A stretch of 64,000 nucleotides of DNA, taken from Terriglobia bacterium. GTDB lineage: Bacteria; Acidobacteriota; Terriglobia; Bryobacterales; Bryobacteraceae. Every line of letters starts with the position of its first letter. The stretch's first letter is position 1. The notes under the pieces are model-generated. The model had not been told where the DNA came from, searched no databases, and saw nothing but the letters and a program-made list of their open reading frames with translations. A program made the position numbers and the translations under genes. The DNA is taken from NCBI GenBank assembly GCA_021325235.1, contig JAJPHN010000034.1, positions 124,001-188,000 on the forward strand. Reading direction: 5' to 3'. Of the stretch, positions 1 to 64,000 are shown piece by piece.

Positions 1-1111
1 CAAAGCCGTCGGGCGGCGCCAGCTCCGGTTCTTCCTTAATTGAGCCGTGCTCGGGCGAGGCCATCAGCGGGGATTCATCCACAATCTCAAAATCGGTCGA
101 GCGCGGACCTTTGTTGCGCAGTTCCGCCATCGCAGCTTCCACATCGGGATCTTCGGTGACGTCGGTCCAGGTGCTGATATCGAAGTTGTCGCCGCCATCG
201 GCGAGAATCAGTCCGTATTGCGCGAGCTGCCGCAGCAGAACCTGCGCAATCGGGCTGAAATGCGAAGTGTCATAGGTCGCTTTCAGACGAAAGCGGGTGC
301 CGTACGGTATCTGTCCCCACGCGCCGGCATGCGCGCGGCCCGGCCAGACTGATCGCGGCGCAATCAGGTTATTGCGAAGAGTGAAGCGGATGGCGTGCTG
401 CACAAGACCATCGCGAATCTCCTGCAGCCCGAGCGTGAGCGGCGTGATCATCAGTCCAGCCGCATCCACCGCTCCCGCCGGCAGCGCGGTATCGAGGCTG
501 TTGTACTTCACGCCGCTCTGCGCCGTACACGTCGGGCACGCCTGGTTCACGCCCGCATCGTAAGCGTTATAAATTTCGAAGACATTGCAGTTCTCGCGAT
601 CAATTGCGACTTCGTGACGATCGAGCGGAGAATGCGGATCGGTGAAGACGCCGGCCTGCCGCTTGAGCTTCGGCCATTGCACCATCTCGAACTCGCCGTC
701 GTTCTGCGGCGTATACATGAAGTGCATCTTCTTGCGCGGCGTGCTCGAGTCGGCGAAATTGATGCCGTAATCGGGGAAGTAGTTAAGCTTCGCCGGCGGG
801 ATCAGCGCCATCCACTGCGCCGAGTGCGGATCGACCGGCAGCTTATCGATACGCGTATTCAGGATGTTGTCGTTGCCAAGCATCTGGCAGCCGCCCAGCG
901 AATGTTTCACCGGAATTGTCGGCGGTGCGTGATACGTGCCGTCCGGATCGATGGTTCCCACGCTGCCCGGCGCGAGCGACCAGGTCACCGGAGTATTGGC
1001 TGTGAGATGGATCGTGCCCCCGGCGGAAACGGCCGGCGGTTTCGACGGCGTGATCTTCACCGCCGCGGGCGAAAGCGCTGCCAAAGAGAGCAGCACAAAA
1101 AGAGGTCGCAT
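1..1111 (-). CDS. Secreted protein of an uncharacterised RIDxLPV/DAAGLP family (partial, C-terminus outside window)
   Basis: The gene is open to the left window edge, so only about 370 N-terminal residues are visible. It starts at ATG 1111 with a hydrophobic signal-peptide-like segment (MRPLFVLLSLAALSPAA). A short Ig-like segment follows (TPVTWSLAPGSVGTI ending DGTYHAPP), then a conserved core: GGC, NTRIDKLPV, DRHEVAIDRENCNVFEIYNAY, TAQSGVKY, DAAGLMITPL, QHAIRFT, YGTRFRLKA, QLAQYGLILADGG. The same order of motifs occurs in the proteins at 1422-4265 and 15846-19124, so these are paralogues. I recall similar secreted proteins in several bacterial phyla but know no name or activity for the core. 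Two nearby Cys residues (ACPTC) may form a disulfide. The gene is divergent from its nearest paralogue, 310 bases away. Confidence 0.85.
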   Translation of the reverse strand, partial: MRPLFVLLSLAALSPAAVKITPSKPPAVSAGGTIHLTANTPVTWSLAPGSVGTIDPDGTYHAPPTIPVKHSLGGCQMLGNDNILNTRIDKLPVDPHSAQWMALIPPAKLNYFPDYGINFADSSTPRKKMHFMYTPQNDGEFEMVQWPKLKRQAGVFTDPHSPLDRHEVAIDRENCNVFEIYNAYDAGVNQACPTCTAQSGVKYNSLDTALPAGAVDAAGLMITPLTLGLQEIRDGLVQHAIRFTLRNNLIAPRSVWPGRAHAGAWGQIPYGTRFRLKATYDTSHFSPIAQVLLRQLAQYGLILADGGDNFDISTWTDVTEDPDVEAAMAELRNKGPRSTDFEIVDESPLMASPEHGSIKEEPELAPPDGF

Positions 1112-1421
1112 CAAATCAACTGTTGCAGAGCGTCGGATCATCGTTTTCAAACGGGAACTGCTCTCTCGATTCGAGTGTATCGCCGGACGGCAGTTCTCAG
1201 CCTCAAAGCAGACCACCGAAACTGGTAGCGGCTCGCGAGCATTCGTCTCAGTCGCGGTTCCAAGAGTCGCTCGGGAGACGCACTCATTCACAACGCCAGC
1301 GATTTTTCCGCCGGAGTTGAAGTCCTTGCGAGTGTGGAATTTGCGCGCGCCCTCCGTTGCGCCCAGTAGAAACTACCCGCGCGCGCATGCTTGCTTAAAC
1401 GTTGGAAAGGATCAACCACTC
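1112..1421. other. Intergenic region between two divergent paralogues
   Basis: These 310 bases separate divergently transcribed family members and should carry both promoters. Open frames cross the region but none resembles a protein, and no convincing -35/-10 pair was found. The only site I would rely on is the purine-rich GGAAAGGA at 1404-1411, which is placed to act as the ribosome binding site of the gene at 1422. Confidence 0.5.
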
Positions 1422-4265
1422 TTGCTGTTGCTACGTAACCAGCGATTCCTGCTACTGCTCCTTGCGGCCGGGTGCGCGCTCGCTCAGACTCCAATCACGA
1501 CGGTCAATCTGGCCACGCAGGGCCGTAACGTCGATTTCGCCAATTTTCCGTTCACGCGGCCGGTGAGCGTGGGCGCTTCGCTGCCGTCCACCTGCCAGAT
1601 AGGCCAGCTGTTCTTCAACACTACCGCGGCGCCCGGCGCGAACCTCTACGGCTGCACCAGCACCAACACCTGGACCGCGCTGGCCAGCAGCAGTAACACC
1701 GCCGTCCCGCAGGTAAGCCTCAATCCGGCCAGTCTCAGCTTCGGCACACAGACAGTCGGGACGACCAGCGCTGCGAAAACCGTCACACTGACGAACTCCG
1801 GAGTTTCGTTCCTCTCCGTTTCGGCCATCAGCCTCACCGGCACCAACGCTTCGGACTTTCTGGTTTCGAATAACTGCGGAACCACCGTTCCCTCCGGCGC
1901 AAGCTGCACCATTACCGTCACGTTTCAGCCTTCGACGACAGCACTCGAAACGGCCGCGGTATCGATCAGCGGCAACGAGCCCGGCTCTCCGGTGCTGATC
2001 AGCCTGACCGGCAGCGGAACAGCGGCCATCACCAGCGGCGGCCTTGTGATCACGCCTTCGGCCAGCTACGCGGCGGAAAACGGCAGCGTAACTCTGACGG
2101 CCAATCGTCCGGTGAACTGGGCGATGATATCGGGCAGCGCCGGAACACTTACGGCCAATAGCAGCACGTCCGCCACCTACTCAGCACCTGGAACAATCGC
2201 CGCACAGAACGCGATCGGCGGCTGTCCCACATCTCCCAACGATTCCGTCTTTAACACGCGCATCGACAGTCTGCCGGTTCTCAGCGCTTCGAGTACGTGG
2301 ACATCGAACCTCGGCACCGCCGGGCTCAATTTTCTATCGAGCTGGGGCACCAACATCGCCGATGCTACGACGCCTGTAAAGTCGATGATATTTTTCTACA
2401 CGCCGGCCTACAATGGCCCGTTCGTGATGCCGCAATGGCCGGTGCTGAAACGCGAAGGCGGCGAGTTTGGCACGCGGCTCAACGGCACCGACCACCACAT
2501 CATGACCGTGCGCAAAGACAATTGCCAATTCTACGAAACCTACAACGACTGGTTCACGCCGGGCCTCTGCCGCGACGGCGTGACGCAGGGCTGTAACGCG
2601 CAGAGCGGTTTCACGTACGCCTGGAACAACTACGCTCTGCCCACGCAGGGATCGACCGATGCCGCCGGCCTGCCGCTCGCGCCGCTGATGCTGCATCTCG
2701 ACGAGATCAAAGCCGGCGCGATCCACCACGGCATGCGCTTCACCGTCTCCGGCGGTCTGATCAACAACTCACCGGTGTGGCCCGCAAACGGCAGCAACGG
2801 AGGCTGCGCCGGGTGCGCTCAGTTCCCCGTTTACGGCACGCGTTTTCGTCTGAAGGCGAGCTACAACATCAGCAGCTTCAGCCCGGCCGCACAGGTCGTG
2901 CTAACCGCGCTGAAGCAATATGGCATGTTCCTGGCCGATGCAGGCACCGGGCCCACCGTCACCATGAACACCGATGTTACCGAAGACCCTACGGTGATGG
3001 CCGCGCTCGCACAAATTGCTGCGGCAGCCATCAATATGACGAACTTCGAAGCGGTGGATGAATCGAGTCTGATGGTGAGCAATACGTCCTGGCGTGTGAA
3101 TCCGGCCAACGGATACGTCACCCCCGCGCAATTCGCCGCCGTTCAGGCCACCGATCAGACCAACTCTTCGTATCAGGTCACGCTGCCCATTCCGCTGCGC
3201 AGCGTGAACGTGGGCCTGCCTTCGCCGACTCTGGCAATTGCCGCGGGCGTCCCCGGCTATCAGCTCACCTCCTGGGTCAATGGGACGTCCAACCAGAGCG
3301 TTACCTGGTCGCTGGTGTCGGGCGTTGGCACGGTCACGGCGGGTGGGCTCTATACTCCTCCTGCGACGGTGTCCGCTGCCTCACAAGCCGTGCTGCAAGC
3401 GACCAGTGCGGCCGATGCGAACGCCAGCGCGACCCTGTACGTCACCGTGCTCCCTGTAGGCACAAGCCCGGCGGGCAGTATTCGCATCGATTCCGGCAAT
3501 CCCACGAGTTCCACGGATGGCGGCAATAATCTGTGGCTCGGCGATCAGGCCTTTGAAGCCGGTGATGTGGTGCAGTTGCCCTCCGATTATCCGAACTGGC
3601 CGAGCCTGAGCGGCAATATCGAGCGCAGCATGTATCAGAGCGCGATGCATACCTATGGCAGCGACATCGTGTACCGGATGATCGTGCCCAACGGCAATTA
3701 CAAAATCCGTATCATGTTCGGGCAGCTCTATAACGGTTGCTCGGGCGCGAGTTGCACGTCATTCGATCCAACCTGGCACGCGCCGCTGCTGCTCGAAGCC
3801 AACGGCCAGATTGCCGCGCACAACTTCGATTTCGGGTTGCCGATTAATCATCAGTACGCCACGCCCACGGACGCTTATATTCCGGCAACCGTGACCGACA
3901 ACACCCTGTACATCGCGCTGCGCATCAATCTGCCGGATGTGGTCACGAGCGCGCAGCCATCGCCGAACATCAACGGTCTCGAAATCATTCCCGATAGCAG
4001 CGCCGCGCATCTGGCCATCGACACCCAGCAGCAGACGAGCGTGGCCGCTGGAAGTACGCTGCAGCTCTACGCCATCGGCTGGTATATGAGCAACGCTGTG
4101 ACGTGGTCGGTTTCCGGACCCGGCTCGATCAGCGCCACCGGGTTATACACGGCCCCGCTCAATGCCGGCTCTTCGCCGCAAAACGTGACCATTACGGCCA
4201 CCAGCACGGCCAATCCGAGTATTCAGGCCACTGCAACGCTTACGATTCCAGCCAGCGGATCGTAA
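1422..4265 (+). CDS. Large secreted multidomain protein: choice-of-anchor D, Ig-like, uncharacterised core, malectin-like
   Basis: The frame stays open back to 936, but the signal peptide (LLLLLRNQRFLLLLLAAGCALAQ) marks the true start. I chose TTG 1422, ten bases after GGAAAGGA, giving about 947 residues. Order of parts: signal peptide 1-25; an IGQLFFNTT...WTAL segment at about 60-90; a choice-of-anchor D Ig-like domain (SLNPASLSFGTQTVG) at 97-196; an Ig-like strand set at 205-260; the family core (NTRIDSLPV, TDHHIMTV, AQSGFTY, DAAGLPLAPL, IHHGMRFT, RFRLKA, LADAGTG) at 265-553; a second Ig-like domain (SVTWSLVSG...GGLYTPP) at 605-676; a malectin-like domain (GSDIVYRMIVPNGNYKIRIMFG) at 686-856; and a last Ig-like domain. 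Malectin folds bind carbohydrate, so glycan contact is a reasonable inference. No catalytic function can be assigned. Confidence 0.85.
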   Translation: MLLLRNQRFLLLLLAAGCALAQTPITTVNLATQGRNVDFANFPFTRPVSVGASLPSTCQIGQLFFNTTAAPGANLYGCTSTNTWTALASSSNTAVPQVSLNPASLSFGTQTVGTTSAAKTVTLTNSGVSFLSVSAISLTGTNASDFLVSNNCGTTVPSGASCTITVTFQPSTTALETAAVSISGNEPGSPVLISLTGSGTAAITSGGLVITPSASYAAENGSVTLTANRPVNWAMISGSAGTLTANSSTSATYSAPGTIAAQNAIGGCPTSPNDSVFNTRIDSLPVLSASSTWTSNLGTAGLNFLSSWGTNIADATTPVKSMIFFYTPAYNGPFVMPQWPVLKREGGEFGTRLNGTDHHIMTVRKDNCQFYETYNDWFTPGLCRDGVTQGCNAQSGFTYAWNNYALPTQGSTDAAGLPLAPLMLHLDEIKAGAIHHGMRFTVSGGLINNSPVWPANGSNGGCAGCAQFPVYGTRFRLKASYNISSFSPAAQVVLTALKQYGMFLADAGTGPTVTMNTDVTEDPTVMAALAQIAAAAINMTNFEAVDESSLMVSNTSWRVNPANGYVTPAQFAAVQATDQTNSSYQVTLPIPLRSVNVGLPSPTLAIAAGVPGYQLTSWVNGTSNQSVTWSLVSGVGTVTAGGLYTPPATVSAASQAVLQATSAADANASATLYVTVLPVGTSPAGSIRIDSGNPTSSTDGGNNLWLGDQAFEAGDVVQLPSDYPNWPSLSGNIERSMYQSAMHTYGSDIVYRMIVPNGNYKIRIMFGQLYNGCSGASCTSFDPTWHAPLLLEANGQIAAHNFDFGLPINHQYATPTDAYIPATVTDNTLYIALRINLPDVVTSAQPSPNINGLEIIPDSSAAHLAIDTQQQTSVAAGSTLQLYAIGWYMSNAVTWSVSGPGSISATGLYTAPLNAGSSPQNVTITATSTANPSIQATATLTIPASGS

Positions 4266-4325
4266 CGCCGGCGTGCGGGACGGGTTCTCGCGATTCGTCC
4301 CGCACGTTAGCATCAAAGCGATGGC

Positions 4326-5471
4326 ATGAATGTGTCCACCGTCGTATTCCTGGCGAGCGTTGCCTTCGTCCTCTATGTGCTGATCGGCTATCCGTCGGCA
4401 CTCGCCTTCTTTGCAAAGCGTTTTCCGCGCCCCATCGTGAAACGATTCGAGCCGCACAGGATCACGGTTATCGTACCGGTGCGCAACGGCGAGCGCTGGA
4501 TTCGCGCCAAGCTCGATTCGCTGCTCGCTTCCGATTATCCGCCCGATCTGATTGACATTCTGATCGTTTCGGACGGCTCAACCGACTCGACCAATCAAAT
4601 CGTCGCCAACTATCCGGATTCACGCGTGCGTTTACTCGCGCTGCCCGCCGGCGGCAAAGCAACTGCGGTTACGCGCGCGGTCGAGCAGACCAGTTCCGAC
4701 ATTCTGGTGCTCACCGACGTGCGCCAGGCGTTCGATCCGCAAGCCATCCGGCTGCTGGTCGCCTGTTTCGCCGATCCGAAGGTGGGCGTCGTCACCGGCG
4801 AGCTCGTCATTCGCGAGGGCAACACGCAGGAAGAGTTCAACACCGGCCTCTATTGGAAGTACGAAAAATGGATTCGCCGCAATCTCAATCGCGTCGATGC
4901 CATGCTCGGCGTTACCGGCTCCATCTACGCCGCGCGCCGCGAAGCCATGCCTGCGATTCCGCCCGAGATTCTGCTCGACGACGTTTATGTTCCGTTCAAG
5001 GCCGTCTTCGCCGGCTATCGCATCTATTTTGAGGACCAGGCGAAGGCCTACGATCTGCCCACCTCGCTCCATTCCGAATTTCGCAGAAAAGTTCGCACCC
5101 AGGCCGGCGTCTACCAGATCATTCGCTACTTCCCCGCCCTGCTCTGGCCCGGCAACCGGCGCTTCATTCATTTCTTCTCGCACAAGTTTGGCCGCTTGCT
5201 GCTGCCCTTTGCGCTGATTGCGATTTTCGTGAGTAGCTTCGGCTTGCCGGATCCCTGGCGCTGGCTCGTGTTAGCCGCGGAGGCCTGTTGGTATGGCGCG
5301 GCGTTCCTCGATCGCTGGCTGCCGGAACGATTTCCGCTCAAAAGACTGACTGCACCCATCCGGGCATTTGTCGTGCTGGTAGCCGCCGCGTTCTGCGCTC
5401 TCGCCGTCTTCTTCCTCCCGGCGCGCACGCTTTGGAAAGAAACAAAGGTGAGTGAAGCAAAAGCGGCGTGA
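4326..5471 (+). CDS. Membrane-associated family 2 glycosyltransferase
   Basis: The 381-residue protein begins with a transmembrane helix (VVFLASVAFVLYVLIGY, 5-22). A GT-A domain follows: VIVPVRNGERWI at 48-59, DGSTDST at 83-89, an LTDVRQAF stretch at 129-136 in place of the usual DxD, and LLDDVYVP at 216-223. Two or three hydrophobic segments close the protein (about 285-370). Family 2 enzymes of this shape transfer sugars from nucleotide sugars onto envelope lipids or polysaccharides. The substrate cannot be read from sequence. ATG 4326 is used; the ribosome binding site is weak. The gene follows the secreted protein by 60 bases and ends against the converging S21 gene, separated by a hairpin. 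Confidence 0.9.
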   Translation: MNVSTVVFLASVAFVLYVLIGYPSALAFFAKRFPRPIVKRFEPHRITVIVPVRNGERWIRAKLDSLLASDYPPDLIDILIVSDGSTDSTNQIVANYPDSRVRLLALPAGGKATAVTRAVEQTSSDILVLTDVRQAFDPQAIRLLVACFADPKVGVVTGELVIREGNTQEEFNTGLYWKYEKWIRRNLNRVDAMLGVTGSIYAARREAMPAIPPEILLDDVYVPFKAVFAGYRIYFEDQAKAYDLPTSLHSEFRRKVRTQAGVYQIIRYFPALLWPGNRRFIHFFSHKFGRLLLPFALIAIFVSSFGLPDPWRWLVLAAEACWYGAAFLDRWLPERFPLKRLTAPIRAFVVLVAAAFCALAVFFLPARTLWKETKVSEAKAA

Positions 5472-5477
5472 GAAAGC

Positions 5478-5505
5478 AAAAAGGCCGGCATCGCTGCCGG
5501 CCTCT
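5478..5505 (-). terminator. Rho-independent terminator of rpsU
   Basis: A perfect 8-bp stem, GGCCGGCA-TCGC-TGCCGGCC (5483-5502), is followed on the minus strand by a run of five T, as expected for the end of rpsU. The plus strand has a poorer pyrimidine tract (TCTTCTC), so partial termination of the converging glycosyltransferase gene is possible. Confidence 0.85.
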
Positions 5506-5511
5506 TCTCAC

Positions 5512-5712
5512 TTACGATTCAATTTCGCGCGGACGCTTCTTGCGATTACGCTTGCGTGCCAGCGCTTCCTTGGTCCGGCGCTTTTCACCGGGCTTCAGAT
5601 AAAACGAGTGTCGCTTGATCTCCTTGACGATATCTTCCTGCTGCACTTTCCGTTTGAAGCGGCGCAGAGCGCTTTCGAGCGTCTCGCCTTCCTGCAGATG
5701 CACTTCTGCCAA
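5512..5712 (-). CDS. rpsU: Small ribosomal subunit protein bS21
   Basis: The 66-residue basic protein has the S21 signature: EVHLQEGETLESALRRFKRKVQQ, then KRHSFYLKPGEKRRTKEALARKRNRKKR. Its length fits the family. The frame begins at TTG 5712; the residues AEV just after it match the usual S21 N-terminus, and AAGGTGG lies about ten bases upstream, so TTG is preferred over the internal GTG. It acts in the 30S subunit near the 3' end of 16S rRNA. The gene is divergent from eno across about 96 bases and ends at a clear terminator. Confidence 0.95.
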   Translation of the reverse strand: MAEVHLQEGETLESALRRFKRKVQQEDIVKEIKRHSFYLKPGEKRRTKEALARKRNRKKRPREIES

Positions 5713-5799
5713 TTAAGAATTCACCACCTTCCGCAAGACTCCAGTGTAGCGCGCCAGAGCCTCGCGCCACTGTTAAACCAGCTCTGCTTGTTACAGTGA

Positions 5800-7091
<1,292 letters not shown>

Positions 7092-7092
<1 letters not shown>

Positions 7093-8630
7093 TGGGCAAG
7101 CCGCTCGTTCTCACAATCCTCGATGGCTGGGGCTATTCGCCCGCCACCGAAGGCAACGCCATCGCACTCGCGCGCAAGCCCACCTACGATCATCTGCTCG
7201 CCAGCTATCCGAACACGCTGGTGCACACGTCGGGCCCGTATGTCGGCCTGCCCGAAGGCCAGATGGGCAACAGCGAAGTCGGCCATATGAATATCGGCGC
7301 GGGCCGCGTCGTCTATATGGATGTCACGCGGATCGACATGCAGATCAGCTCCGGCGAATTCTTCTCAAATCCGGTGCTGCTCAATGCCCTCAAGAAAGCC
7401 GAAGGCCACCGGCTGCATCTGCTCGGACTCTGCAGCGACGGCGGCGTGCATGCGCAGCTGACGCATCTCTATGCGCTGCTCGAAATGGCGAAGAAGCACG
7501 GTTTGCGCGACGTCTTCGTGCATTGCTTCATGGACGGCCGCGATACGCCTCCCGAAAGCGGCGCCGGCTACATCGAACAGCTCGAGAAAAAGCTGCGCGA
7601 ACTCGGCATCGGAAAAATCGCGTCGGTTTCGGGCCGCTACTACGCCATGGATCGCGATAAGCGCTGGGAGCGCATCGAGCGCGCATTCGGCGCCATAGTG
7701 CTCGGCAACGGCGCGAAGTTTACCTCAGCGGTGGAAGCCGTGCGCAAATCCTACGAACGCGGCGTCACCGACGAATTCATCGAGCCGGTTACCATTGTCG
7801 ACGAAAATGGCGAACCCATCGGGCTGATTCGCGACGACGACAGCATCGTGATGTACAACTATCGCGCCGACCGTGCGCGCGAGATTACCATGGCGCTCAC
7901 CGATCGCTCGCTCACCCAGCCGTCGCGCTCGCTCGTGCCGAAAAATCTAACGTACACCATGATGACCCAGTACGACAAGAATTTCGGCCTGCCGTTCGTG
8001 CTCCCGCCCGAGCATCCCGACAACATCCTCGCCGATGTGCTCGAGCGCGCCAACTGGAAAAATCTGCGCGTCGCCGAAACCGAGAAGTACGCGCACGTCA
8101 CCTACTTCTTCAACGGCGGCAACGAAAAGCCGTACGCCGGCGAAGAGCGCGAGCTGGTCGCATCGCCGAAGGTCGCAACTTACGATCTGCAGCCTCAGAT
8201 GAGTGCGCCCGGCATTACCGGCAAGATTGTCGAAGCTATCGAACAGGGCAGCTTCGATCTGATCGTCATGAACTATGCCAATGCCGACATGGTCGGGCAT
8301 TCCGGCAAGCTCGAGCCGACCGTCCGCGCGGTGGAAGCAGTCGATGCCGGGCTCGGCGAGATCTACCAGGCGCTCAAACGCACTGGCGGCTCGTGGCTCG
8401 TAACCGCCGATCACGGCAATGCCGAAATGATGATCGATCCGGTCACGAAAGGTCCGCACACGTACCACACGACCAATCCCGTACCGCTGATCTACATGTC
8501 GAATGAGCAGACCGCTTTGCGAGAGGGCGGTGCACTGCGCGACATCGCGCCCACGGTACTCGGAATTTTAGGCATTGAACGCCCGGCTCAAATGCGCGGC
8601 GACGACCTGCGGCTCGCGCAGAGCCGCTGA
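7092..8630 (+). CDS. gpmI: 2,3-bisphosphoglycerate-independent phosphoglycerate mutase
   Basis: The 512-residue protein has the alkaline-phosphatase-fold mutase motifs: [11 protein letters not shown] at the N-terminus (metal Asp), [17 protein letters not shown] with the nucleophile Ser at 61, [51 protein letters not shown] and [10 protein letters not shown]. Length is typical for the manganese-dependent, cofactor-independent type. It interconverts 3- and 2-phosphoglycerate. It overlaps eno by one base, giving an eno-gpmI pair for lower glycolysis. It ends five bases from the converging polyprenyl synthase gene with no room for a separate terminator. Confidence 0.97.
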
Positions 8631-8635
8631 TCCTT

Positions 8636-9634
8636 CTACGAGCTGCGCTCGGTCACTAATTCGAGGATTGAAACGAGCGCTCGCTGCGCTGCGCTTTCCG
8701 GAAACGTTCCCAGAATCGCGCCCGATTTATCGGTGAAGCTCCGGGCGCGTTCATAGGCGCGCTCCACTGCGCGGTGCCGGTCCAGCATCTGCACGATGTG
8801 CATCAGTGGCACACGCTCATAGCTGCCATCGCTCATCACCGTCTCCACCGCGCGGCGTTCATCTTCCGAGGCGTCGGCCAGCGCGTAGATCATAGGCAGT
8901 GTGACCTTGCCCTCGCGCAGATCGTTGCCCGCCGGCTTGCCCAGAATTTTTTCGGTCGAAGTGAAGTCGAGAATATCGTCGACCAGCTGAAACGCCATGC
9001 CGAGATTCCAGGCAAAATCGCGCAGGTTGGATTCGGCGGCTTCGTCCGCGCCCGCAGCCGTTGCGCCAAGCGACGCGCAGGCTGAAAACAATCCCGCCGT
9101 CTTGCGATCGATGAGTTCCATGTAGTCGGCTTCGCTGACGTCGATCCGATGCAGGCGCTCGAGCTGCAGCAGCTCGCCTTCCACCATCATCTGCGTCAGC
9201 GAAATCAGTACGTCGAGAATATGAAAATTTCGCTCGCGCAGCGCGAGCTGAAAGGCCTGCATGTAGAGCCAGTCACCGGCAAGCACCGACACATGATTGC
9301 CCCACACCATGTTGGAAGACGGCCGTCCGCGGCGTGTTTTGGCAATATCAATCACATCGTCGTGCACCAGCGTGGCCGTGTGAATCATCTCCACTACCGC
9401 CGCCAGCTGCCGCGCGCAATCGGTCGAAGGCCCGAACAGACGCGTGCAGAGCAGCAGAAGCGCGGGCCGCAATCGTTTTCCGCCGCCCGCCTGTAGATAT
9501 TGGTTGATCGTGGTGATCGTCTCAACCGATGCCGCCGATTCCGCGCTGATTTCGCGTTCCACCACTGCGAGATCGTCTTTGACGAGCTCGAATGCCTCGC
9601 GCGCTGCCATCGATTGCCTGAGTTTGCTGAACAT
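8636..9634 (-). CDS. All-trans polyprenyl diphosphate synthase
   Basis: The 332-residue protein has both aspartate-rich motifs of trans-isoprenyl diphosphate synthases: DDVID at 92-96 (within LVHDDVIDIAKTRRG) and DDILD at 219-223 (FQLVDDILDFTST). The GGKRLRPALLLL motif is at 51-62. It condenses isopentenyl diphosphate units into a long-chain polyprenyl diphosphate, most often the quinone side chain (IspB/HepT type). Product length cannot be fixed from sequence. It is the last gene of the larC-metG-tatD run, 26 bases after the TatD gene, and converges on gpmI. Confidence 0.93.
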   Translation of the reverse strand: MFSKLRQSMAAREAFELVKDDLAVVEREISAESAASVETITTINQYLQAGGGKRLRPALLLLCTRLFGPSTDCARQLAAVVEMIHTATLVHDDVIDIAKTRRGRPSSNMVWGNHVSVLAGDWLYMQAFQLALRERNFHILDVLISLTQMMVEGELLQLERLHRIDVSEADYMELIDRKTAGLFSACASLGATAAGADEAAESNLRDFAWNLGMAFQLVDDILDFTSTEKILGKPAGNDLREGKVTLPMIYALADASEDERRAVETVMSDGSYERVPLMHIVQMLDRHRAVERAYERARSFTDKSGAILGTFPESAAQRALVSILELVTERSS

Positions 9635-9660
9635 GTTTCCGGTAAAGTGCGGCGGCTCCC

Positions 9661-10464
9661 TCAGTGTAGCGATTGAATGCCGAACAGCCGCTCGAAATTC
9701 CCTGTTGTAGCGGCTGCCAATTCTTCCACCGCAATGCCTCGCAGCTCCGCGATCACGCGCGCCGTATGCGCCACATACGCCGGTTCATTCCGTTTGCCGC
9801 GATAGGGCACCGGAGCAAGGTACGGGGCATCTGTTTCGAGCAGCAATTTGTCGAGTGGAGTAATACGCGCCGCTTCGCGGATCGCAGCCGATTTCGGAAA
9901 CGTGGTCACGCCGCCGAACGCCAGATGAAAACCGAGTTCGATGCACTCGCGCGCCTGTGCCGCATCGCCCGTGAAGCAATGCATCACGCAGGGCAAGCCG
10001 TTGGGCGCCCATTCGCGGCGCAGAATCGCAAGCGTGTCCTCCCAGGCATCCCGCGTGTGAATCACCACCGGCATCTTCGCTTCCGCTGCCATCTCCAGCT
10101 GACGCCGGAACACTGGCTCCTGCACGTCTTTCGGCACGCCCCAGTGATAATCGAGCCCGATCTCGCCCAGCGTCCGCACCTTTTCGTGCCCGAGCAGATC
10201 GCGCAAGTGCACAAACGTGTCCTCAGTGGCTTTCGGCGCATCATTCGGATGCACCCCGACCGTGGCATAAACGTCCGCATGCCGCTCGGCGACACGCAGC
10301 GCCGCTTCCAGATCCGGCGGACCGTTGCCCGTCCCGATCGCCAATATATATTGGATGCCGGCCGAACGCGCGCGGTCTAAAATCTGCTCACGATCGGCAT
10401 CAAATTGCGCGTCGTCGAGATGACAATGCGAATCGGCGAGCTTCGCTCCCTCAACGAGATTCAC
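9661..10464 (-). CDS. TatD family metal-dependent hydrolase
   Basis: The 267-residue TIM-barrel protein has the TatD motifs: DSHCHLDD at 11-18, GVHPNDA, LGEIGLDYHW, PVVIHTRDAWEDT, VMHCFTGD and LLETDAPYLAP. TatD proteins act as 3'-5' exonucleases or related metal hydrolases in the cytoplasm. GTG 10464 starts one base after the metG stop codon, and a metG-tatD order is seen in many bacteria, which supports co-transcription. The exact substrate is not evident. Confidence 0.95.
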   Translation of the reverse strand: MNLVEGAKLADSHCHLDDAQFDADREQILDRARSAGIQYILAIGTGNGPPDLEAALRVAERHADVYATVGVHPNDAPKATEDTFVHLRDLLGHEKVRTLGEIGLDYHWGVPKDVQEPVFRRQLEMAAEAKMPVVIHTRDAWEDTLAILRREWAPNGLPCVMHCFTGDAAQARECIELGFHLAFGGVTTFPKSAAIREAARITPLDKLLLETDAPYLAPVPYRGKRNEPAYVAHTARVIAELRGIAVEELAAATTGNFERLFGIQSLH

Positions 10465-10465
10465 T

Positions 10466-12406
10466 CTATTTGAGACGCGCTCCGGGCGGAATGTCTTCGT
10501 GAAAACCGGCCAGCACCGGCAGCCCGCCTTCCACGCTCGCCGCCACGATCATCCCCTGCGAAGTCACCCCCCGCAATTTTCGCGGTTCCAGATTCGCCAC
10601 GATCACTACCTTGCGCCCAATCAGCTGCTCCGGTTTGTAAGCGAGTGCAATGCCGGCCACGATGGTGCGCGGCTCGGCCTCTCCGATATCGACTTTCAGA
10701 TGCAGCAGCTTATCCGCGCCCTTCACCGGTTCGGCCGACTTCACCTCGCCCACCCGTAGATCGACTTTCGCGAAATCGTCGATCGAAATCAGATTCGCAA
10801 CCGGCTCACTCGCGGCCTTCGTCTGCTCCGCCTGGCCCATCAGCGCCGCCTGGCGCGTCTTTTCCTTCTGCTCGAGATCCTGCATCTTTTCAATCGCCGG
10901 CTTCGCATCCACGCGCGGGAACACTGCTGAAATCGCTCCAATCTGCTGCCCCGGCTGCAAGCCGCCCCACGCCAGCACTTCTTTCCACTGTGCAGCTTCA
11001 AGCGGCTCCGCATAACCCAGCTGTTTCCAGATCGCCTGGGTCGAAGCGGGAAGCACCGGATGCGCCAGCAGGCAAATCAATCGCAGCGCCTCGGCCGCCG
11101 TATAGAGCGTCTCGTCGAGCCTCGTCTGCGCTTCCTCGCCGGAATCCTTGGCCAGCTTCCAGGGCGCGCGCTCCACGATAAATTTGTCCACGTTCGAGAT
11201 CAGGCTCCAGATCGTCTCGAGTGCGCGCGTGAAGTTGAGCGCTTCGTACTCCCGGATCGCGTTCGCGATGGTCAGCTCGGCCGCCTGCATCTGCTCATTC
11301 GCGCCGCGCGCCTGCGGAATCGCACCCGCCCGATACTGCTGAATCATGTTCAGCGTGCGGCTCGCCAGATTGCCCAGCCCGTTCGCCAGATCCGCGTTGT
11401 AGCGGCCCACCAGCGCGTCGAAACTGAAGCTGCCATCCTGCCCGAACACAATCTCACGCAGCAGAAAATAGCGCAGAGCGTCGGCGCCCATGACCTCGGT
11501 AATCGGCGTCGCCCGGACAATGTTCCCGCGCGACTTGCTCATCTTGTCGTTTTCAAACAGCAGCCAGCCATGCGCGAAAACTCGTTTCGGCAGTTCCCAT
11601 CCCGCCGCCATCAAAAAGGCGGGCCAGAAGACGGCATGGAAACGCAGAATCTCTTTGCCGATCAGATGCAGGTCGGCCGGCCAGCGATCCTCGCCTGCAA
11701 CCGCGCTGATGTATGTCGTCAGTGCGTCGAACCAGACGTAGAACACATGCTCTGGATCGCTCTCAACCGGAATGCCCCACTTAATACTCGTGCGCGTGAT
11801 CGACAGGTCCGTAAGCCCCTGCCGCACGAACGCCAGCACCTCGTTGCGCCGGATCTCCGGCTGAATAAAATCGGGATTCTCTTCGTAAAATGCGAGCAGC
11901 CGCTCGGTAAAGGCCGACAGCTTGAAAAAGTAATTCTCTTCCGTGACCTCTTCATAGGGCTTGCCGGTTGCCGGATCGATATCGCCCGGCTTCGCGTCGT
12001 TCACAAAAGCCTCGTCGACTACCGAATACAAACCCGTATAGCTGCCTTTGTAGATATAGCCGTTCGCTTTACAGGCTTCGAAAAGCTTATTGACCAGCTT
12101 CGCGTGCGCCGGATTCGTGGTGCGTTGAAAACGATCGATGCGCAGCCCCAGCTTCTCCCATTGCACGCGAAACTCGTTCGAGATCACGTCCACAAACGCG
12201 TCCGGCTTTTTGCCCTGCGCTTCAGCCGCACGCTCCACTTTTGTGCCGTGCTCATCGGTGCCGGTCGTCAGCACGACATCGAAGCCCTGCATACGTTTGA
12301 AGCGCGCAATGGTTTCCGCCGCAATCGTCGTGTACGCGTGCCCGATATGCGGCGCCGCGTTGACGTAGTAAATCGGAGTCGTGAGGTAATACTTGCCGTT
12401 GCTCAT
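10466..12406 (-). CDS. metG: Methionine--tRNA ligase with C-terminal tRNA-binding domain
   Basis: The 646-residue protein shows the class I signatures: PHIGHAYTTIAAE (HIGH) near residue 18 and DKMSKSRGNIV (KMSKS) near 300. The C-terminal 110 residues (SIDDFAKVDLRVGEVKSAEP to SQGMIVAA) form an EMAP/Trbp111-like tRNA-binding domain. The connective peptide (YSVVDEAFVNDAKPGDIDP) has no Cys pairs where zinc-binding forms have knuckles, so this looks like a zinc-free type. ATG 12406 directly abuts the larC stop (TGAATG), implying translational coupling. Confidence 0.97.
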   Translation of the reverse strand: MSNGKYYLTTPIYYVNAAPHIGHAYTTIAAETIARFKRMQGFDVVLTTGTDEHGTKVERAAEAQGKKPDAFVDVISNEFRVQWEKLGLRIDRFQRTTNPAHAKLVNKLFEACKANGYIYKGSYTGLYSVVDEAFVNDAKPGDIDPATGKPYEEVTEENYFFKLSAFTERLLAFYEENPDFIQPEIRRNEVLAFVRQGLTDLSITRTSIKWGIPVESDPEHVFYVWFDALTTYISAVAGEDRWPADLHLIGKEILRFHAVFWPAFLMAAGWELPKRVFAHGWLLFENDKMSKSRGNIVRATPITEVMGADALRYFLLREIVFGQDGSFSFDALVGRYNADLANGLGNLASRTLNMIQQYRAGAIPQARGANEQMQAAELTIANAIREYEALNFTRALETIWSLISNVDKFIVERAPWKLAKDSGEEAQTRLDETLYTAAEALRLICLLAHPVLPASTQAIWKQLGYAEPLEAAQWKEVLAWGGLQPGQQIGAISAVFPRVDAKPAIEKMQDLEQKEKTRQAALMGQAEQTKAASEPVANLISIDDFAKVDLRVGEVKSAEPVKGADKLLHLKVDIGEAEPRTIVAGIALAYKPEQLIGRKVVIVANLEPRKLRGVTSQGMIVAASVEGGLPVLAGFHEDIPPGARLK

Positions 12407-13567
12407 TCAGGAGTTAAGATGCTTGCGAAATGCCTCGCTTGCTTCGGCCATCACGGCCCGCAGCGCGACACCATGCTCGGCGGCGGCGCGGCGGCAGTCG
12501 TCGTATTCGGGCGCGAACGTGCCTGTTTCCGTATACTTGATGCCGATCTTGCCGTAGCGCGTTTCGATCTCGGTGGCCTCGCGTCCCAGCACGCGCCGTG
12601 TGGCCTGATGACTGCGAATGCCCAGCGTGGTGGTCTCCGCAAATAGGATCTGCGCCAGCCTGTCCGCCTGTTCCGGCACAGCCAGGATCGACACAATCGT
12701 GCCCGGGCGGTTCTTCTTCATCAGCACCGGCGTGAGCGTCACATCGAGCGCACCCGCCTCGAACAATCGCTCCATGGTGTAGCCGAGCACCTGCGGCGAG
12801 GAATCGTCGATATTGGCTTCGAGCACCGTCACCGTGGTCGCCTCCGCCGCTCCGCTCGATTCGCCGATCAGCACGCGCAGGACATTCGCCTGCTGCGAAA
12901 AATCCTTGTCGCCTGCGCCGAAGCCTTGCGAGAGCAGCCGCACAGCGGGTAGCGGTCCGAATTTCGCCGCCAGCGTGGAGACGAGTGCTGCCCCGGTAGG
13001 TGTGGTGAGTTCGGTCTGCGGTCCCCTGGCGTACACCGGAGCATCTTTGAGCAGTTCCGCGGTGGCCGGCGCCGGTACCGGCAGCGTGCCATGCTCGGTC
13101 TCCACCGTACCGCTGCCCACGTTGATGTCGGAACAGCGAATTTCGTCCACACCGAGCAGATCGAGCGCCACACACGCGCCGACGACATCCGAAATCGAAT
13201 CCACCGCGCCGACTTCGTGAAAATGCACCTTCTCGATCGGCACGTTATGCGACTTCGCCTCGGCCTCGCCCAGCCTCCGAAAGACCGCCAGCGCATTCTC
13301 GCGCGCCTTTTCGGACAACTCGCCCGCTTGGATAATCTTCTTGACATGCGGAAGGTGCCGGTGCTTCTTCTGCTCCGCAAACCGCACGGAAAACTTCGAC
13401 GCCGCGATCCCTTTGCGCTTCGTCTTTTCGAGCTGATACTCAGCTTCGAGCTGCAGACTGCGCAGCGCGGCTTCGAGCGCCTGCCAATCCGCGCCGGCAT
13501 CCACCAGCGCCCCGACCGTCATGTCGCCGCTGATCCCCGAGAATGCGTCGAAATAGCAGACTTTCAT
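12407..13567 (-). CDS. larC: Nickel insertion protein LarC (pyridinium bisthiocarboxylate mononucleotide nickel chelatase)
   Basis: The protein from ATG 13567 (386 residues) begins MKVCYFDAFSGISGDM, the LarC hallmark. It continues with HFHEVGAVDSISDVVGA, PVPAPATAELLKDAPVY, TPTGAALV, ANIDDSSPQVLGYTMERLF and VLMKKNRPGTIVSIL. The open frame extends 16 codons further upstream, but this start fits the family. LarC inserts nickel into the cofactor of lactate racemase and related enzymes. No larA, larB or larE gene is visible here, so the client enzyme lies elsewhere. It is the first gene of the larC-metG-tatD-polyprenyl synthase operon. Confidence 0.93.
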   Translation of the reverse strand: MKVCYFDAFSGISGDMTVGALVDAGADWQALEAALRSLQLEAEYQLEKTKRKGIAASKFSVRFAEQKKHRHLPHVKKIIQAGELSEKARENALAVFRRLGEAEAKSHNVPIEKVHFHEVGAVDSISDVVGACVALDLLGVDEIRCSDINVGSGTVETEHGTLPVPAPATAELLKDAPVYARGPQTELTTPTGAALVSTLAAKFGPLPAVRLLSQGFGAGDKDFSQQANVLRVLIGESSGAAEATTVTVLEANIDDSSPQVLGYTMERLFEAGALDVTLTPVLMKKNRPGTIVSILAVPEQADRLAQILFAETTTLGIRSHQATRRVLGREATEIETRYGKIGIKYTETGTFAPEYDDCRRAAAEHGVALRAVMAEASEAFRKHLNS

Positions 13568-13872
13568 GGAGTTTCCGCCGTCCGCGCAGTGCGTGAGCGT
13601 ATCACCAGTGTACAAATGCGCCGCGAAACTCCCTCACGATGGGCGACGGCAGCTATCTCACTGCACGCACTTCCTCCGCGGGCTGTCCGAATGCTGATCT
13701 GATTAGCGGGTTTGAGCATCCTGGCGAACGGCTCCGTACAGCCGCGGCACCTGCCATCGGTTCGGGGCAAGCTGATCGTCAGACCTCGCGCTCCGTTTGG
13801 GCCTGCGAGCATTCGCTGTCCTCCGGCCTGCGCTCGAGGAACTTCTCGCGCCGGACCTGTAAACAACCATCC
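13568..13872. other. Intergenic region without a convincing gene
   Basis: About 305 bases between divergent larC and the retropepsin gene. A 109-codon minus-strand frame covers it but has no recognisable domain, no signal peptide and a composition typical of an antisense shadow. I see no tRNA, strong hairpin or repeat here. Confidence 0.5.
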
Positions 13873-13897
13873 GCGCATAAGATAATGAGCCATGCGC
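13873..13897 (+). promoter_or_regulatory. Palindrome-framed -10-like element at the retropepsin start codon
   Basis: GCGCAT (13873-13878) and ATGCGC (13892-13897, containing the start codon) frame a GATAAT hexamer at 13881-13886. The ATG begins six bases after the hexamer, which would suit a leaderless transcript. A closely matching element precedes the gene at 15208. This is inference from sequence only. Confidence 0.4.
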
Positions 13898-15121
13898 GGG
13901 CGCGCCCTCGTCTTTATCCTCCTAGGTTTAATTGCTCAAGGACTCCATGCGGCTTCAGCTGAGGACCTTGCTCGGCTGTATAAGACTCACGAATGGTTCA
14001 AGCTCATGCATGCCGTGCAAGGAACAGAAGTCCCGCTGTTCTTTCGTGGGACAGTTGAGTGCGCCTTGGACAAAACGGAACCGTGCATTCGAGCAATGAC
14101 GGAAGTGATCAAAACTGCACAAGGTCGGCAAGACGAGCACGAAGCACACTCGATCCTCGCCGGGTTTTACCTTCGCAAGGGAGAATATGCGGAATCACTG
14201 GCCGAAACAGAAAGAATTCTCGCCGTAAGCCCGGACGACGCTGATGCTCAGGGCAACATTGCGTTCCTGAGGGCTGCAGCCAGATTTCCTGATCAGAGAA
14301 TCGTCTCGGCAGGGACCGCACATCTGTCCTGGACATATCCAGGAAAATCGCTTACTATTCCCCTCACCATAAACGGTAAGCGCGCAAATTACTTCATTGA
14401 CACGGGCGCAAATGTCTCAACCATGAGCGACGCGGATGCGCAGCGTCTCGGGTTGGAACTGCAGGAAGCCAGCGCCAGCGTCAACGGTGCGTCCGGTGCT
14501 TCGGCGCCCTTCAGAGTTGCAAATGCAAAACAGCTACGAATCGGCAACTTTGAACTGCAAAACGTCGTCTTTCTCGTATCTTCCGCGAATCAGCCTCCGT
14601 TCAATGACAAACCAGTGCTCGAGCAGGGCATCATCGGATTACCGATTCTGCTGGCAGCGAAGCACATTCGCTGGAATAGGAGCGGCTTTGACATTGTTGC
14701 CGATACGACTGCCGCGGCTGCCAGCCCCGCTCCAAATCTGCTCATGGACGAAGGTTATGTCATCGCAAACGCGACATTCCAGCACGATTCGCTCTCCTTC
14801 CTTCTCGATTCAGGCTCGATCTGGACCTTTATGTACCCTCGCTTCGCGCAGAACCACGTGAGTTACGTGAAAGCGCACGGGAGCATGACAAGCAAACAAC
14901 TTCAGGGCTTCGGCGGACAAATCAAGGTTCCGGCCTGGCACTTACCGAAACTTCGCGTCCGAATTGCTGAAACAGTAGATGATCTGAATGACGTCGACGT
15001 TCTTCTCGATCACACCGATCAGAACAGCTATCGCTATGACGGCTGTCTGGGACTCGATACGATGCTTCATCGAGGCATGGTGGATTTGAACTTCGAACAG
15101 ATGCAAATCGTCATTCGATAA
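13892..15121 (+). CDS. Secreted single-chain protease with two retropepsin-like aspartyl protease domains
   Basis: The 409-residue protein has a signal peptide (ALVFILLGLIAQGLHA, 5-20) and a helical TPR-like region (24-130). Two aspartyl-protease half-domains follow. The first has FIDTGANVSTM with Asp170-Thr-Gly and the flap-side motif QGIIGLPIL (245-253). The second has FLLDSGSIWTF with Asp306-Ser-Gly and DGCLGLDTML (383-392). Retropepsin-type enzymes work as homodimers with one Asp per chain; here both halves are in one polypeptide, as in pepsin. It is probably periplasmic or extracellular. Some bacterial relatives have a degenerate second site, but here both D-[ST]-G triads are intact. Substrate unknown. 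Confidence 0.85.
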   Translation: MRGRALVFILLGLIAQGLHAASAEDLARLYKTHEWFKLMHAVQGTEVPLFFRGTVECALDKTEPCIRAMTEVIKTAQGRQDEHEAHSILAGFYLRKGEYAESLAETERILAVSPDDADAQGNIAFLRAAARFPDQRIVSAGTAHLSWTYPGKSLTIPLTINGKRANYFIDTGANVSTMSDADAQRLGLELQEASASVNGASGASAPFRVANAKQLRIGNFELQNVVFLVSSANQPPFNDKPVLEQGIIGLPILLAAKHIRWNRSGFDIVADTTAAAASPAPNLLMDEGYVIANATFQHDSLSFLLDSGSIWTFMYPRFAQNHVSYVKAHGSMTSKQLQGFGGQIKVPAWHLPKLRVRIAETVDDLNDVDVLLDHTDQNSYRYDGCLGLDTMLHRGMVDLNFEQMQIVIR

Positions 15122-15189
15122 GTTTGGATGCCTGTTATCAGCCCCTCCCCCTTGCCTGCGCGGCTCTAATCATCCCCCTCACTGCACTC

Positions 15190-15212
15190 CGCATAACATA
15201 ATGAGCTATGCG
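15190..15212 (+). promoter_or_regulatory. Second copy of the palindrome-framed -10-like element
   Basis: CGCAT (15190-15194) and ATGCG (15208-15212) frame CATAAT at 15197-15202, followed by GAGCT and the ATG. Layout and most bases match the element at 13873. It suggests that the DinB-like gene and the retropepsin gene are read from matching, possibly leaderless, promoters. Confidence 0.4.
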
Positions 15213-15738
15213 CCGTCTCCCCCTGCTCTTCGCCTTCTCCGCCCTCCTGCTCGCCCAGAACCAGACCAAGCCGCCCCAAACTCTGCGCGGCGTCCTGCTC
15301 GAACAGCTTCACACCACCCATGATCAGGAAGACTGGTTCGTCCCCATCAACATCGCCGTCAAAGGACTCACCGCGGACCAGGCCAAATGGACCCCCGGCA
15401 AAAACGACCACTCCATCGGCCAGCTCGTCAACCATCTCGCCTTCTGGAACGAGCGCGCCCTCCAGCGCTTCAAAGGCGAAAAGGCCGCCCCGTATAACGG
15501 CAACAACGACGAAACCTTCAACAGCTTCGACGCCCGCAGCTGGACCGAAACCACCGCGCGCCTCGATCGCGTCATGAAAGCCTGGGAGCAGGCCGTCGAG
15601 AACGCCGACGAAGCCACTTTAACCAAGAACGCCTCGCTCGTGGCGCATATCGGTACCCACAACGCCTACCACGTCGGGCAGATCCTCTATATCCGCAAAC
15701 TACAAGGTTCCTGGGATCCCGCAAACGGCGTCAAATAG
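15208..15738 (+). CDS. Secreted DinB-like four-helix metalloprotein
   Basis: The 176-residue protein starts with a signal peptide (RRLPLLFAFSALLLAQNQ) and continues as a DinB/YfiT-type helical bundle. The likely metal-binding His triad is His76 (VNHLAFWNER), His151 and His155 (HIGTHNAYHVGQILYIRK). DinB-superfamily proteins include thiol-dependent transferases and many of unknown role. Export is unusual for them but recurs in soil bacteria. The gene sits alone in the direction of its neighbours, 86 bases after the retropepsin gene. Confidence 0.85.
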   Translation: MRRLPLLFAFSALLLAQNQTKPPQTLRGVLLEQLHTTHDQEDWFVPINIAVKGLTADQAKWTPGKNDHSIGQLVNHLAFWNERALQRFKGEKAAPYNGNNDETFNSFDARSWTETTARLDRVMKAWEQAVENADEATLTKNASLVAHIGTHNAYHVGQILYIRKLQGSWDPANGVK

Positions 15739-15845
15739 CGGTTCAAATTTGGAACAAATGAATCGGCCTTTTCCTCCGAGCCCACCCCAGGAAATCCTTC
15801 GCCCTCCCTTCTAAAGAAATGCGTGTTTTGGCCGATACGTAGGCT

Positions 15846-18800
15846 GTGACACGTACTACAAGTTCTAAGAAAAGCCTGCTGGCAGTACTTCCCGGCAGCC
15901 ATCTGCTCCTCTCGTTCGGACTGCTCCTGGCAACGGCCCTCCCCGGCATGGCGCAGCAAAACGTTTTCGGTTGTCCGGTCCATCCTTCGAATTCTGTCTT
16001 TTACGCCCGTATCGATTCTTTGCCTGTTTTGAGCCAGAGTGCCACCTACACCGCCAACATGAGCGGCATGGCCCTGACCTGGGACGCAGGCTTTGGGGTT
16101 ACCCTCTCAGATTCTTCCGCCCCCACCATCCAGGCGCAGTTCTACTACACTCCGGCCTATAACGGCACCTGGCGCTATCCCGCCTACTACACTGTCGACC
16201 GGCAGGGAGGCGCTCTCGGCGGCAACGACGGTGCCGATCACCACACCATCGTCGTGGATTCCGATACTTGCACCATCTGGGAAACCTATCATGCGTATGT
16301 CAATCCGGTAGACGGCTCGATCAAGCCGGCGGCCTGCGGCAGCAAAACCTGCAATGCCCAGAGCGGCTGGAAATACGACGCCACCAGTTCTGCCCTGCCT
16401 TCCCAGGGAACCACCGACGCGGCAGGCCTGCCTCTGCTCCCGCTGATCTGGCGCGGACACGAGATTATGGATGGCTCCATTCAGCACGCTGTGCGGTTCA
16501 CTATGGCGCGCGGCTACATCCAGGCCGGTAATCCGATATGGCCCGCCAGCGGTACCAACGGCTGGGGCAACGCCAACAATCCGCCCTATGGCGCACGCTT
16601 CCGCCTGAAAGCAGGAACCGCCATCAGCCTCAGCGGCCTAACCGCTCAGCAGCAGGCCTACGCCAACACGATCATCGCCGGCCTGCAGCAGTACGGGCTC
16701 ATTCTCGCCGACGTCGGCACCAGCATGGTCGCTGAAGTGGACGACGAGGCCGGTGAAAATCCCGACATCATGACCGCTCTGAGCAAAGTCGGCAGCCAGA
16801 TCCATCCCGCTCAGCTCGAAGCAGTCGACCTCAGCTCACTCAAACCGGTCAACCCCAGCTATCAGGTCGCCGGCTCTGCGCCGTCCTCCACGCCCGTGCT
16901 CGTCGGCACGCCTTCCACCTACCTCAATATCCAGGCCGGCATGACCACGCAGATGACCGCCTGGGTCAGCGGTCCTGCCTCCACGCAGGCCGTCACCTGG
17001 CAGGTCCTTTCCGGCAACATCGGCACCGTCACCTCCGATGGCCTCTACACCCCGCCGTCTGAGGTATCAACCATCACCACCGGCGTCTTACAGGCTACCT
17101 CCGTCGCCGATCCCAGCGCCACCGCCACCGTATATGTGCGTGTTCTGCCCTCGGGCGCCATTCGAATCGCCGGCGGCATCCGATCCGGCACCGTGACCGA
17201 CAAACTCGGTCAGGTCTGGCAACCCAACCTGATCTTCCGGGGGGGCGCGGTCTACCATGCCGGCGATAACCCCGCCTGGGCGCTCCCCAACAACGTGACG
17301 CAGGCTGCCCAGATGTCCATCTATCAAGGCTATTTCTACAGCTACGGCAACGATCTCTACACCCAGATCGTCGTTCCGAACGGCACCTATAACGTGCGCT
17401 TCATGTTCGGCCAGCCCTACAACGGCGGTTCCGCTCAGACCTGTTCGCCGTTCCCGGCTACCTGGCACGACTATGTGAGTCTCGAACTGCAGAACACCAT
17501 CCAGGTGAGCAACTTCGACTTCGGCGCATCCATCGGACATGCTTGCGCCGTGCCCGTCGACGTGAACCTCACGGCCACGGTCACCAATAACGTCCTCGAA
17601 ATTGCGCTGCGCGGCTCCGTCCCCGATGGCGCGCCCACCACGTCTCCCATGCTCAACGGTCTCGAAATCACACCGAGCAGCGGCTCTCCCACCGGCACTC
17701 CGCAGGTCACGCTCAGCACCAACAGCCTGAACTTCGGTGCCCAGGCTATCGGCTCAAAAACTGCTCCCCAGGTCGTGACCGTCTCGAATACCGGCACCGC
17801 TCCTCTCCATGTCTCCGGCGTCACGCTGCAGGGTGCTAACCCCACCGACTTCGGCGTGACTCATAACTGCGGTAGCGTCCCCGCCAACGGCTCCTGCACC
17901 GTATCGGTCACATTCACCGCTTCGAACTCGGGCACGCGCAACGCGGCCGTGGTGATCGCCAACACTGTCAGCTCACCGCAGGTCACCGTCACGGGCTCCG
18001 GCGGTTCACCCAAAATCTCGTTCAGCGAAAATGTCGTGCACTTCTCGAATCAGACCGTCGGCACCACAAGCACGGCCCTCAACCTCACGTTGACCAATTC
18101 GGGCACCGCCGCGCTGAACCTTGCCGCCCCAACCCTGACCGGCGCACGAGCGGCGGATTTCGCAATCGCTTCCAATGGCTGTACCGCCGCGCTCAATCCC
18201 GGTGGTACCTGCTCGCTCGCCCTAACCTTCTCGCCCAAGGCGTTCGGAGTGCGCTCGGCCACGTTGAATCTGACCAATAGCGCCAGCTGGAAGCAATCCG
18301 TTCAAATCAGCGGCCGCGGAACCGCGCTGAATTATCCCGCGGAATGGCGACCCTCTACCGGCACCTGGTATCTGCTGCCCAACGGGGTCCCATCCGTCAA
18401 ACAGTGGGGTGTGCCCACCGACATCCCGGTCACCGGCGACTTCGACGGCGACGGTAAACCGGACATCGCTGTCTGGCGTCCGTCTAACGGCACCTGGTAC
18501 GTCGTCCCGAGCAAAACCGGTCAGGCCTACAGCCATCAATGGGGCGCGAACGGCGACATCCCGGTTCCCGGCGACTACGATGGCGATGGCATCACCGATT
18601 TCGCCGTCTGGCGTCCCTCAACCGGCACCTGGTGGGTGATCCCCAGCAGCACCGGTTTTGCCTATAGCCATCAGTGGGGCTTGCCTGGTGATATCCCGGT
18701 CCCCGGCGATTACGACGGCGACGGCAAAACCGACTACGCTATCTGGCGCGCCGATGGCGGTATGTGGTGGGTCATTCCCAGCAGCACCGGATTCGCCTAC

Positions 18801-19124
18801 ACCCATCAATGGGGCGCTAAGGGCGATATCCCGGTTCCCGGCGATTACGACGGCGACGGCAAAACCGATTACGCTGTCTGGCGTCCGAACGGCGGCATGT
18901 GGTGGATCATTCCCAGCACAACCGGATTCGCCTACAGCCATCAATGGGGTGCCAACGGCGACATCCCGGTCCCCGGCGACTTCGACGGCGATGGCAAAAC
19001 CGATTACGGCGTCTGGCGTCCCGATGGCGGCAATTGGTACGTCATTCCCTCCACCACCGGTGTCCCCTGGATTCATCAGTGGGGTGCCAAGGGCGATGTG
19101 CCGATGAAGAACTTCATCAACTAG
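15846..19124 (+). CDS. Giant secreted protein: uncharacterised core, malectin-like, choice-of-anchor D and FG-GAP repeats
   Basis: GTG 15846 precedes a long signal peptide (SHLLLSFGLLLATALPGMAQ, ending near residue 38), giving 1092 residues. The family core spans 41-345 (YARIDSLPV, ADHHTIVVDSDTCTIWETYHAY, AQSGWKY, DAAGLPLLPL, IQHAVRFT, YGARFRLKA, LQQYGLILADVG). An Ig-like segment (350-440), a malectin-like domain (446-620; GNDLYTQIVVPNGTYNVRFMFG) and two choice-of-anchor D domains (about 618-822) follow. The tail (833-1090) has 45-residue repeats with DYDGDGKTDYAVWRP, a calcium-binding FG-GAP-like pattern. Compared with the 1422 paralogue, the Ig modules were moved and the repeats added. Probably a surface or extracellular glycan-contacting protein; activity unknown. 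Confidence 0.88.
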   Translation: MTRTTSSKKSLLAVLPGSHLLLSFGLLLATALPGMAQQNVFGCPVHPSNSVFYARIDSLPVLSQSATYTANMSGMALTWDAGFGVTLSDSSAPTIQAQFYYTPAYNGTWRYPAYYTVDRQGGALGGNDGADHHTIVVDSDTCTIWETYHAYVNPVDGSIKPAACGSKTCNAQSGWKYDATSSALPSQGTTDAAGLPLLPLIWRGHEIMDGSIQHAVRFTMARGYIQAGNPIWPASGTNGWGNANNPPYGARFRLKAGTAISLSGLTAQQQAYANTIIAGLQQYGLILADVGTSMVAEVDDEAGENPDIMTALSKVGSQIHPAQLEAVDLSSLKPVNPSYQVAGSAPSSTPVLVGTPSTYLNIQAGMTTQMTAWVSGPASTQAVTWQVLSGNIGTVTSDGLYTPPSEVSTITTGVLQATSVADPSATATVYVRVLPSGAIRIAGGIRSGTVTDKLGQVWQPNLIFRGGAVYHAGDNPAWALPNNVTQAAQMSIYQGYFYSYGNDLYTQIVVPNGTYNVRFMFGQPYNGGSAQTCSPFPATWHDYVSLELQNTIQVSNFDFGASIGHACAVPVDVNLTATVTNNVLEIALRGSVPDGAPTTSPMLNGLEITPSSGSPTGTPQVTLSTNSLNFGAQAIGSKTAPQVVTVSNTGTAPLHVSGVTLQGANPTDFGVTHNCGSVPANGSCTVSVTFTASNSGTRNAAVVIANTVSSPQVTVTGSGGSPKISFSENVVHFSNQTVGTTSTALNLTLTNSGTAALNLAAPTLTGARAADFAIASNGCTAALNPGGTCSLALTFSPKAFGVRSATLNLTNSASWKQSVQISGRGTALNYPAEWRPSTGTWYLLPNGVPSVKQWGVPTDIPVTGDFDGDGKPDIAVWRPSNGTWYVVPSKTGQAYSHQWGANGDIPVPGDYDGDGITDFAVWRPSTGTWWVIPSSTGFAYSHQWGLPGDIPVPGDYDGDGKTDYAIWRADGGMWWVIPSSTGFAYTHQWGAKGDIPVPGDYDGDGKTDYAVWRPNGGMWWIIPSTTGFAYSHQWGANGDIPVPGDFDGDGKTDYGVWRPDGGNWYVIPSTTGVPWIHQWGAKGDVPMKNFIN
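18343..19121 (+). repeat. 135-bp in-frame tandem repeats encoding FG-GAP-like units
   Basis: Repeat units begin at 18420, 18555, 18690, 18825, 18960 and 19095 (last one cut short), with an exact 135-base period and a partial unit before the first. Each codes for 45 residues with GDIPVPGDYDGDGKTD and HQWG. The DNA as well as the protein is very similar between units, which points to recent tandem duplication. Confidence 0.95.
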
Positions 19125-19133
19125 CGCATTCGC

Positions 19134-19187
19134 AAAGCAGAGGCCGGAGGTGCCAACACAAGGCGCGCCTCCGGCCTTTCTGCTTTT
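19134..19187 (+). terminator. Rho-independent terminator
   Basis: AAAGCAGAGGCCGGAGG pairs with CCTCCGGCCTTTCTGCTTT across a loop of about 17 bases, ten bases after the stop codon of the FG-GAP protein. The GC-rich stem is extended by A/T pairs, and the T-rich end makes it a good terminator. Confidence 0.8.
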
Positions 19188-19225
19188 GCGCCGCTCATGG
19201 CCCGTGAAGGCGTACCCTGAATGCA

Positions 19226-21190
19226 ATGCTTCGCGTCGCATTCCCGCTCTTTCTCGTCGCCGCCCTTCTGCCCGCCGCTGAAACCGCCCGGCTCGACCAG
19301 ATTCTCGCCCAGCTCGAACAAACCCGCTCCTTCTCCTCTGTCAGCATTTCGCCCGACGCACGCTACGTCGCCTGGATCGTCTCTCGCCCCGGCAACGATC
19401 ACGCGCTCTATCTGCTCGACTCGAAAAATCCGTCCGCCCACCCCAGACAGATCCGGGCCGCGGGCGCCATCGGACGCGCCGATTACTCCCAGATCGCCTG
19501 GTCGCCCGATTCCCGGCAGTTCGCCTTCTTCTCCGATGCCGGCTCGCACCAGAATCAGATCTATCTCGCCCGCCCTGATCAGTCCACGGCCCGCGAGGTC
19601 TCCAACCTCGACGGTTATGTAGATTCTCTACACTGGTCGCCTTCCGGGGATCAACTCTCGTTTCTCTACATCGAACACGCCGGCGGTGGCGGCCCGCTCG
19701 AAGCTGTCCCGTCCCAGACCGGTGTCATCGGCAGCGACATTCACAACGCGCGCCTTACACTGCTGCCCGCATCCGGCGGCAATCCGCGCTCGCTCACTCC
19801 GGCCGATCTCAACATCTATGAGTACGATTGGTCCGCCGATTCGAAACAGTTCGCCGCCATCGCCGCCCCCGGCCCCGCGGATAACAACTGGTGGACCGCG
19901 AAGCTCTACACCGTCGACGCCCAAACCGGCGCGATGAAGCTCCTCTACACGCCGCCCGCCGACCGCCAGCTCGCAGCGCCGCATTGGTCGCCCGACGGCA
20001 CCCGCATCGGCCTTCTGTCTGGCATCATGAGCGACGCCGGATTCGATGGCGGCGACATCTTCCTCATCTCCGCTGCCAACGGCTCCGCCACCAACCTGAC
20101 CGGCGCTCTCAAAGCCACCCCCAACGGCCTGCGCTGGCGCGACAACAACACTCTCCTCTACACCGAGGACATCGAAGGCGGCGGCGCCATCGCCACCCTG
20201 CACTTACCCGACAACACGACCGAAATTCTCTGGCGCGGCAGTCAGTCTCTCCACGAAGACGGCAATTTCCCCAATCTCTCCATCGCTCACGACGGCCGTA
20301 CTGCCGCCGCCATCCGCAGCACCTGGGAACAGGCGCCCGAAGTCGTCGCCGGAACCATCGGCGACTGGCATCCGGTCACCTCCGAAAACGCCTCGCAACA
20401 GCCGCACTGGGGTAAAGCCGAAAGCGTCATCTGGGAGAACGAAGGCCACCGCGTGCAGGGCTGGCTCCTCTATCCGGAAAACTACACAGCCTCTCGCAAA
20501 TACCCGCTCGTCGTCTCCATCCACGGCGGCCCGTCCGGTATGCGCTCTGCCGGCTGGCCATCCGTTCACTTCGATATGTCCGTTATGGCCGCGCTCGGCT
20601 ATTTCGTTCTCTTCCCCAACCCGCGCGGCAGCTACGGGGAGGGCGAATCTTTCACCCGCGCCAACATCCGGGACTTCGGTGGCGGCGATTTACGCGACAT
20701 CCTCGCCGGCCTCGACGCCGTCGCTCAGAAAGTGCCCATCGATCCCAACCGCATGGGCGTTACCGGCTGGAGCTACGGCGGCTTCATGACCATGTGGACC
20801 GTCACCCAGACCAATCGCTTCCATGCCGCTGTCGCCGGTGCCGGCATAGCCGACTGGCTTAGCTACTACGGCGAAAATTCCATCGATGAGTGGATGATCC
20901 CCTTCTTCGGCGCCTCCGTTTACGACAATCCGCAGGTCTACGCCAAGAGCTCCCCCATCACCTATATAAAGAACGTGAAAACACCCACGCTGGTTGTCGT
21001 CGGCGAGCGCGATGGCGAATGCCCCGCCCCTCAGTCCTTCGAATTCTGGCACGCTCTCAAAGCCGAACACGTGCCCACCGAGCTGGTCGTGTACCCCGGC
21101 GAAGGCCATTCCTTCCGCGACCCGCAAAATCGTCTCGACGTCCTCAAGCGCACTGCCCTCTGGTTCGACAAATACCTCCAGTCACAATAG
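19226..21190 (+). CDS. Secreted S9 family (prolyl oligopeptidase type) peptidase
   Basis: The 654-residue protein has a signal peptide (MLRVAFPLFLVAALLPA), an N-terminal propeller with PD40-like strands (SISPDARYVAWIV, IAWSPDSRQFAFFS, HWSPDGTRIGLLS) and a C-terminal alpha/beta hydrolase. The likely triad is Ser516 (GVTGWSYGGFMTMW), Asp596 (VVGERDGECP) and His628 (PGEGHSF). The oxyanion-side HGGPSGMRS is also present. Such enzymes cleave short peptides, often after proline or acylated residues, in the periplasm. It is preceded by a terminator and a TACCCT hexamer eight bases before the ATG. Confidence 0.93.
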   Translation: MLRVAFPLFLVAALLPAAETARLDQILAQLEQTRSFSSVSISPDARYVAWIVSRPGNDHALYLLDSKNPSAHPRQIRAAGAIGRADYSQIAWSPDSRQFAFFSDAGSHQNQIYLARPDQSTAREVSNLDGYVDSLHWSPSGDQLSFLYIEHAGGGGPLEAVPSQTGVIGSDIHNARLTLLPASGGNPRSLTPADLNIYEYDWSADSKQFAAIAAPGPADNNWWTAKLYTVDAQTGAMKLLYTPPADRQLAAPHWSPDGTRIGLLSGIMSDAGFDGGDIFLISAANGSATNLTGALKATPNGLRWRDNNTLLYTEDIEGGGAIATLHLPDNTTEILWRGSQSLHEDGNFPNLSIAHDGRTAAAIRSTWEQAPEVVAGTIGDWHPVTSENASQQPHWGKAESVIWENEGHRVQGWLLYPENYTASRKYPLVVSIHGGPSGMRSAGWPSVHFDMSVMAALGYFVLFPNPRGSYGEGESFTRANIRDFGGGDLRDILAGLDAVAQKVPIDPNRMGVTGWSYGGFMTMWTVTQTNRFHAAVAGAGIADWLSYYGENSIDEWMIPFFGASVYDNPQVYAKSSPITYIKNVKTPTLVVVGERDGECPAPQSFEFWHALKAEHVPTELVVYPGEGHSFRDPQNRLDVLKRTALWFDKYLQSQ

Positions 21191-21227
21191 TTCGAAATTT
21201 TCTGTCGGCTTGTAAATCCAGCATTTT

Positions 21228-21262
21228 GTAGGGCGGACCTCCAGGTCTGCGGCGGACGATCC
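21228..21262 (+). repeat. REP-like repeat, left copy
   Basis: GTAGGGCGGACC followed by TCCAGGTC, which contains the small palindrome GACCTCCAGGTC. A matching copy lies at 22060, so the pair brackets the gene at 21300. Confidence 0.65.
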
Positions 21263-21299
21263 TTTCATTCGCCTCCCCGGCCGTGCTAAAGCCTTCGTC

Positions 21300-22052
21300 A
21301 TGGCCACCGAAGCACAAATCGCCGCCAATCGCGCCAATTCTGAACTGTCCAAGGGTCCGAAAACGCCTGAAGGCAAAGCCAGGGTCTCCCACAACGCCGT
21401 CAGGAACGCGCTCACCGGCGCCACCGTCCTGCTGCCAAGCGACGATGCCGCCGTCTACGAACAATACGCGCGCAACGCTTATGCCCGCTGGCAGCCCGCC
21501 AACCAGGCCGAAGAATTTCTCGTCCAGTCGATCCTTGACACCGAATGGCGTTTACTGCGCATTCCGGTTCTGATCGACGCCACCTGGGCCCTCGCCCGCC
21601 ACAATTTCGCCGAGCTCTTCGCCGACCACCCCGAACCCGTTCGCTCCATGATGCTCGAAGCGCACATCAACGAAGTGAAAGGCCGCGAGCTCCGCAATCT
21701 CGCACTCCAGGACGCACGCCTCACCCGCAAACGCGACCGCCACATCGCCGAGCTGAAAGAAATCCAGGCGGAGCGCCGCAAACGCGAAAAGGAGCGTCTC
21801 GAAGCCGCCGCCCACATGTACCAGCGCTTCAAAGAAGAGGAACTGGACTTCGAGCCGTCCAAATTTGGCTTTGAATTTTCAATCGAACAAATCGAAGAAA
21901 AAGTAGCGTATTGGCAGGGCCGCCGCATCGGCTGCCAGTACCCCGAACAGTACGCCAAATATTTCGGCAGCAAAATCCTGATGTGCGAACGCCTCGGTCT
22001 CAACCCGGAAGACTACACCGGTCCGGACGACTTCGACCAGCGCGCCGCCTGA
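21300..22052 (+). CDS. Uncharacterised coiled-coil protein with ANRANSELSKGPKTPEGKA motif
   Basis: The 250-residue protein opens with ANRANSELSKGPKTPEGKAR and SHNAVRNALTGATVLL, a motif I associate with hypothetical proteins occurring in many copies per genome in Acidobacteriota and similar soil bacteria. A helical middle part and a charged coiled coil (about 120-180, rich in Lys, Arg and Glu) follow. There is no signal peptide or membrane segment. It is alone between two matching GTAGGGCGGACC repeats, which suggests a unit that moves or spreads as a block. No transposase catalytic motif is visible. Function unknown. Confidence 0.75.
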   Translation: MATEAQIAANRANSELSKGPKTPEGKARVSHNAVRNALTGATVLLPSDDAAVYEQYARNAYARWQPANQAEEFLVQSILDTEWRLLRIPVLIDATWALARHNFAELFADHPEPVRSMMLEAHINEVKGRELRNLALQDARLTRKRDRHIAELKEIQAERRKREKERLEAAAHMYQRFKEEELDFEPSKFGFEFSIEQIEEKVAYWQGRRIGCQYPEQYAKYFGSKILMCERLGLNPEDYTGPDDFDQRAA

Positions 22053-22059
22053 GTACGCA

Positions 22060-22094
22060 GTAGGGCGGACCGCCAGATCCGCGTCCGGCGGTCC
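22060..22094 (+). repeat. REP-like repeat, right copy
   Basis: GTAGGGCGGACC then GCCAGATCC; GGACCGCC (22067-22074) can pair with GGCGGTCC (22087-22094) to make an 8-bp hairpin. It begins eight bases after the stop codon of the gene at 21300 and lies in the same orientation as the left copy. Confidence 0.65.
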
Positions 22095-22125
22095 CCGCTG
22101 GAGTTAAATTTGACCTCTTCTTCCG

Positions 22126-22154
22126 TTGACAACCCGCTCCTACTTTGATTGAAT
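22126..22154 (+). promoter_or_regulatory. Sigma-70-type promoter of the TonB-dependent receptor gene
   Basis: A perfect TTGACA (22126-22131), a 17-base spacer and TTGAAT (22149-22154) precede a leader of about 50 bases that ends with GGAAGGGGAAAG before ATG 22212. Confidence 0.6.
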
Positions 22155-22211
22155 TCTCTCATTACGCAAGTATTGGGTTAGTCCACTCTGTCTTCGTGGA
22201 AGGGGAAAGCT

Positions 22212-25200
22212 ATGGTGTTCCGTACATTCCGGGCCGCGTGTGCCCTTGCTCTGTTCTCTGTTTTCTCGCTAACTTATCTCGCCGCGCAAACCTATCGCGC
22301 CACCATTCGCGGCATCGTCACCGATTCCACGGGCTCCAATCTGCCCGGGGCCACCGTCACTCTTCTCAACACGAAAACCGGCGTCAGCACCACCAAGCAG
22401 AGCGATAGCTCCGGCCTCTACGTCTTCGATTACGTTGATCCCGGCACTTACACGGTCACCGTCGAAGCCACCGGCTTTGGTAAGTTCACCCAGGAAAACA
22501 TCGTCGCGCAATCCGGTGGAGATATCACCGTCAACGCCACTCTCAATCCCGGCACCCTCCAGCAGAGCGTAACCGTAGATGCCGCGCCTCCGGCCGTCGA
22601 GTTCAACTCCACGAACCAGGAATTGACCATCGACACCAAAATGGCCAACGATACGCCGCGCCTCGATCGTAATCCGTTCAAACTGACTCTGCTCGAACCC
22701 GCCGCCATCAATACCCGCGGCGAAATGCAGCCGTATAACTCCTGGGCGCCGAACAGCGTCGATCTCGGGGGCGGCACCAATCTCAAGAACGATCTATTAG
22801 TCGACGGCGCGCCCATCGGGATCGGCCACAAGGCCGGCTATCCGCCCAATCAGGATGCGGTTCAGGAAGCCATCGTCTCGCAAAACAGCGTCGATGCCGA
22901 ATCCGGCCACAGCGCTGGCGGCCTCATCAGCCTCACCACCAAGAGCGGCACCAACGAGTGGCATGGGCAGGCCTTCTACCTTGGCCGCTATCCCTGGCTC
23001 AGCGCCGAAGCCGACCGTACCCGCTTTACCCAGAATGCCCAGCGCCAGAATATGTTCGGCGGCACCCTCGGCAACCCCATCCTGAAGAACAAACTCTTCA
23101 ACTTCTACTCCATGGAGTACTGGAAAGTCGGTGCGCCGAGTAGTTACAACACCACCGTCCCCACTCCGCTCGAACGTCAGGGCGATTTCTCGCAGACTCG
23201 TGCCGCCGACGGCAGCTTACGCCTCATCTACGATCCCTTTTCCACCGTCGTCGATGCCGCCGGCAATGTAACTCGCACCGCTTTCCCCAATAATAAGATT
23301 CCCGCCAGCCGCTTCAGTCCGTTTTCAGCCAAGTTACTCAGCGCCTTCTGGGACCCAAACAATCCCGGGGTCGGCTATAACCATCTGAATAACTATCAGC
23401 ATGGTTTCATCGATAGCTTCACTTACTACAACTTATCCGATCGTGTCGATTACAACATCAACGATAAGTGGCGTGTCTCCGGCATGTACGGCCGCTATCA
23501 TTCCGACGATATCGCCGGCAACCCCACGCCGAATAACTCCATCCTCTATCAACCCTCCGGCAGCGCCCGCGAGGCCAATCAGGCCATGGGCGACGCCGTC
23601 TGGTCCATCACCCCCAGCACCGTCATCAATTTCCACGGTGACTGGTTTAATCTCATTGACGCCTACGTCTCCAAGGACCTCGGCAAGAACGGCTGGGCCA
23701 GCATCTGGCCGGGCAACGACTGGTATGCCTCGTACGCGCAGGCCTCTTCCAACGTTCCCGTCTACTATCCCAGCCTCAACATCGGCGGCAATACCTTCGG
23801 CGGTCCCGGCTTCTTCTGGGATCAGCGCCCCGCCGCCGAGTCCTTCAGCGTCGGTGTCTCTCAGCAGCACAGCTCGCATTATCTGAAGTACGGTTTCCAG
23901 TTCCGCCGCAGTGCCGGGCCCACTTACGTCAGCAATACCGACAGCTTTGTCTTCAACCAGGCGCTCACCGCCAATACGTTCCAGAATCCCGATCTGACTA
24001 AGTCGGGCGATCCCTTCGCCACCTTCCTGCTTGGGGCGCTCGATAGCTCTTCCGAAATGATCGGCGGTCCCGCTCCCATTACCGTCTCCGATTTCTTCGG
24101 AATGTATTTCGGAGATGAGTGGAAAGTAACTCGCAATCTGACTCTCACCTACGGCCTTCGCAACGAGTACGAAACCGCGTGGCACGATCCCGCTCATCAG
24201 CTCTCCCAAGGCCTCGATTTGAACTATGGTGATCCCGCCATCCTGAGTAACCCGCCCGCGATGCCGTCCCAGGCAACCGCGCTCGTCGGCAGTAACTACT
24301 GGAGTTGGAATGGACTCTGGCGCTTCACTTCCAGCCAGCATCCCGGCATGTGGAACGCGCCGCAGCTGAACTTACAACCGCGCTTCGGCGTCGCCTACCG
24401 TCTGTCGGATAAGACAGCGCTGCGCTTCGGCTACGCCATGTACACCATTCCGACCGAGTACAATTTCACCGCCGCTCCGATCAGCGGATTCGAAGACGTC
24501 AACTTCCTCGAACCGCCCTTCTTCGGCATGACGCAATACCAGAACACCGCGCCTTTGGTAAACGGCAAGCCGCAGGAGACCATCGATAATCCGTTTCCGG
24601 CGAGTAATCCTCTGATCGCGCCGCCTGGAAAAGCAGGAGGAACGAACGTCGGCCGCGGCGGTTCACCGCTCCTCTGGTATCCGAAGTATTTCCAGAAAGC
24701 TTACAACCACCGCCTGAACCTGACCGTCGAGCATCAGTTACCCGGACAAATGGTCGCCTCGTTGACTTACTTCGTCAACTTCGGCAATCAACACTACACC
24801 GAGCAGCTTAACGGAGTGGATCCGACGCTCTGGCAGAACTACTACACACAGCTCAACGAAACCGTCGCCAATCCCTTCTATCACTATCAAAATCCAACCC
24901 TCATCCCCGGACCCTATTACAACGAGCCGACGCTGCCGCTTAGTGCGTTACTGGTGAAGTACCCGCTCTATGGGCCGCTTTACGAAATTGGTGTGCGCGG
25001 TGCCGAAGAGCACTATCAGGACGTCGAATTCAAGCTGCAGAAGCGCTTCAGCCAGGGCTTCAATTTCCTGCTCGGCTATATCTATATCCGCGAACGCCAG
25101 CAGATTAATAACTTCAACGACCTCACGATGTACAACAATACGCTGCAATGGCAGGATAGTGACCAACCGCATCACCGCCTGAACATCGCCGGCACTTACG

Positions 25201-25718
25201 AGTTACCCTTCGGCAAAGGCAAGCAGTTTCTGGGCGGTCTCAACCGCCTCGGGGATGCCGTCATCGGCGGCTGGAGTCTCACCGGAGTCATGACCTTCAA
25301 TACCGGCGATTACCCGCGCTTCGGTAACTACATCGTCACCGGCAATCCCTGTCAGAACGTACCCTCGGGCTTCTACTTCAACCCGAATGTCTTCGCGCTG
25401 ACGCCGCCCAACGCCTATACTTTGCGTACCAACCCGCTGCAGTACTCCTGTATTGTCGGCCCGAGCTTCTTCGATCTTGATGCCAGCTTACTCAAGAATT
25501 TCCATCTCACCGAACGCGTTCAGGGCCAGCTCAAAATGACGGCTTACAACGCCACCAACAAGCTCAACCTAGGCGATCCCGATACCAACCGCGCCGACGC
25601 AGCGTTCGGCCAGGCGCTCTACCAGGGCTCTCCCGGCGGCACCTTCGGCTCGCAGGGCGCGGTCTACGGGAACCAGGCCGGACGGCAGGTAGAATTGGGA
25701 TTCAAGATCATCTTCTGA
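22212..25718 (+). CDS. Oar-like TonB-dependent receptor with carboxypeptidase regulatory-like domain
   Basis: The 1168-residue protein has a signal peptide ending near LAAQ, then a carboxypeptidase regulatory-like Ig domain (YRATIRGIVTDSTGSNLPGATVTL, residues about 28-115). A plug-like region (LKNDLLVDGAPIGIGHKAG, GLISLTTKSGTNEWHGQAFY) and a large beta-barrel follow, ending in the aromatic strand QVELGFKIIF typical of outer membrane barrels. Acidobacteria carry many such receptors for uptake or secretion of large substrates. The substrate is not evident. The CRTAC1 and TPR genes follow closely downstream and probably share the transcript. Confidence 0.93.
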   Translation: MVFRTFRAACALALFSVFSLTYLAAQTYRATIRGIVTDSTGSNLPGATVTLLNTKTGVSTTKQSDSSGLYVFDYVDPGTYTVTVEATGFGKFTQENIVAQSGGDITVNATLNPGTLQQSVTVDAAPPAVEFNSTNQELTIDTKMANDTPRLDRNPFKLTLLEPAAINTRGEMQPYNSWAPNSVDLGGGTNLKNDLLVDGAPIGIGHKAGYPPNQDAVQEAIVSQNSVDAESGHSAGGLISLTTKSGTNEWHGQAFYLGRYPWLSAEADRTRFTQNAQRQNMFGGTLGNPILKNKLFNFYSMEYWKVGAPSSYNTTVPTPLERQGDFSQTRAADGSLRLIYDPFSTVVDAAGNVTRTAFPNNKIPASRFSPFSAKLLSAFWDPNNPGVGYNHLNNYQHGFIDSFTYYNLSDRVDYNINDKWRVSGMYGRYHSDDIAGNPTPNNSILYQPSGSAREANQAMGDAVWSITPSTVINFHGDWFNLIDAYVSKDLGKNGWASIWPGNDWYASYAQASSNVPVYYPSLNIGGNTFGGPGFFWDQRPAAESFSVGVSQQHSSHYLKYGFQFRRSAGPTYVSNTDSFVFNQALTANTFQNPDLTKSGDPFATFLLGALDSSSEMIGGPAPITVSDFFGMYFGDEWKVTRNLTLTYGLRNEYETAWHDPAHQLSQGLDLNYGDPAILSNPPAMPSQATALVGSNYWSWNGLWRFTSSQHPGMWNAPQLNLQPRFGVAYRLSDKTALRFGYAMYTIPTEYNFTAAPISGFEDVNFLEPPFFGMTQYQNTAPLVNGKPQETIDNPFPASNPLIAPPGKAGGTNVGRGGSPLLWYPKYFQKAYNHRLNLTVEHQLPGQMVASLTYFVNFGNQHYTEQLNGVDPTLWQNYYTQLNETVANPFYHYQNPTLIPGPYYNEPTLPLSALLVKYPLYGPLYEIGVRGAEEHYQDVEFKLQKRFSQGFNFLLGYIYIRERQQINNFNDLTMYNNTLQWQDSDQPHHRLNIAGTYELPFGKGKQFLGGLNRLGDAVIGGWSLTGVMTFNTGDYPRFGNYIVTGNPCQNVPSGFYFNPNVFALTPPNAYTLRTNPLQYSCIVGPSFFDLDASLLKNFHLTERVQGQLKMTAYNATNKLNLGDPDTNRADAAFGQALYQGSPGGTFGSQGAVYGNQAGRQVELGFKIIF

Positions 25719-25736
25719 GATTCGTGTAACTGACGA

Positions 25737-27494
25737 ATGGCTGTAGTAACTCGCCGGGACCTGCTGCTTGCTTTTTCGGCGGCGCCGGTCCTGGCGCAGC
25801 AGAATGCCTCTGCACCCGGCCAGGGCATGGCTTCGCGCCGCGTGGCTCCGGCTCCCCGCGGCAAGCCCTCCGGCCTACCCTTCTGCGCTCGCTTCACTGA
25901 CATTGCGCGCCAGGCGGGTCTCACCCGGCCCGTCATCTCCGGCCACCCGAACCGCGCCGATTACGTCATCGACGCCATGGGCTGCGGCGTCGCTTTCCTC
26001 GACTACGACAACGACGGCTGGCTCGATATTCTCGTGCTTTCGTCGTCGCGCTGGGGCGACCCGCCGTCCGATGCCTCCACTCGTCTGTACAAAAATAATC
26101 GCAACGGCACCTTCACCGATGTGACCGCCAAAGCCGGCCTCTTCCGCCCTGGTTACTTCTTCGGCGTCACTGTCGCCGACTACAACAACGACGGTCACGA
26201 AGATATCTTGCTCACCGGCTGGCCGCAGAATATCCTCTATCGCAATAATGGCGATGGCACTTTCACCGATGTGACGAAACAAGCCGGCCTGTTGAACGCA
26301 CAGCCGCGCTTTGGCACTGGCTGCACCTTCCTCGATTACGATCGCGACGGTCATCTCGACCTGTTTGTCTCGAATTACGTCACCTTCGATCCCGCTTCTG
26401 TCCCGCGCGCCGGCGCATCTTCCAACTGCAATTCCGACGGCGTGTTCTGCGGGCCGCGCGGACTTCCCTACGGTCATCATTTGCTCTATCGCAACAACGG
26501 CGATGGCACCTTCAGCGACGTGACCGTATCATCCGGCATCGGCAAAGTCGACGGCGGCTACGGACTTACCGCAGTCTCCGCCGATTTCGATGACGATGGC
26601 TTCGCCGATATCTATCTCGCCTGCGATTCCACGCCCAGCCTGCTCTTTATGAACCAGCACAACGGCACGTTTGCCGAGCAAGGCATGGAGCGCGGCGCCG
26701 CTCTGAGCGAGGACGGCATGGAGCAGGCCGGCATGGGCCTCGGCATCGGCGATCTGCGCAATCGCGGCCTTCTCGATATCGTCAAAACACACTTCGCCGC
26801 CGATACGCCCGCCGTTTACGCCAACACTGGCAAAGGCGATTTCCGCGACGATACGCTTCGGTCCGGCCTCGCCATCGAAACACGCTACATCAGCTGGGGC
26901 GTTGGCGTCGAGGATCTGGATAACGACGGGTTCGCCGATATTTTCTGGGTCACAGGCGGCATCTATCCCGAACTGCAGTCCCGGCCCGATCAGCCCTTCA
27001 AGACGCCTCGCATTCTCTTCCGCAATCTCGGCAATGGCCGGTTCGAAGAACTGATCGGCGAGGCAGGTCCAGGCGTTGAAGCGCAGCATGCCAGCCGCGG
27101 CTGCGCTTTCGGAGATTTCGATAACGACGGCGACCTGGATATCGTCGTGGTCAATCTCAACGAGCCCCCTTCCCTGCTCCGCAACGATCTCTCGGGCACG
27201 AATCACTGGCTGAAGATCAAGCTCACCGGCACGAAATCGAATCGCAGTGCGATCGGCGCGCGTGTTACCGTTCGCTACGGCGATAAACTCCGCGCGCAGA
27301 CGGTGCTCGCACAATCGTCGTATCTCTCGGTCAACGATCGCCGACTCCATTTCGGCCTCGGCAAGCTTGCCAGCGCCGACATCGAGATCCGCTGGCCGAA
27401 TGGGGATATTGAGCACATTGCAAATGTATCCTCCAATCAGCTCGTTCATATCGCCGAAGGCCGGGGCATTACACGCACCGAGAAATTCGGCTGA
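25737..27494 (+). CDS. CRTAC1-type FG-GAP / ASPIC-UnbV repeat protein with Tat-like signal
   Basis: The 585-residue protein starts TRRDLLLAFSAAPVLAQ, a Tat-like signal. At least six Ca-binding FG-GAP/VCBS repeats follow, including DYDNDGWLDILVLSS, DYNNDGHEDILLTGW, DYDRDGHLDLFVSNY, DFDDDGFADIYLACD, DLDNDGFADIFWVTGG and DFDNDGDLDIVVVN. The C-terminal part (about 490-575, LKIKLTGTKSNRSAIGARV to HFGLGKLASADIEIRWPNG) is an ASPIC/UnbV domain. This architecture is common in Acidobacteria and Bacteroidetes near TonB receptors. Its molecular role is unknown; binding to a surface glycan or the receptor is inference. It overlaps the TPR gene by one base (TGATG). Confidence 0.92.
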   Translation: MAVVTRRDLLLAFSAAPVLAQQNASAPGQGMASRRVAPAPRGKPSGLPFCARFTDIARQAGLTRPVISGHPNRADYVIDAMGCGVAFLDYDNDGWLDILVLSSSRWGDPPSDASTRLYKNNRNGTFTDVTAKAGLFRPGYFFGVTVADYNNDGHEDILLTGWPQNILYRNNGDGTFTDVTKQAGLLNAQPRFGTGCTFLDYDRDGHLDLFVSNYVTFDPASVPRAGASSNCNSDGVFCGPRGLPYGHHLLYRNNGDGTFSDVTVSSGIGKVDGGYGLTAVSADFDDDGFADIYLACDSTPSLLFMNQHNGTFAEQGMERGAALSEDGMEQAGMGLGIGDLRNRGLLDIVKTHFAADTPAVYANTGKGDFRDDTLRSGLAIETRYISWGVGVEDLDNDGFADIFWVTGGIYPELQSRPDQPFKTPRILFRNLGNGRFEELIGEAGPGVEAQHASRGCAFGDFDNDGDLDIVVVNLNEPPSLLRNDLSGTNHWLKIKLTGTKSNRSAIGARVTVRYGDKLRAQTVLAQSSYLSVNDRRLHFGLGKLASADIEIRWPNGDIEHIANVSSNQLVHIAEGRGITRTEKFG

Positions 27495-28669
27495 TGGGTA
27501 CTCTCGGCGTAATCGTTTTCGCGCTGCTCTATCCGCAGCAGGGCGATCTCGAACGCGCCTGGAATCTGGCCGGCAACGGCGATCGCTCGCAGGCGATTCA
27601 GCTGCTCGAGCACACCGTCCGGCAGTTTCCCAACAACTCCGATGCCCGCCTGCTTCTCGGCAGTTTATTGAGCGAAGCCGGCGACGCTCCGGAGGCCATT
27701 GATCAGCTCACCGCAGCCGTCCGGCTCGCGCCCCGGTCGGCTGACGCGCAGAACGCACTCGGGGAAGCCTATCTCGCGGCCGGCGATTTCAAGGACGCCC
27801 GCTCGCCCTTTGAGCAGGCTCTGAAGCTTAAGCCGCAATATGCGATTGCCCAACTGAACCTCGGCTCGGTTCTGCTGCAAGCGGGCGATTTCAACGCGGC
27901 CGCCGCGCATCTCGACCGCGCCATCGAGCTTCTCGGCCGCGATGCGGATGCCGCCTACGCGCGCTATCTCCGCGCCAAAGCCTATTCCGCCGCAAGCGAT
28001 CCGCAGAACGCCGCAAAACTGCTTGAACAAGCCATTGCGCTGCGCCCCGAGTACGCCGAAGCGTGGTCGGATCTCGGCCAAGCACGCAGGCTTCTGCTCG
28101 ATGATGCGGGCGCGCTCGCTGCTGAGAAGCGCGCCGTAGAGCTCAAGCCGTCCGATCCGGTTGCGCAATATCGACTCGGCGCCGAATACCTGCGGCAGGA
28201 TCAGATCGACGCCGCCATCGAACATCTCCAGACGGCCAATCAGCTCAAACCCGGCGATCAATCGACGCTAAACGCTTTGCAGAGCGCTTTGCGCCAGGCC
28301 GGGCGCAGCGCCGAAGCGGACGAAATCAAGCGCAGACTAGCCGATCTGCTGCGTGAAAAAGATCGCCAGAATCAGGACGAGCTCGAAGCCGTGAAGCTCA
28401 ACAACGAAGGCGCCGATCTGCAGCGTGCCGGTCATCTTGCGGAGGCCGCGGCCAAGTACAAACAGGCGGTCGCGCTCTATCCCGCGCACGCCGGCATCCG
28501 CGTGAATTACGCAGTTGCGCTGCTCCGGCTCGGACGATGGACGGACGGTTTGAACGAGCTGCACGAAGCGCTCGAACGCGATCCCGGCAACGCTCAGATC
28601 CGCTCGGCGCTCAACGATGCACTGCGCCAGGCTCCGGCCGGCACGCGCCCGGCCTGGGCGGATCGATGA
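27494..28669 (+). CDS. TPR repeat protein
   Basis: The 391-residue protein consists almost wholly of TPR repeats (for example NSDARLLLGSLLSEAGDAPEAIDQLTAA and later PQYAIAQLNLGSVLLQAGDFNAAAAHLDRA). A short hydrophobic N-terminus (MGTLGVIVFALLYPQQ) could be a weak signal. It is translationally coupled to the CRTAC1 gene, and CRTAC1-TPR neighbours recur in Acidobacteria, which suggests a shared periplasmic or surface assembly. The last 76 bases overlap the antisense end of treZ. Confidence 0.9.
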   Translation: MGTLGVIVFALLYPQQGDLERAWNLAGNGDRSQAIQLLEHTVRQFPNNSDARLLLGSLLSEAGDAPEAIDQLTAAVRLAPRSADAQNALGEAYLAAGDFKDARSPFEQALKLKPQYAIAQLNLGSVLLQAGDFNAAAAHLDRAIELLGRDADAAYARYLRAKAYSAASDPQNAAKLLEQAIALRPEYAEAWSDLGQARRLLLDDAGALAAEKRAVELKPSDPVAQYRLGAEYLRQDQIDAAIEHLQTANQLKPGDQSTLNALQSALRQAGRSAEADEIKRRLADLLREKDRQNQDELEAVKLNNEGADLQRAGHLAEAAAKYKQAVALYPAHAGIRVNYAVALLRLGRWTDGLNELHEALERDPGNAQIRSALNDALRQAPAGTRPAWADR

Positions 28670-30390
28670 ACCACGATTCCCACTGAGTCGGGCGGTAGTT
28701 TGAGCTTGTCGCCATCGACGCGGACGCCGTTCTCGGAGCCAAGTTCCAACTCGGCCGTTGCGCCCACCTCGATCGCGCGCGTCTCGCCGGCCAGATTGCA
28801 GACTACTTCGATGGACCCGCGCCGCACCGCCAGCCAGCGCGCGTCTTCATCGAATCGAACCTCAACATTTTCCATGCGGCCATCGGTCAGCACGGCATGC
28901 TTTCGCCGCAAAGCGATGAGCTTGCGATGCCACTCGAGCAGTCCGGCATGCGGCTGGCGCGCGACTTCATCCCATCGCACATTGGAGCGCTCGAAGGTCT
29001 CCGAGCTCTGCGGATCGGGCACCTCGTCCGGCTTCCAGCCAAACGCGCGAAACTCATTCTTTCTGCCTTCCGAGACATTGTGCGCCAGCTCGGCGTCGTC
29101 GTGATGTGTGAAGTACTGAAAGGGCGACGAAGCACCGAACTCTTCGCCCTGAAACAGCATCGGAATGAAAGCGGAAGTGAATACCAGCGCGGCCGCGATC
29201 CGGCATCGGCCTTCGCTGACCAGCTGACACAGCCGTTCGCCGCGCGCGCGATTGCCGATCTGATCGTGGTTCTGCGCATAGGCGAGGAAATGATGCCCGG
29301 AGAGATGAATCACGGGCCGCCCGTGCACGCGCTTGCGATGCTGCGAGTAAACGCCGTCGTAGACGTACGCATTCCGCAGCGCCTTGGCCAGTTGCGCGAG
29401 CGTGCCGAAGTCCTCGTAGTAGCCGTTCGTCTCGCCGGTGAGCACGGAATGCAGCGCGTGATGAAAATCGTCGCTCCATTGCGCGTCGATGCCGTAGCCG
29501 CCCGCCTCGCGCGGTGTCACGATCTTCGGATCGTTCAGATCGCTCTCGGCGATCAGCACGTAGTGGCGGCCAAGATGAGCCGAAAGTTTATCCACTTCAG
29601 CCGAAAGCTCTTCCAGAAAATGCACCGCCGATCGATCGTAGAAAGCGTGAATCGCATCCAGCCGCAAGCCGTCGAAGTGATAATCGCGCAGCCACATGCA
29701 GGCGTTATCGATGAGGTAGCGGCGCACTTCAACGCTCCCTTCGTGATCCAGGTTCACCGCCTCGCCCCATGGCGTCTCGTAAGCTTTCGTAAAGTAGGGA
29801 CCAAAGCGGCTCAGATAGTTTCCGGCTGGGCCCAGATGGTTGTAGACAACGTCGAGCAGCACCGCCAGCCCCCGCGCGTGGCAGGCGTCCACCAGTGTCT
29901 TCAGATCATCGGGCGTTCCATAGGCGTGATGCGGCGCGTACAGATCCACTCCGTCGTAGCCCCAGCCTGAGCTGCCCGAAAATTCGTTCACCGGCATAAG
30001 CTCGAGATGCGTCACGCCGAGCTCGACCAGATGATCGAGCCGCTCGATCGCGCTCAGGAATGTGCCCTGCGGCGTGAAGGTGCCGACATGCATCTCGTAC
30101 AGCACGCCGCTTGGCAGCGGAGGAGCCTGCCAGTGTGTATCGTTCCAACGGTACGCCGAGTGGTCGACGATCTGCGAGGGTCCGTGAATACCCCTGGGCT
30201 GAAACGCCGAGCGCGGATCGGGCGTCGGCTCGCCGCCATCGACCAGGAACGTGTACTCGCTTCCGGGTCCGGCCGCTTCCACTTCGGCGCTCCACCATCC
30301 GCGCTCCTCTTTCTCGAGCGGCCAGCGGCGCGAACCGGCCTGAACTTCAACTTTGCGGGCCTCGGGAGCCCAGAGCTCGAATTTATGCAT
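28594..30390 (-). CDS. treZ: Malto-oligosyltrehalose trehalohydrolase
   Basis: The 598-residue GH13 enzyme starts MHKFELWAPEARKVEVQAG (family 48 carbohydrate-binding-like domain). It continues with the catalytic barrel motifs LAVLLDVVYNHLGPAGNYL, DGLRLDAIHAFYDRS (nucleophile Asp), IAESDLNDPK (acid Glu) and YAQNHDQIGNRARGERL, followed by FQGEEFGASSPFQYFTHH, characteristic of TreZ. It releases trehalose from maltooligosyl trehalose made by TreY, encoded 36 bases upstream. The C-terminus runs 76 bases into the converging TPR gene. No glycogen-debranching treX is in the window. Confidence 0.95.
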   Translation of the reverse strand: MHKFELWAPEARKVEVQAGSRRWPLEKEERGWWSAEVEAAGPGSEYTFLVDGGEPTPDPRSAFQPRGIHGPSQIVDHSAYRWNDTHWQAPPLPSGVLYEMHVGTFTPQGTFLSAIERLDHLVELGVTHLELMPVNEFSGSSGWGYDGVDLYAPHHAYGTPDDLKTLVDACHARGLAVLLDVVYNHLGPAGNYLSRFGPYFTKAYETPWGEAVNLDHEGSVEVRRYLIDNACMWLRDYHFDGLRLDAIHAFYDRSAVHFLEELSAEVDKLSAHLGRHYVLIAESDLNDPKIVTPREAGGYGIDAQWSDDFHHALHSVLTGETNGYYEDFGTLAQLAKALRNAYVYDGVYSQHRKRVHGRPVIHLSGHHFLAYAQNHDQIGNRARGERLCQLVSEGRCRIAAALVFTSAFIPMLFQGEEFGASSPFQYFTHHDDAELAHNVSEGRKNEFRAFGWKPDEVPDPQSSETFERSNVRWDEVARQPHAGLLEWHRKLIALRRKHAVLTDGRMENVEVRFDEDARWLAVRRGSIEVVCNLAGETRAIEVGATAELELGSENGVRVDGDKLKLPPDSVGIVVHRSAQAGRVPAGAWRSASLSAERI

Positions 30391-30426
30391 GGCCGTTCTT
30401 TCGGAAGATTCTGCTTGACAACCCCT

Positions 30427-33075
30427 CTAGTCAGAGATGAGCAGCGCCACCGGGAAGCTTCTAAACAATTGCGCTGCGGCAATGTCCCGAGCCTCGACGC
30501 GCTCGTCCGTTAGTACATTTCGCCAGTTTCCTGTAGGAAGTTCGAGCGTAGTGTCTTCCCATTTTCCTTGCAGTTGCCAGACCAGGCGAGGAACGGCTGT
30601 AACCGCTTTTTCTCCGCGCGCAAAGGCCAGCAGATGATCTGCTTTGGCGCCTCTGGCTGGCAGCGGGCGATAGCCGGCATCGGAGTCGAAGGCTTCCGGC
30701 TTTTCACGCCGTGCTTTCAGTGTGCGGTGAAGCGTCCACATCTTGGGGAGGCCTTCATCGGCGCGGCTCCAGATCTCGTCGACACTGAGCCGTTTGATCT
30801 CACAGAGGAGTTTTCTGCGCAAGTCGTAATCAACCGGGCGCCGGTTGTCGGGATCGACCAGACTCAGATCCCAAAGTTCCTGCCCCTGATACGTATCCGG
30901 TATACCCGGCGCAGTGAGTTTCAGCAGCATCTGCGCGAGCGAGTTGATGCGGCCGGGCTCGACCAGCTTCGCAACAAACGCCTCGAGATCGGCGACGAAC
31001 GCCTGATCTTCATACAGCGAGCCAATGAAGCTCTTCAGCGCATTCTCATACGGCTCATTCGGGGCCAGCCAGCTGGTGCGCTGCTTGGCCTCGCGCATGG
31101 CCTTTTCCATGTAGGCCCGCATGCGGTCGAGCGAAATCGGCCATGCTCCGATGAGCGTCTGATAAAGAAAGTACTCGGTGTTGCGATCGGGCAGTTCGCC
31201 TGTTTTGTGCTTCTCGTTAGCTGCCGCCCAGCGCGATAGCACCTGCCGCCATTCCTCCGGCATCTCCGATAGCAGGCTGATGCGCGCCCGCACATCTTCG
31301 CTGCGTTTGGTGTCGTGGGTGGAGGAAGCCAGCATGGTGCGCGGATGCGTGCGCTGCACTTCGGCACAGTAGCGATGAAAATCTTCGGCCGGAATGCCGA
31401 AGCGTCCGGGATCGCCGCCGACTTCATTGAGCGACACGAGCCGGTCGAAGCAGTAGAACACGGTGTCCTCGACGCCTTTGGCCATAGCCGGCCCGCAGAA
31501 CTGCTGGAAGCGCATGACGAATTCGGTTTCAAGCGGACCGCGCACGCGCAGCAGCAGAATGTCGCGCATGAAATCGAACAGACCGGCATCGAGTCCGGGC
31601 CGGTAGTTTTTGGCTGCTTCGATCGCTTCATTGATGTAGCGCTCGTCTTCGGGCGTAATTTCGTCGCGCTCCGGCACCACGTAGGTGCGGTAGACGGGGA
31701 AGCAGGCCACCAGTTCGCGAATGGCGCGCATAATGTCGTGGCGCGTGTAGTCGCGCTGATCGCGATGCAGCTCGCAGATTTCGGTGAGCAGGTGGGTCAG
31801 GCGATTGACATCGCTGCCGAGGAGATCGCGCAGCACCCGATGCTTTTTGTCGCGGCAGGCGGCAACGTAGTCGGTCGATTCCTGCGTGAAGGCGGTGTAG
31901 ATGCGGTTGAACTGCTCCTCGTTGCGTGTGTCGACGAACAGGCCGGCGGTTTCGTTCAAGAAATCGTAGCCCGTGGTGCCGTCGATCGGCCAGTCGGAGC
32001 GGAACGTCTCGCCGGGCTCGAGGATCTTCTCGGCGATGATCCAGACATCCTGCGCCTGTTCGCGCAGCCGCTCGAAGTAGCCGCGCGGATCGCGCAATCC
32101 GTCCGGATGATCGATGCGAATGCCGTCGAGGACACCCTCGCGCAGCCAGCGCAGAATGAGCGCGTGAGTGTCGGCGAAGACCTGCGGGATCTCCATGTTG
32201 AGCGCAACCAGCGAGTTCACGTCGAAGAAGCGGCGGTACGGAAGCTCCTGGCGGGCCGTGTGCCAGAAGGCAAGCCGGAAATTCTGGTTTTCGAGAACGG
32301 CATCGAGCTTCTCCATGTCGCGATTCACGTCGGCGAGCGCGTGATCGATGGCTTCGGCGATGAACGGCGTCTCGGAAAGGAGTGTTTCGAGCAGTTTGTA
32401 AACGATGGTCTTATCGCGGTGGCGTACATGCTTGCTCTCCTGATCGGTCGACGAGTAAATCGGGAGCCGCTTCAGCGATTCTGCAAGAAAGGCCAGATAA
32501 TCGGACCCGGTTTCTTTGGCGGCCTCGCACAGTATGGGCGGCAGCGAGCGAGGCGACATGGGAAATTCGTTATCGAAATAGGTGACCAGGAATTCGGCGC
32601 CGCGCCGCTTCAGTTGAATTTCGCCGCGCGAAAGCACGCGGCCATAGTGATCGCCGAGCACGGGGATCAGAAGCTTGTTGCGGAGTTTTTCATCGCGCGG
32701 ATTCCAGTTGATGTCGAAGTAAGGCGAGTAGCGGCTGGAGGGTCCGTTCTCCCAAACATCCCACCAGAGGCGATTGCGGCGCCCGCTGATGGCCATGTGA
32801 TTCGGCACGATATCGAGGACCTGTCCAAGACCGCATTCGCCGAGCCGGCGGCAGAAGCGCTCGTGGGCCTCGGCGCCGCCCAGCTCCTCGTTGACACGGT
32901 GATGATCCACGACGTCGTAGCCATGCGTGCTGCCGGGCGCCGCCTGCAGGTAGGGGGACGAGTACACGTGCGACACGCCGAGTTCGTGCAGATAATCAGC
33001 GATGGCGGCGGCATCATCGAAGCCGAATTGGGCGTGAAGCTGCAGGCGATAGGTCGCTATCGGGATACGTGACAT
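30427..33075 (-). CDS. treY: Malto-oligosyltrehalose synthase
   Basis: The 882-residue protein starts IPIATYRLQLHAQFGFDDA and has the TreY motifs VYSSPYLQAAPGSTHGYDVV, LDIVPNHMAISGRRNRLWWD, LDGIRIDHPDGLRDPRGYF, IIAEKILEPGE, TGYDFLNE and, near the end, PGIPDTYQGQELWDLSLVDPDNRRPVD. Length is within the family range. It rearranges the reducing-end alpha-1,4 link of a maltodextrin into an alpha-1,1 link. With TreZ it makes trehalose, a stress-protecting solute. ATG 33075 follows an AT-rich upstream stretch; treZ lies 36 bases downstream in the same operon. Confidence 0.96.
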   Translation of the reverse strand: MSRIPIATYRLQLHAQFGFDDAAAIADYLHELGVSHVYSSPYLQAAPGSTHGYDVVDHHRVNEELGGAEAHERFCRRLGECGLGQVLDIVPNHMAISGRRNRLWWDVWENGPSSRYSPYFDINWNPRDEKLRNKLLIPVLGDHYGRVLSRGEIQLKRRGAEFLVTYFDNEFPMSPRSLPPILCEAAKETGSDYLAFLAESLKRLPIYSSTDQESKHVRHRDKTIVYKLLETLLSETPFIAEAIDHALADVNRDMEKLDAVLENQNFRLAFWHTARQELPYRRFFDVNSLVALNMEIPQVFADTHALILRWLREGVLDGIRIDHPDGLRDPRGYFERLREQAQDVWIIAEKILEPGETFRSDWPIDGTTGYDFLNETAGLFVDTRNEEQFNRIYTAFTQESTDYVAACRDKKHRVLRDLLGSDVNRLTHLLTEICELHRDQRDYTRHDIMRAIRELVACFPVYRTYVVPERDEITPEDERYINEAIEAAKNYRPGLDAGLFDFMRDILLLRVRGPLETEFVMRFQQFCGPAMAKGVEDTVFYCFDRLVSLNEVGGDPGRFGIPAEDFHRYCAEVQRTHPRTMLASSTHDTKRSEDVRARISLLSEMPEEWRQVLSRWAAANEKHKTGELPDRNTEYFLYQTLIGAWPISLDRMRAYMEKAMREAKQRTSWLAPNEPYENALKSFIGSLYEDQAFVADLEAFVAKLVEPGRINSLAQMLLKLTAPGIPDTYQGQELWDLSLVDPDNRRPVDYDLRRKLLCEIKRLSVDEIWSRADEGLPKMWTLHRTLKARREKPEAFDSDAGYRPLPARGAKADHLLAFARGEKAVTAVPRLVWQLQGKWEDTTLELPTGNWRNVLTDERVEARDIAAAQLFRSFPVALLISD

Positions 33076-33123
33076 TTTTTTAATGAGAACTCAATCCAGA
33101 TTAGTTGGTTTCGTAAAACACGA

Positions 33124-33147
33124 GCGCCCTGGGGATTAGCCGGGCGC
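33124..33147 (-). terminator. Terminator of the dehydrogenase / O-antigen ligase / phosphatase operon
   Basis: GCGCCC (33124-33129) pairs with GGGCGC (33142-33147). On the minus strand it is followed by TCGTGTTTT, five bases downstream of the phosphatase stop codon. The stem is short but GC-only, and the site fits the end of the operon. Confidence 0.6.
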
Positions 33148-33151
33148 CATT

Positions 33152-34054
33152 TCAGCGCGACCGCTCGAGAATCGCGCAGAGCGGATAATGATCCGAGCCG
33201 CGCGCGCCGTGCTCGATTGCGCCATCGGAGATGCGAACCGGACCCTTGGCAAAGATCCAGTCGAGAGCCATCATGATGCGATGCGTCCGCTCGATGTGCT
33301 CGCCCATCGCACTCTGAAAACCTGCCGCTTCCAGCTTACGCAGAAAAATCGACGGCAGGTATTTGGTATTTAAATCTCCACCGAGCAGGATCACGCTTCC
33401 GGGAGGGTAGCGCGAGGCATCGGCGAGGATCTCATCGAGCTGTTTCTCCTGAATGAACCCGGCGCTGCGGCTCTCCAGATGAGCATTGTAGACGACGAGT
33501 TTGCGGCCATCCCAGTCGAACTCGCTGACCAGAGCTAGGCGTCCGCCGCGACGGCGCTGCATGAGCGGCACGGAGGAAGGAATCCAGGGGCGCGGCTTCC
33601 AGAACCCCGATTGCCGCTCGAAGCGAAGGATGCGTGACTGCAGAAATGGCAGGCGGGAAAGCGTGGCCTGGCCGGTGTAGGCGGGTGCGTTGTGCTCCTG
33701 ACTGAGCTCCTCGAACTCGATGGCGAAAACGCCGTTCAGGCCAAGGCGCCGCGAAAGCTCGGCGGTGACATCTGTGTGGCCGTCGCGCGTGGTGTTCGAA
33801 TCGACCTCCTGCAGCAGATAGAGATCGGCGGCATAGGTCTGCATGCCAGCGGCAATCTGATCGAGACGCGCGCCGTGGTCGATGTTCCAGGTCATGAGGC
33901 GCAATCGCGGGAGATTGTGCGCTGCCGGATAACGGCCCGATTCGAAGATGCGTTCGAAATCGGGGGGAAGTGCGGCCGAATTGGAGCTGCCGGTCTGGCC
34001 CTCGACGGCGACAAAAAGCAGCAAGGGCAGCATCCAGAGGAGAAAGCGTTTCAC
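33152..34054 (-). CDS. Exported endonuclease/exonuclease/phosphatase family protein
   Basis: The open frame runs upstream to 34273, but GTG 34054 overlaps the previous stop by four bases (GTGA) and starts a signal peptide (KRFLLWMLPLLLFVAVEG), so I use it: 300 residues. The EEP fold is clear: LRLMTWNIDHGARLDQI, DLYLLQEVDSNTTR, VVYNAHLESRS, ILLGGDLNTKYLP and RGSDHYPLCAIL carry the metal and catalytic residues. Exported members include nucleases, phosphodiesterases and sphingomyelinase-like enzymes; the substrate is unknown. It is the last gene of a three-gene operon. Confidence 0.88.
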   Translation of the reverse strand: MKRFLLWMLPLLLFVAVEGQTGSSNSAALPPDFERIFESGRYPAAHNLPRLRLMTWNIDHGARLDQIAAGMQTYAADLYLLQEVDSNTTRDGHTDVTAELSRRLGLNGVFAIEFEELSQEHNAPAYTGQATLSRLPFLQSRILRFERQSGFWKPRPWIPSSVPLMQRRRGGRLALVSEFDWDGRKLVVYNAHLESRSAGFIQEKQLDEILADASRYPPGSVILLGGDLNTKYLPSIFLRKLEAAGFQSAMGEHIERTHRIMMALDWIFAKGPVRISDGAIEHGARGSDHYPLCAILERSR

Positions 34055-35259
34055 AGCGCGCGCACGATCGCTTTCCGGCGGGCGGCGAGCATTCCAAGCA
34101 GGCAAAAGTACCATCCGCAGACGCCGAACCGGGCGAACGGATAATCGACCAGCGCATGCAGGCAGACGGCAATCAGGCCGATGCCCCAGCCGCTGCGAAT
34201 GGCGGGACGAATGCTCCAGGCAAAAACGGCCAGCATGGCGCCGGAGAAGAAGATTCCACCGTCGGAGGCCCACTCGAGCCAGTCGTTGTGGGCGCGGTTG
34301 ACATAGGTGCCGTCGTCGTAACGGGCAAACATACGATAGACGGGCACGTAGGTATCGAGGCCCCAGCCCGCAAAGGGATGCGTGCGGATCATGGCCAGCG
34401 AGGAACGGTCGATATTGCGCCGCACGGCGAGCTGATCGTTCTGCTGCAGCTTGGCAATCAGGCTTTCGAAGCCCGCGGCATAGACGAAGACCACGCTGAG
34501 CGCAACGGCTATGCCTGCGCCAGCGAGCAGAGTCTTGCTGCGGTTCTTGGCGTAAGCGAAGGCGATCAGGACGAATAGTTCGATGGCGATCAGCGCGGTG
34601 CCCGCGCGCGACCCGGAAGCCACTACGGCGCCGATCTGAATGGCGGCGCAGAGCACGAAGCGAATGTCGGCACGTCCCGCACCCAGAGCGCGCCAGAGCG
34701 TTACCGGCAACAGCAGCTCGACGAACTGCGCGAAGTTATTCCAATACGCGAAGGGCCCGAAGATCACGTCGTAGCGGCTCGGAATCAGCCAGAAGTAACG
34801 AGTGGTCTGGGAAGCCTGCTGCAGGAGATCGAGCAGGCAGACGAGCGTGCCGAAAACGATAAAAAGCAGGCGGAAGCGCGCGCCCTCGCCCATACTTCGG
34901 AAAAACTGCGCAGAGAGCAGGGTGATGACCGCGGCCGTGAGCCAGAACAGAACGCCGGTCCAGCCGTTGTAGACGATCTTGTGCGGAAAGAACAGAGTCT
35001 GAACGATGCCGTAGATGGTCATGGCGGCCAGGATGACGGCAGGCAGCGGAAAATCGATGCGTTCGAAGACACCGGGCCAGAAGCATACGGCGGCTAATGC
35101 GAGTACAGCGGCCGAGATGACGAAACCTGGAATGACGTTGCCGTCGCCGGTGGAGAGCGTGAAGGCGCAGAGACAGACAAAAAGGGCTGTCGCGAGCACC
35201 CGCGAGTGCAGGAGAGCGCGGCCGCCCGCAGGCGCGATGTTGACAGGCGCGCGGCCCAT
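34051..35259 (-). CDS. O-antigen ligase / Wzy-type polytopic membrane protein
   Basis: The 402-residue protein has ten or more hydrophobic segments. The Wzy_C/O-antigen ligase loop features are the GSRAG motif (VVASGSRAGTALIAIELF) and, in the late periplasmic loop, MIRTHPFAGWGLDTYVPVYRMF and VNRAHNDWLEWASDGG. Such proteins join undecaprenyl-linked sugar polymers to a lipid core or to other acceptors at the periplasmic face. It starts three bases after the PQQ-type dehydrogenase gene and overlaps the phosphatase gene, so all three are one transcript. Ligase and polymerase types cannot be separated by sequence alone. Confidence 0.85.
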   Translation of the reverse strand: MGRAPVNIAPAGGRALLHSRVLATALFVCLCAFTLSTGDGNVIPGFVISAAVLALAAVCFWPGVFERIDFPLPAVILAAMTIYGIVQTLFFPHKIVYNGWTGVLFWLTAAVITLLSAQFFRSMGEGARFRLLFIVFGTLVCLLDLLQQASQTTRYFWLIPSRYDVIFGPFAYWNNFAQFVELLLPVTLWRALGAGRADIRFVLCAAIQIGAVVASGSRAGTALIAIELFVLIAFAYAKNRSKTLLAGAGIAVALSVVFVYAAGFESLIAKLQQNDQLAVRRNIDRSSLAMIRTHPFAGWGLDTYVPVYRMFARYDDGTYVNRAHNDWLEWASDGGIFFSGAMLAVFAWSIRPAIRSGWGIGLIAVCLHALVDYPFARFGVCGWYFCLLGMLAARRKAIVRAL

Positions 35260-35262
35260 CGA

Positions 35263-36564
35263 CTACTCAGTCGCCTGTTTCCCGCCTGTATAGACGACGC
35301 GCCAGATCGAGTTGGAGCCGTCATCGCTCACCATGAGTGAGCCGTCGGAAGCCACCGCGACTCCGACCGGGCGTCCCCAGACCTTCCCATCGGCGGTGAC
35401 GAATCCGGTGACGAAATCTTCGTATTCGCCGGTAGCATGGCCGTCTTTGAGCGGAACGCGGATTACTTCGTAGCCGGCCCGATCGGCTTTGTTCCAGGAG
35501 CCGTGCTCACCGGCGAAGATATCGCCGACGTACTGTTTCGGAAACTGCTTGCCTTCATAGAAGGTCAGCTCGAGCGAGGCGTTATGCGGCTGCAGCAGAA
35601 CATCGGGGACGATGACTTTATCGGCCAGCTCGGGATGCTTGCCCTGGAGGCGCGGATCCTGATGATTGCCCATGTAATACCAGGGCCAGCCGTAAAAGCC
35701 GCCCTCTTTGACAGAGGTGATGTAGTCGGGGACGAGATTGTCGCCCAGCATGTCGCGCTCATTGACCGAGCACCAGAGCTGATGCGTCAGCGGGTTGATG
35801 GCGAGCCCGACGGGATTGCGAATACCCGAGGCATAGACTTTCACGAACTTGCCTTCCGGGGTGTACTCGAGGATGTTGGCGCGGCGAAACTCGCTCGGGT
35901 GGGTGTCCGGATCATCGACATTGGAATGGGAACCGACGGCGACGAACATCTTGGCGCCATCACTCGAAAAGACGACGTCGCGGGTGGAATGACCGCCGGT
36001 CGGAAGCTTCGGAATGATGACCTGGGCGGCTCCGGTCGCCTTCAGATCGCCGTTATGGTACGGGAAACGGACGACCGAATCGGTATTGCCGATATAGACC
36101 CACTGCGGGTTGTCCCCGGGCGGGTAGAAGGCGATGCCGAAGGGCTGGTGCAGGCCGGTGGCGAATGTCGATTTCTGCCCCGGCTTGCCGTCCGAGCTGA
36201 TGCCGCGGAAGATTTCCACGGTATTGCCGTCGCTCTCGGCCACAAAGAGGTCGCCGTTGGGGGCGGTCAGCAGTTTCCGGGGGCCATCGAGGTGCTCCGC
36301 ATAGAGCTCGACCTTGAAGCCTTCGGGCGCCTTGGGCCAGGCGTCCGCGGGACGCGCCACCACGCTGGGGCCGTTTGATACGCCCTTGGTAGCGTACGGA
36401 GCCGGCAGATCGGCCACCGTAATTTTGCGGAATAGCCCCGGTTTTTGACCCTGAAAACCGTGGAAAGCAGCCTGGCCGGTAATGACCGGAGTACCTTCCG
36501 GAATGTCAGCGGCCGCTGCCACAATAGCCAGTCCGAGCAGCGCGAGCGGCAGAGTGCGTTTCAT
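35263..36564 (-). CDS. PQQ-type sorbosone/glucose dehydrogenase family protein
   Basis: The 433-residue protein has a signal peptide (KRTLPLALLGLAIVAAAA) and a six-bladed propeller of the sorbosone dehydrogenase type: GFKVELYAEHLDGPRKLLTAPNGDLFVAES, LHQPFGIAFYP, PTGGHSTRDVVFSSDGAKMFVAVGS, NPVGLAINPLTHQLWCSVNERD, AGEHGSWNKADRAGYEVIRVPL and VGVAVASDGSLMVSDD. Members oxidise aldoses with PQQ in the periplasm, but many are untested. It is the first gene of an operon with an O-antigen-ligase-like protein and an exported phosphatase. Confidence 0.9.
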   Translation of the reverse strand: MKRTLPLALLGLAIVAAAADIPEGTPVITGQAAFHGFQGQKPGLFRKITVADLPAPYATKGVSNGPSVVARPADAWPKAPEGFKVELYAEHLDGPRKLLTAPNGDLFVAESDGNTVEIFRGISSDGKPGQKSTFATGLHQPFGIAFYPPGDNPQWVYIGNTDSVVRFPYHNGDLKATGAAQVIIPKLPTGGHSTRDVVFSSDGAKMFVAVGSHSNVDDPDTHPSEFRRANILEYTPEGKFVKVYASGIRNPVGLAINPLTHQLWCSVNERDMLGDNLVPDYITSVKEGGFYGWPWYYMGNHQDPRLQGKHPELADKVIVPDVLLQPHNASLELTFYEGKQFPKQYVGDIFAGEHGSWNKADRAGYEVIRVPLKDGHATGEYEDFVTGFVTADGKVWGRPVGVAVASDGSLMVSDDGSNSIWRVVYTGGKQATE

Positions 36565-36653
36565 ATCTTTAATGATCCCATTTTGAACGTATCAGAAACC
36601 ATTCCGGCGCGAGGTCGGCAGCGTTGCAGCCCTCTCCCGCTGGCCGCGCAAGC

Positions 36654-36683
36654 GCTACCACGGGTGTAGCTACCACGGGTGTA
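36654..36683 (+). repeat. Two exact tandem copies of a 15-mer
   Basis: GCTACCACGGGTGTA occurs at 36654-36668 and again at 36669-36683 with no mismatch. It lies about 100 bases upstream of the sorbosone-dehydrogenase-like gene. It may be an operator pair or a simple slippage duplication. Confidence 0.7.
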
Positions 36684-36965
36684 GAAGACGACCGGAATCT
36701 TCTGCAATGGTTCGGGGAGTGCTGACGCGAGACGTTCAACTTACCAGGCACACGTAATTACTAAAAGCAACAAGTTATTGGGGAGAGAGTAGAAGCGAAA
36801 AGGAGATCGGATCAAGGCGGTGCCGACGCGCGAGGGAATGCAACTATTCGGCGCGATTTATTCTGCATGAGCCTAATATAAATTTTTTTTCAAGAACCCT
36901 TGTCCCCGGCGCCGGTTTCGCTGACAATATAAAAAAATAAAGATTTCTTATAGCCAGCGAGGCCG

Positions 36966-36985
36966 GAAGCGATTACATTCGCTTC
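36966..36985. promoter_or_regulatory. 20-bp palindrome upstream of the acyltransferase gene
   Basis: GAAGCGATTACATTCGCTTC has perfect 7-bp arms, with 8 of 10 base pairs symmetric overall. It ends 82 bases before ATG 37068, just after the AT-rich stretch. Length and symmetry are like sites for dimeric regulators such as LuxR proteins; no regulator gene is adjacent. Confidence 0.4.
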
Positions 36986-37067
36986 TGTGCAGACCGGGAT
37001 CCCTGCCGGGACATGGGTGGTGTGCTCGGAGTGACGTACTGGTCTGAATTGAGAAAGCGGGGATTTG

Positions 37068-37922
37068 ATGGAGACTACGCAACAAGAGTCTTGCCAACCG
37101 GGCAAGTTTCAGTTTAAGATTCTGGCGCCTTCGACACGGGACCTTCCCGTGACTGCTGTAAGCGCCGTTTCGAGTACCGAAAGCCACTCGGACCTCTTGT
37201 TTGACGTGCAGATGCTGCGGGGACGCGTTTACCGCGAGAATCCCGCGATTGCCGCGACCCTGCTGCCCGACGGACGCCACTGGCATCCGATCGATGAGCA
37301 GAGCTGGCATATCGTTCTGCAGGACATGCATGGCGTAGCGCTTGGCTGCGCGCGCTACCGGCCGATTCACGGGGGCTTCGAGCAGCTGACGTGCAGCAAG
37401 GCTGCGATCGCCATGTCGCCGATTACGGGCCCGCTGTTCCGCTCGGCTTTTGCCGCCTACAGCGCCGAGGCCCGACACCGCGGTATTCATTACGGAGAAG
37501 CGGGCTGCTGGGCGGTTTCAGAACGCGCTCGCTGCTCGACGGCCGCGGTGAATATCGCACTCATGAGTTTTGCCTTGGCAGAATGGCTGGGCGGCGGTCT
37601 GGGCCTCACTACGGCCACGACCCGCCATCATTCGTCATTGATTCTGCGGCGGCTGGGTGGCAAGCCTTTTGCGGGCTTTGCTCCGTACTACGAACCCGCC
37701 TACGACTGTTCGATCGAGTTGTTGCACTTCGACATCCGCCAGATCGAGCCTCGTTACGCGGCGAAGCTGGACGAGATGCGAGCCGAGTTGCGGCGGACGC
37801 CGGTGCTTTGTCCGGTGGAACTGCCCGAGCAGATGGGATACACGCTCCCTCAGGGAATTCCGGGGTATATGCCGGGTGCGGCGAACGCCTATGGAGCCGG
37901 GACGGGCATTCGGCTGCAATAG
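37068..37922 (+). CDS. Putative LuxI/FeeM-like (GNAT fold) acyltransferase, exosortase-system-associated type
   Basis: ATG 37068 after GCGGGGA is used (284 residues); a TTG lies one codon earlier. The protein has the layout of autoinducer-synthase-like GNAT enzymes: LLFDVQMLRGRVYREN (about 43-58), PIDEQSWHIVLQDMHGVALGCARYRPI (73-100), then HYGEAGCWAVSERARCSTAAVNIAL (140-164) and GLGLTTATTRHHSSLILRRLGGKPF (180-205). These match in outline the substrate-loop, core strand and EhsRfaV-type regions of N-acyl amino acid or N-acyl homoserine lactone synthases. I infer an acyl transfer reaction. The adjacent converging PEP-CTERM gene fits the exosortase-associated acyltransferase group. The similarity is distant, so the product remains uncertain. 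Confidence 0.6.
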   Translation: METTQQESCQPGKFQFKILAPSTRDLPVTAVSAVSSTESHSDLLFDVQMLRGRVYRENPAIAATLLPDGRHWHPIDEQSWHIVLQDMHGVALGCARYRPIHGGFEQLTCSKAAIAMSPITGPLFRSAFAAYSAEARHRGIHYGEAGCWAVSERARCSTAAVNIALMSFALAEWLGGGLGLTTATTRHHSSLILRRLGGKPFAGFAPYYEPAYDCSIELLHFDIRQIEPRYAAKLDEMRAELRRTPVLCPVELPEQMGYTLPQGIPGYMPGAANAYGAGTGIRLQ

Positions 37923-37940
37923 CCCAAAGAGGATTCAGGA

Positions 37941-37990
37941 AAAACGAAAGGCCCGCGAGACGGTTGTTGGATCTCGCGGGCCTTTTCGTT
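37941..37990. terminator. Strong bidirectional terminator between the acyltransferase and PEP-CTERM genes
   Basis: AACGAAAGGCCCGCGAGA pairs almost perfectly with TCTCGCGGGCCTTTTCGTT around an 11-base loop. A-rich and T-rich edges make it work in both directions. It lies 20-30 bases from each converging stop codon. Confidence 0.9.
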
Positions 37991-38021
37991 GACTTTCGAA
38001 TGAACGAAAGCGGTTAGAGTT

Positions 38022-38726
38022 TTACTTGGCGAACTTCTTCTTGCCGAAGAGTCCGAGGGCAAACAGACCAGCACCGATCAGAGCGAGCGAAGCCGGCTCC
38101 GGAACGGGCGAGGTGATTTCCGTGTTCGAGAGCGACGTGGAAATGAAGCCCTGGCTACGGAACTGATTCAGCAGCGACGCAATCGTGTATCCAGCGAACT
38201 GGGCACTGAAGACGCCGCTGAACGGGGTCTTATCGTTGGGCGAAGTGGCATAATAAGCCCAGCCGTTGATCGCGAAATCAGCGGTAACCAGGTTCGAGCC
38301 AGCCGTGTGAAGGGTGATCGGTGAACCCGCAATGGCCTGGCAAGCCGGAGAGTTTGCACCGGTGCAGGTCGCGTACGGGCTAAGGGGAACGTTGGTCAGA
38401 TCGAAATCCACCACGCCGCTCGCAGTCGGAACCGTGAACCACGCGGTCACCGGCGTACCACCAGCGATGATGTCCTTCATGGTCGTGGTGCCGGTGGTAG
38501 GAACGCTACTGAAAAAGTTGGTTCCCCCCTGGAGATAGACCAGCTGGTTTGCGCCAGTCCCGGCAGTCACTGCATCCGTTCCGATATAAAAGCCGGAATT
38601 GGTGACGTAGAACGAACTGCTCACGTTCACCGTACCGACGCCGACCGACGCCGCCGAAGCGACGCCGCAGAGAAGTAACGTACTCGCCAGGGCTCCGAAG
38701 AGCTTACTGGCATTCTTAAGACTCAT
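38022..38726 (-). CDS. PEP-CTERM sorting domain protein
   Basis: The 234-residue protein has a signal peptide (ASKLFGALASTLLLCGVASA), a Ser/Thr/Gly-rich body without known domain, and a C-terminal sorting signal: VPEPASLALIGAGLFALGLF followed by the basic tail GKKKFAK. PEP-CTERM proteins are cleaved and anchored by an exosortase and are typical of exopolysaccharide-producing bacteria. Two Cys (TCTGANSPACQ) may form a disulfide. A strong ribosome binding site (GGAGGT) precedes the ATG. No exosortase gene is in the window. It converges on the putative acyltransferase. Confidence 0.9.
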   Translation of the reverse strand: MSLKNASKLFGALASTLLLCGVASAASVGVGTVNVSSSFYVTNSGFYIGTDAVTAGTGANQLVYLQGGTNFFSSVPTTGTTTMKDIIAGGTPVTAWFTVPTASGVVDFDLTNVPLSPYATCTGANSPACQAIAGSPITLHTAGSNLVTADFAINGWAYYATSPNDKTPFSGVFSAQFAGYTIASLLNQFRSQGFISTSLSNTEITSPVPEPASLALIGAGLFALGLFGKKKFAK

Positions 38727-38813
38727 ATATTAACCTCCAACAACCTCATTTGCGCGCAACTATAGAGACAATTGCGTCTTTGAGCATGATACCGAGGTTA
38801 ATCCGAAGGACGA

Positions 38814-38878
38814 TACCCGTAGTTCTACTAGTACCGTACCGAGTCGCTCTTACAACTGAGAATTGTACGTAACGGGTA
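38814..38878. promoter_or_regulatory. Cluster of TACCCGT/TACCGT-like half-sites
   Basis: Upstream of the PEP-CTERM gene lie TACCCGT (38814-38820), TACCGT (38832-38837), TACCGA (38837-38842) and the inverted ACGGGTA (38872-38878). The outer two are perfect inverted copies. The region separates the divergent PEP-CTERM and Tricorn-like genes, so a shared operator is possible. Confidence 0.35.
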
Positions 38879-39010
38879 AGTGCTTTTGTTTCCAGAATGT
38901 TACAAATCTTACGGCGGCTCCGTATTTCTACCAGCTAACCCATGACCTGACCTCTGTAGACCGGACGAGATAGCGCCTCCCGCTGGCTAAAGGGGTATGC
39001 TGTCCAAGAC

Positions 39011-42000
39011 ATGCGCCTGTCGTCCTCGCTCCTCCTTTTCGCCCTTTTTGCGCCTATACTCCCCGCGCAGAACAAGGGCTATTATCGCTACCCTGCACTC
39101 TCTCACGACCGCATCGTGTTTACCGCCGAAGGAGACCTCTGGACGGTTTCGACCGAGGGCGGACTGGCCACCCGGCTCACTAGCAGTCTGGGCCAGGAAT
39201 ACGCAGCGGCGGTCTCCCCGGACGGCAAGACGGTCGCGTTCAGTGCCGACTACGAGGGGCCTACCGAGGTCTACACCATGCCCATTGATGGAGGTATACC
39301 ACAGCGCCGAACGTTTGACGGGCAGGCGATCGTACAGGGCTGGATGCCGGACGGGAAAATTCTCTATGCCAGCTACCGGTACGCGACGCTGCCCGACGCA
39401 CAACTGCTGAGCATCGATGCGCAGAACCGGATCAGCATTTTGCCGCTGAGCCAGGCTTCGCAGGGGTGCTTCGACGGGAACGGCACGCTCTTCTTCACGC
39501 GCTTTCCCTTTCAGGGTAGCTATGCCAAGCGCTACCGCGGCGGGACGGCGCAGAGCTTATGGAAATATGTACCGGGACAGGAAGCGACGGCGCTGACAGC
39601 GGATTACACCGGCACCAGCAAGAACGCGATGTACTGGCAGGGGCGAATTTACTTCCTCTCCGATCGCGACGGCACGATGAATCTTTGGTCGATGGACGAG
39701 AGCGGGCGGAAACTGCGCCAGCACACGCATCAGCAGGGCTGGGATATCAAAGATGCCTCGCTTTCCGACGGGCAGATTGTCTATCAGCTCGGCACGGATC
39801 TGCACCTGTTCAACATCGGCAAAAATCAGGACCGCGCGATTCCGATCGAGCTGCCGTCGGACTTCGACAGCCTGCGCGAACACTGGATCAAGGAGCCGCT
39901 GAAGTACACCAGCGCGGTGCATTTCTCAAACGACGGGGAAAAGATTGTGCTGACGGCGCGCGGACGGGTATTTGTCGCGCCGGTGAAGCACGGTCGATTT
40001 GTGGACATTAGCGAGCACCGGCCTGGACGTTTTCGCGAGGCGCGTTTATCGGCGGACGGCAAATCGGTGCTCGTCTTTTCGACGGAATCGGGCGAAGTGG
40101 AGCTTTGGAAGTATCCGGCAAACGGCGTGGGCGCCGGGGAAGCTGTGACCGCGGGCGGCAAGGTGCTGCGCTGGGAAGGCGTGCCTTCGCCGGACGGCAA
40201 GTGGATCGTGCATCAGGACAAGAACAACCGGCTGTATCTGCTCGATCTGGCGAGCAAGACGGAAAAGCGCATTGCGGAATCGAATCCGGATAACAATTCC
40301 GACCCTGCATTTGGCGGAATCCGCTGGTCGCCGGACAGCCGCTGGGTGCTGTTTTCCGAAGAAGCGGATAACGGCTTCATCCAACTGATGCTGTACGGTA
40401 TTGAAAACGGACGCACGGTGGCGCTAACGACGGATCGCTACAACACGGCGGGCGCGGACTGGAGCGAGGACGGCAAATGGATCTACTTCCTTTCCGACCG
40501 GTCGCTGAACACGGTGGTGAAGAGTCCGTGGGGCAATCGCCAGCCGGATCCATTTTTCGATCGCACGAATAAGCTTTATGCACTGGCGTTGAAGCGCGGC
40601 CAAGTATCGCCATTCGAGCCCGCCGACGAACTGCATCCGGCGAAGACGGAAGAGACACCGAAGCCCGGAACGGATCAAAAGAAGAACGGACCGCCGAAGG
40701 TGGAGATCGAGCTTGACGGCATTGAAACGCGGCTGATCGAGGTGCCTGCGCCGGCCGGAAATTACAGCGATTTGCAGACGGCGGGAAAACGGCTGTGCTG
40801 GATCGACAATGACGCTGCCGACCCGGCCAAGAACACGCTGCAGTGCCTGGATGTTGCGAATAAGGGCGATGCGCCGGAGACGCTGCTCGACGCGGTGCGC
40901 AGCTTTGAGGTCTCGGGCGATGGGAAAAAGATTCTGGCGCGAACGAAGAATGATCTGCTGGTTTTTGATTCGTCGATGAAAGCGGATGCGCTGAAGTCGC
41001 CGAAGACGATGGCCGACAGCAAGGTGGATCTGGGCTCGTGGACGTTTTCGGTGATTCCGGCGGAAGAGTATCGCGAGGCGTTTCTGGATGCCTGGCGGTT
41101 GCACCGTGATTATTTTTACGATCCGCACATGCACGGGATCAACTGGCCCGCCATGCGCGACAAATACGGCGAACTGCTCAACCGGGTGCGCGATCGCGAA
41201 GAACTGGATGATCTGATTTCCGACATGGTCAGCGAACTCTCGGCGCTGCACACGTTTGTTTTTGGCGGCGATATTCGCAAGAGCCCGGACCAGATTGAGC
41301 TGGCGAGTCTGGGCGCGCTGCTCGAACCGGCGGCGAATGGGAAAGGCTGGACGGTGAAGCATATTTACCGGACCGATCCGGACCGTCCGGACCAGCTCAG
41401 CCCTCTGGCGCGGCAGGGTGTGGAACTCGAAGACGGCGACACCATTCTCGCGCTCAATGGACGCGATCTGGACGAGCATACGAATCCGGGTGAGGTGCTG
41501 CGGGGGCAGGCGGGCAAACAGGTGCTGCTGCATGTGCTGCCGAAGGGGAAGAACGAGCCGCGGGATGTGATTGCGCGTCCGATCGCGATCCGCGCCGATG
41601 CCGAATTGCGCTACTCGGAGTGGGAATGGACGCGGCGGCAGACGGTGGAGCAGCGCTCGAGGGGCAGTATCGGTTATGTGCATTTGCGGGCTATGGGACC
41701 GAACGATATCAATCAGTGGGTCGAGCAGTTTTCGCCGGTCTACGATCGTGCGGGGCTGATTGTCGATGTTCGACACAATCGCGGCGGCAACATCGATAGC
41801 TGGGTGTTGGGGAAGCTGATGCGCAAGGCGTGGATGTACTGGCAGCCGCGCGCCGGGAGAGCGTCGTGGAATATGCAGGAGGCGTTTCGCGGGCCGGTGG
41901 TGGTGCTGTGCGATCAGTGGACGGCGTCCGATGGCGAGGCGTTCAGCGAAGGTTTCAAGCGCCTCGGCTTAGGGAAAGTGATTGGCACGCGCACATGGGG

Positions 42001-42292
42001 CGGCGAAATCTGGCTGAGCGCGGGCAACCGGCTGGCTGATAACGGCATCGCTTCGGCGGCGGAGCTGGGAGTTTATGGGCCCGAGGGGAAGTGGTTAATC
42101 GAAGGCCATGGTGTGGATCCGGACGTGGTGGTGGACAATCTGCCGCATGCGAGTTTCGAAGGCCACGATGCGCAGCTGGATGCGGCGCTCGAATATCTTG
42201 AAAAGCAGATTGAGGCGCATCCGAACCCGGTGCCGCCGCATCCGCCGTATCCGAACAAGGCATTTGCACCGAAGAGCAAGGACGATATGTAA
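39011..42292 (+). CDS. Tricorn-like S41 family protease with PD40 propellers and PDZ domain
   Basis: The 1093-residue protein has a signal peptide (SSSLLLFALFAPILPAQ), two stretches of PD40/WD40-like repeats (YAAAVSPDGKTVAFSADYEG, IRWSPDSRWVLFSEEADNG, SEDGKWIYFLSDR), a helical C1 region (AWRLHRDYFYDPHMHGINW with the likely catalytic His), a PDZ domain (about 800-850, GVELEDGDTILALNGRDL) and a tail-specific protease domain. The nucleophile is Ser973 in CDQWTASDGEAFSEGF. Tricorn enzymes degrade oligopeptides; the signal peptide places this one in the periplasm. The TATGCT hexamer is nine bases before the ATG with no Shine-Dalgarno, so the mRNA may have almost no leader. Confidence 0.93.
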   Translation: MRLSSSLLLFALFAPILPAQNKGYYRYPALSHDRIVFTAEGDLWTVSTEGGLATRLTSSLGQEYAAAVSPDGKTVAFSADYEGPTEVYTMPIDGGIPQRRTFDGQAIVQGWMPDGKILYASYRYATLPDAQLLSIDAQNRISILPLSQASQGCFDGNGTLFFTRFPFQGSYAKRYRGGTAQSLWKYVPGQEATALTADYTGTSKNAMYWQGRIYFLSDRDGTMNLWSMDESGRKLRQHTHQQGWDIKDASLSDGQIVYQLGTDLHLFNIGKNQDRAIPIELPSDFDSLREHWIKEPLKYTSAVHFSNDGEKIVLTARGRVFVAPVKHGRFVDISEHRPGRFREARLSADGKSVLVFSTESGEVELWKYPANGVGAGEAVTAGGKVLRWEGVPSPDGKWIVHQDKNNRLYLLDLASKTEKRIAESNPDNNSDPAFGGIRWSPDSRWVLFSEEADNGFIQLMLYGIENGRTVALTTDRYNTAGADWSEDGKWIYFLSDRSLNTVVKSPWGNRQPDPFFDRTNKLYALALKRGQVSPFEPADELHPAKTEETPKPGTDQKKNGPPKVEIELDGIETRLIEVPAPAGNYSDLQTAGKRLCWIDNDAADPAKNTLQCLDVANKGDAPETLLDAVRSFEVSGDGKKILARTKNDLLVFDSSMKADALKSPKTMADSKVDLGSWTFSVIPAEEYREAFLDAWRLHRDYFYDPHMHGINWPAMRDKYGELLNRVRDREELDDLISDMVSELSALHTFVFGGDIRKSPDQIELASLGALLEPAANGKGWTVKHIYRTDPDRPDQLSPLARQGVELEDGDTILALNGRDLDEHTNPGEVLRGQAGKQVLLHVLPKGKNEPRDVIARPIAIRADAELRYSEWEWTRRQTVEQRSRGSIGYVHLRAMGPNDINQWVEQFSPVYDRAGLIVDVRHNRGGNIDSWVLGKLMRKAWMYWQPRAGRASWNMQEAFRGPVVVLCDQWTASDGEAFSEGFKRLGLGKVIGTRTWGGEIWLSAGNRLADNGIASAAELGVYGPEGKWLIEGHGVDPDVVVDNLPHASFEGHDAQLDAALEYLEKQIEAHPNPVPPHPPYPNKAFAPKSKDDM

Positions 42293-42309
42293 GAGTCGCG
42301 AGCGACGAG

Positions 42310-45003
42310 CTATTCGTGCCGAAGCGCTTCGACGGGATCGATGCGGAGAGCGCGGCGGGTAGGGATCAGGGCAGCAATAGCGGCAACGAGGATAAGCACA
42401 AGAACGGTCGCGATCAGGATGAGCGGATTGTAGACAGTAACGCCGTAGAGGAAAGCCGTCAGCAGTTTCTGGACGGCAAAGGTGAGCGCGATGCCGATCA
42501 TCATTCCGAACAGAACCAGCCGCGTGATCTGGGCCAGGATCCGATGCGCAATCTGGGAAGGCCTCGCGCCGAGTGCCAGGCGAATGCCGATTTCGGCGGT
42601 GCAATTGGAGACCTGATAACTGAGCAAGCCGAACAGTCCGACGGCGGTCATCCATAAGGCGAGAAGAGAAAATGCGCCGGAGAGCCAGGCAAGAAAACGG
42701 TTCTCGATCAGGGCGTTATCGATCTCGCTTGTCACCGCGCTGAAGCGCTGAATGAATTCGTGGCCATTGCGCGCGACTACGCGGCGGATGGCGTCCGCAT
42801 CGAGCACGGCGCTGCGTGTCTTGATCAGAAGCACGGGATAGCCTTCCAGATTCTGGTGCTGCCAGAAGTCGATGAAGGCGAGCGCGGGATGGGTGTTGCC
42901 GAGATCGGAAAGATCCATGTCCATATCGCGCGCGACGCCGGTGATTTTGAGGCGCTGAAGGTCGGGTTGCGTGCCGATACGCAGATGCCGGCCGATCAGA
43001 GCGCGGGTGTCGCCAAACTGGCGCGCCAGAGACTCGCTGAGAATGACGCCGGGCTCCTGCTGAGCGCCGGGTGCGCGTTGAAAATCCTCTCCCGCCATGA
43101 TGCCATTTCCGAGCGTTCGGAAGAAGTTGTCGGAAACGCCGATCACATGGGCATCGATGCTGTGGGCGCTGAGATCGCCTTCGAGCGGGATAACGTCCGC
43201 ACGCCAGCCCGCGTTTTGAAACGGAGTAGCGTCGGTGAAAGCGGCCGATGCGATATCGGGCAAAGCTTCGATCTGGTTGAGGAGATCGCGGTAGTACGGG
43301 GGGGCGGTACGCTTCCAATAGGCGGGGTCGCGGTAACCGCCGGGAACGGGATCGAGCCTGGCGATCCAGACGTTCTGCGGCTCGATGCCGAAATCGATGC
43401 GATACATATTGCGCACCGAAGCGGCAAAAAGCGCGCTGCCGGCGACGAGCGCTAGAGTGAGCGAGATCTGCACTGCGAGGAGAATTTTCTGACCGGCGGT
43501 ATGGGAGGCGATGATGCCGCGGCCGCCTTGTTTCATCGCATCGGCATGGGAGAGGCGTCGCGCCTGCCAAACGGAGGTAATAACAAAGGCGGCGATCAGG
43601 ATACCAACCGCGGCGAGAACGAACAGAACAACGCGAAGATCGAAGCCCACCGCGAGATCGAAGTTGCCGAAGACCTGGCTGCCGCGTGCGAGTATGAGGC
43701 GGGCTGTAGCGATGCCCCCAACAACTCCGCAGATCGCGCCGATGAGGACAAGAATGACATTTTCGAGCGCGAGAATGATCGCGATGTGGCGGCCACCCGC
43801 GCCGAGCGCGAGCCGAATGCCGATTTCGCGCTGCCGCCGCAAACTGCGCGCCAACAGCAGGCTGCAGAGATTCACGCAAGCGATCAGCAGCATGGCCGCG
43901 CACAGGACGAAGATGGCGAATACGGGCTCACCGAAACGGCGCCGCAGGAAATAATCGAGGCCGCTGCGTGCCGAGCCGAGTGCGAGCGAGCGTTCGAGAT
44001 ATTCGCGGCGGCGCGCGGCATTGAAGTGATGCGGAACACTCTCTTCGAGAAGCGCCTGGCGCTCGGCGCGAATGCTGGCCAGCGCCTTCGCTTCAGAGAC
44101 GCCGGGGGCGCGGCGAGCAAGGATGCTGACGTAATACGTGGTGGGACGCGCTCCGCTGGGCGTGAAATCAGGCTGCGCGAGAAGCGGAATCATCACCGGT
44201 TCCGGGAATCCGAGCAGAAGACCGGTGAACGGTCTGCGGGTGACGCCGATAATCGTGTATTCGTCGGTCCCGATACGGATGGTGCGGCCCAGTATGTCGG
44301 CCCGTGCGCCAAAGCGGCTGCGCCAGAGTGCGTCAGTGATAACGGCGACGGGTTCGGCGTTGATGCGATCATCGGCGGGCGAGATGGCGCGACCGAGTTC
44401 CATGGAGATTCCGAGGGTTTGAAAGCAGGTGCCGGAGAAGGCCGCTGTTCCAACCGTCTGGACAGCTTTATCGATTTCGACGGCGTCGTAATGAGTGGCG
44501 ACACCGCAGACGCCCGAGAAAGCGCGATTGCGTGACAGTGGGTCGAGGACGCCCGAGAAGAGATCGGTGAGAGTGCCTCGTTTATCCACGGAAAAGATTT
44601 CGACGAGCTGACCGGGATCGTGCACCGGCAGTGGGCGCAGGAAAAGCGCGTCGATGGTGCTGAACACCGCGACGTTTGCGCCGATGCCGAAGGTCAGGAG
44701 CAGAATCGAGACGGCGGCGAAGGCCGGATTACGGGCAAGCGATCGCAGAGAGTGGCGGAAATTGCGGCCTGCGGCATCGAGCCAGGACCAGCGGCTCACA
44801 TCGCGGCAGGACTCGCGGGCTTCTTCGAAGCTTCCGAACTCGATGCGCGCGCGCCGGTAGGCCTCCTCGCGATCCAGTCCGGCTGCCTGATGCTTGCGCG
44901 CCTGCAGGTCGAGATGCGCGGAAAGTTCGTCGGCCAGGTCCTGTTCGCGGTACGCGCCACGCCGGACTAAGGGCAACGGATTCAGCAGGCGATACCAGCT
45001 CAT
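42310..45003 (-). CDS. ADOP-type (acidobacterial duplicated orphan permease) ABC transporter permease
   Basis: The 897-residue protein has the ADOP layout: an N-terminal soluble segment (REQDLADELSAHLDLQARKHQAAGLDREEAYRRARIEFG), a first helix (NPAFAAVSILLLTFGIGANVAVFSTIDAL), a MacB-like periplasmic domain, three FtsX helices, then a second copy (ILLAVQISLTLALVAGSALFAASV, periplasmic domain, FtsX helices to the end, with ALGARPSQIAHRIL). These duplicated permeases lack a nearby ATPase gene, and none is seen here. Transport substrate unknown; MacB relatives act mechanically in efflux or signal transfer. It starts one base after its PadR regulator gene, the standard arrangement. Confidence 0.92.
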   Translation of the reverse strand: MSWYRLLNPLPLVRRGAYREQDLADELSAHLDLQARKHQAAGLDREEAYRRARIEFGSFEEARESCRDVSRWSWLDAAGRNFRHSLRSLARNPAFAAVSILLLTFGIGANVAVFSTIDALFLRPLPVHDPGQLVEIFSVDKRGTLTDLFSGVLDPLSRNRAFSGVCGVATHYDAVEIDKAVQTVGTAAFSGTCFQTLGISMELGRAISPADDRINAEPVAVITDALWRSRFGARADILGRTIRIGTDEYTIIGVTRRPFTGLLLGFPEPVMIPLLAQPDFTPSGARPTTYYVSILARRAPGVSEAKALASIRAERQALLEESVPHHFNAARRREYLERSLALGSARSGLDYFLRRRFGEPVFAIFVLCAAMLLIACVNLCSLLLARSLRRQREIGIRLALGAGGRHIAIILALENVILVLIGAICGVVGGIATARLILARGSQVFGNFDLAVGFDLRVVLFVLAAVGILIAAFVITSVWQARRLSHADAMKQGGRGIIASHTAGQKILLAVQISLTLALVAGSALFAASVRNMYRIDFGIEPQNVWIARLDPVPGGYRDPAYWKRTAPPYYRDLLNQIEALPDIASAAFTDATPFQNAGWRADVIPLEGDLSAHSIDAHVIGVSDNFFRTLGNGIMAGEDFQRAPGAQQEPGVILSESLARQFGDTRALIGRHLRIGTQPDLQRLKITGVARDMDMDLSDLGNTHPALAFIDFWQHQNLEGYPVLLIKTRSAVLDADAIRRVVARNGHEFIQRFSAVTSEIDNALIENRFLAWLSGAFSLLALWMTAVGLFGLLSYQVSNCTAEIGIRLALGARPSQIAHRILAQITRLVLFGMMIGIALTFAVQKLLTAFLYGVTVYNPLILIATVLVLILVAAIAALIPTRRALRIDPVEALRHE

Positions 45004-45004
45004 A

Positions 45005-45337
45005 TCAGGCCATCTTCAGGACTTTTCCAATCGCCTGCGCGAGGCTGGACCATTCATTGGTTTCAATTTCGAGCTGGCGGCGTCCGGCGGGCGTGAGCTG
45101 GTAAAAGCGAGCGCGCCGGCCGAGTTCGGAGACGCCCCATTCGGCTTTGATCCAACGCTGCTGCTCCAGGCGATGCAGCGCTGGATACAGCGAGCCCTGG
45201 TTCACCTGCAAGACACCGTCCGAGATCTGCTGGATGCGCTCAGAGACAGCCCAGCCGTGCTTTGGGCCGGTTGACAGCGTGCGCAGAATGAGCAGGTCGA
45301 GTGTTCCCTGGAGAAGATCCAGTCGAGAGCGCGGCAT
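45005..45337 (-). CDS. PadR family transcriptional regulator
   Basis: The 110-residue protein is a winged-helix PadR of the short type: LLQGTLDLLILRTLSTGPKHGWAVSERI, then LQVNQGSLYPALHRLEQQRWIKAEWG and RRARFYQLTPAGRRQLEIE. It probably represses its own operon with the ADOP permease until an effector binds. A strong sigma-70 promoter lies 17 bases upstream, and AGAGGG precedes the ATG. GGTGTCGA occurs twice around the promoter, at 45339 and again near 45369, and may be an operator half-site. Confidence 0.93.
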   Translation of the reverse strand: MPRSRLDLLQGTLDLLILRTLSTGPKHGWAVSERIQQISDGVLQVNQGSLYPALHRLEQQRWIKAEWGVSELGRRARFYQLTPAGRRQLEIETNEWSSLAQAIGKVLKMA

Positions 45338-45353
45338 GGTGTCGACCCTCTAC

Positions 45354-45383
45354 ACTATAGATCCGGTTGGTGTCGATTGTCAA
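45354..45383 (-). promoter_or_regulatory. Sigma-70 promoter of the padR-ADOP operon
   Basis: On the minus strand TTGACA (45383-45378), an 18-base spacer and TATAGT (45359-45354) form a near-consensus promoter. The predicted start point is about ten bases before the PadR ATG. It is tucked between the stop codon of the upstream minus-strand gene (45398) and padR. Confidence 0.75.
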
Positions 45384-45397
45384 CAACAATATTGGCG

Positions 45398-46972
45398 TTA
45401 CTTTCGCAGCAGCCCGTACACTTCCACTCCGTTTTTCACGCCGAAGTAGACGCGCCCATTGGCGACGGCGGGGATGACGAAGCGTAACGCCTGGCCGGCA
45501 CTGTCGCGCGCGGGATTGGCGGCGCTCGAGTACAGCTCGCGCTCAACGTTCAGCGCATCATAGGCGCGCAGCTCGGCGCCATTGCCGCCCTGATTCCAGG
45601 CACGGCTCTCGACGAGCCACACGATGCCGTTCTGACTGCGAGCAGCCGAAATGGTGGGAGTCGCGCCCGAATATTGAGACCTGTCGCGGCTCGTATGAGA
45701 AGGCTCCGGCGAAACATGTCCGTTCCGAACAGCGAAATCTTTCAACGGAGCTTCGGCAGTGTAGTAGTAGAGATGACCATTCCAATAAGCCGCGGCGCTG
45801 TAGATGCCGGAGAGACTGATTTGCTCCGCATTCGAGTGCTCCGGCTTTTCGAGACCGCTCATGCGGTGCGTGCCGAGGACGTACATGACACCGGCTTTAC
45901 CTCCAAAGACCAGCGTCGGCGGTCTGGTGGGCAGGAGAAGCGGACCACCGGAGCCGAGATCGTTATCGCGTGCATTCAGCTGCTGTTGGTTCGAGGGCGT
46001 GAAGGAACTGGCGATTTCGAAGCGGTTGGCATGCAGGCGCAGCTTGAGCACGCTATCGCCGAAGTCGCGGCCGCCCGGCCGGTCGGCATCAAAGACACCA
46101 TTGCCCGTGATCACGTAGATGTTGAATTCGCGATCGGCGGCGGGTCCGTTGTCTGCCAGCCAGATGCCGCTTTCGAGCGAGTCGGGCGAGGTATTGAATG
46201 TGGCCTGCTGACGCAGCGTGTGCGCATCGTAGGCCATAACCCAGCCGTGATAGTGGCCGACATCGCAGGACGAAGCCCAGGTGAGGTAAACGGAACCGTT
46301 CACGAGCAGAAGCGCGGCACGGGGATTCTCGCGGCGGGGATCGAAGCTGACGACGCTTGTAGAATTGCCGCCTTTCGAGCCGGGCACGCTGGCATTGATC
46401 TCCACCGGGCCGCCGAATTTCTCGACCCCGGTGGTAATCGCCAGCGCATGGAGCTGCTGAATGTACTTCGTTTCGGAATGGCCTGCGGTGATTTTGGCAC
46501 GCGAGAGCACATACAGAGTGCCGGTCTCGAGATCGATTACGGGAGTCGATGTGATGCCGATTTCGGGTCTGATGAACGGACAGTTGACGTCGTACTCGGC
46601 GAGAGTCGCTGCGCCGGCGCTGTGCGGCAGAAGGCTCACGCGCCATAGCGGCTCGGAGGATTTCAGGTCTGCATCGAAGGCATAAACGCTGTCGTGCTCG
46701 GTTGCGATGAAGAGCAGATTGTGCGTGCCTTTGCCGGGAACGGCGACGCTTGGAAGATAGAGCGGCTGCGCGTAGACGTCCCCGTCGACTGCGAGCGTCG
46801 CGATTTTTCCAAACTGCTGCGGATTTACGTTTCGCGGGTTGAGGATGTTTTCTTCGAGATCGGCGCCGGTGCGGGCGTTGTTGTATTGGGAGGTAGTGAG
46901 AGTCGCTGCGTGCACGGCGCCCGTCAGCAGGAGCATCAAGGCTGGAGTGAGGATGTCAGATGAAAGGCGCAT
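45398..46972 (-). CDS. Secreted PQQ-like beta-propeller repeat protein
   Basis: The 524-residue protein has a signal peptide (LTPALMLLLTGAVHAA) and propeller repeats like those of quinoprotein-type and BamB-like proteins: TTSQYNNARTGADLEENIL, VYAQPLYLPSVAVPGKGTHNLLFIATEHDSVYAFDA, TLYVLSRAKI, VYLTWASSCDVGHYHGWVMAYDA and VYFGVKNGVEVYGLL. The start NN(A/G)RTGAN(L) motif is common in soil-bacterium PQQ-like proteins of unknown role. No catalytic residues of a PQQ dehydrogenase are evident. It lies 33 bases downstream of the LytTR regulator gene and could be the end of that operon. Confidence 0.82.
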   Translation of the reverse strand: MRLSSDILTPALMLLLTGAVHAATLTTSQYNNARTGADLEENILNPRNVNPQQFGKIATLAVDGDVYAQPLYLPSVAVPGKGTHNLLFIATEHDSVYAFDADLKSSEPLWRVSLLPHSAGAATLAEYDVNCPFIRPEIGITSTPVIDLETGTLYVLSRAKITAGHSETKYIQQLHALAITTGVEKFGGPVEINASVPGSKGGNSTSVVSFDPRRENPRAALLLVNGSVYLTWASSCDVGHYHGWVMAYDAHTLRQQATFNTSPDSLESGIWLADNGPAADREFNIYVITGNGVFDADRPGGRDFGDSVLKLRLHANRFEIASSFTPSNQQQLNARDNDLGSGGPLLLPTRPPTLVFGGKAGVMYVLGTHRMSGLEKPEHSNAEQISLSGIYSAAAYWNGHLYYYTAEAPLKDFAVRNGHVSPEPSHTSRDRSQYSGATPTISAARSQNGIVWLVESRAWNQGGNGAELRAYDALNVERELYSSAANPARDSAGQALRFVIPAVANGRVYFGVKNGVEVYGLLRK

Positions 46973-47005
46973 ATCGCACCTATGTAGAATACTATCGTTA
47001 AGATG

Positions 47006-47767
47006 CTACAGGCCGAGTCTATCTTTCACAATCCGGACGCGATCGCGCGCGACGGTGAGCTCGGTATCTTTACCATCCTTGAGACGCAGCATCATGCGAT
47101 CGGAAAACCAGGAGTAGAGCTCCTGCACGTAGTCGAGATTGGCGATGGTGGAGCGATGGATGCGCACGAAACGCGCCGGATCGAGCAGTGCTTCGAGCTG
47201 GGCGATGGTGTAGTCTACGACGAAGTCTTTTTTCGGCGTGGCCGCGTAGGTGAGCTTGTCGTTGGCGTAGAAATGCGTGACACGGGCCACATCTACGAAC
47301 TCGATCCGATCGCCGAGCTTAGACGGCAGGCGCGCCGGATAGGAGCGCTGCGGGGGTAGAACGGACGCAAGGCGCTCGAAGAGTGAATCGATGGAGGGGC
47401 GGGCTTCGAAGCCGCCGCGAATCCGTTCCAGTTTGGCAAGGGCGCGTTCGAGTTGCTCCTCATTCACCGGCTTAAGCAGGTAATCGATAGAAGTCACTTC
47501 GAAAGCCTGCAGCGCGTACTGCGAATACGCGGTGGTGAAGATGACGAGCGGCTGCGGATCGAGCCGGGCCAGCATCTGAAAGCCGGAGAGGTCAGGCATT
47601 TCGATGTCGGTGAAAAGCACGTCGCAGGTTGAGGCCTTGAGCTGTTCGATAGCGGCGATGGGATCGGAACTCGTGCCGGCGACGGTCACGCGGCCGGTGC
47701 GCTCGAGCAGACGCTCCAGACGCCGCAGCGCGAGCGGCTCGTCATCCACCAGGAAGGCGCGAATCAT
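47006..47767 (-). CDS. LytTR family response regulator
   Basis: The start is taken at ATG 47767 (MIRAFLVDDEPLALRRLERLL), which overlaps the kinase stop by four bases (ATGA); the longer open frame to 48106 is antisense-like extension. The 253-residue protein has a receiver domain with VDDEP acidic pocket, phospho-acceptor Asp in VLFTDIEMPDLSG, FTTAYSQYALQAFE and IDYLLKPVNEEQL. A LytTR DNA-binding domain follows (IEFVDVARVTHFYANDKLTY, LLDPARFVRIHRSTIANLDYV). It regulates genes in response to the partner kinase. Confidence 0.95.
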   Translation of the reverse strand: MIRAFLVDDEPLALRRLERLLERTGRVTVAGTSSDPIAAIEQLKASTCDVLFTDIEMPDLSGFQMLARLDPQPLVIFTTAYSQYALQAFEVTSIDYLLKPVNEEQLERALAKLERIRGGFEARPSIDSLFERLASVLPPQRSYPARLPSKLGDRIEFVDVARVTHFYANDKLTYAATPKKDFVVDYTIAQLEALLDPARFVRIHRSTIANLDYVQELYSWFSDRMMLRLKDGKDTELTVARDRVRIVKDRLGL

Positions 47768-48870
47768 TTCACCGCGGCAGCTTCTTCGATGGCCGACTCG
47801 GCGGCGAGGGCGCCTCGGAGCGGAATCTCGATGGCTACGATCGTCTGGCCGGTAGAGCTGCGGATATCGAGTTTGCCGTGCTCGCCAAAGAGAGCAGCCA
47901 GACGTTCGCTCAGGTTGTTCAGACCGTGGCCGGAGGGCAACGCCAGAGTGGCGAAACCGGGACCGTCGTCCTGCACCTCGAGCCGCAGCGAATCGAGGCT
48001 GCGGCGGGCATGAATCAGGATCGAGGCTCCGCGGCCGCGCGGGCCAACGGCATATTTGACGCTGTTTTCTACCAGGGTCTGGAGCGCCAGAGGCGGGACG
48101 AGGCACTCGCCGAGAGAGTCGGGTACGTCGAGCGTATATTGCAGGCGGGCTCCGAAGCGCGCTCGTTCGATTTCGAGGTAATCTTCGACGATGCGCAGCT
48201 CGCGCGCGAGCGGAACGAGTCCGAGACCGGCAGCGTCGAGCGAAAAACGGAGGAGTTCGGAGAGCTGAGTGACGATTTTTTCGGCCCGGGCGGGATCGTC
48301 GTGGATCAGCGCGGAGACGGAGTTCAGCGTGTTGAAGAGAAAGTGCGGGTGAATACGAGCCTCAAGCGAAGAGAGCCGGGCTTCGGTGGCAAGTTTCAGA
48401 GCGCGTTCCCGTTCGAGCTCTTTGGTCTGCAGTTCAAGCGCGCTGCGCCGAAGACGCGTTTGCTGCACTTCGTAAAGAGACACAAACGCGACCGCCACCG
48501 CCGACAGAACGAGCGAGATGCCGAACGAGCGGCGGAAATCGGGCCAGTACGTATACTGCGGGCCGATGATCCAGCGCAGAATCAGTCCTGCGATCAGGCA
48601 GCCGCAAAGAGTGATACTCAGGATCACGGCAGCGCGCACCGTGGTACGAACACGATTCGGCTGTTCCGCCGTGCGCAGCCAGACGGACGGCAGCAACAGG
48701 CAGAGCGGGATGCCGATCAGGTTCGCGTAGATGACGGAATAGAGATACTGCCAGATAAGGTCGGCGAGCGTGTACGTTGGATCGAAGAAGTTTTGAAACA
48801 GCGGCACGGCAAAGGCCACCGCCGCGTCGAGCACCAGCACTCGCGCGAGCCACTTCAGTACGCGCAGCAT
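47764..48870 (-). CDS. LytS/YehU-type sensor histidine kinase
   Basis: The protein has about four hydrophobic segments in the first 135 residues, a coiled-coil linker (RRSALELQTKELERERALKLATEAR), a His_kinase domain with the phospho-acceptor in HPHFLFNTLNSVSALI, and an ATPase domain (PPLALQTLVENSVKYAVG, VQDDGPGF, GHGLNNLSERL). ATG 48870 is used because GGATGG lies five bases upstream; ATG 48879 and TTG 48894 are alternatives that add three or eight residues. It forms a translationally coupled pair with the LytTR regulator. No separate ligand-binding domain is visible. Confidence 0.92.
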   Translation of the reverse strand: MLRVLKWLARVLVLDAAVAFAVPLFQNFFDPTYTLADLIWQYLYSVIYANLIGIPLCLLLPSVWLRTAEQPNRVRTTVRAAVILSITLCGCLIAGLILRWIIGPQYTYWPDFRRSFGISLVLSAVAVAFVSLYEVQQTRLRRSALELQTKELERERALKLATEARLSSLEARIHPHFLFNTLNSVSALIHDDPARAEKIVTQLSELLRFSLDAAGLGLVPLARELRIVEDYLEIERARFGARLQYTLDVPDSLGECLVPPLALQTLVENSVKYAVGPRGRGASILIHARRSLDSLRLEVQDDGPGFATLALPSGHGLNNLSERLAALFGEHGKLDIRSSTGQTIVAIEIPLRGALAAESAIEEAAAVK

Positions 48871-48949
48871 ACTAACCATCCAGCTTACGGCCAAGTTCGT
48901 GCTTTGCGCAGGATCGGGCGACGAACGGTGGCAACCCCCCGACGAAGCG

Positions 48950-51064
48950 CTAGTTTTCGGGCGCCGGCGGTTTGAGTTTGCGATCGAAGAAATCGGCCGT
49001 GTGCTGGTAGGCTTCGACCCAATGCCGATAGAGCAGAAAATCGTGAATTTCGTTAGGAAAGATGAGCTGCTCGAACGGCACGTTACGCTTGCGCAGCGCC
49101 TCCGCCAGCATGAGGGTCTGGCTGAACTCCACGTTGCGATCGTCGTCGCCGTGAATCAGGAGCACGGGCGAGCGCCAGGTATCGACAGAGGCCATGGGCG
49201 AGGATTCGAAAGCGATGCGGGCCGCTTCCTGGCGATCGTGCAGCTCTTCGGGATCGGCACTTTCGCCGGTGCGCGTGAGATAGCCGCGCAGCGCGCTCCA
49301 ATCGTGGACGCCGTGAAAATCTACGCCGGCTGCGAAGAGATCGGAGGCCCGCGAAAGAGCCATTGCCGTGAGGTAGCCGCCATAGGATCCGCCCCAGACG
49401 CCGATACGGCCGGGATCGACGTCAGCGCGCGATTTGAGATACAGGCCGGCGCCGATCACGTCGTTGAATTCGCTGGCGCCATGCGCGCCGTAATCGATCG
49501 CTTCGCGGAAGTTCAGGCCGTAGCCAATGCCGCTACGGTAATTGACCGAGAGCACGACATAGCCGTGGTTGGCGAAGTACTCGTTGAGCGAGTAGGCGTT
49601 CGAGTAATAGAACATGTAGTGGAAGCCGAGCAGCATCTGGCGGCGCGAACCGCCGTGAAAGAAGATGAGCGCGGGATGTTTTTCGCCCTCGGTATGATCC
49701 GCCGGCAGAAACAACTGGCCGTGAATCTGCAGGCCATCGGCGGCGGTGATGAGGACGGGTTGCGGCTTCACAAGCGCCGACTTCGGGAAGGAAGCTGGCC
49801 CGGCGGGGTCGAGGTCCCGAGGCTGGCCATTCCCGAGACGAACGGCGGCATGAGCGCGCTGGTTATAGCTCGAGCAGAGATACACGAGCGCGCTGTTGTC
49901 GGCTGCCGGGGCAGGTTCCCACTCGATGCCCTCGCCGGAGGTGACCGCCTGTGGGCTGCTGTTGAGGGAAACGCGGAAGATGTGGCGGCGATCCATATCG
50001 CCGATGTTCGTCGAATAGTAAAAGGTTTTTCGATCGGCAGATTGCGAAACGTGCTCGACTTCGCCTGTGCCCGGCGTGAGCTCGCGCGCCTGGCCGCCGT
50101 TCAGCGCGATCGAATAGAGATGCTTCCAGCCGGTGCGCTCCCAGGGGAAGACGAGCCCATCGCCGGACCAGAAGATCTGCTGCCGTGCTTCAACTCCGCT
50201 GAAGACGCTTCCGGGACCATTGTGTGCGCGGAAGACTTCCCTGCCCTTGCCCGTTTTCACATCAGCGACGCGAATCGACCAGGGCGGACCGGAGCGATGT
50301 TCGGAGAAAAACGCCTCGCGACCTTGCGACGGGATGCGGAGGAACGCGAGCTGTGTGCTATCGGACGACCAGGCGGGTTCGCTGTCGTGGTCGACGCTCG
50401 GATCGAGATACGAAAGGCTCTTGTCGGCGACGGAATAGATGGCGATGAAGCTGTGCCCGGCGCGTTCGCTGACGAACGCCAGGCGCGTGCCATCGGGCGA
50501 CCAGCGCAGACCGCTCTGCTCGCCTTTTTGTTCGAGCAGCAGCGTTGCATCGGGCTTGCCGGACTTAGCGTCGACATTTGCGAGTGAATAGATCTGACCA
50601 CCGCGCAGAAAAACGACTGTACCGGTAGAGGAGATCTGCGGTGCGTGGCCGATGACGAGTTTAAGCGGCGCTTCCCCCGTTGCATCTACGCGCCAGATCT
50701 CCTGTTCCGGCTTCCTGAGGCTCAGATCGGGATTTGGATTTTCACCGCCGTTTTCGAAATCGCCGCCGCGCGCGAAGAGGAGATAGCGCGAATCGGGCGA
50801 CCAGGCGAGATCGTCGATTTCCTGACCATCGTCGCGGTCGAAGTTGGTGGCGCGATGCGCTTTCCAATCGGGTCCGGAAGCGATCCAGATATTGCGGCGA
50901 CCCTGCTCGTTTTCGATCCAGGCAGCGGCTGCACCGGACGGCGCGGCAACGAGGCCGCTGGCGAAGGGCGCGCTCATGACATCTTCGATCCGGAAGCTGT
51001 TGCCGGTGCCATAGACCTCGGCGGCCAGGAGCAAAGCAAGTGTGGAGAGGCGCAGATTCAGCAT
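48950..51064 (-). CDS. Secreted S9 family peptidase (DPP/acylaminoacyl type)
   Basis: ATG 51064 overlaps the upstream stop by one base (TGATG) and opens a signal peptide (LNLRLSTLALLLAAEVYG), so it is preferred to the longer frame; 704 residues. The propeller half has LAWSPDSRYLLFARGGDF, LRWSPDGTRLAFVSERAG and AWSSDSTQLAFLRIP. The hydrolase half has the triad Ser560 (GVWGGSYGGYLTA), Asp642 (LIHGDDDRNVEF) and His674 (FPNEIHDFLLYRHW). It probably takes short peptides apart in the periplasm. Only the 19226 enzyme in this window is a similar S9 protein, and its C-terminal motifs differ. Confidence 0.93.
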   Translation of the reverse strand: MLNLRLSTLALLLAAEVYGTGNSFRIEDVMSAPFASGLVAAPSGAAAAWIENEQGRRNIWIASGPDWKAHRATNFDRDDGQEIDDLAWSPDSRYLLFARGGDFENGGENPNPDLSLRKPEQEIWRVDATGEAPLKLVIGHAPQISSTGTVVFLRGGQIYSLANVDAKSGKPDATLLLEQKGEQSGLRWSPDGTRLAFVSERAGHSFIAIYSVADKSLSYLDPSVDHDSEPAWSSDSTQLAFLRIPSQGREAFFSEHRSGPPWSIRVADVKTGKGREVFRAHNGPGSVFSGVEARQQIFWSGDGLVFPWERTGWKHLYSIALNGGQARELTPGTGEVEHVSQSADRKTFYYSTNIGDMDRRHIFRVSLNSSPQAVTSGEGIEWEPAPAADNSALVYLCSSYNQRAHAAVRLGNGQPRDLDPAGPASFPKSALVKPQPVLITAADGLQIHGQLFLPADHTEGEKHPALIFFHGGSRRQMLLGFHYMFYYSNAYSLNEYFANHGYVVLSVNYRSGIGYGLNFREAIDYGAHGASEFNDVIGAGLYLKSRADVDPGRIGVWGGSYGGYLTAMALSRASDLFAAGVDFHGVHDWSALRGYLTRTGESADPEELHDRQEAARIAFESSPMASVDTWRSPVLLIHGDDDRNVEFSQTLMLAEALRKRNVPFEQLIFPNEIHDFLLYRHWVEAYQHTADFFDRKLKPPAPEN

Positions 51065-52737
51065 CAGTGGTCCCGTTCCATGGAAATCCATCTTAACGTC
51101 GCAAGGAAGACGCCGAGAGAGGCACAGAGCAGAAGCAGCTGTGCGATATCGGGTCGGGTTGTGTAGGTTACTACGTACGCTGCGATTGTGAGCACGGTTT
51201 GCAGGAGAATGGTAATCCTGGCCAGAAGCGGAGAGACGTTCCAGAGGCTCAGCAGGCTCGCCGCCAGCGCCAGCAGCACCATGGCATAGGCGCCCTGATG
51301 CAGCACAGCCGCATTCGCTTCGAAGAGCAGCGCGCACCAGATGAGCGCAGTGGCGAGCGCGACCGACCAGCCGAGCAGAGCGATCTTCCAGGCCGGCCTG
51401 CGAAAACGCGGCAGCAAACCGGCAGCGAGCAGCGGAACACCAACAAGATAGAAGCCGAGCGCGGGCGAAAGATAGAAGAACTGCGCGCGGCGAATTTCGC
51501 GAGCGGCATCGGAGGCCTCGGCGCGGGTGCGCGATGCGATCAGCTGCAGAACACCGTTCGCATATTCGAGCTCGTGATCGAAGACGGTTTCCAAGTTTGC
51601 GAGGCGCGCGGCCAGGATGTCGTGCGCACTAAGCGGCGCGTAGGCATCGGCGAGAGCTTTTGCGAACGGACGCGGGTCGGGCTGTGCGATACCGGCGAAA
51701 TGCATCTTGAGCAGCCGGTCTCCCGGCGGATCGACAAATTTCTGGTAAGCGGCCCAGGGAGCGTAGCAAATTGCCAGTCCGGCGAGCATCCAGCCAAGTG
51801 TGCGGATGGGGATGCGTGCGCGGGAACGCCAGGCGGGATAGCTCGCCGCCAGTCCGAGCGCGAAAAAAGCAGCGCCGCCATGCGAGAGCAGGCTGAAAGC
51901 GAGCAGCGCTCCTGCTATGAAACCTGTCCGGGTGTTTCGCTGGTCACCAGGCAGAAACAACAGAGCGGCGAAAGCGAGTCCGAAGGCGGCGGCGAGTAGT
52001 TTGGGCCAGACAAAGAAAGTGTTGAGCAGCGAGAAGCCGGAGGCAAACACAGCGGCGAGGATCCAGGCGGCCTGCCGGCGACGGATCTCGAGCGCATCGA
52101 GCAAGACCCAGAGCGCCGGAATCCACAGAATCTGCAGTAGCACGCCGACAAGCATGTAGCTGAGCGTTCGCGAAGCAAGGCGGTACGGATAGATGAGCAG
52201 CGTCAAACCGGTTTGGAGTGGGGGCCGGTCGCTCGAGAGCCAGTCGCCGATCATGGGACGCTCGATTTTGCCGTTCTCGAGCTGATCGGCGAAGATGAGG
52301 GGCAGAGCGTTATCGGACGGGAGCGTGTGCGAGAAGCGGCTCTCCGCAGTGAGGAGCGGCTGCTCCATGCCGCCATAGAGAAAACCCGCGGCGAGAACGA
52401 TGAGCGCGGCGGGGCAGAGCAGCAGCCATATGCTGAGCACGCGTTTCTGCCGGGCGAAGCCGCGCCAGCCGCGGATCGAGTAGACCGCGCAGCAGAGCGG
52501 AACCAGCAGGCTGAAGATGTATCCGGCGCCAGGCGAGGCGAGCCAGATCCAGAAGGCCAGATAGCCTGATGCAGCGATTGCCAGGAGCCCGTAGCTGATG
52601 GGACGCGCGGCGGCTTTCGACTCTCGGCGGGAAGTGTAGCGAACCGCTGCGCAGAAAACCGCGGAGAGGAGCAGGAAATAATCGGCGACGCGCAGAACGA
52701 GCAAGGCAGCGTGCGCGAAACTCTGGCTCAGAACCAA
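51064..52737 (-). CDS. Polytopic GT-C-like membrane protein
   Basis: The 557-residue protein has about 12 hydrophobic helices. The first large periplasmic loop (SHTLPSDNALPLIFADQLENG to GDWLSSDRPPLQTGL) has the acidic and SDRPPL features found in GT-C-like sugar transferases that use polyprenyl-phosphate sugars, so a role in glycosylating envelope material is a fair guess, not proven. TTG 52737 is the only start after the in-frame stop; AAGAGG is very close to it. It is translationally coupled to the S9 peptidase gene. Confidence 0.7.
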   Translation of the reverse strand: MVLSQSFAHAALLVLRVADYFLLLSAVFCAAVRYTSRRESKAAARPISYGLLAIAASGYLAFWIWLASPGAGYIFSLLVPLCCAVYSIRGWRGFARQKRVLSIWLLLCPAALIVLAAGFLYGGMEQPLLTAESRFSHTLPSDNALPLIFADQLENGKIERPMIGDWLSSDRPPLQTGLTLLIYPYRLASRTLSYMLVGVLLQILWIPALWVLLDALEIRRRQAAWILAAVFASGFSLLNTFFVWPKLLAAAFGLAFAALLFLPGDQRNTRTGFIAGALLAFSLLSHGGAAFFALGLAASYPAWRSRARIPIRTLGWMLAGLAICYAPWAAYQKFVDPPGDRLLKMHFAGIAQPDPRPFAKALADAYAPLSAHDILAARLANLETVFDHELEYANGVLQLIASRTRAEASDAAREIRRAQFFYLSPALGFYLVGVPLLAAGLLPRFRRPAWKIALLGWSVALATALIWCALLFEANAAVLHQGAYAMVLLALAASLLSLWNVSPLLARITILLQTVLTIAAYVVTYTTRPDIAQLLLLCASLGVFLATLRWISMERDH

Positions 52738-52844
52738 CCCTCTTCAATCCGCACGCAGAGGGCCGGGAGCGGCATAGCAGCAGAGCGCCTGAAAAAAGAG
52801 GCAAAGCCGCAGGGATCGCTTTACGAAATTCATGTCTCGATAGA

Positions 52845-52877
52845 AAAAGGGCCAGGCGTTTTGCCGCCTGGCCCTTT
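52845..52877 (-). terminator. Terminator downstream of the OmpA paralogue genes
   Basis: GGGCCAGGCG (52849-52858) and CGCCTGGCCC (52865-52874) form a perfect 10-bp stem with a 6-base loop. On the minus strand a TTTTT run follows. It lies 33 bases after the stop codon of the gene at 52907. Confidence 0.9.
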
Positions 52878-52906
52878 GCCTTTACTGACTTTGGCGAATC
52901 GCCGTG

Positions 52907-54922
52907 TTATTTCGGGCAGCCGAGCGCCTTCACCTGATCTTCAGGCAGAGGCTTCGGATTCTTGACCGCCGGCGGAAGCGAGGTGCTGTTGTGAGGCACC
53001 AGGTAGACTTCCACGCGCCGGTTCTTGTCGGCTTCGGTCGTCTGCTGACCCTTGCGCTCCTTGATGTTCGAGGTGCCGCAGAGACCCGGCTTCGTTTCCG
53101 AAGTCTGATCCGTGCCGACCCAGTCGACCTTGATGCGCGAAGGATCAACCTTGCCGCAGGTACCGGTGCCGCCGCTCAGCACAGCCGCCGCATTCAGCAC
53201 GCGCTGTTCATCGAGCGAGTGAGCCGCCGCTGCGTGGCGTCCACGGCGTCCGCGAGTGGCTGCCGCGTTCTCACGCTCGTCGGTGTCGCGATGGCCTACG
53301 AGCACGATGTCGTAGTCGCCGCTGGCCACCTTCGGAGCCGCGTCGTCGATCAGCACGCGCTTGCCGCAGTTGTTTACGCGAGCATTGTTCTTGGCGAAGA
53401 TCACGTCATCGAGCCGGACAAACTGCGGCGGGCAGTTCACCGTGATGGTGGTCGATTGCGAAGCGGTCTGGCCGCGCTCGTCGGTCACAGTTACAGTCGC
53501 CGTGATCGTCTTGCTCTGGCCCTGCGCGCCGCCTTCGAAGTTGAGGCTCGAAGCGTCGAATGTGGCGTTCTGGCTGCTGTCGTTGGTGACGCTGCCTTCG
53601 CTCACGGTCCACTTGTAGGTCAGATTGCCGCCGCAAGCCGAGGGCGATGCCGCAACCGTCAGGTTGGCGGTGTGCTTGCCGTTGGCTACTGCCGCGCAAT
53701 CCAGCGTCTGGTTATCAGCACTGACGCTCGAGATCGTCGGAGCCGCTGCGCTCACCGTTACCGTCGCCGTACCCGTCACAGGAGCGACAGGCTGCGGAGC
53801 GGGCGGCTGCACCCAGCAACGAACCGGGAATTTCTTCGGCCGTTCCATCGGCGGAGGAGGCGGCGTCGTGTCGGTGACCGTCACCTGGATATTGAAGCTG
53901 CCGGTGTTGTTCGGCGTGAAGCTGAAATCGGGGCTGTCGGTACCCTGCGCCTCGCCGTTCACGGTCCAGGCGTACTTCAGCTTGTGATCGGCCGGAGCGC
54001 CTGCGAGCGTCGCGTGCAGATTCACCGGCTTGCCCGGGCAGATGGTGCCTTCGGCGCCCGAGATCGTCGGGGTCGGCAGCGGAGCCGGCGCAGGAGGCGC
54101 AGGCGGCATCTCGGGGCACTTGGTCGTGCCCGCGTAGAACACTAAGCCGAGCGAACCCATAAAGCCGTTGATCTTGTCATGCGACGGGATGTAGATTCCG
54201 CCATTCGGATAATTCGGCAGGCCGTAGGTCGGGTTGCGCGACCAGAAGCCGCGCGCATCGAGGCGCAAACCGAAGTGATCCGTGAAATGCCACTTGACAC
54301 CGCCGCCGTAGTTCAGCCCGACCTGCAGGTTGTCGTTCAGGTTGGCCGAGTGGAAGAGCGCATCCACTGCCGGATTGCGCGCCTGCTTCTTGGCGTCGTC
54401 GGTAGGCGTGAACTGAATGCCGTTCACACCGACGGTTACATACGGCTGGAACTTCGAGCCGCGCGGCTTCAGGTTGAAGATCGGGTTCAGACCGAAGAAA
54501 TAATTCCGCGCGCCGAAGCTGTAAGTCGGCAACGGATTCGTGGTTCCCGGATAGAAACCGCTCGGGGTACGGAACTCGACATTCGCATTATCGTAGGCAC
54601 CCCACAACTCGATCCCCAGATAGGCGGACGGGTTGTAGGTGAGGCGCAAACCGGCAGCCCCGCCGTTTACGAGCTTGGTGGTCAGTCCGCGCTGGACCTG
54701 CCCCCAGGTCGTGACACCGCCGAACGGATCGATTTCGATCAAATCGGGATATTGATCCTGCCCGCTGGCTGTCGGCTTAGCTGCTTTGGCCGCGTTCGCG
54801 GCGGTTTGACCTGCTGTATTTTGACTGTTGTTTGTATCTTGCGCGTACGCGAGCGCACCGGCGCTTAGCGCGATGCACAAGATACCAGAACCGATCGGCT
54901 TAAAACTGAGCCGAGACTTCAT
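52907..54922 (-). CDS. OmpA family outer membrane protein with Ig-like inserts (paralogue A)
   Basis: ATG 54922 follows GGAGGAG and opens a signal peptide (SGILCIALSAGALAYA), so the 28 upstream codons are excluded; 671 residues. An eight-strand-like barrel comes first (DPFGGVTTWGQVQRGL, SYSFGARNYFFGLNPIFNLKPRGSKFQPYVTVGVNG, WHFTDHFGLRLDARGFWSRNPTYGLPNYP). A Pro-rich linker and two or three PKD/Ig-like segments follow. The C-terminal OmpA domain has FAKNNARVNNCGKR, DIVLVGHRDTDER and TEADKNRRVEVYLV for peptidoglycan contact. An Arg/Gly/Ala-rich insert (TRGRRGRHAAAAHSLDEQR) and extra Cys residues are unusual. It is the downstream member of a tandem pair. Confidence 0.92.
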   Translation of the reverse strand: MKSRLSFKPIGSGILCIALSAGALAYAQDTNNSQNTAGQTAANAAKAAKPTASGQDQYPDLIEIDPFGGVTTWGQVQRGLTTKLVNGGAAGLRLTYNPSAYLGIELWGAYDNANVEFRTPSGFYPGTTNPLPTYSFGARNYFFGLNPIFNLKPRGSKFQPYVTVGVNGIQFTPTDDAKKQARNPAVDALFHSANLNDNLQVGLNYGGGVKWHFTDHFGLRLDARGFWSRNPTYGLPNYPNGGIYIPSHDKINGFMGSLGLVFYAGTTKCPEMPPAPPAPAPLPTPTISGAEGTICPGKPVNLHATLAGAPADHKLKYAWTVNGEAQGTDSPDFSFTPNNTGSFNIQVTVTDTTPPPPPMERPKKFPVRCWVQPPAPQPVAPVTGTATVTVSAAAPTISSVSADNQTLDCAAVANGKHTANLTVAASPSACGGNLTYKWTVSEGSVTNDSSQNATFDASSLNFEGGAQGQSKTITATVTVTDERGQTASQSTTITVNCPPQFVRLDDVIFAKNNARVNNCGKRVLIDDAAPKVASGDYDIVLVGHRDTDERENAAATRGRRGRHAAAAHSLDEQRVLNAAAVLSGGTGTCGKVDPSRIKVDWVGTDQTSETKPGLCGTSNIKERKGQQTTEADKNRRVEVYLVPHNSTSLPPAVKNPKPLPEDQVKALGCPK

Positions 54923-55074
54923 CCTGCTCCTCCCATAAAACGAGATATTTAACCCACCAGAATAGATCCAGTTTACTAGGTTTATGAACCCGTAAGACCG
55001 TTTCATTCGTTAATAAAGTTTAACCCTACGCGCAGTGCGCCAAAGCGAGCCGCGCGCGAAGCACCCAAAACAGT

Positions 55075-56976
55075 TTAGCGAGGGCATCCGAGTGCCTTCA
55101 CCTCAGCCTCGGGCAGAGGCTTGATATTTTTCACCGCAGGCGGCATGTTCTGCGAGTTCCGCGGAACCAGGTACACCTCGACCCGGCGATCCTTGTCGGC
55201 TTCGGTTACGCGTGAGCCGCGCCGTTCCTTGGTCGCGGGCAGAGCGGAGGTACCGCAGAGTCCCGGATCCGGAGTGGATGTGGAATCGGTGCCGACCCAG
55301 TCGATCTTTACCTGTGCCGGATCGAGCGAGCCGCAGGTTCCGTGGCCGCCGATCAGCACCGCCGCTGCGTTGAGCGCTCTCTGTTCATCGAGCGTCACCT
55401 GCTGAGCGGCTCTTCTTCCGCGCCGTGCCGTGCCGCGCGCCGTTTCCGCTTCATCGGAAGCGCGGTGGCCGACCAGCACCACATCGTACGTCCCGGCAGC
55501 CTGCGCCGCTGCCTGATCGATCAGGATGCGCTTGCCGCAGTTGTTCACGCGCGCATTGTTTTTGGCGAAGACGATATCGGACAAACGCTTGAACTGCGGT
55601 GGGCAGTTGACGCTGATATTGGTCGTCTGCGAAGCCGTCTGTCCGGTTTCATCGGTTACGGTGAGCGTGGCGGTTACCGTCTTGCTCTGACCTTGCCCGC
55701 CCGATTCGAAGTTGAGCGAGGAAGCGTCGAAAGTCGCATTGGGGCTCGAGTCGTTCGTCACGCTGCCTTCGCTGACGGTCCACTTGTAAGTCAGATTGCC
55801 GCCGCAGGCCGAACCTGTCGCCTGACCTGTAAGGCTGGCGCTATGTGTTCCGTTCGTGTCCGCCGCGCAGGAGAGCGTGGTCGGATTCGCCGCGACGCTG
55901 GTGATCTGCGGTTTGGCGTATTCCTGGACATTCAGAGTGACCGGACCTGCGGTGACTGTGCGCGATGCATTGGTCGCATCCGTGATCGCCACTTCGACCG
56001 TAAACGCGCCCGCATTGTTCGGAGTAAACGAGAAGTCCGGCGAATCGCCCGGCTGCGGCGCTCCGTTCAGCTTCCAGACGTAGTGCAAGGCATGCCCGCT
56101 CGGATCGCTCGCCGTCGAATGCAGCGTAATCGCCTTACCCTGGCAAAGTGTACCGCCCGGACCGCTAATCTCTCCCGCGCTCAAAGGAGCCGGCGGAGCG
56201 GGAGGCGGAGGCGGCGGAGGAACATACGGCGACTTCAGATACCAGACCAGGCCGAGCGTCGCCTGCACGCCGTTCAGATAATTTTTGCTCGGAATATAAA
56301 TGCCGCCCGTCGGATAATTCGGCAGTCCGTAGGTCGGATTGCGCGACCAGAAGCCGCGTACGTCGAAACGCAGCCCGAGATGCGGGCTCAGATGGAACTT
56401 TACACCGCCGCCGTAATTGAGCGCGGGCTGCAGATTGTCGTTCAGATTGGCGGAGTGAAAGATCGCATCGGTAGCGGGATCGCGCGCAATGCGCTTGGCT
56501 TTGGCCGTCGGCGTAAACTGTGCGCCGCCTCCGCCGACCGTCAGATAGGGCTGAAAACGTGAACCGCGCGGCTTCAGATTGTAGACAACGTTCAGCGCCG
56601 GATAGTAGATCTGATTCCCAAAGGAGTAACTAGGCAGGCCGGGCGCAATGGGCGTCACCAGCCGCACGTTGTTCACCATGAAGTTATAAGAGAGCTCGAG
56701 CCCGAGATGGGGCGAGAAGTTCCAGGCCACGCGGCCGCCGACAACTCCGCCATTGACCAGCTGCTCGCGCAGGCCTTTATTGACTTCGCCGAATACGCTG
56801 ATCCCACCAAACGGATCGAGTTCGATAATGCCGGGGAGTTCCTGGACGGGAGCGGCCGCCGTCTTCGCCGTTCCGGGCTGTTGAGTATCCTGCGCTCGGC
56901 AAATCGAGTGGAAACATGTCAGGGCTAAGACTGCCAGAACGGCTGACGCCGCTCTACCACCTGGTCCTGATTGCAT
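55075..56976 (-). CDS. OmpA family outer membrane protein with Ig-like inserts (paralogue B)
   Basis: The 633-residue protein starts at ATG 56976 after GAGGAGGAG with a signal peptide (AVLAVLALTCFHSICRAQ). It repeats the architecture of its neighbour: barrel (DPFGGISVFGEVNKGL, YNLKPRGSRFQPYLTVGGGG, LRFDVRGFWSRNPTYGLPNYP), Pro-rich linker (PPPPPPPAPPAPL), Ig-like segments (NLTYKWTVSEGSVTNDSS) and an OmpA domain (FAKNNARVNNCGKRILID, VLVGHRASDEAET, TEADKDRRVEVYLV). The Arg-rich insert is here ARGTARRGRRAAQQ. The barrel and the SEGSVTNDSS segment are almost unchanged between copies, which indicates recent duplication or conversion. Confidence 0.92.
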   Translation of the reverse strand: MQSGPGGRAASAVLAVLALTCFHSICRAQDTQQPGTAKTAAAPVQELPGIIELDPFGGISVFGEVNKGLREQLVNGGVVGGRVAWNFSPHLGLELSYNFMVNNVRLVTPIAPGLPSYSFGNQIYYPALNVVYNLKPRGSRFQPYLTVGGGGAQFTPTAKAKRIARDPATDAIFHSANLNDNLQPALNYGGGVKFHLSPHLGLRFDVRGFWSRNPTYGLPNYPTGGIYIPSKNYLNGVQATLGLVWYLKSPYVPPPPPPPAPPAPLSAGEISGPGGTLCQGKAITLHSTASDPSGHALHYVWKLNGAPQPGDSPDFSFTPNNAGAFTVEVAITDATNASRTVTAGPVTLNVQEYAKPQITSVAANPTTLSCAADTNGTHSASLTGQATGSACGGNLTYKWTVSEGSVTNDSSPNATFDASSLNFESGGQGQSKTVTATLTVTDETGQTASQTTNISVNCPPQFKRLSDIVFAKNNARVNNCGKRILIDQAAAQAAGTYDVVLVGHRASDEAETARGTARRGRRAAQQVTLDEQRALNAAAVLIGGHGTCGSLDPAQVKIDWVGTDSTSTPDPGLCGTSALPATKERRGSRVTEADKDRRVEVYLVPRNSQNMPPAVKNIKPLPEAEVKALGCPR

Positions 56977-57020
56977 TCACTCCTCCTCGCGCGGGTTGTA
57001 AACAGCTATAGTTATTGATC

Positions 57021-59099
57021 TTATCGGATCACACCCGTTTCGCGAAAGAGAATTCCGAGATTTGCGGTAATTCCGTACAGGCGCCCGCTGGCCACATCGG
57101 GCATCCAGAGTTGCCGGATACGGAGCGGCGGCAGCGCGCTGCGAACCAGTTTCCAGGACGCGCCCGTGTCATCGGTCTGATACAGCTGCCCGTACTCGAC
57201 CGCATATGCCAGTCCCGGTTTGCCGCCAAACAAGACCGACGTCACTGTCGAGGCCGGAATCCCGCCCTGGCTGGCGTACCATTTGCCGCCGCCATCGGGC
57301 GACGAGTACAGACCCACGCGCGTCGCGGCCAGCAGCGTTGTGCTGTCGCCACCCGGTATGGCGATTTCGTTGACATCGCCGGCATTTAGCGGGAACGCCA
57401 GCGGCTGCCAGGTCTCGCCGCAGTCTTTCGATTCGAAGAGTCCTCCCGCTGTCCGCGCGATCATTCGTCCACTGGCATCCGGCGCAAACCAGACAGCGCT
57501 CACGGCCGGCGTGCCTTCCATCTTGGCCACCGTCCAGCGCTCGCCGGCATCGCTGCTCACCAACAAGCCGAGATCAGTCGCCGCCAGCACCAGGTCCTCA
57601 CTGCCCTTCTTCATGGCGTAGAGCGCACTGACATCGGAGAGCGTCGCCTGATGGATCTTGACGATCGGCTTGGGCGGCTTGGTAGCGCGGGCGGTGGCGG
57701 TGCGTCCGCGGGTGGTCTTCCGCACCGGCGCCGCTTTGGGCGGAGGCGGCTGAATCGTCTCCATAATGCGCACCGGCAGCGGCTTCCAGAGATTTCCCGC
57801 GTCGGTCGACTTGAACATGTGCCGCGGTGTGGAAGCGATCAGGATGTTGCTCTGGCTCGGCAATCCGGTAATCGCCTTCAGGTGAACCCCGCCCAGCCCG
57901 TGCGTATCTTTCAGCCGGCTCCAGTTTTCGCCCCGATCGGCACTCTCGAAGATGCCGGTGGTATCACCTTCCTGCGTTTCGACCGCCACCAGTTTGTCGC
58001 CGGCTCGCGCGACGGCCGAGATCGAGCGGTCGACGTAGCCCTTGTTAATCGGCTGAATCGTCTCGGCCCCGTTATCGCTGCGGCCCAGCCCTTCATATTC
58101 AAATGCCAGGTACATTCGCCCGGGCTGCGAGGGATCGAAGACGATCGTGTTGGCCTGATAATCGCTCAGAGTCTTCCAGGTCGCGCCGTGATTGAGCGAT
58201 TTGTACAACCCGGTTGTGGTGCCCGCGTAAATCACGTTTTCGCTCGAGGGATCTTCGCGAATCACATGCGTCCGCCGCGATGTATTCGGAATACCGAGCA
58301 GCTTCTTCCACTCTCCACCACGAGTGCCGCTCGCATAAATTCCGCTGCAGGCGCTGGCCAGGATATCGGAGGGATTTGCCGGATCGACAAAGATTGAAAA
58401 AACGTCGGAATCGTCAATCATTCCGGTATGGATCGATTCCCAGGTCTTGCCGCCGTCGGTTGTCTTCCAGGGCAGATGCGACGTACCGGCATAAATGATT
58501 TTGGGATCTTTGCTGTCGACCGCCAGCGCCGAGATGCCTTGCATCTCGAGATTGTCGGGATCTGAAATGCGCTTCCAGTCCTTGCCCGAATTTTCGCTCA
58601 GCCAGACTCCCTGCAGCGTGCCTGCCACGAACTCGGTCGGATCACTCGGCGCGTAGGCCAGTGCGCGAACGCCGAACTCGCTGATCTTCTTAACCGGCGT
58701 CCAGGTACGGCCGTCATCGTGGCTCTCAAACAAACCGCCGCCTCCGGCTGCCATCATGCCCGCCAGGTAATGGCTCGGATCGTTCGGATCAATCAGCAGC
58801 GAGGAAATCTCGCTCAGATTGCGCTTGGGGAAATCGAGCAGCTCCCAGTTATCGCCCGCATCACGGCTGCGAAACAGCAGCGAATCCATGCCGCCCGCCA
58901 GCAGCACGCCAGCGTGATGCGGATCCACGGCCAGGCTGCGAGCCGTTCCTCCAAACGGACCGGCAATCGCCCAGTCGTTGGGCGGCGCCGAAACCGCGTC
59001 CGCACCCGCAAACACACTCAGCGCCAGCAACGCACCGAGTGCCGAGGCCTCCAGCGCGCGTCGAATCATTTTCCGAGACATCTGTTTTTTGAAACTCAT
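57021..59099 (-). CDS. Secreted YCF48/BNR-type beta-propeller protein
   Basis: The 692-residue protein has a signal peptide (ALEASALGALLALSVFAGADA) and many sortilin/BNR-like repeats of the form SxDxGxxW: SRDAGDNWELLDF, SHDDGRTWTPV, SENSGKDWKRIS, TTDGGKTWESI, SLNHGATWKTLS, SADRGENWSRL, STDAGNLWKPL, SSDAGERWTVA, SKDCGETWQPL, SPDGGGKWYAS and TDDTGASWKLV. A Pro/Lys-rich linker sits near residue 450. Such propellers bind surfaces or polysaccharides; sialidase catalytic residues are not evident. It is transcribed with the OmpA genes but is separated from paralogue B by 44 bases. ATG 59099 has no clear ribosome site; ATG 59078 or 59069 are alternatives. Confidence 0.85.
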   Translation of the reverse strand: MSFKKQMSRKMIRRALEASALGALLALSVFAGADAVSAPPNDWAIAGPFGGTARSLAVDPHHAGVLLAGGMDSLLFRSRDAGDNWELLDFPKRNLSEISSLLIDPNDPSHYLAGMMAAGGGGLFESHDDGRTWTPVKKISEFGVRALAYAPSDPTEFVAGTLQGVWLSENSGKDWKRISDPDNLEMQGISALAVDSKDPKIIYAGTSHLPWKTTDGGKTWESIHTGMIDDSDVFSIFVDPANPSDILASACSGIYASGTRGGEWKKLLGIPNTSRRTHVIREDPSSENVIYAGTTTGLYKSLNHGATWKTLSDYQANTIVFDPSQPGRMYLAFEYEGLGRSDNGAETIQPINKGYVDRSISAVARAGDKLVAVETQEGDTTGIFESADRGENWSRLKDTHGLGGVHLKAITGLPSQSNILIASTPRHMFKSTDAGNLWKPLPVRIMETIQPPPPKAAPVRKTTRGRTATARATKPPKPIVKIHQATLSDVSALYAMKKGSEDLVLAATDLGLLVSSDAGERWTVAKMEGTPAVSAVWFAPDASGRMIARTAGGLFESKDCGETWQPLAFPLNAGDVNEIAIPGGDSTTLLAATRVGLYSSPDGGGKWYASQGGIPASTVTSVLFGGKPGLAYAVEYGQLYQTDDTGASWKLVRSALPPLRIRQLWMPDVASGRLYGITANLGILFRETGVIR

Positions 59100-59162
59100 T
59101 TCTATTTTGAACGAAGCGGATCGAGATTCTCCATTCCCCGCTCCGGGAAACAGGCGGATACG

Positions 59163-59789
59163 CTATAGCAGGGCGTAGGCGCGCACCGGGAAGCTACCCA
59201 TGCCGCGCACTTTCACGGGAACGGCTGAAAAGCGAAAGCCCACGGGCGGCAGCTCGCCCAGTTGGCACAGATGTTCGACAATCGGAATGCCCGCGCTCAG
59301 CAGTTTTGTATGTACCGGACGTCGGGCGTCTTCGGTGTCGTCGATATTCAGCGAGTCGATCCCCACCAGCAGCGTTCCTTGGCGCACCAGAAACTCGGCC
59401 GCATCTTCAGTCAGGTACGGATGGCCCTCGAAGTACTGTTCGGTTCGCCAGTGCCGGTCCCAACCGGTACGGATCAGAACAGCATGGCCGGCGATCGCCT
59501 GCTGCGGGATATGGGCGGCCAGCCGCGTGCGATCGATCCTGCGCCCGTCTTCCCAGGCCGCTCGAATCACAATGCCCGGAAGATCGGCCAGCAACTCGAG
59601 CGGAAGCTCGGCCAGGTCCGCGCCATCGTCAAACCGATGGAAGGGACTGTCTAAATAGGTTCCCGTGTTGGCCACCATCTCGATCCGGCCAATCTGAAAC
59701 TCCGTCCCGGGCGCATACTGCGAACGCGAATCCTTCCGGCTCAGGAAATCGCAGATCAACGGCGCGGGCAGGCCTTTGTACGTCACCAT
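59163..59789 (-). CDS. Cyclase (kynurenine formamidase-like) family hydrolase, start uncertain
   Basis: From ATG 59789 the protein has 208 residues. The family metal site HxGTHxDxPxH appears as NTGTYLDSPFH, so the two His ligands are Asn and Tyr while Asp and the last His remain. LRTGWDRHW-like (LIRTGWDRHW) and GIDSLNIDD segments also fit the family. The conserved family N-terminus (IDLSHTVEHG) is encoded in the same frame just upstream, yet no ATG, GTG or TTG is available before the in-frame TAG at 59858-59856. ATT 59834, nine bases after AGGA, could start a 223-residue form. Members hydrolyse amide or lactone-like bonds; substrate unknown. Confidence 0.8.
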   Translation of the reverse strand: MVTYKGLPAPLICDFLSRKDSRSQYAPGTEFQIGRIEMVANTGTYLDSPFHRFDDGADLAELPLELLADLPGIVIRAAWEDGRRIDRTRLAAHIPQQAIAGHAVLIRTGWDRHWRTEQYFEGHPYLTEDAAEFLVRQGTLLVGIDSLNIDDTEDARRPVHTKLLSAGIPIVEHLCQLGELPPVGFRFSAVPVKVRGMGSFPVRAYALL

Positions 59790-59855
59790 CCCGTGCTCGA
59801 CGGTGTGGCTTAGATCGATATATTTGTGCGGAATGGGCGGTGTTCCTGTGGGCGG

Positions 59856-60281
59856 CTATTGCTTCGAGAGCTTATCTTTCCAGTGCTTGGCCAGACACTC
59901 GGCTACCGAATTTGCCATGTCCGTCTCCGAGGGATTCATCGCGTTTCGTTTCCGGCAGGTGTAGCTGAACATCACATCCTTCGATTTGTTATCCACCACT
60001 CTCATCGACACCTCGTTGTAAGCGCCGGTGTTCCAGGTGCCCGAAGTGATGGCGCTGGTTATGCCGCGGGCGAGCGAGCCTTCGTTGTCGCCATTGTGGA
60101 ACTGGATCGTGTAGTCGGCCCGGTCTGGATCGGTTGTCACCGTAACCGGAACCTTCTTTTTCTCGAGCGCGGAGGAAAACGTCGGAGTAAATGGATTATT
60201 CGGATCCATGTACACGCGCTTTTGCTGCGCGCTCAGAACACAGGGCAGCAGAAAGACACACGCGGCCAGGAGCTTTTTCAT
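59856..60281 (-). CDS. Small exported protein of unknown function
   Basis: The 141-residue protein has a clear signal peptide (MKKLLAACVFLLPCVLSAQ) and a soluble body: RVYMDPNNPFTPTFSSAL, a DPDRADYTIQFHNGD stretch, VSMRVVDNKSKDVMFSYTCRKRN and AECLAKHWKDKL. The two body Cys may pair. I do not recognise a domain; the pattern resembles small periplasmic proteins that sense or bind partners. It ends in the same frame and only 21 bases before the possible ATT start of the cyclase gene, so the two are likely coupled. Confidence 0.75.
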   Translation of the reverse strand: MKKLLAACVFLLPCVLSAQQKRVYMDPNNPFTPTFSSALEKKKVPVTVTTDPDRADYTIQFHNGDNEGSLARGITSAITSGTWNTGAYNEVSMRVVDNKSKDVMFSYTCRKRNAMNPSETDMANSVAECLAKHWKDKLSKQ

Positions 60282-60293
60282 ATTGCGGCTATT

Positions 60294-60542
60294 CTATGTC
60301 AGATTCGTCACTCTTGAGAAACCCTGTTCGGCTTCTCCAGGCGGCTCGCCTCCGTCCTGGGCTTCGCTTTCGAGCACCTGAACCGCTTTCGCACGCGCCG
60401 CACTGCCCAACTGCTCTTCGATCTCCTGCGGCCGGATCGGCACGCCGAGCACACCGGCGCCCAAAAGAAAGATTGCCAGCAGCAGTGGACGCAGCAGCGA
60501 GCGCACACCCGCCCACACACGGCGAGCGTTGTTTCGAGACAC
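60294..60542 (-). CDS. Possible small membrane protein
   Basis: An 82-residue frame starts at GTG 60542, four bases after a strong AGGAGG. It has an Arg-rich start, one transmembrane helix (LLRPLLLAIFLLGAGVLGV) and a charged, Glu-rich tail. No homologue is recognised. The strong ribosome site and position 11 bases before the exported-protein gene support it. Overlapping frames in other phases exist, so confidence is limited. Confidence 0.5.
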   Translation of the reverse strand: MSRNNARRVWAGVRSLLRPLLLAIFLLGAGVLGVPIRPQEIEEQLGSAARAKAVQVLESEAQDGGEPPGEAEQGFSRVTNLT

Positions 60543-60580
60543 TTCTCCTCCTGATCAGCGAAGGTGTTTTACACAAAAGG

Positions 60581-60814
60581 TCAGGAGTGTGCAGGAGGAG
60601 CGCGCGCCGGAGCTCGCCGGCTATACGGATCAGGCCGGATCAGCTGTGCTGAAGGCAGAGCGCAGCCGGGAATTGCGGTGAGCAACAGAATGAGCGTGAA
60701 GAACGCCGCTGGTACTGCGGGCGGTCCAGCGCAGAAAAGCAGCGCGCCGCACAGAAGCGCAATGAGCGCGATCAGAATGAGCCGCGCAAACAGACTCTGG
60801 CGAACCGCGCGCAT
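60581..60814 (-). CDS. Possible small membrane protein
   Basis: From ATG 60814 the frame codes for 77 residues with two close hydrophobic stretches (LFARLILIALIALLCGALLFC and AAFFTLILLLTAI) and a basic, Pro-rich tail. A TATACT hexamer lies twelve bases before the ATG. It precedes the other small membrane frame by 38 bases and is divergent from the dehydratase gene. No family is recognised; the frame could extend to 60883 but that part would overlap the neighbour. Confidence 0.4.
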   Translation of the reverse strand: MRAVRQSLFARLILIALIALLCGALLFCAGPPAVPAAFFTLILLLTAIPGCALPSAQLIRPDPYSRRAPARAPPAHS

Positions 60815-60858
60815 GCAGGCAGTCCCAGTATACGGAAGCTGCGCTGTAATGAAAGCAA

Positions 60859-62400
60859 GTGCTCTACGAGATCGAAAGCCCACCCACCAGCGAGAACGCC
60901 GTTATCCACCTGCACGAGCGCGACAACGTTGCCATCGCGCGCGTGCCGCTCTCCGCAGGCCAGCTGATACAAGTTGGGCAGCAATCCATTCACGTGCACG
61001 CGCCGATTCCCGCCGGGCACAAAGTCGCTATCGAAAATATTGCGACTGGCGCGCCCGTGCGCCGCTACGGCCACGCCATCGGAGTCGCAAAGGCGCCGAT
61101 CGCAGCCGGCGAGCATGTCCATACGCAGAATCTCGCCTTTACAGAAATGCACTCCGGCGAACCGGAGCCGGTCACGGCCGTCCGCGGTCACGCTTCCAGT
61201 CGCGCCAGCTTTCTTGGTTATCAGCGCGCCGATGGCCGGACTGGCACCCGTAACTACATCGCCGTGGTCGCGGCCAGCAATTGCGCCGCGCACACAGCCG
61301 AATCCATCGCGCGCACCTATGAGGGCGCACAACTTCCACCGCACGTCGACGGTGTCATTGCCTTCCCGCACGGCGAAGGCTGCGGCCACACCATCGGTCC
61401 CGATACCGAACAACTGCAGCGCACGCTCGCCGGGGTACTCGACCATCCGAACGTCTCCGCCGCGCTGATTCTGGGGCTCGGCTGCGAGGTGAACCAGATC
61501 AGCCATTATCTAGGCGACGCCGTGAGCGGCCTGTCGCACGCGAATCGGCTCCACGGGCTTACGCTGCAGGAATCGGGCGGCACTCGCGCCGCGATCGAAG
61601 AAGCACGCCGGCACATCGATATCTTCATCGAACAGGCAGCAGCCGACAAGCGCGTCGAGGTGTCCGCCTCACAGATTTCTCTCGGCCTCAACTGCGGCGG
61701 CTCCGATTCATTTTCCGGAATCACCGCCAATCCGGCGCTCGGCGTCTGCTGCGATCTGATTGTCGAGCAAGGCGGCACCGTGGTGCTTGCCGAAACGACT
61801 GAGATCTTCGGCGCCGAACAACTACTCGCGGCCCGCGCCCGCAACCCGGAAGTCGCACGCAAGTTACTCGAGTGCGTGGCGCGTTATAAGGCCTACCTGC
61901 GCCAGTTCGAAGGCAGCAGTTTCAACGACAATCCGTCGCCCGGTAATAAGGAAGGCGGCCTGACCAACATCATCGAGAAATCTTTGGGGGCGGTCGCAAA
62001 AGCCGGCGCATCCACCCTCGAAGATGTCGTCCGCTACGCCGAGCGCATTCGCTCGCGCGGCTTTGTTTTTATGGACACGCCGGGTTACGATCCAGTATCA
62101 ATTACCGGCCTGGCGGCGGGCGGCGTCAACCTGATCGCCTTTACCACCGGCCGCGGCAGCGCCATCGGCTTCCCCAGCGTGCCGGTGCTGAAAATTGCGA
62201 GTAACTCGGCCACTTACAACCGCATGCGCGACAACATGGACGTGAACGCCGGGCGTATCGCCGAGGGCGCGCGCACCGTCGAGCAGGTCGGCCGCGAGAT
62301 TTTCGACAAGCTGCTGGCCGTCGCATCCGGCGAACGCACCCGTGCCGAACTCCTCGGTCATCACGAATTCGCTCCCTGGCGCATCGGACCCGTCCTGTAA
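60859..62400 (+). CDS. UxaA family altronate dehydratase-like protein
   Basis: The 513-residue protein combines an N-terminal SAF domain (about 15-90: VIHLHERDNVAIARVPLSAGQLI to HVHTQNLAF) with the UxaA catalytic part: FLGYQRADGRTGTRNYIAVVAASNCAA, FPHGEGCGHTIGPDTEQLQRTLAG, LGLGCEVNQI, SLGLNCGGSDSFSGITANPALG, ETTEIFGAE, FNDNPSPGNKEGGLTNIIEKSLGA, DTPGYDPVSITGLAAGGVNLIAFTTGRGS. These enzymes dehydrate altronate or related sugar acids with iron. Conserved Cys and His support metal binding. GTG 60859 is used because the ATG ten bases upstream is out of frame; TGTAAT lies close upstream. Confidence 0.93.
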   Translation: MLYEIESPPTSENAVIHLHERDNVAIARVPLSAGQLIQVGQQSIHVHAPIPAGHKVAIENIATGAPVRRYGHAIGVAKAPIAAGEHVHTQNLAFTEMHSGEPEPVTAVRGHASSRASFLGYQRADGRTGTRNYIAVVAASNCAAHTAESIARTYEGAQLPPHVDGVIAFPHGEGCGHTIGPDTEQLQRTLAGVLDHPNVSAALILGLGCEVNQISHYLGDAVSGLSHANRLHGLTLQESGGTRAAIEEARRHIDIFIEQAAADKRVEVSASQISLGLNCGGSDSFSGITANPALGVCCDLIVEQGGTVVLAETTEIFGAEQLLAARARNPEVARKLLECVARYKAYLRQFEGSSFNDNPSPGNKEGGLTNIIEKSLGAVAKAGASTLEDVVRYAERIRSRGFVFMDTPGYDPVSITGLAAGGVNLIAFTTGRGSAIGFPSVPVLKIASNSATYNRMRDNMDVNAGRIAEGARTVEQVGREIFDKLLAVASGERTRAELLGHHEFAPWRIGPVL

Positions 62401-62555
62401 GAGAATCCGGCTCTTGTAAGCAGCCCGGCCGCCCCTCGCCGTTAGACAAAAGTAAGAAACCTTCGCTCCTCGCGCGACATCACCCGGACAAGCAAGTTCA
62501 GGACAACAGCCGCACCTTCGGATGAGCAACGTCCGGTCGGCTGGTGGGGGTTTCT

Positions 62556-64000
<1,445 letters not shown>

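Follow-up and report, generated by a model that had tools for sequence, protein, structure and literature searches.

We have found that a core shared by three proteins encoded in the first 19,124 positions of the window (the whole stretch of 64,000 nucleotides that was analysed) belongs to a real and widespread domain family, common to exported bacterial proteins and tailed phages, and that this core lacks a name in the libraries searched. The connection with phages goes beyond what an initial sequence-only reading of the window had noted and is now the main feature of the finding. It links phages to exported proteins of Acidobacteriota and suggests, in testable form, what a class of minor tail protein in Gordonia phages may do. 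As to function, the explanation that we favour, and to which we would give nearly an even chance, is that of an extracellular domain, most likely enzymatic, whose target is polysaccharide at the cell surface or outside the cell, and which phage tails use as well.

The three window proteins are exported multidomain proteins read from open reading frames (ORFs), in each of which the core was located by alignment and profile. P0003 (1–1111, minus strand) is cut by the edge of the window with its ORF still open; the gene continues for 1,829 bases beyond the edge, giving a full length of 979 residues from the ATG at 1111, and its core occupies residues 72–352 (56–898, minus strand). The frame of P0002 (1422–4265, plus strand) is open upstream to 936, so that its exact start is unsure. 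A family scan places a choice-of-anchor D/HYDIN-like Ig module at 1689–2018 (75.1 bits against a cutoff of 45), which is followed by the core (residues 265–553, 2214–3080) and a malectin-like module (3480–3923), all on the plus strand. In P0001 (15846–19124, plus strand) the core comes first (residues 41–335, 15966–16850) and is followed on the same strand by a malectin-like module (17193–17612) and, from the family scan, two choice-of-anchor D/HYDIN-like Ig modules (17697–18320, 127.1 bits) and FG-GAP repeats (18429–19112, 69.8 bits against a cutoff of 26.9). The sequence-only reading had proposed that these modules are combined in differing orders, which is borne out. Its malectin-like modules are confirmed in the full P0003 gene (102.8 bits) and fall below the Pfam cutoff of 23 bits in P0001 (20.1 bits) and P0002 (20.4 bits). 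The matches to Malectin (PF11721) lie outside the core, which is thus not a member of that family; Malectin and choice-of-anchor D occur in the same proteins as the core, but as flanking modules. The starts of P0003 and P0001 are hydrophobic and resemble export signals by a simple hydropathy measure, which is not a signal-peptide predictor.

The cores are 295 (P0001), 289 (P0002) and 281 (P0003) residues long. Identity to the P0001 core is 44% for P0002 and 36% for P0003, and identity to the P0002 core is 43% for P0001 and 45% for P0003, in agreement with the ~300-residue common core originally described. The motifs listed for it are all present in the alignment, P0003 departing from them slightly in DAAGLP..PL, where M replaces P, and in I.H..RFT, where V replaces I. 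None of 20 core members matched any Pfam model up to E 10, and the same 20 gave just two chance-level matches in NCBIfam (0.056 and 0.26, one member each) and none to the catalytic Pfam and NCBIfam models for named carbohydrate-active enzyme families. The core had no match among PDB chains by sequence, nor did Pfam, up to E 1, match it in seven divergent members and three phage proteins. One divergent relative, L098, matched a beta-1,3-glucanase chain (E 0.021) and a complement inhibitor (E 0.99), both of which we take as chance. The listings and opening parts of abstracts covered by our literature search contained no paper describing the domain.

The sequence-only reading had mentioned similar sequences in other phyla, and the core indeed occurs in five or more bacterial phyla. 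Searching species genomes with the three-row alignment gave 12 loci, which belong to Acidobacteriota, Chloroflexota, Pseudomonadota and, through a Chitinispirillaceae MAG, Fibrobacterota; Actinomycetota is represented by three plasmids, from Streptomyces and Kitasatospora. A 20-row profile was run phylum by phylum, the counts taking in genomes that supplied query rows. It detected the core in 37 of 247 genomes for the phylum to which the window belongs, in 47 of 251 for that of the Anaerolineae MAG (the Chloroflexota search), in 14 of 150 for that of the Chitinispirillaceae MAG and in 5 of 398 for that of Parachitinimonas; one of these last five is a match of 47 residues with an internal stop and is probably due to chance. 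A domain carried by 37 of 247 and 47 of 251 genomes, to which the libraries searched assign neither name, structure nor function, clearly merits study. Most of the nearest named relatives of the window are acidobacterial MAGs, one of which shares a gene pair with the window genome. That genome itself carries five copies, three in the window and two on other contigs, the E-values being ≤5.4e-151 for the three window rows, from which the profile was itself built, and 7.2e-51 and 1.4e-49 for the two others. Copies 4 and 5 have C-terminal repeats that we read as ricin-type lectin.

The relationship to phages emerges from several comparisons. A minor tail protein family, PHROG 17388, was matched by 13 of 20 core members (best E 1.9e-7), and in the four members examined singly the match spans positions 323–428 of the 702 in the profile. 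The P0002 core itself does not match this family and is linked to it via its relatives. By tblastn the P0002 core recovered no phage, and a search with the N-terminal segment of P0002 gave one match, at E 0.4. With L012, a member from Anaerolineae, tblastn at the loose limit of E 1 returned 50 phage records, 49 from Gordonia phages and one from a Microcystis phage (best 1e-6), of which one spans more than 80% of the query; a compact relative, L020, also found phages in this way, and with L098, the divergent relative, the Microcystis phage was the single one recovered. The Gordonia phage proteins with the core are mostly annotated as minor tail protein, the others as 'hypothetical protein' and, in one record, 'glycosylhydrolase'. 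Aligned against each other in a single hhalign comparison, 20 bacterial and seven Gordonia phage rows gave a probability of 98.8% (E 7.4e-17), and a profile of bacterial members recovers all eight phage proteins among the ORFs of the fetched loci at ≤9e-15. The predicted structure of the P0002 core gave four matches in a library restricted to viral proteins, with E-values from 6.1e-15 to 3.2e-8; a Gordonia phage minor tail protein (E 2.0e-13) is among them, and the other three are unnamed or uncharacterised.

Further viral relatives came from IMG/VR, where the 20-row alignment identified five contigs holding close relatives (L109–L113); neither the window cores by themselves nor L024 or L012 as single queries matched anything there. 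The Gordonia alignment found nine contigs, one of which is identical to the query over the core. Recognisable phage structural genes are present on three of the five contigs: a nearby tail sheath gene in L109, terminase and portal genes in L113 and, in L110, a gene whose product is related to a structural protein of Tunturiibacter phage virions. The host listed for these phages, Tunturiibacter psychrotolerans, is an acidobacterium. In Tunturi_1 the core domain is absent from the stretch examined (30 kb of 63 kb). The neighbouring gene has no phage relative in L112 and short or low-complexity ones in L111, so that these two contigs are viral by their IMG/VR label alone. Read from sequence, L109–L112 have the layout of the window proteins, with the core followed by Ig-like and malectin-like regions, and L113 consists of the core alone with no hydrophobic start. 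In a tree made by a quick method from 49 hand-chosen rows of 98, one group (100% SH-aLRT) unites the window's three cores with four from acidobacteria and with those of L109–L112; within it L112 pairs with L009 (99%) and L109 with L110 (91%), L111 standing apart, and L113 is placed outside it. Should all five contigs be viral, phages and bacteria would have exchanged the core several times; with the count restricted to the contigs that have phage structural genes, the viral copies would fall in two separate places in the tree.

The presence of four viral-labelled rows among chromosomal ones in a single clade, and of a terminase-like gene near copy 4 of the window genome, could also be accounted for if the core were a structural or virion-assembly scaffold, its conserved residues holding the fold, and the bacterial copies leftovers of phage genes. 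We consider this very unlikely, since bacterial ORFs with the core are intact, widespread and joined to varied partners, and no phage genes were seen around the window copies when the ORFs of positions 1–22000 and of 6 kb outside the window were read by eye. The window genes are instead located among cellular genes, such as those for enolase, phosphoglycerate mutase and methionyl-tRNA ligase, as read from ORFs, together with a family 2 glycosyltransferase adjoining P0002 (4326–5471, plus strand; PF00535, 74 bits), which is the one neighbour that a family scan covered. Given these cellular surroundings and the lack of a virion gene module, we do not class the window proteins as tail proteins.

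The conserved Asp, His, Glu and Arg residues to which the sequence-only reading drew attention stay constant well outside the three window proteins. In the numbering of the P0002 model, D97, H99, E112, E168, H176, T181 and R216 are found in all 78 bacterial rows and D246 in 77, and 10 of the 22 columns conserved at ≥97% in these rows are D, H, E or R; the counts take no account of relatedness, and the rows are the best-scoring profile matches of the phylum searches rather than every match, which favours conserved members. Rows from duplicate loci (L014, L015, L016, L030, L060, L065 and L085), one cut L003 fragment and weak second stretches were dropped, and L064 gave no row. Over all 98 rows, H176 is present in 98, D97 in 97 (with one gap), D246 in 97 and E168 in 96, the other two having D. 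All eight rows from named phages (seven Gordonia, one Microcystis) keep D97, E168, H176 and D246 and all lack H99 (S or A), E112 (D in seven, R in the other) and R216 (A or Y). The five IMG/VR rows all have D97, H99, H176, R216 and D246, with E112 replaced by D in one and E168 by D in two. The seven divergent bacterial rows all keep E168, H176 and D246; six have D97 (with one gap), five have H99, and E112 and R216 are kept in three each. The residues thus comprise a core set found in nearly all branches and an accessory set that is missing from the named-phage copies and partly from the divergent rows.

PHROG 17388 and the Gordonia phage proteins have a homologous core with D97, E168, H176 and D246 in common, but their copies are without H99, E112 and R216 and still keep a similar predicted fold. 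This might be expected if the domain is non-catalytic and either binds glycans in the manner of a lectin, possibly with a metal, or serves in adhesion; bacteria would then use it as an anchor on surface polysaccharide, and phage tails would use it to bind receptors. The partners of the core point the same way in being mostly non-catalytic, the window copies lying among Ig-like and malectin modules. Against this, six Asp, His, Glu and Arg residues are invariant in 78 of 78 bacterial rows, more than would be required of most binding modules, and at ~285 residues the core is large for such a module. We regard a purely binding role as possible but somewhat unlikely, and an enzyme is our first choice by a modest margin, which the conserved acidic and histidine residues suggest.

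Structure prediction gave confident models for the P0002 core (query positions 2202–3101, model meb505f300bb1, 15-row alignment; pLDDT 85.5, pTM 0.87) and for L012 (24-row alignment; pLDDT 93.0, pTM 0.91). The fold comparison that had been proposed as a check on a glycan-active domain gave it no support from a known fold of that kind: neither model matched any of 350,542 PDB chains at E 0.001 in Foldseek, the best values being 1.7 and 1.8, and the query TM-score was ≤0.15 in all 50 PDB rows listed per model. This suggests that the predicted fold is one without a solved example, with the proviso that Foldseek can miss distant folds and that this search was of PDB chains and run without a positive control. 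The pattern P.G.R...YG...D.G in the core resembles one in double-psi beta-barrel hydrolases (MltA, RlpA, expansin, GH45), and the core may thus have been such a barrel; this idea was set aside for want of a PDB match, the 50 rows listed per model all having query TM-scores ≤0.15. In both models H99 lies directly before, and E112 inside, two successive strands resembling a hairpin; if these strands pair, the two side chains would probably face the same way.

The partner domains and gene neighbours suggest a class of substrate. In 75 full bacterial ORFs, which exclude the three window proteins, a GH114 glycoside hydrolase domain directly follows the core in two (294.2 and 281.3 bits, both from the Chloroflexota search), and other partners are ricin-type lectin (three), Malectin (two), LamG (two), CBM96 (one) and dockerin (one). 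GH114 is a separate domain beside the core, none of the 20 cores matching any Pfam model up to E 10. In one of five phage proteins scanned with Pfam, that of Gordonia phage Forza, a polysaccharide deacetylase domain precedes the core (25.5 bits against a cutoff of 23.1). Of the relatives, L003 has the same divergent pair of P0002-like and P0003-like genes as the window, followed by two glycosyltransferases and a polysaccharide transporter, and L009 adjoins exosortase, EpsI-type and glycosyltransferase genes. These two lie inside exopolysaccharide or exosortase loci, but many other copies lie outside, and copies 4 and 5 of the window genome have no polysaccharide gene neighbour. Exopolysaccharide genes were found in four of nine further subfamily regions compared with two of 18 controls taken elsewhere in those genomes (one-sided Fisher about 0.07), where two of the four positive regions are on one contig, regions and controls were hand-picked (the nine regions for long ORFs) and several are shorter than 19 kb at contig ends. 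The count excludes the query sources L003, L009 and the window region, and L013, apparently the same locus as L121, was counted once. A link between this subfamily and polysaccharide genes is therefore suggestive.

An exported enzyme with a target other than polysaccharide, for example a cell-envelope peptidase or esterase, would also fit the conserved residues, as sets of His, Glu and Asp are common in metallopeptidases and esterases and the glycan substrate comes from context. It is quite unlikely in our judgement: no hydrolase relative appeared in Pfam or NCBIfam, nor in the PDB, whether searched by sequence or with Foldseek, and the clearest catalytic partners fused to the core are of glycan type, despite a glucose/sorbosone dehydrogenase domain in one core protein. 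From partner modules, gene neighbours and phage tails we infer polysaccharide as the substrate class. The proposal of an enzyme or binding domain acting on glycans keeps its support from glycan-type partner modules and has none from a known glycan-active fold. Counting against an enzyme on glycans are also the rarity of GH114 fusions (2/75), the weak association with exopolysaccharide genes, the change of E168 to D in two IMG/VR copies, the partial loss of H99, E112 and R216 in the divergent rows and the absence of a solved homologue of the core.

If the favoured reading of a polysaccharide-directed enzyme is correct, the core of ~285 residues would be a hydrolase, lyase or esterase on surface polysaccharide, which bacteria export alone or fused with lectin-type, Ig-like or glycoside-hydrolase modules and some copies of which, in the window subfamily, are encoded beside polysaccharide assembly genes. 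D97, E168, H176 and D246 are candidate active-site residues, with H99, E112 and R216 as putative accessory ones. The eight named-phage copies, having none of the accessory residues, may only bind; were H99, E112 and R216 catalytic, these copies would be dead. A more far-reaching version holds that the core represents a novel class of fold among enzymes of surface polysaccharide, its Asp/Glu/His site having no parallel in solved structures; bacteria would use it to build or trim the exopolysaccharide that they make and tailed phages to attack that polymer, the core being repeatedly exchanged between acidobacterial chromosomes and phages, and decayed to binding in the Gordonia tail copies; taken as a whole we think this speculative and rather unlikely. 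Tailed phages carry the core either as a tail protein or as a protein with an export-signal-like start encoded near structural genes, and there it would plausibly deal with the surface polysaccharide of the host. The N-termini of two Gordonia copies have hydrophobicities of 1.49 and 0.55, compared with 2.2–2.3 in P0001 and P0003.

The fourth copy of the core in the window's own genome lies ~2.3 kb away from a terminase-like gene on contig 42 (L115:10099-12979; PF03237, 29.9 bits), which is possibly the edge of a prophage. The ORF next to this gene gave no family in a Pfam scan.

In four IMG/VR contigs carrying the core, two of them with phage structural genes (L109 and L110) and two viral by label alone (L111 and L112), the core gene's immediate upstream neighbour (L109:774-2924, L110:3256-4779, L111:3349-4803 and L112:3164-4750) likewise has a hydrophobic start that resembles an export signal, as judged by a simple hydropathy measure. 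At least one of these four upstream genes reads as tail fibre-like. A virion gene module coding for exported proteins would be unusual.

Gordonia phages also encode the core. In the minor tail protein gp90 of Forza (L028:2162-5119) it is preceded by a polysaccharide deacetylase domain. For gene 18 of Stormageddon (L022:5242-7158) two records differ, one labelled 'glycosylhydrolase', with no grounds stated for that name, and the other 'minor tail protein'.

Ahead of its core, the N-terminus of P0002 holds a segment of the type C..G.L..NTT......CT.TNTW (window 1509-1691). This segment is found again in a relative with a P0002-like and P0003-like gene pair (L003:3-1226, minus strand), and, judged by eye only, a similar segment stands in a gene of its own on phage contig L109 (121-855). 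A multidomain protein from the Chloroflexota search (L070:766-3843, minus strand), the ORF of which runs off the end of the fetched stretch, combines in a single chain a GH114-associated domain, a glucose/sorbosone dehydrogenase domain, the core and GH114.
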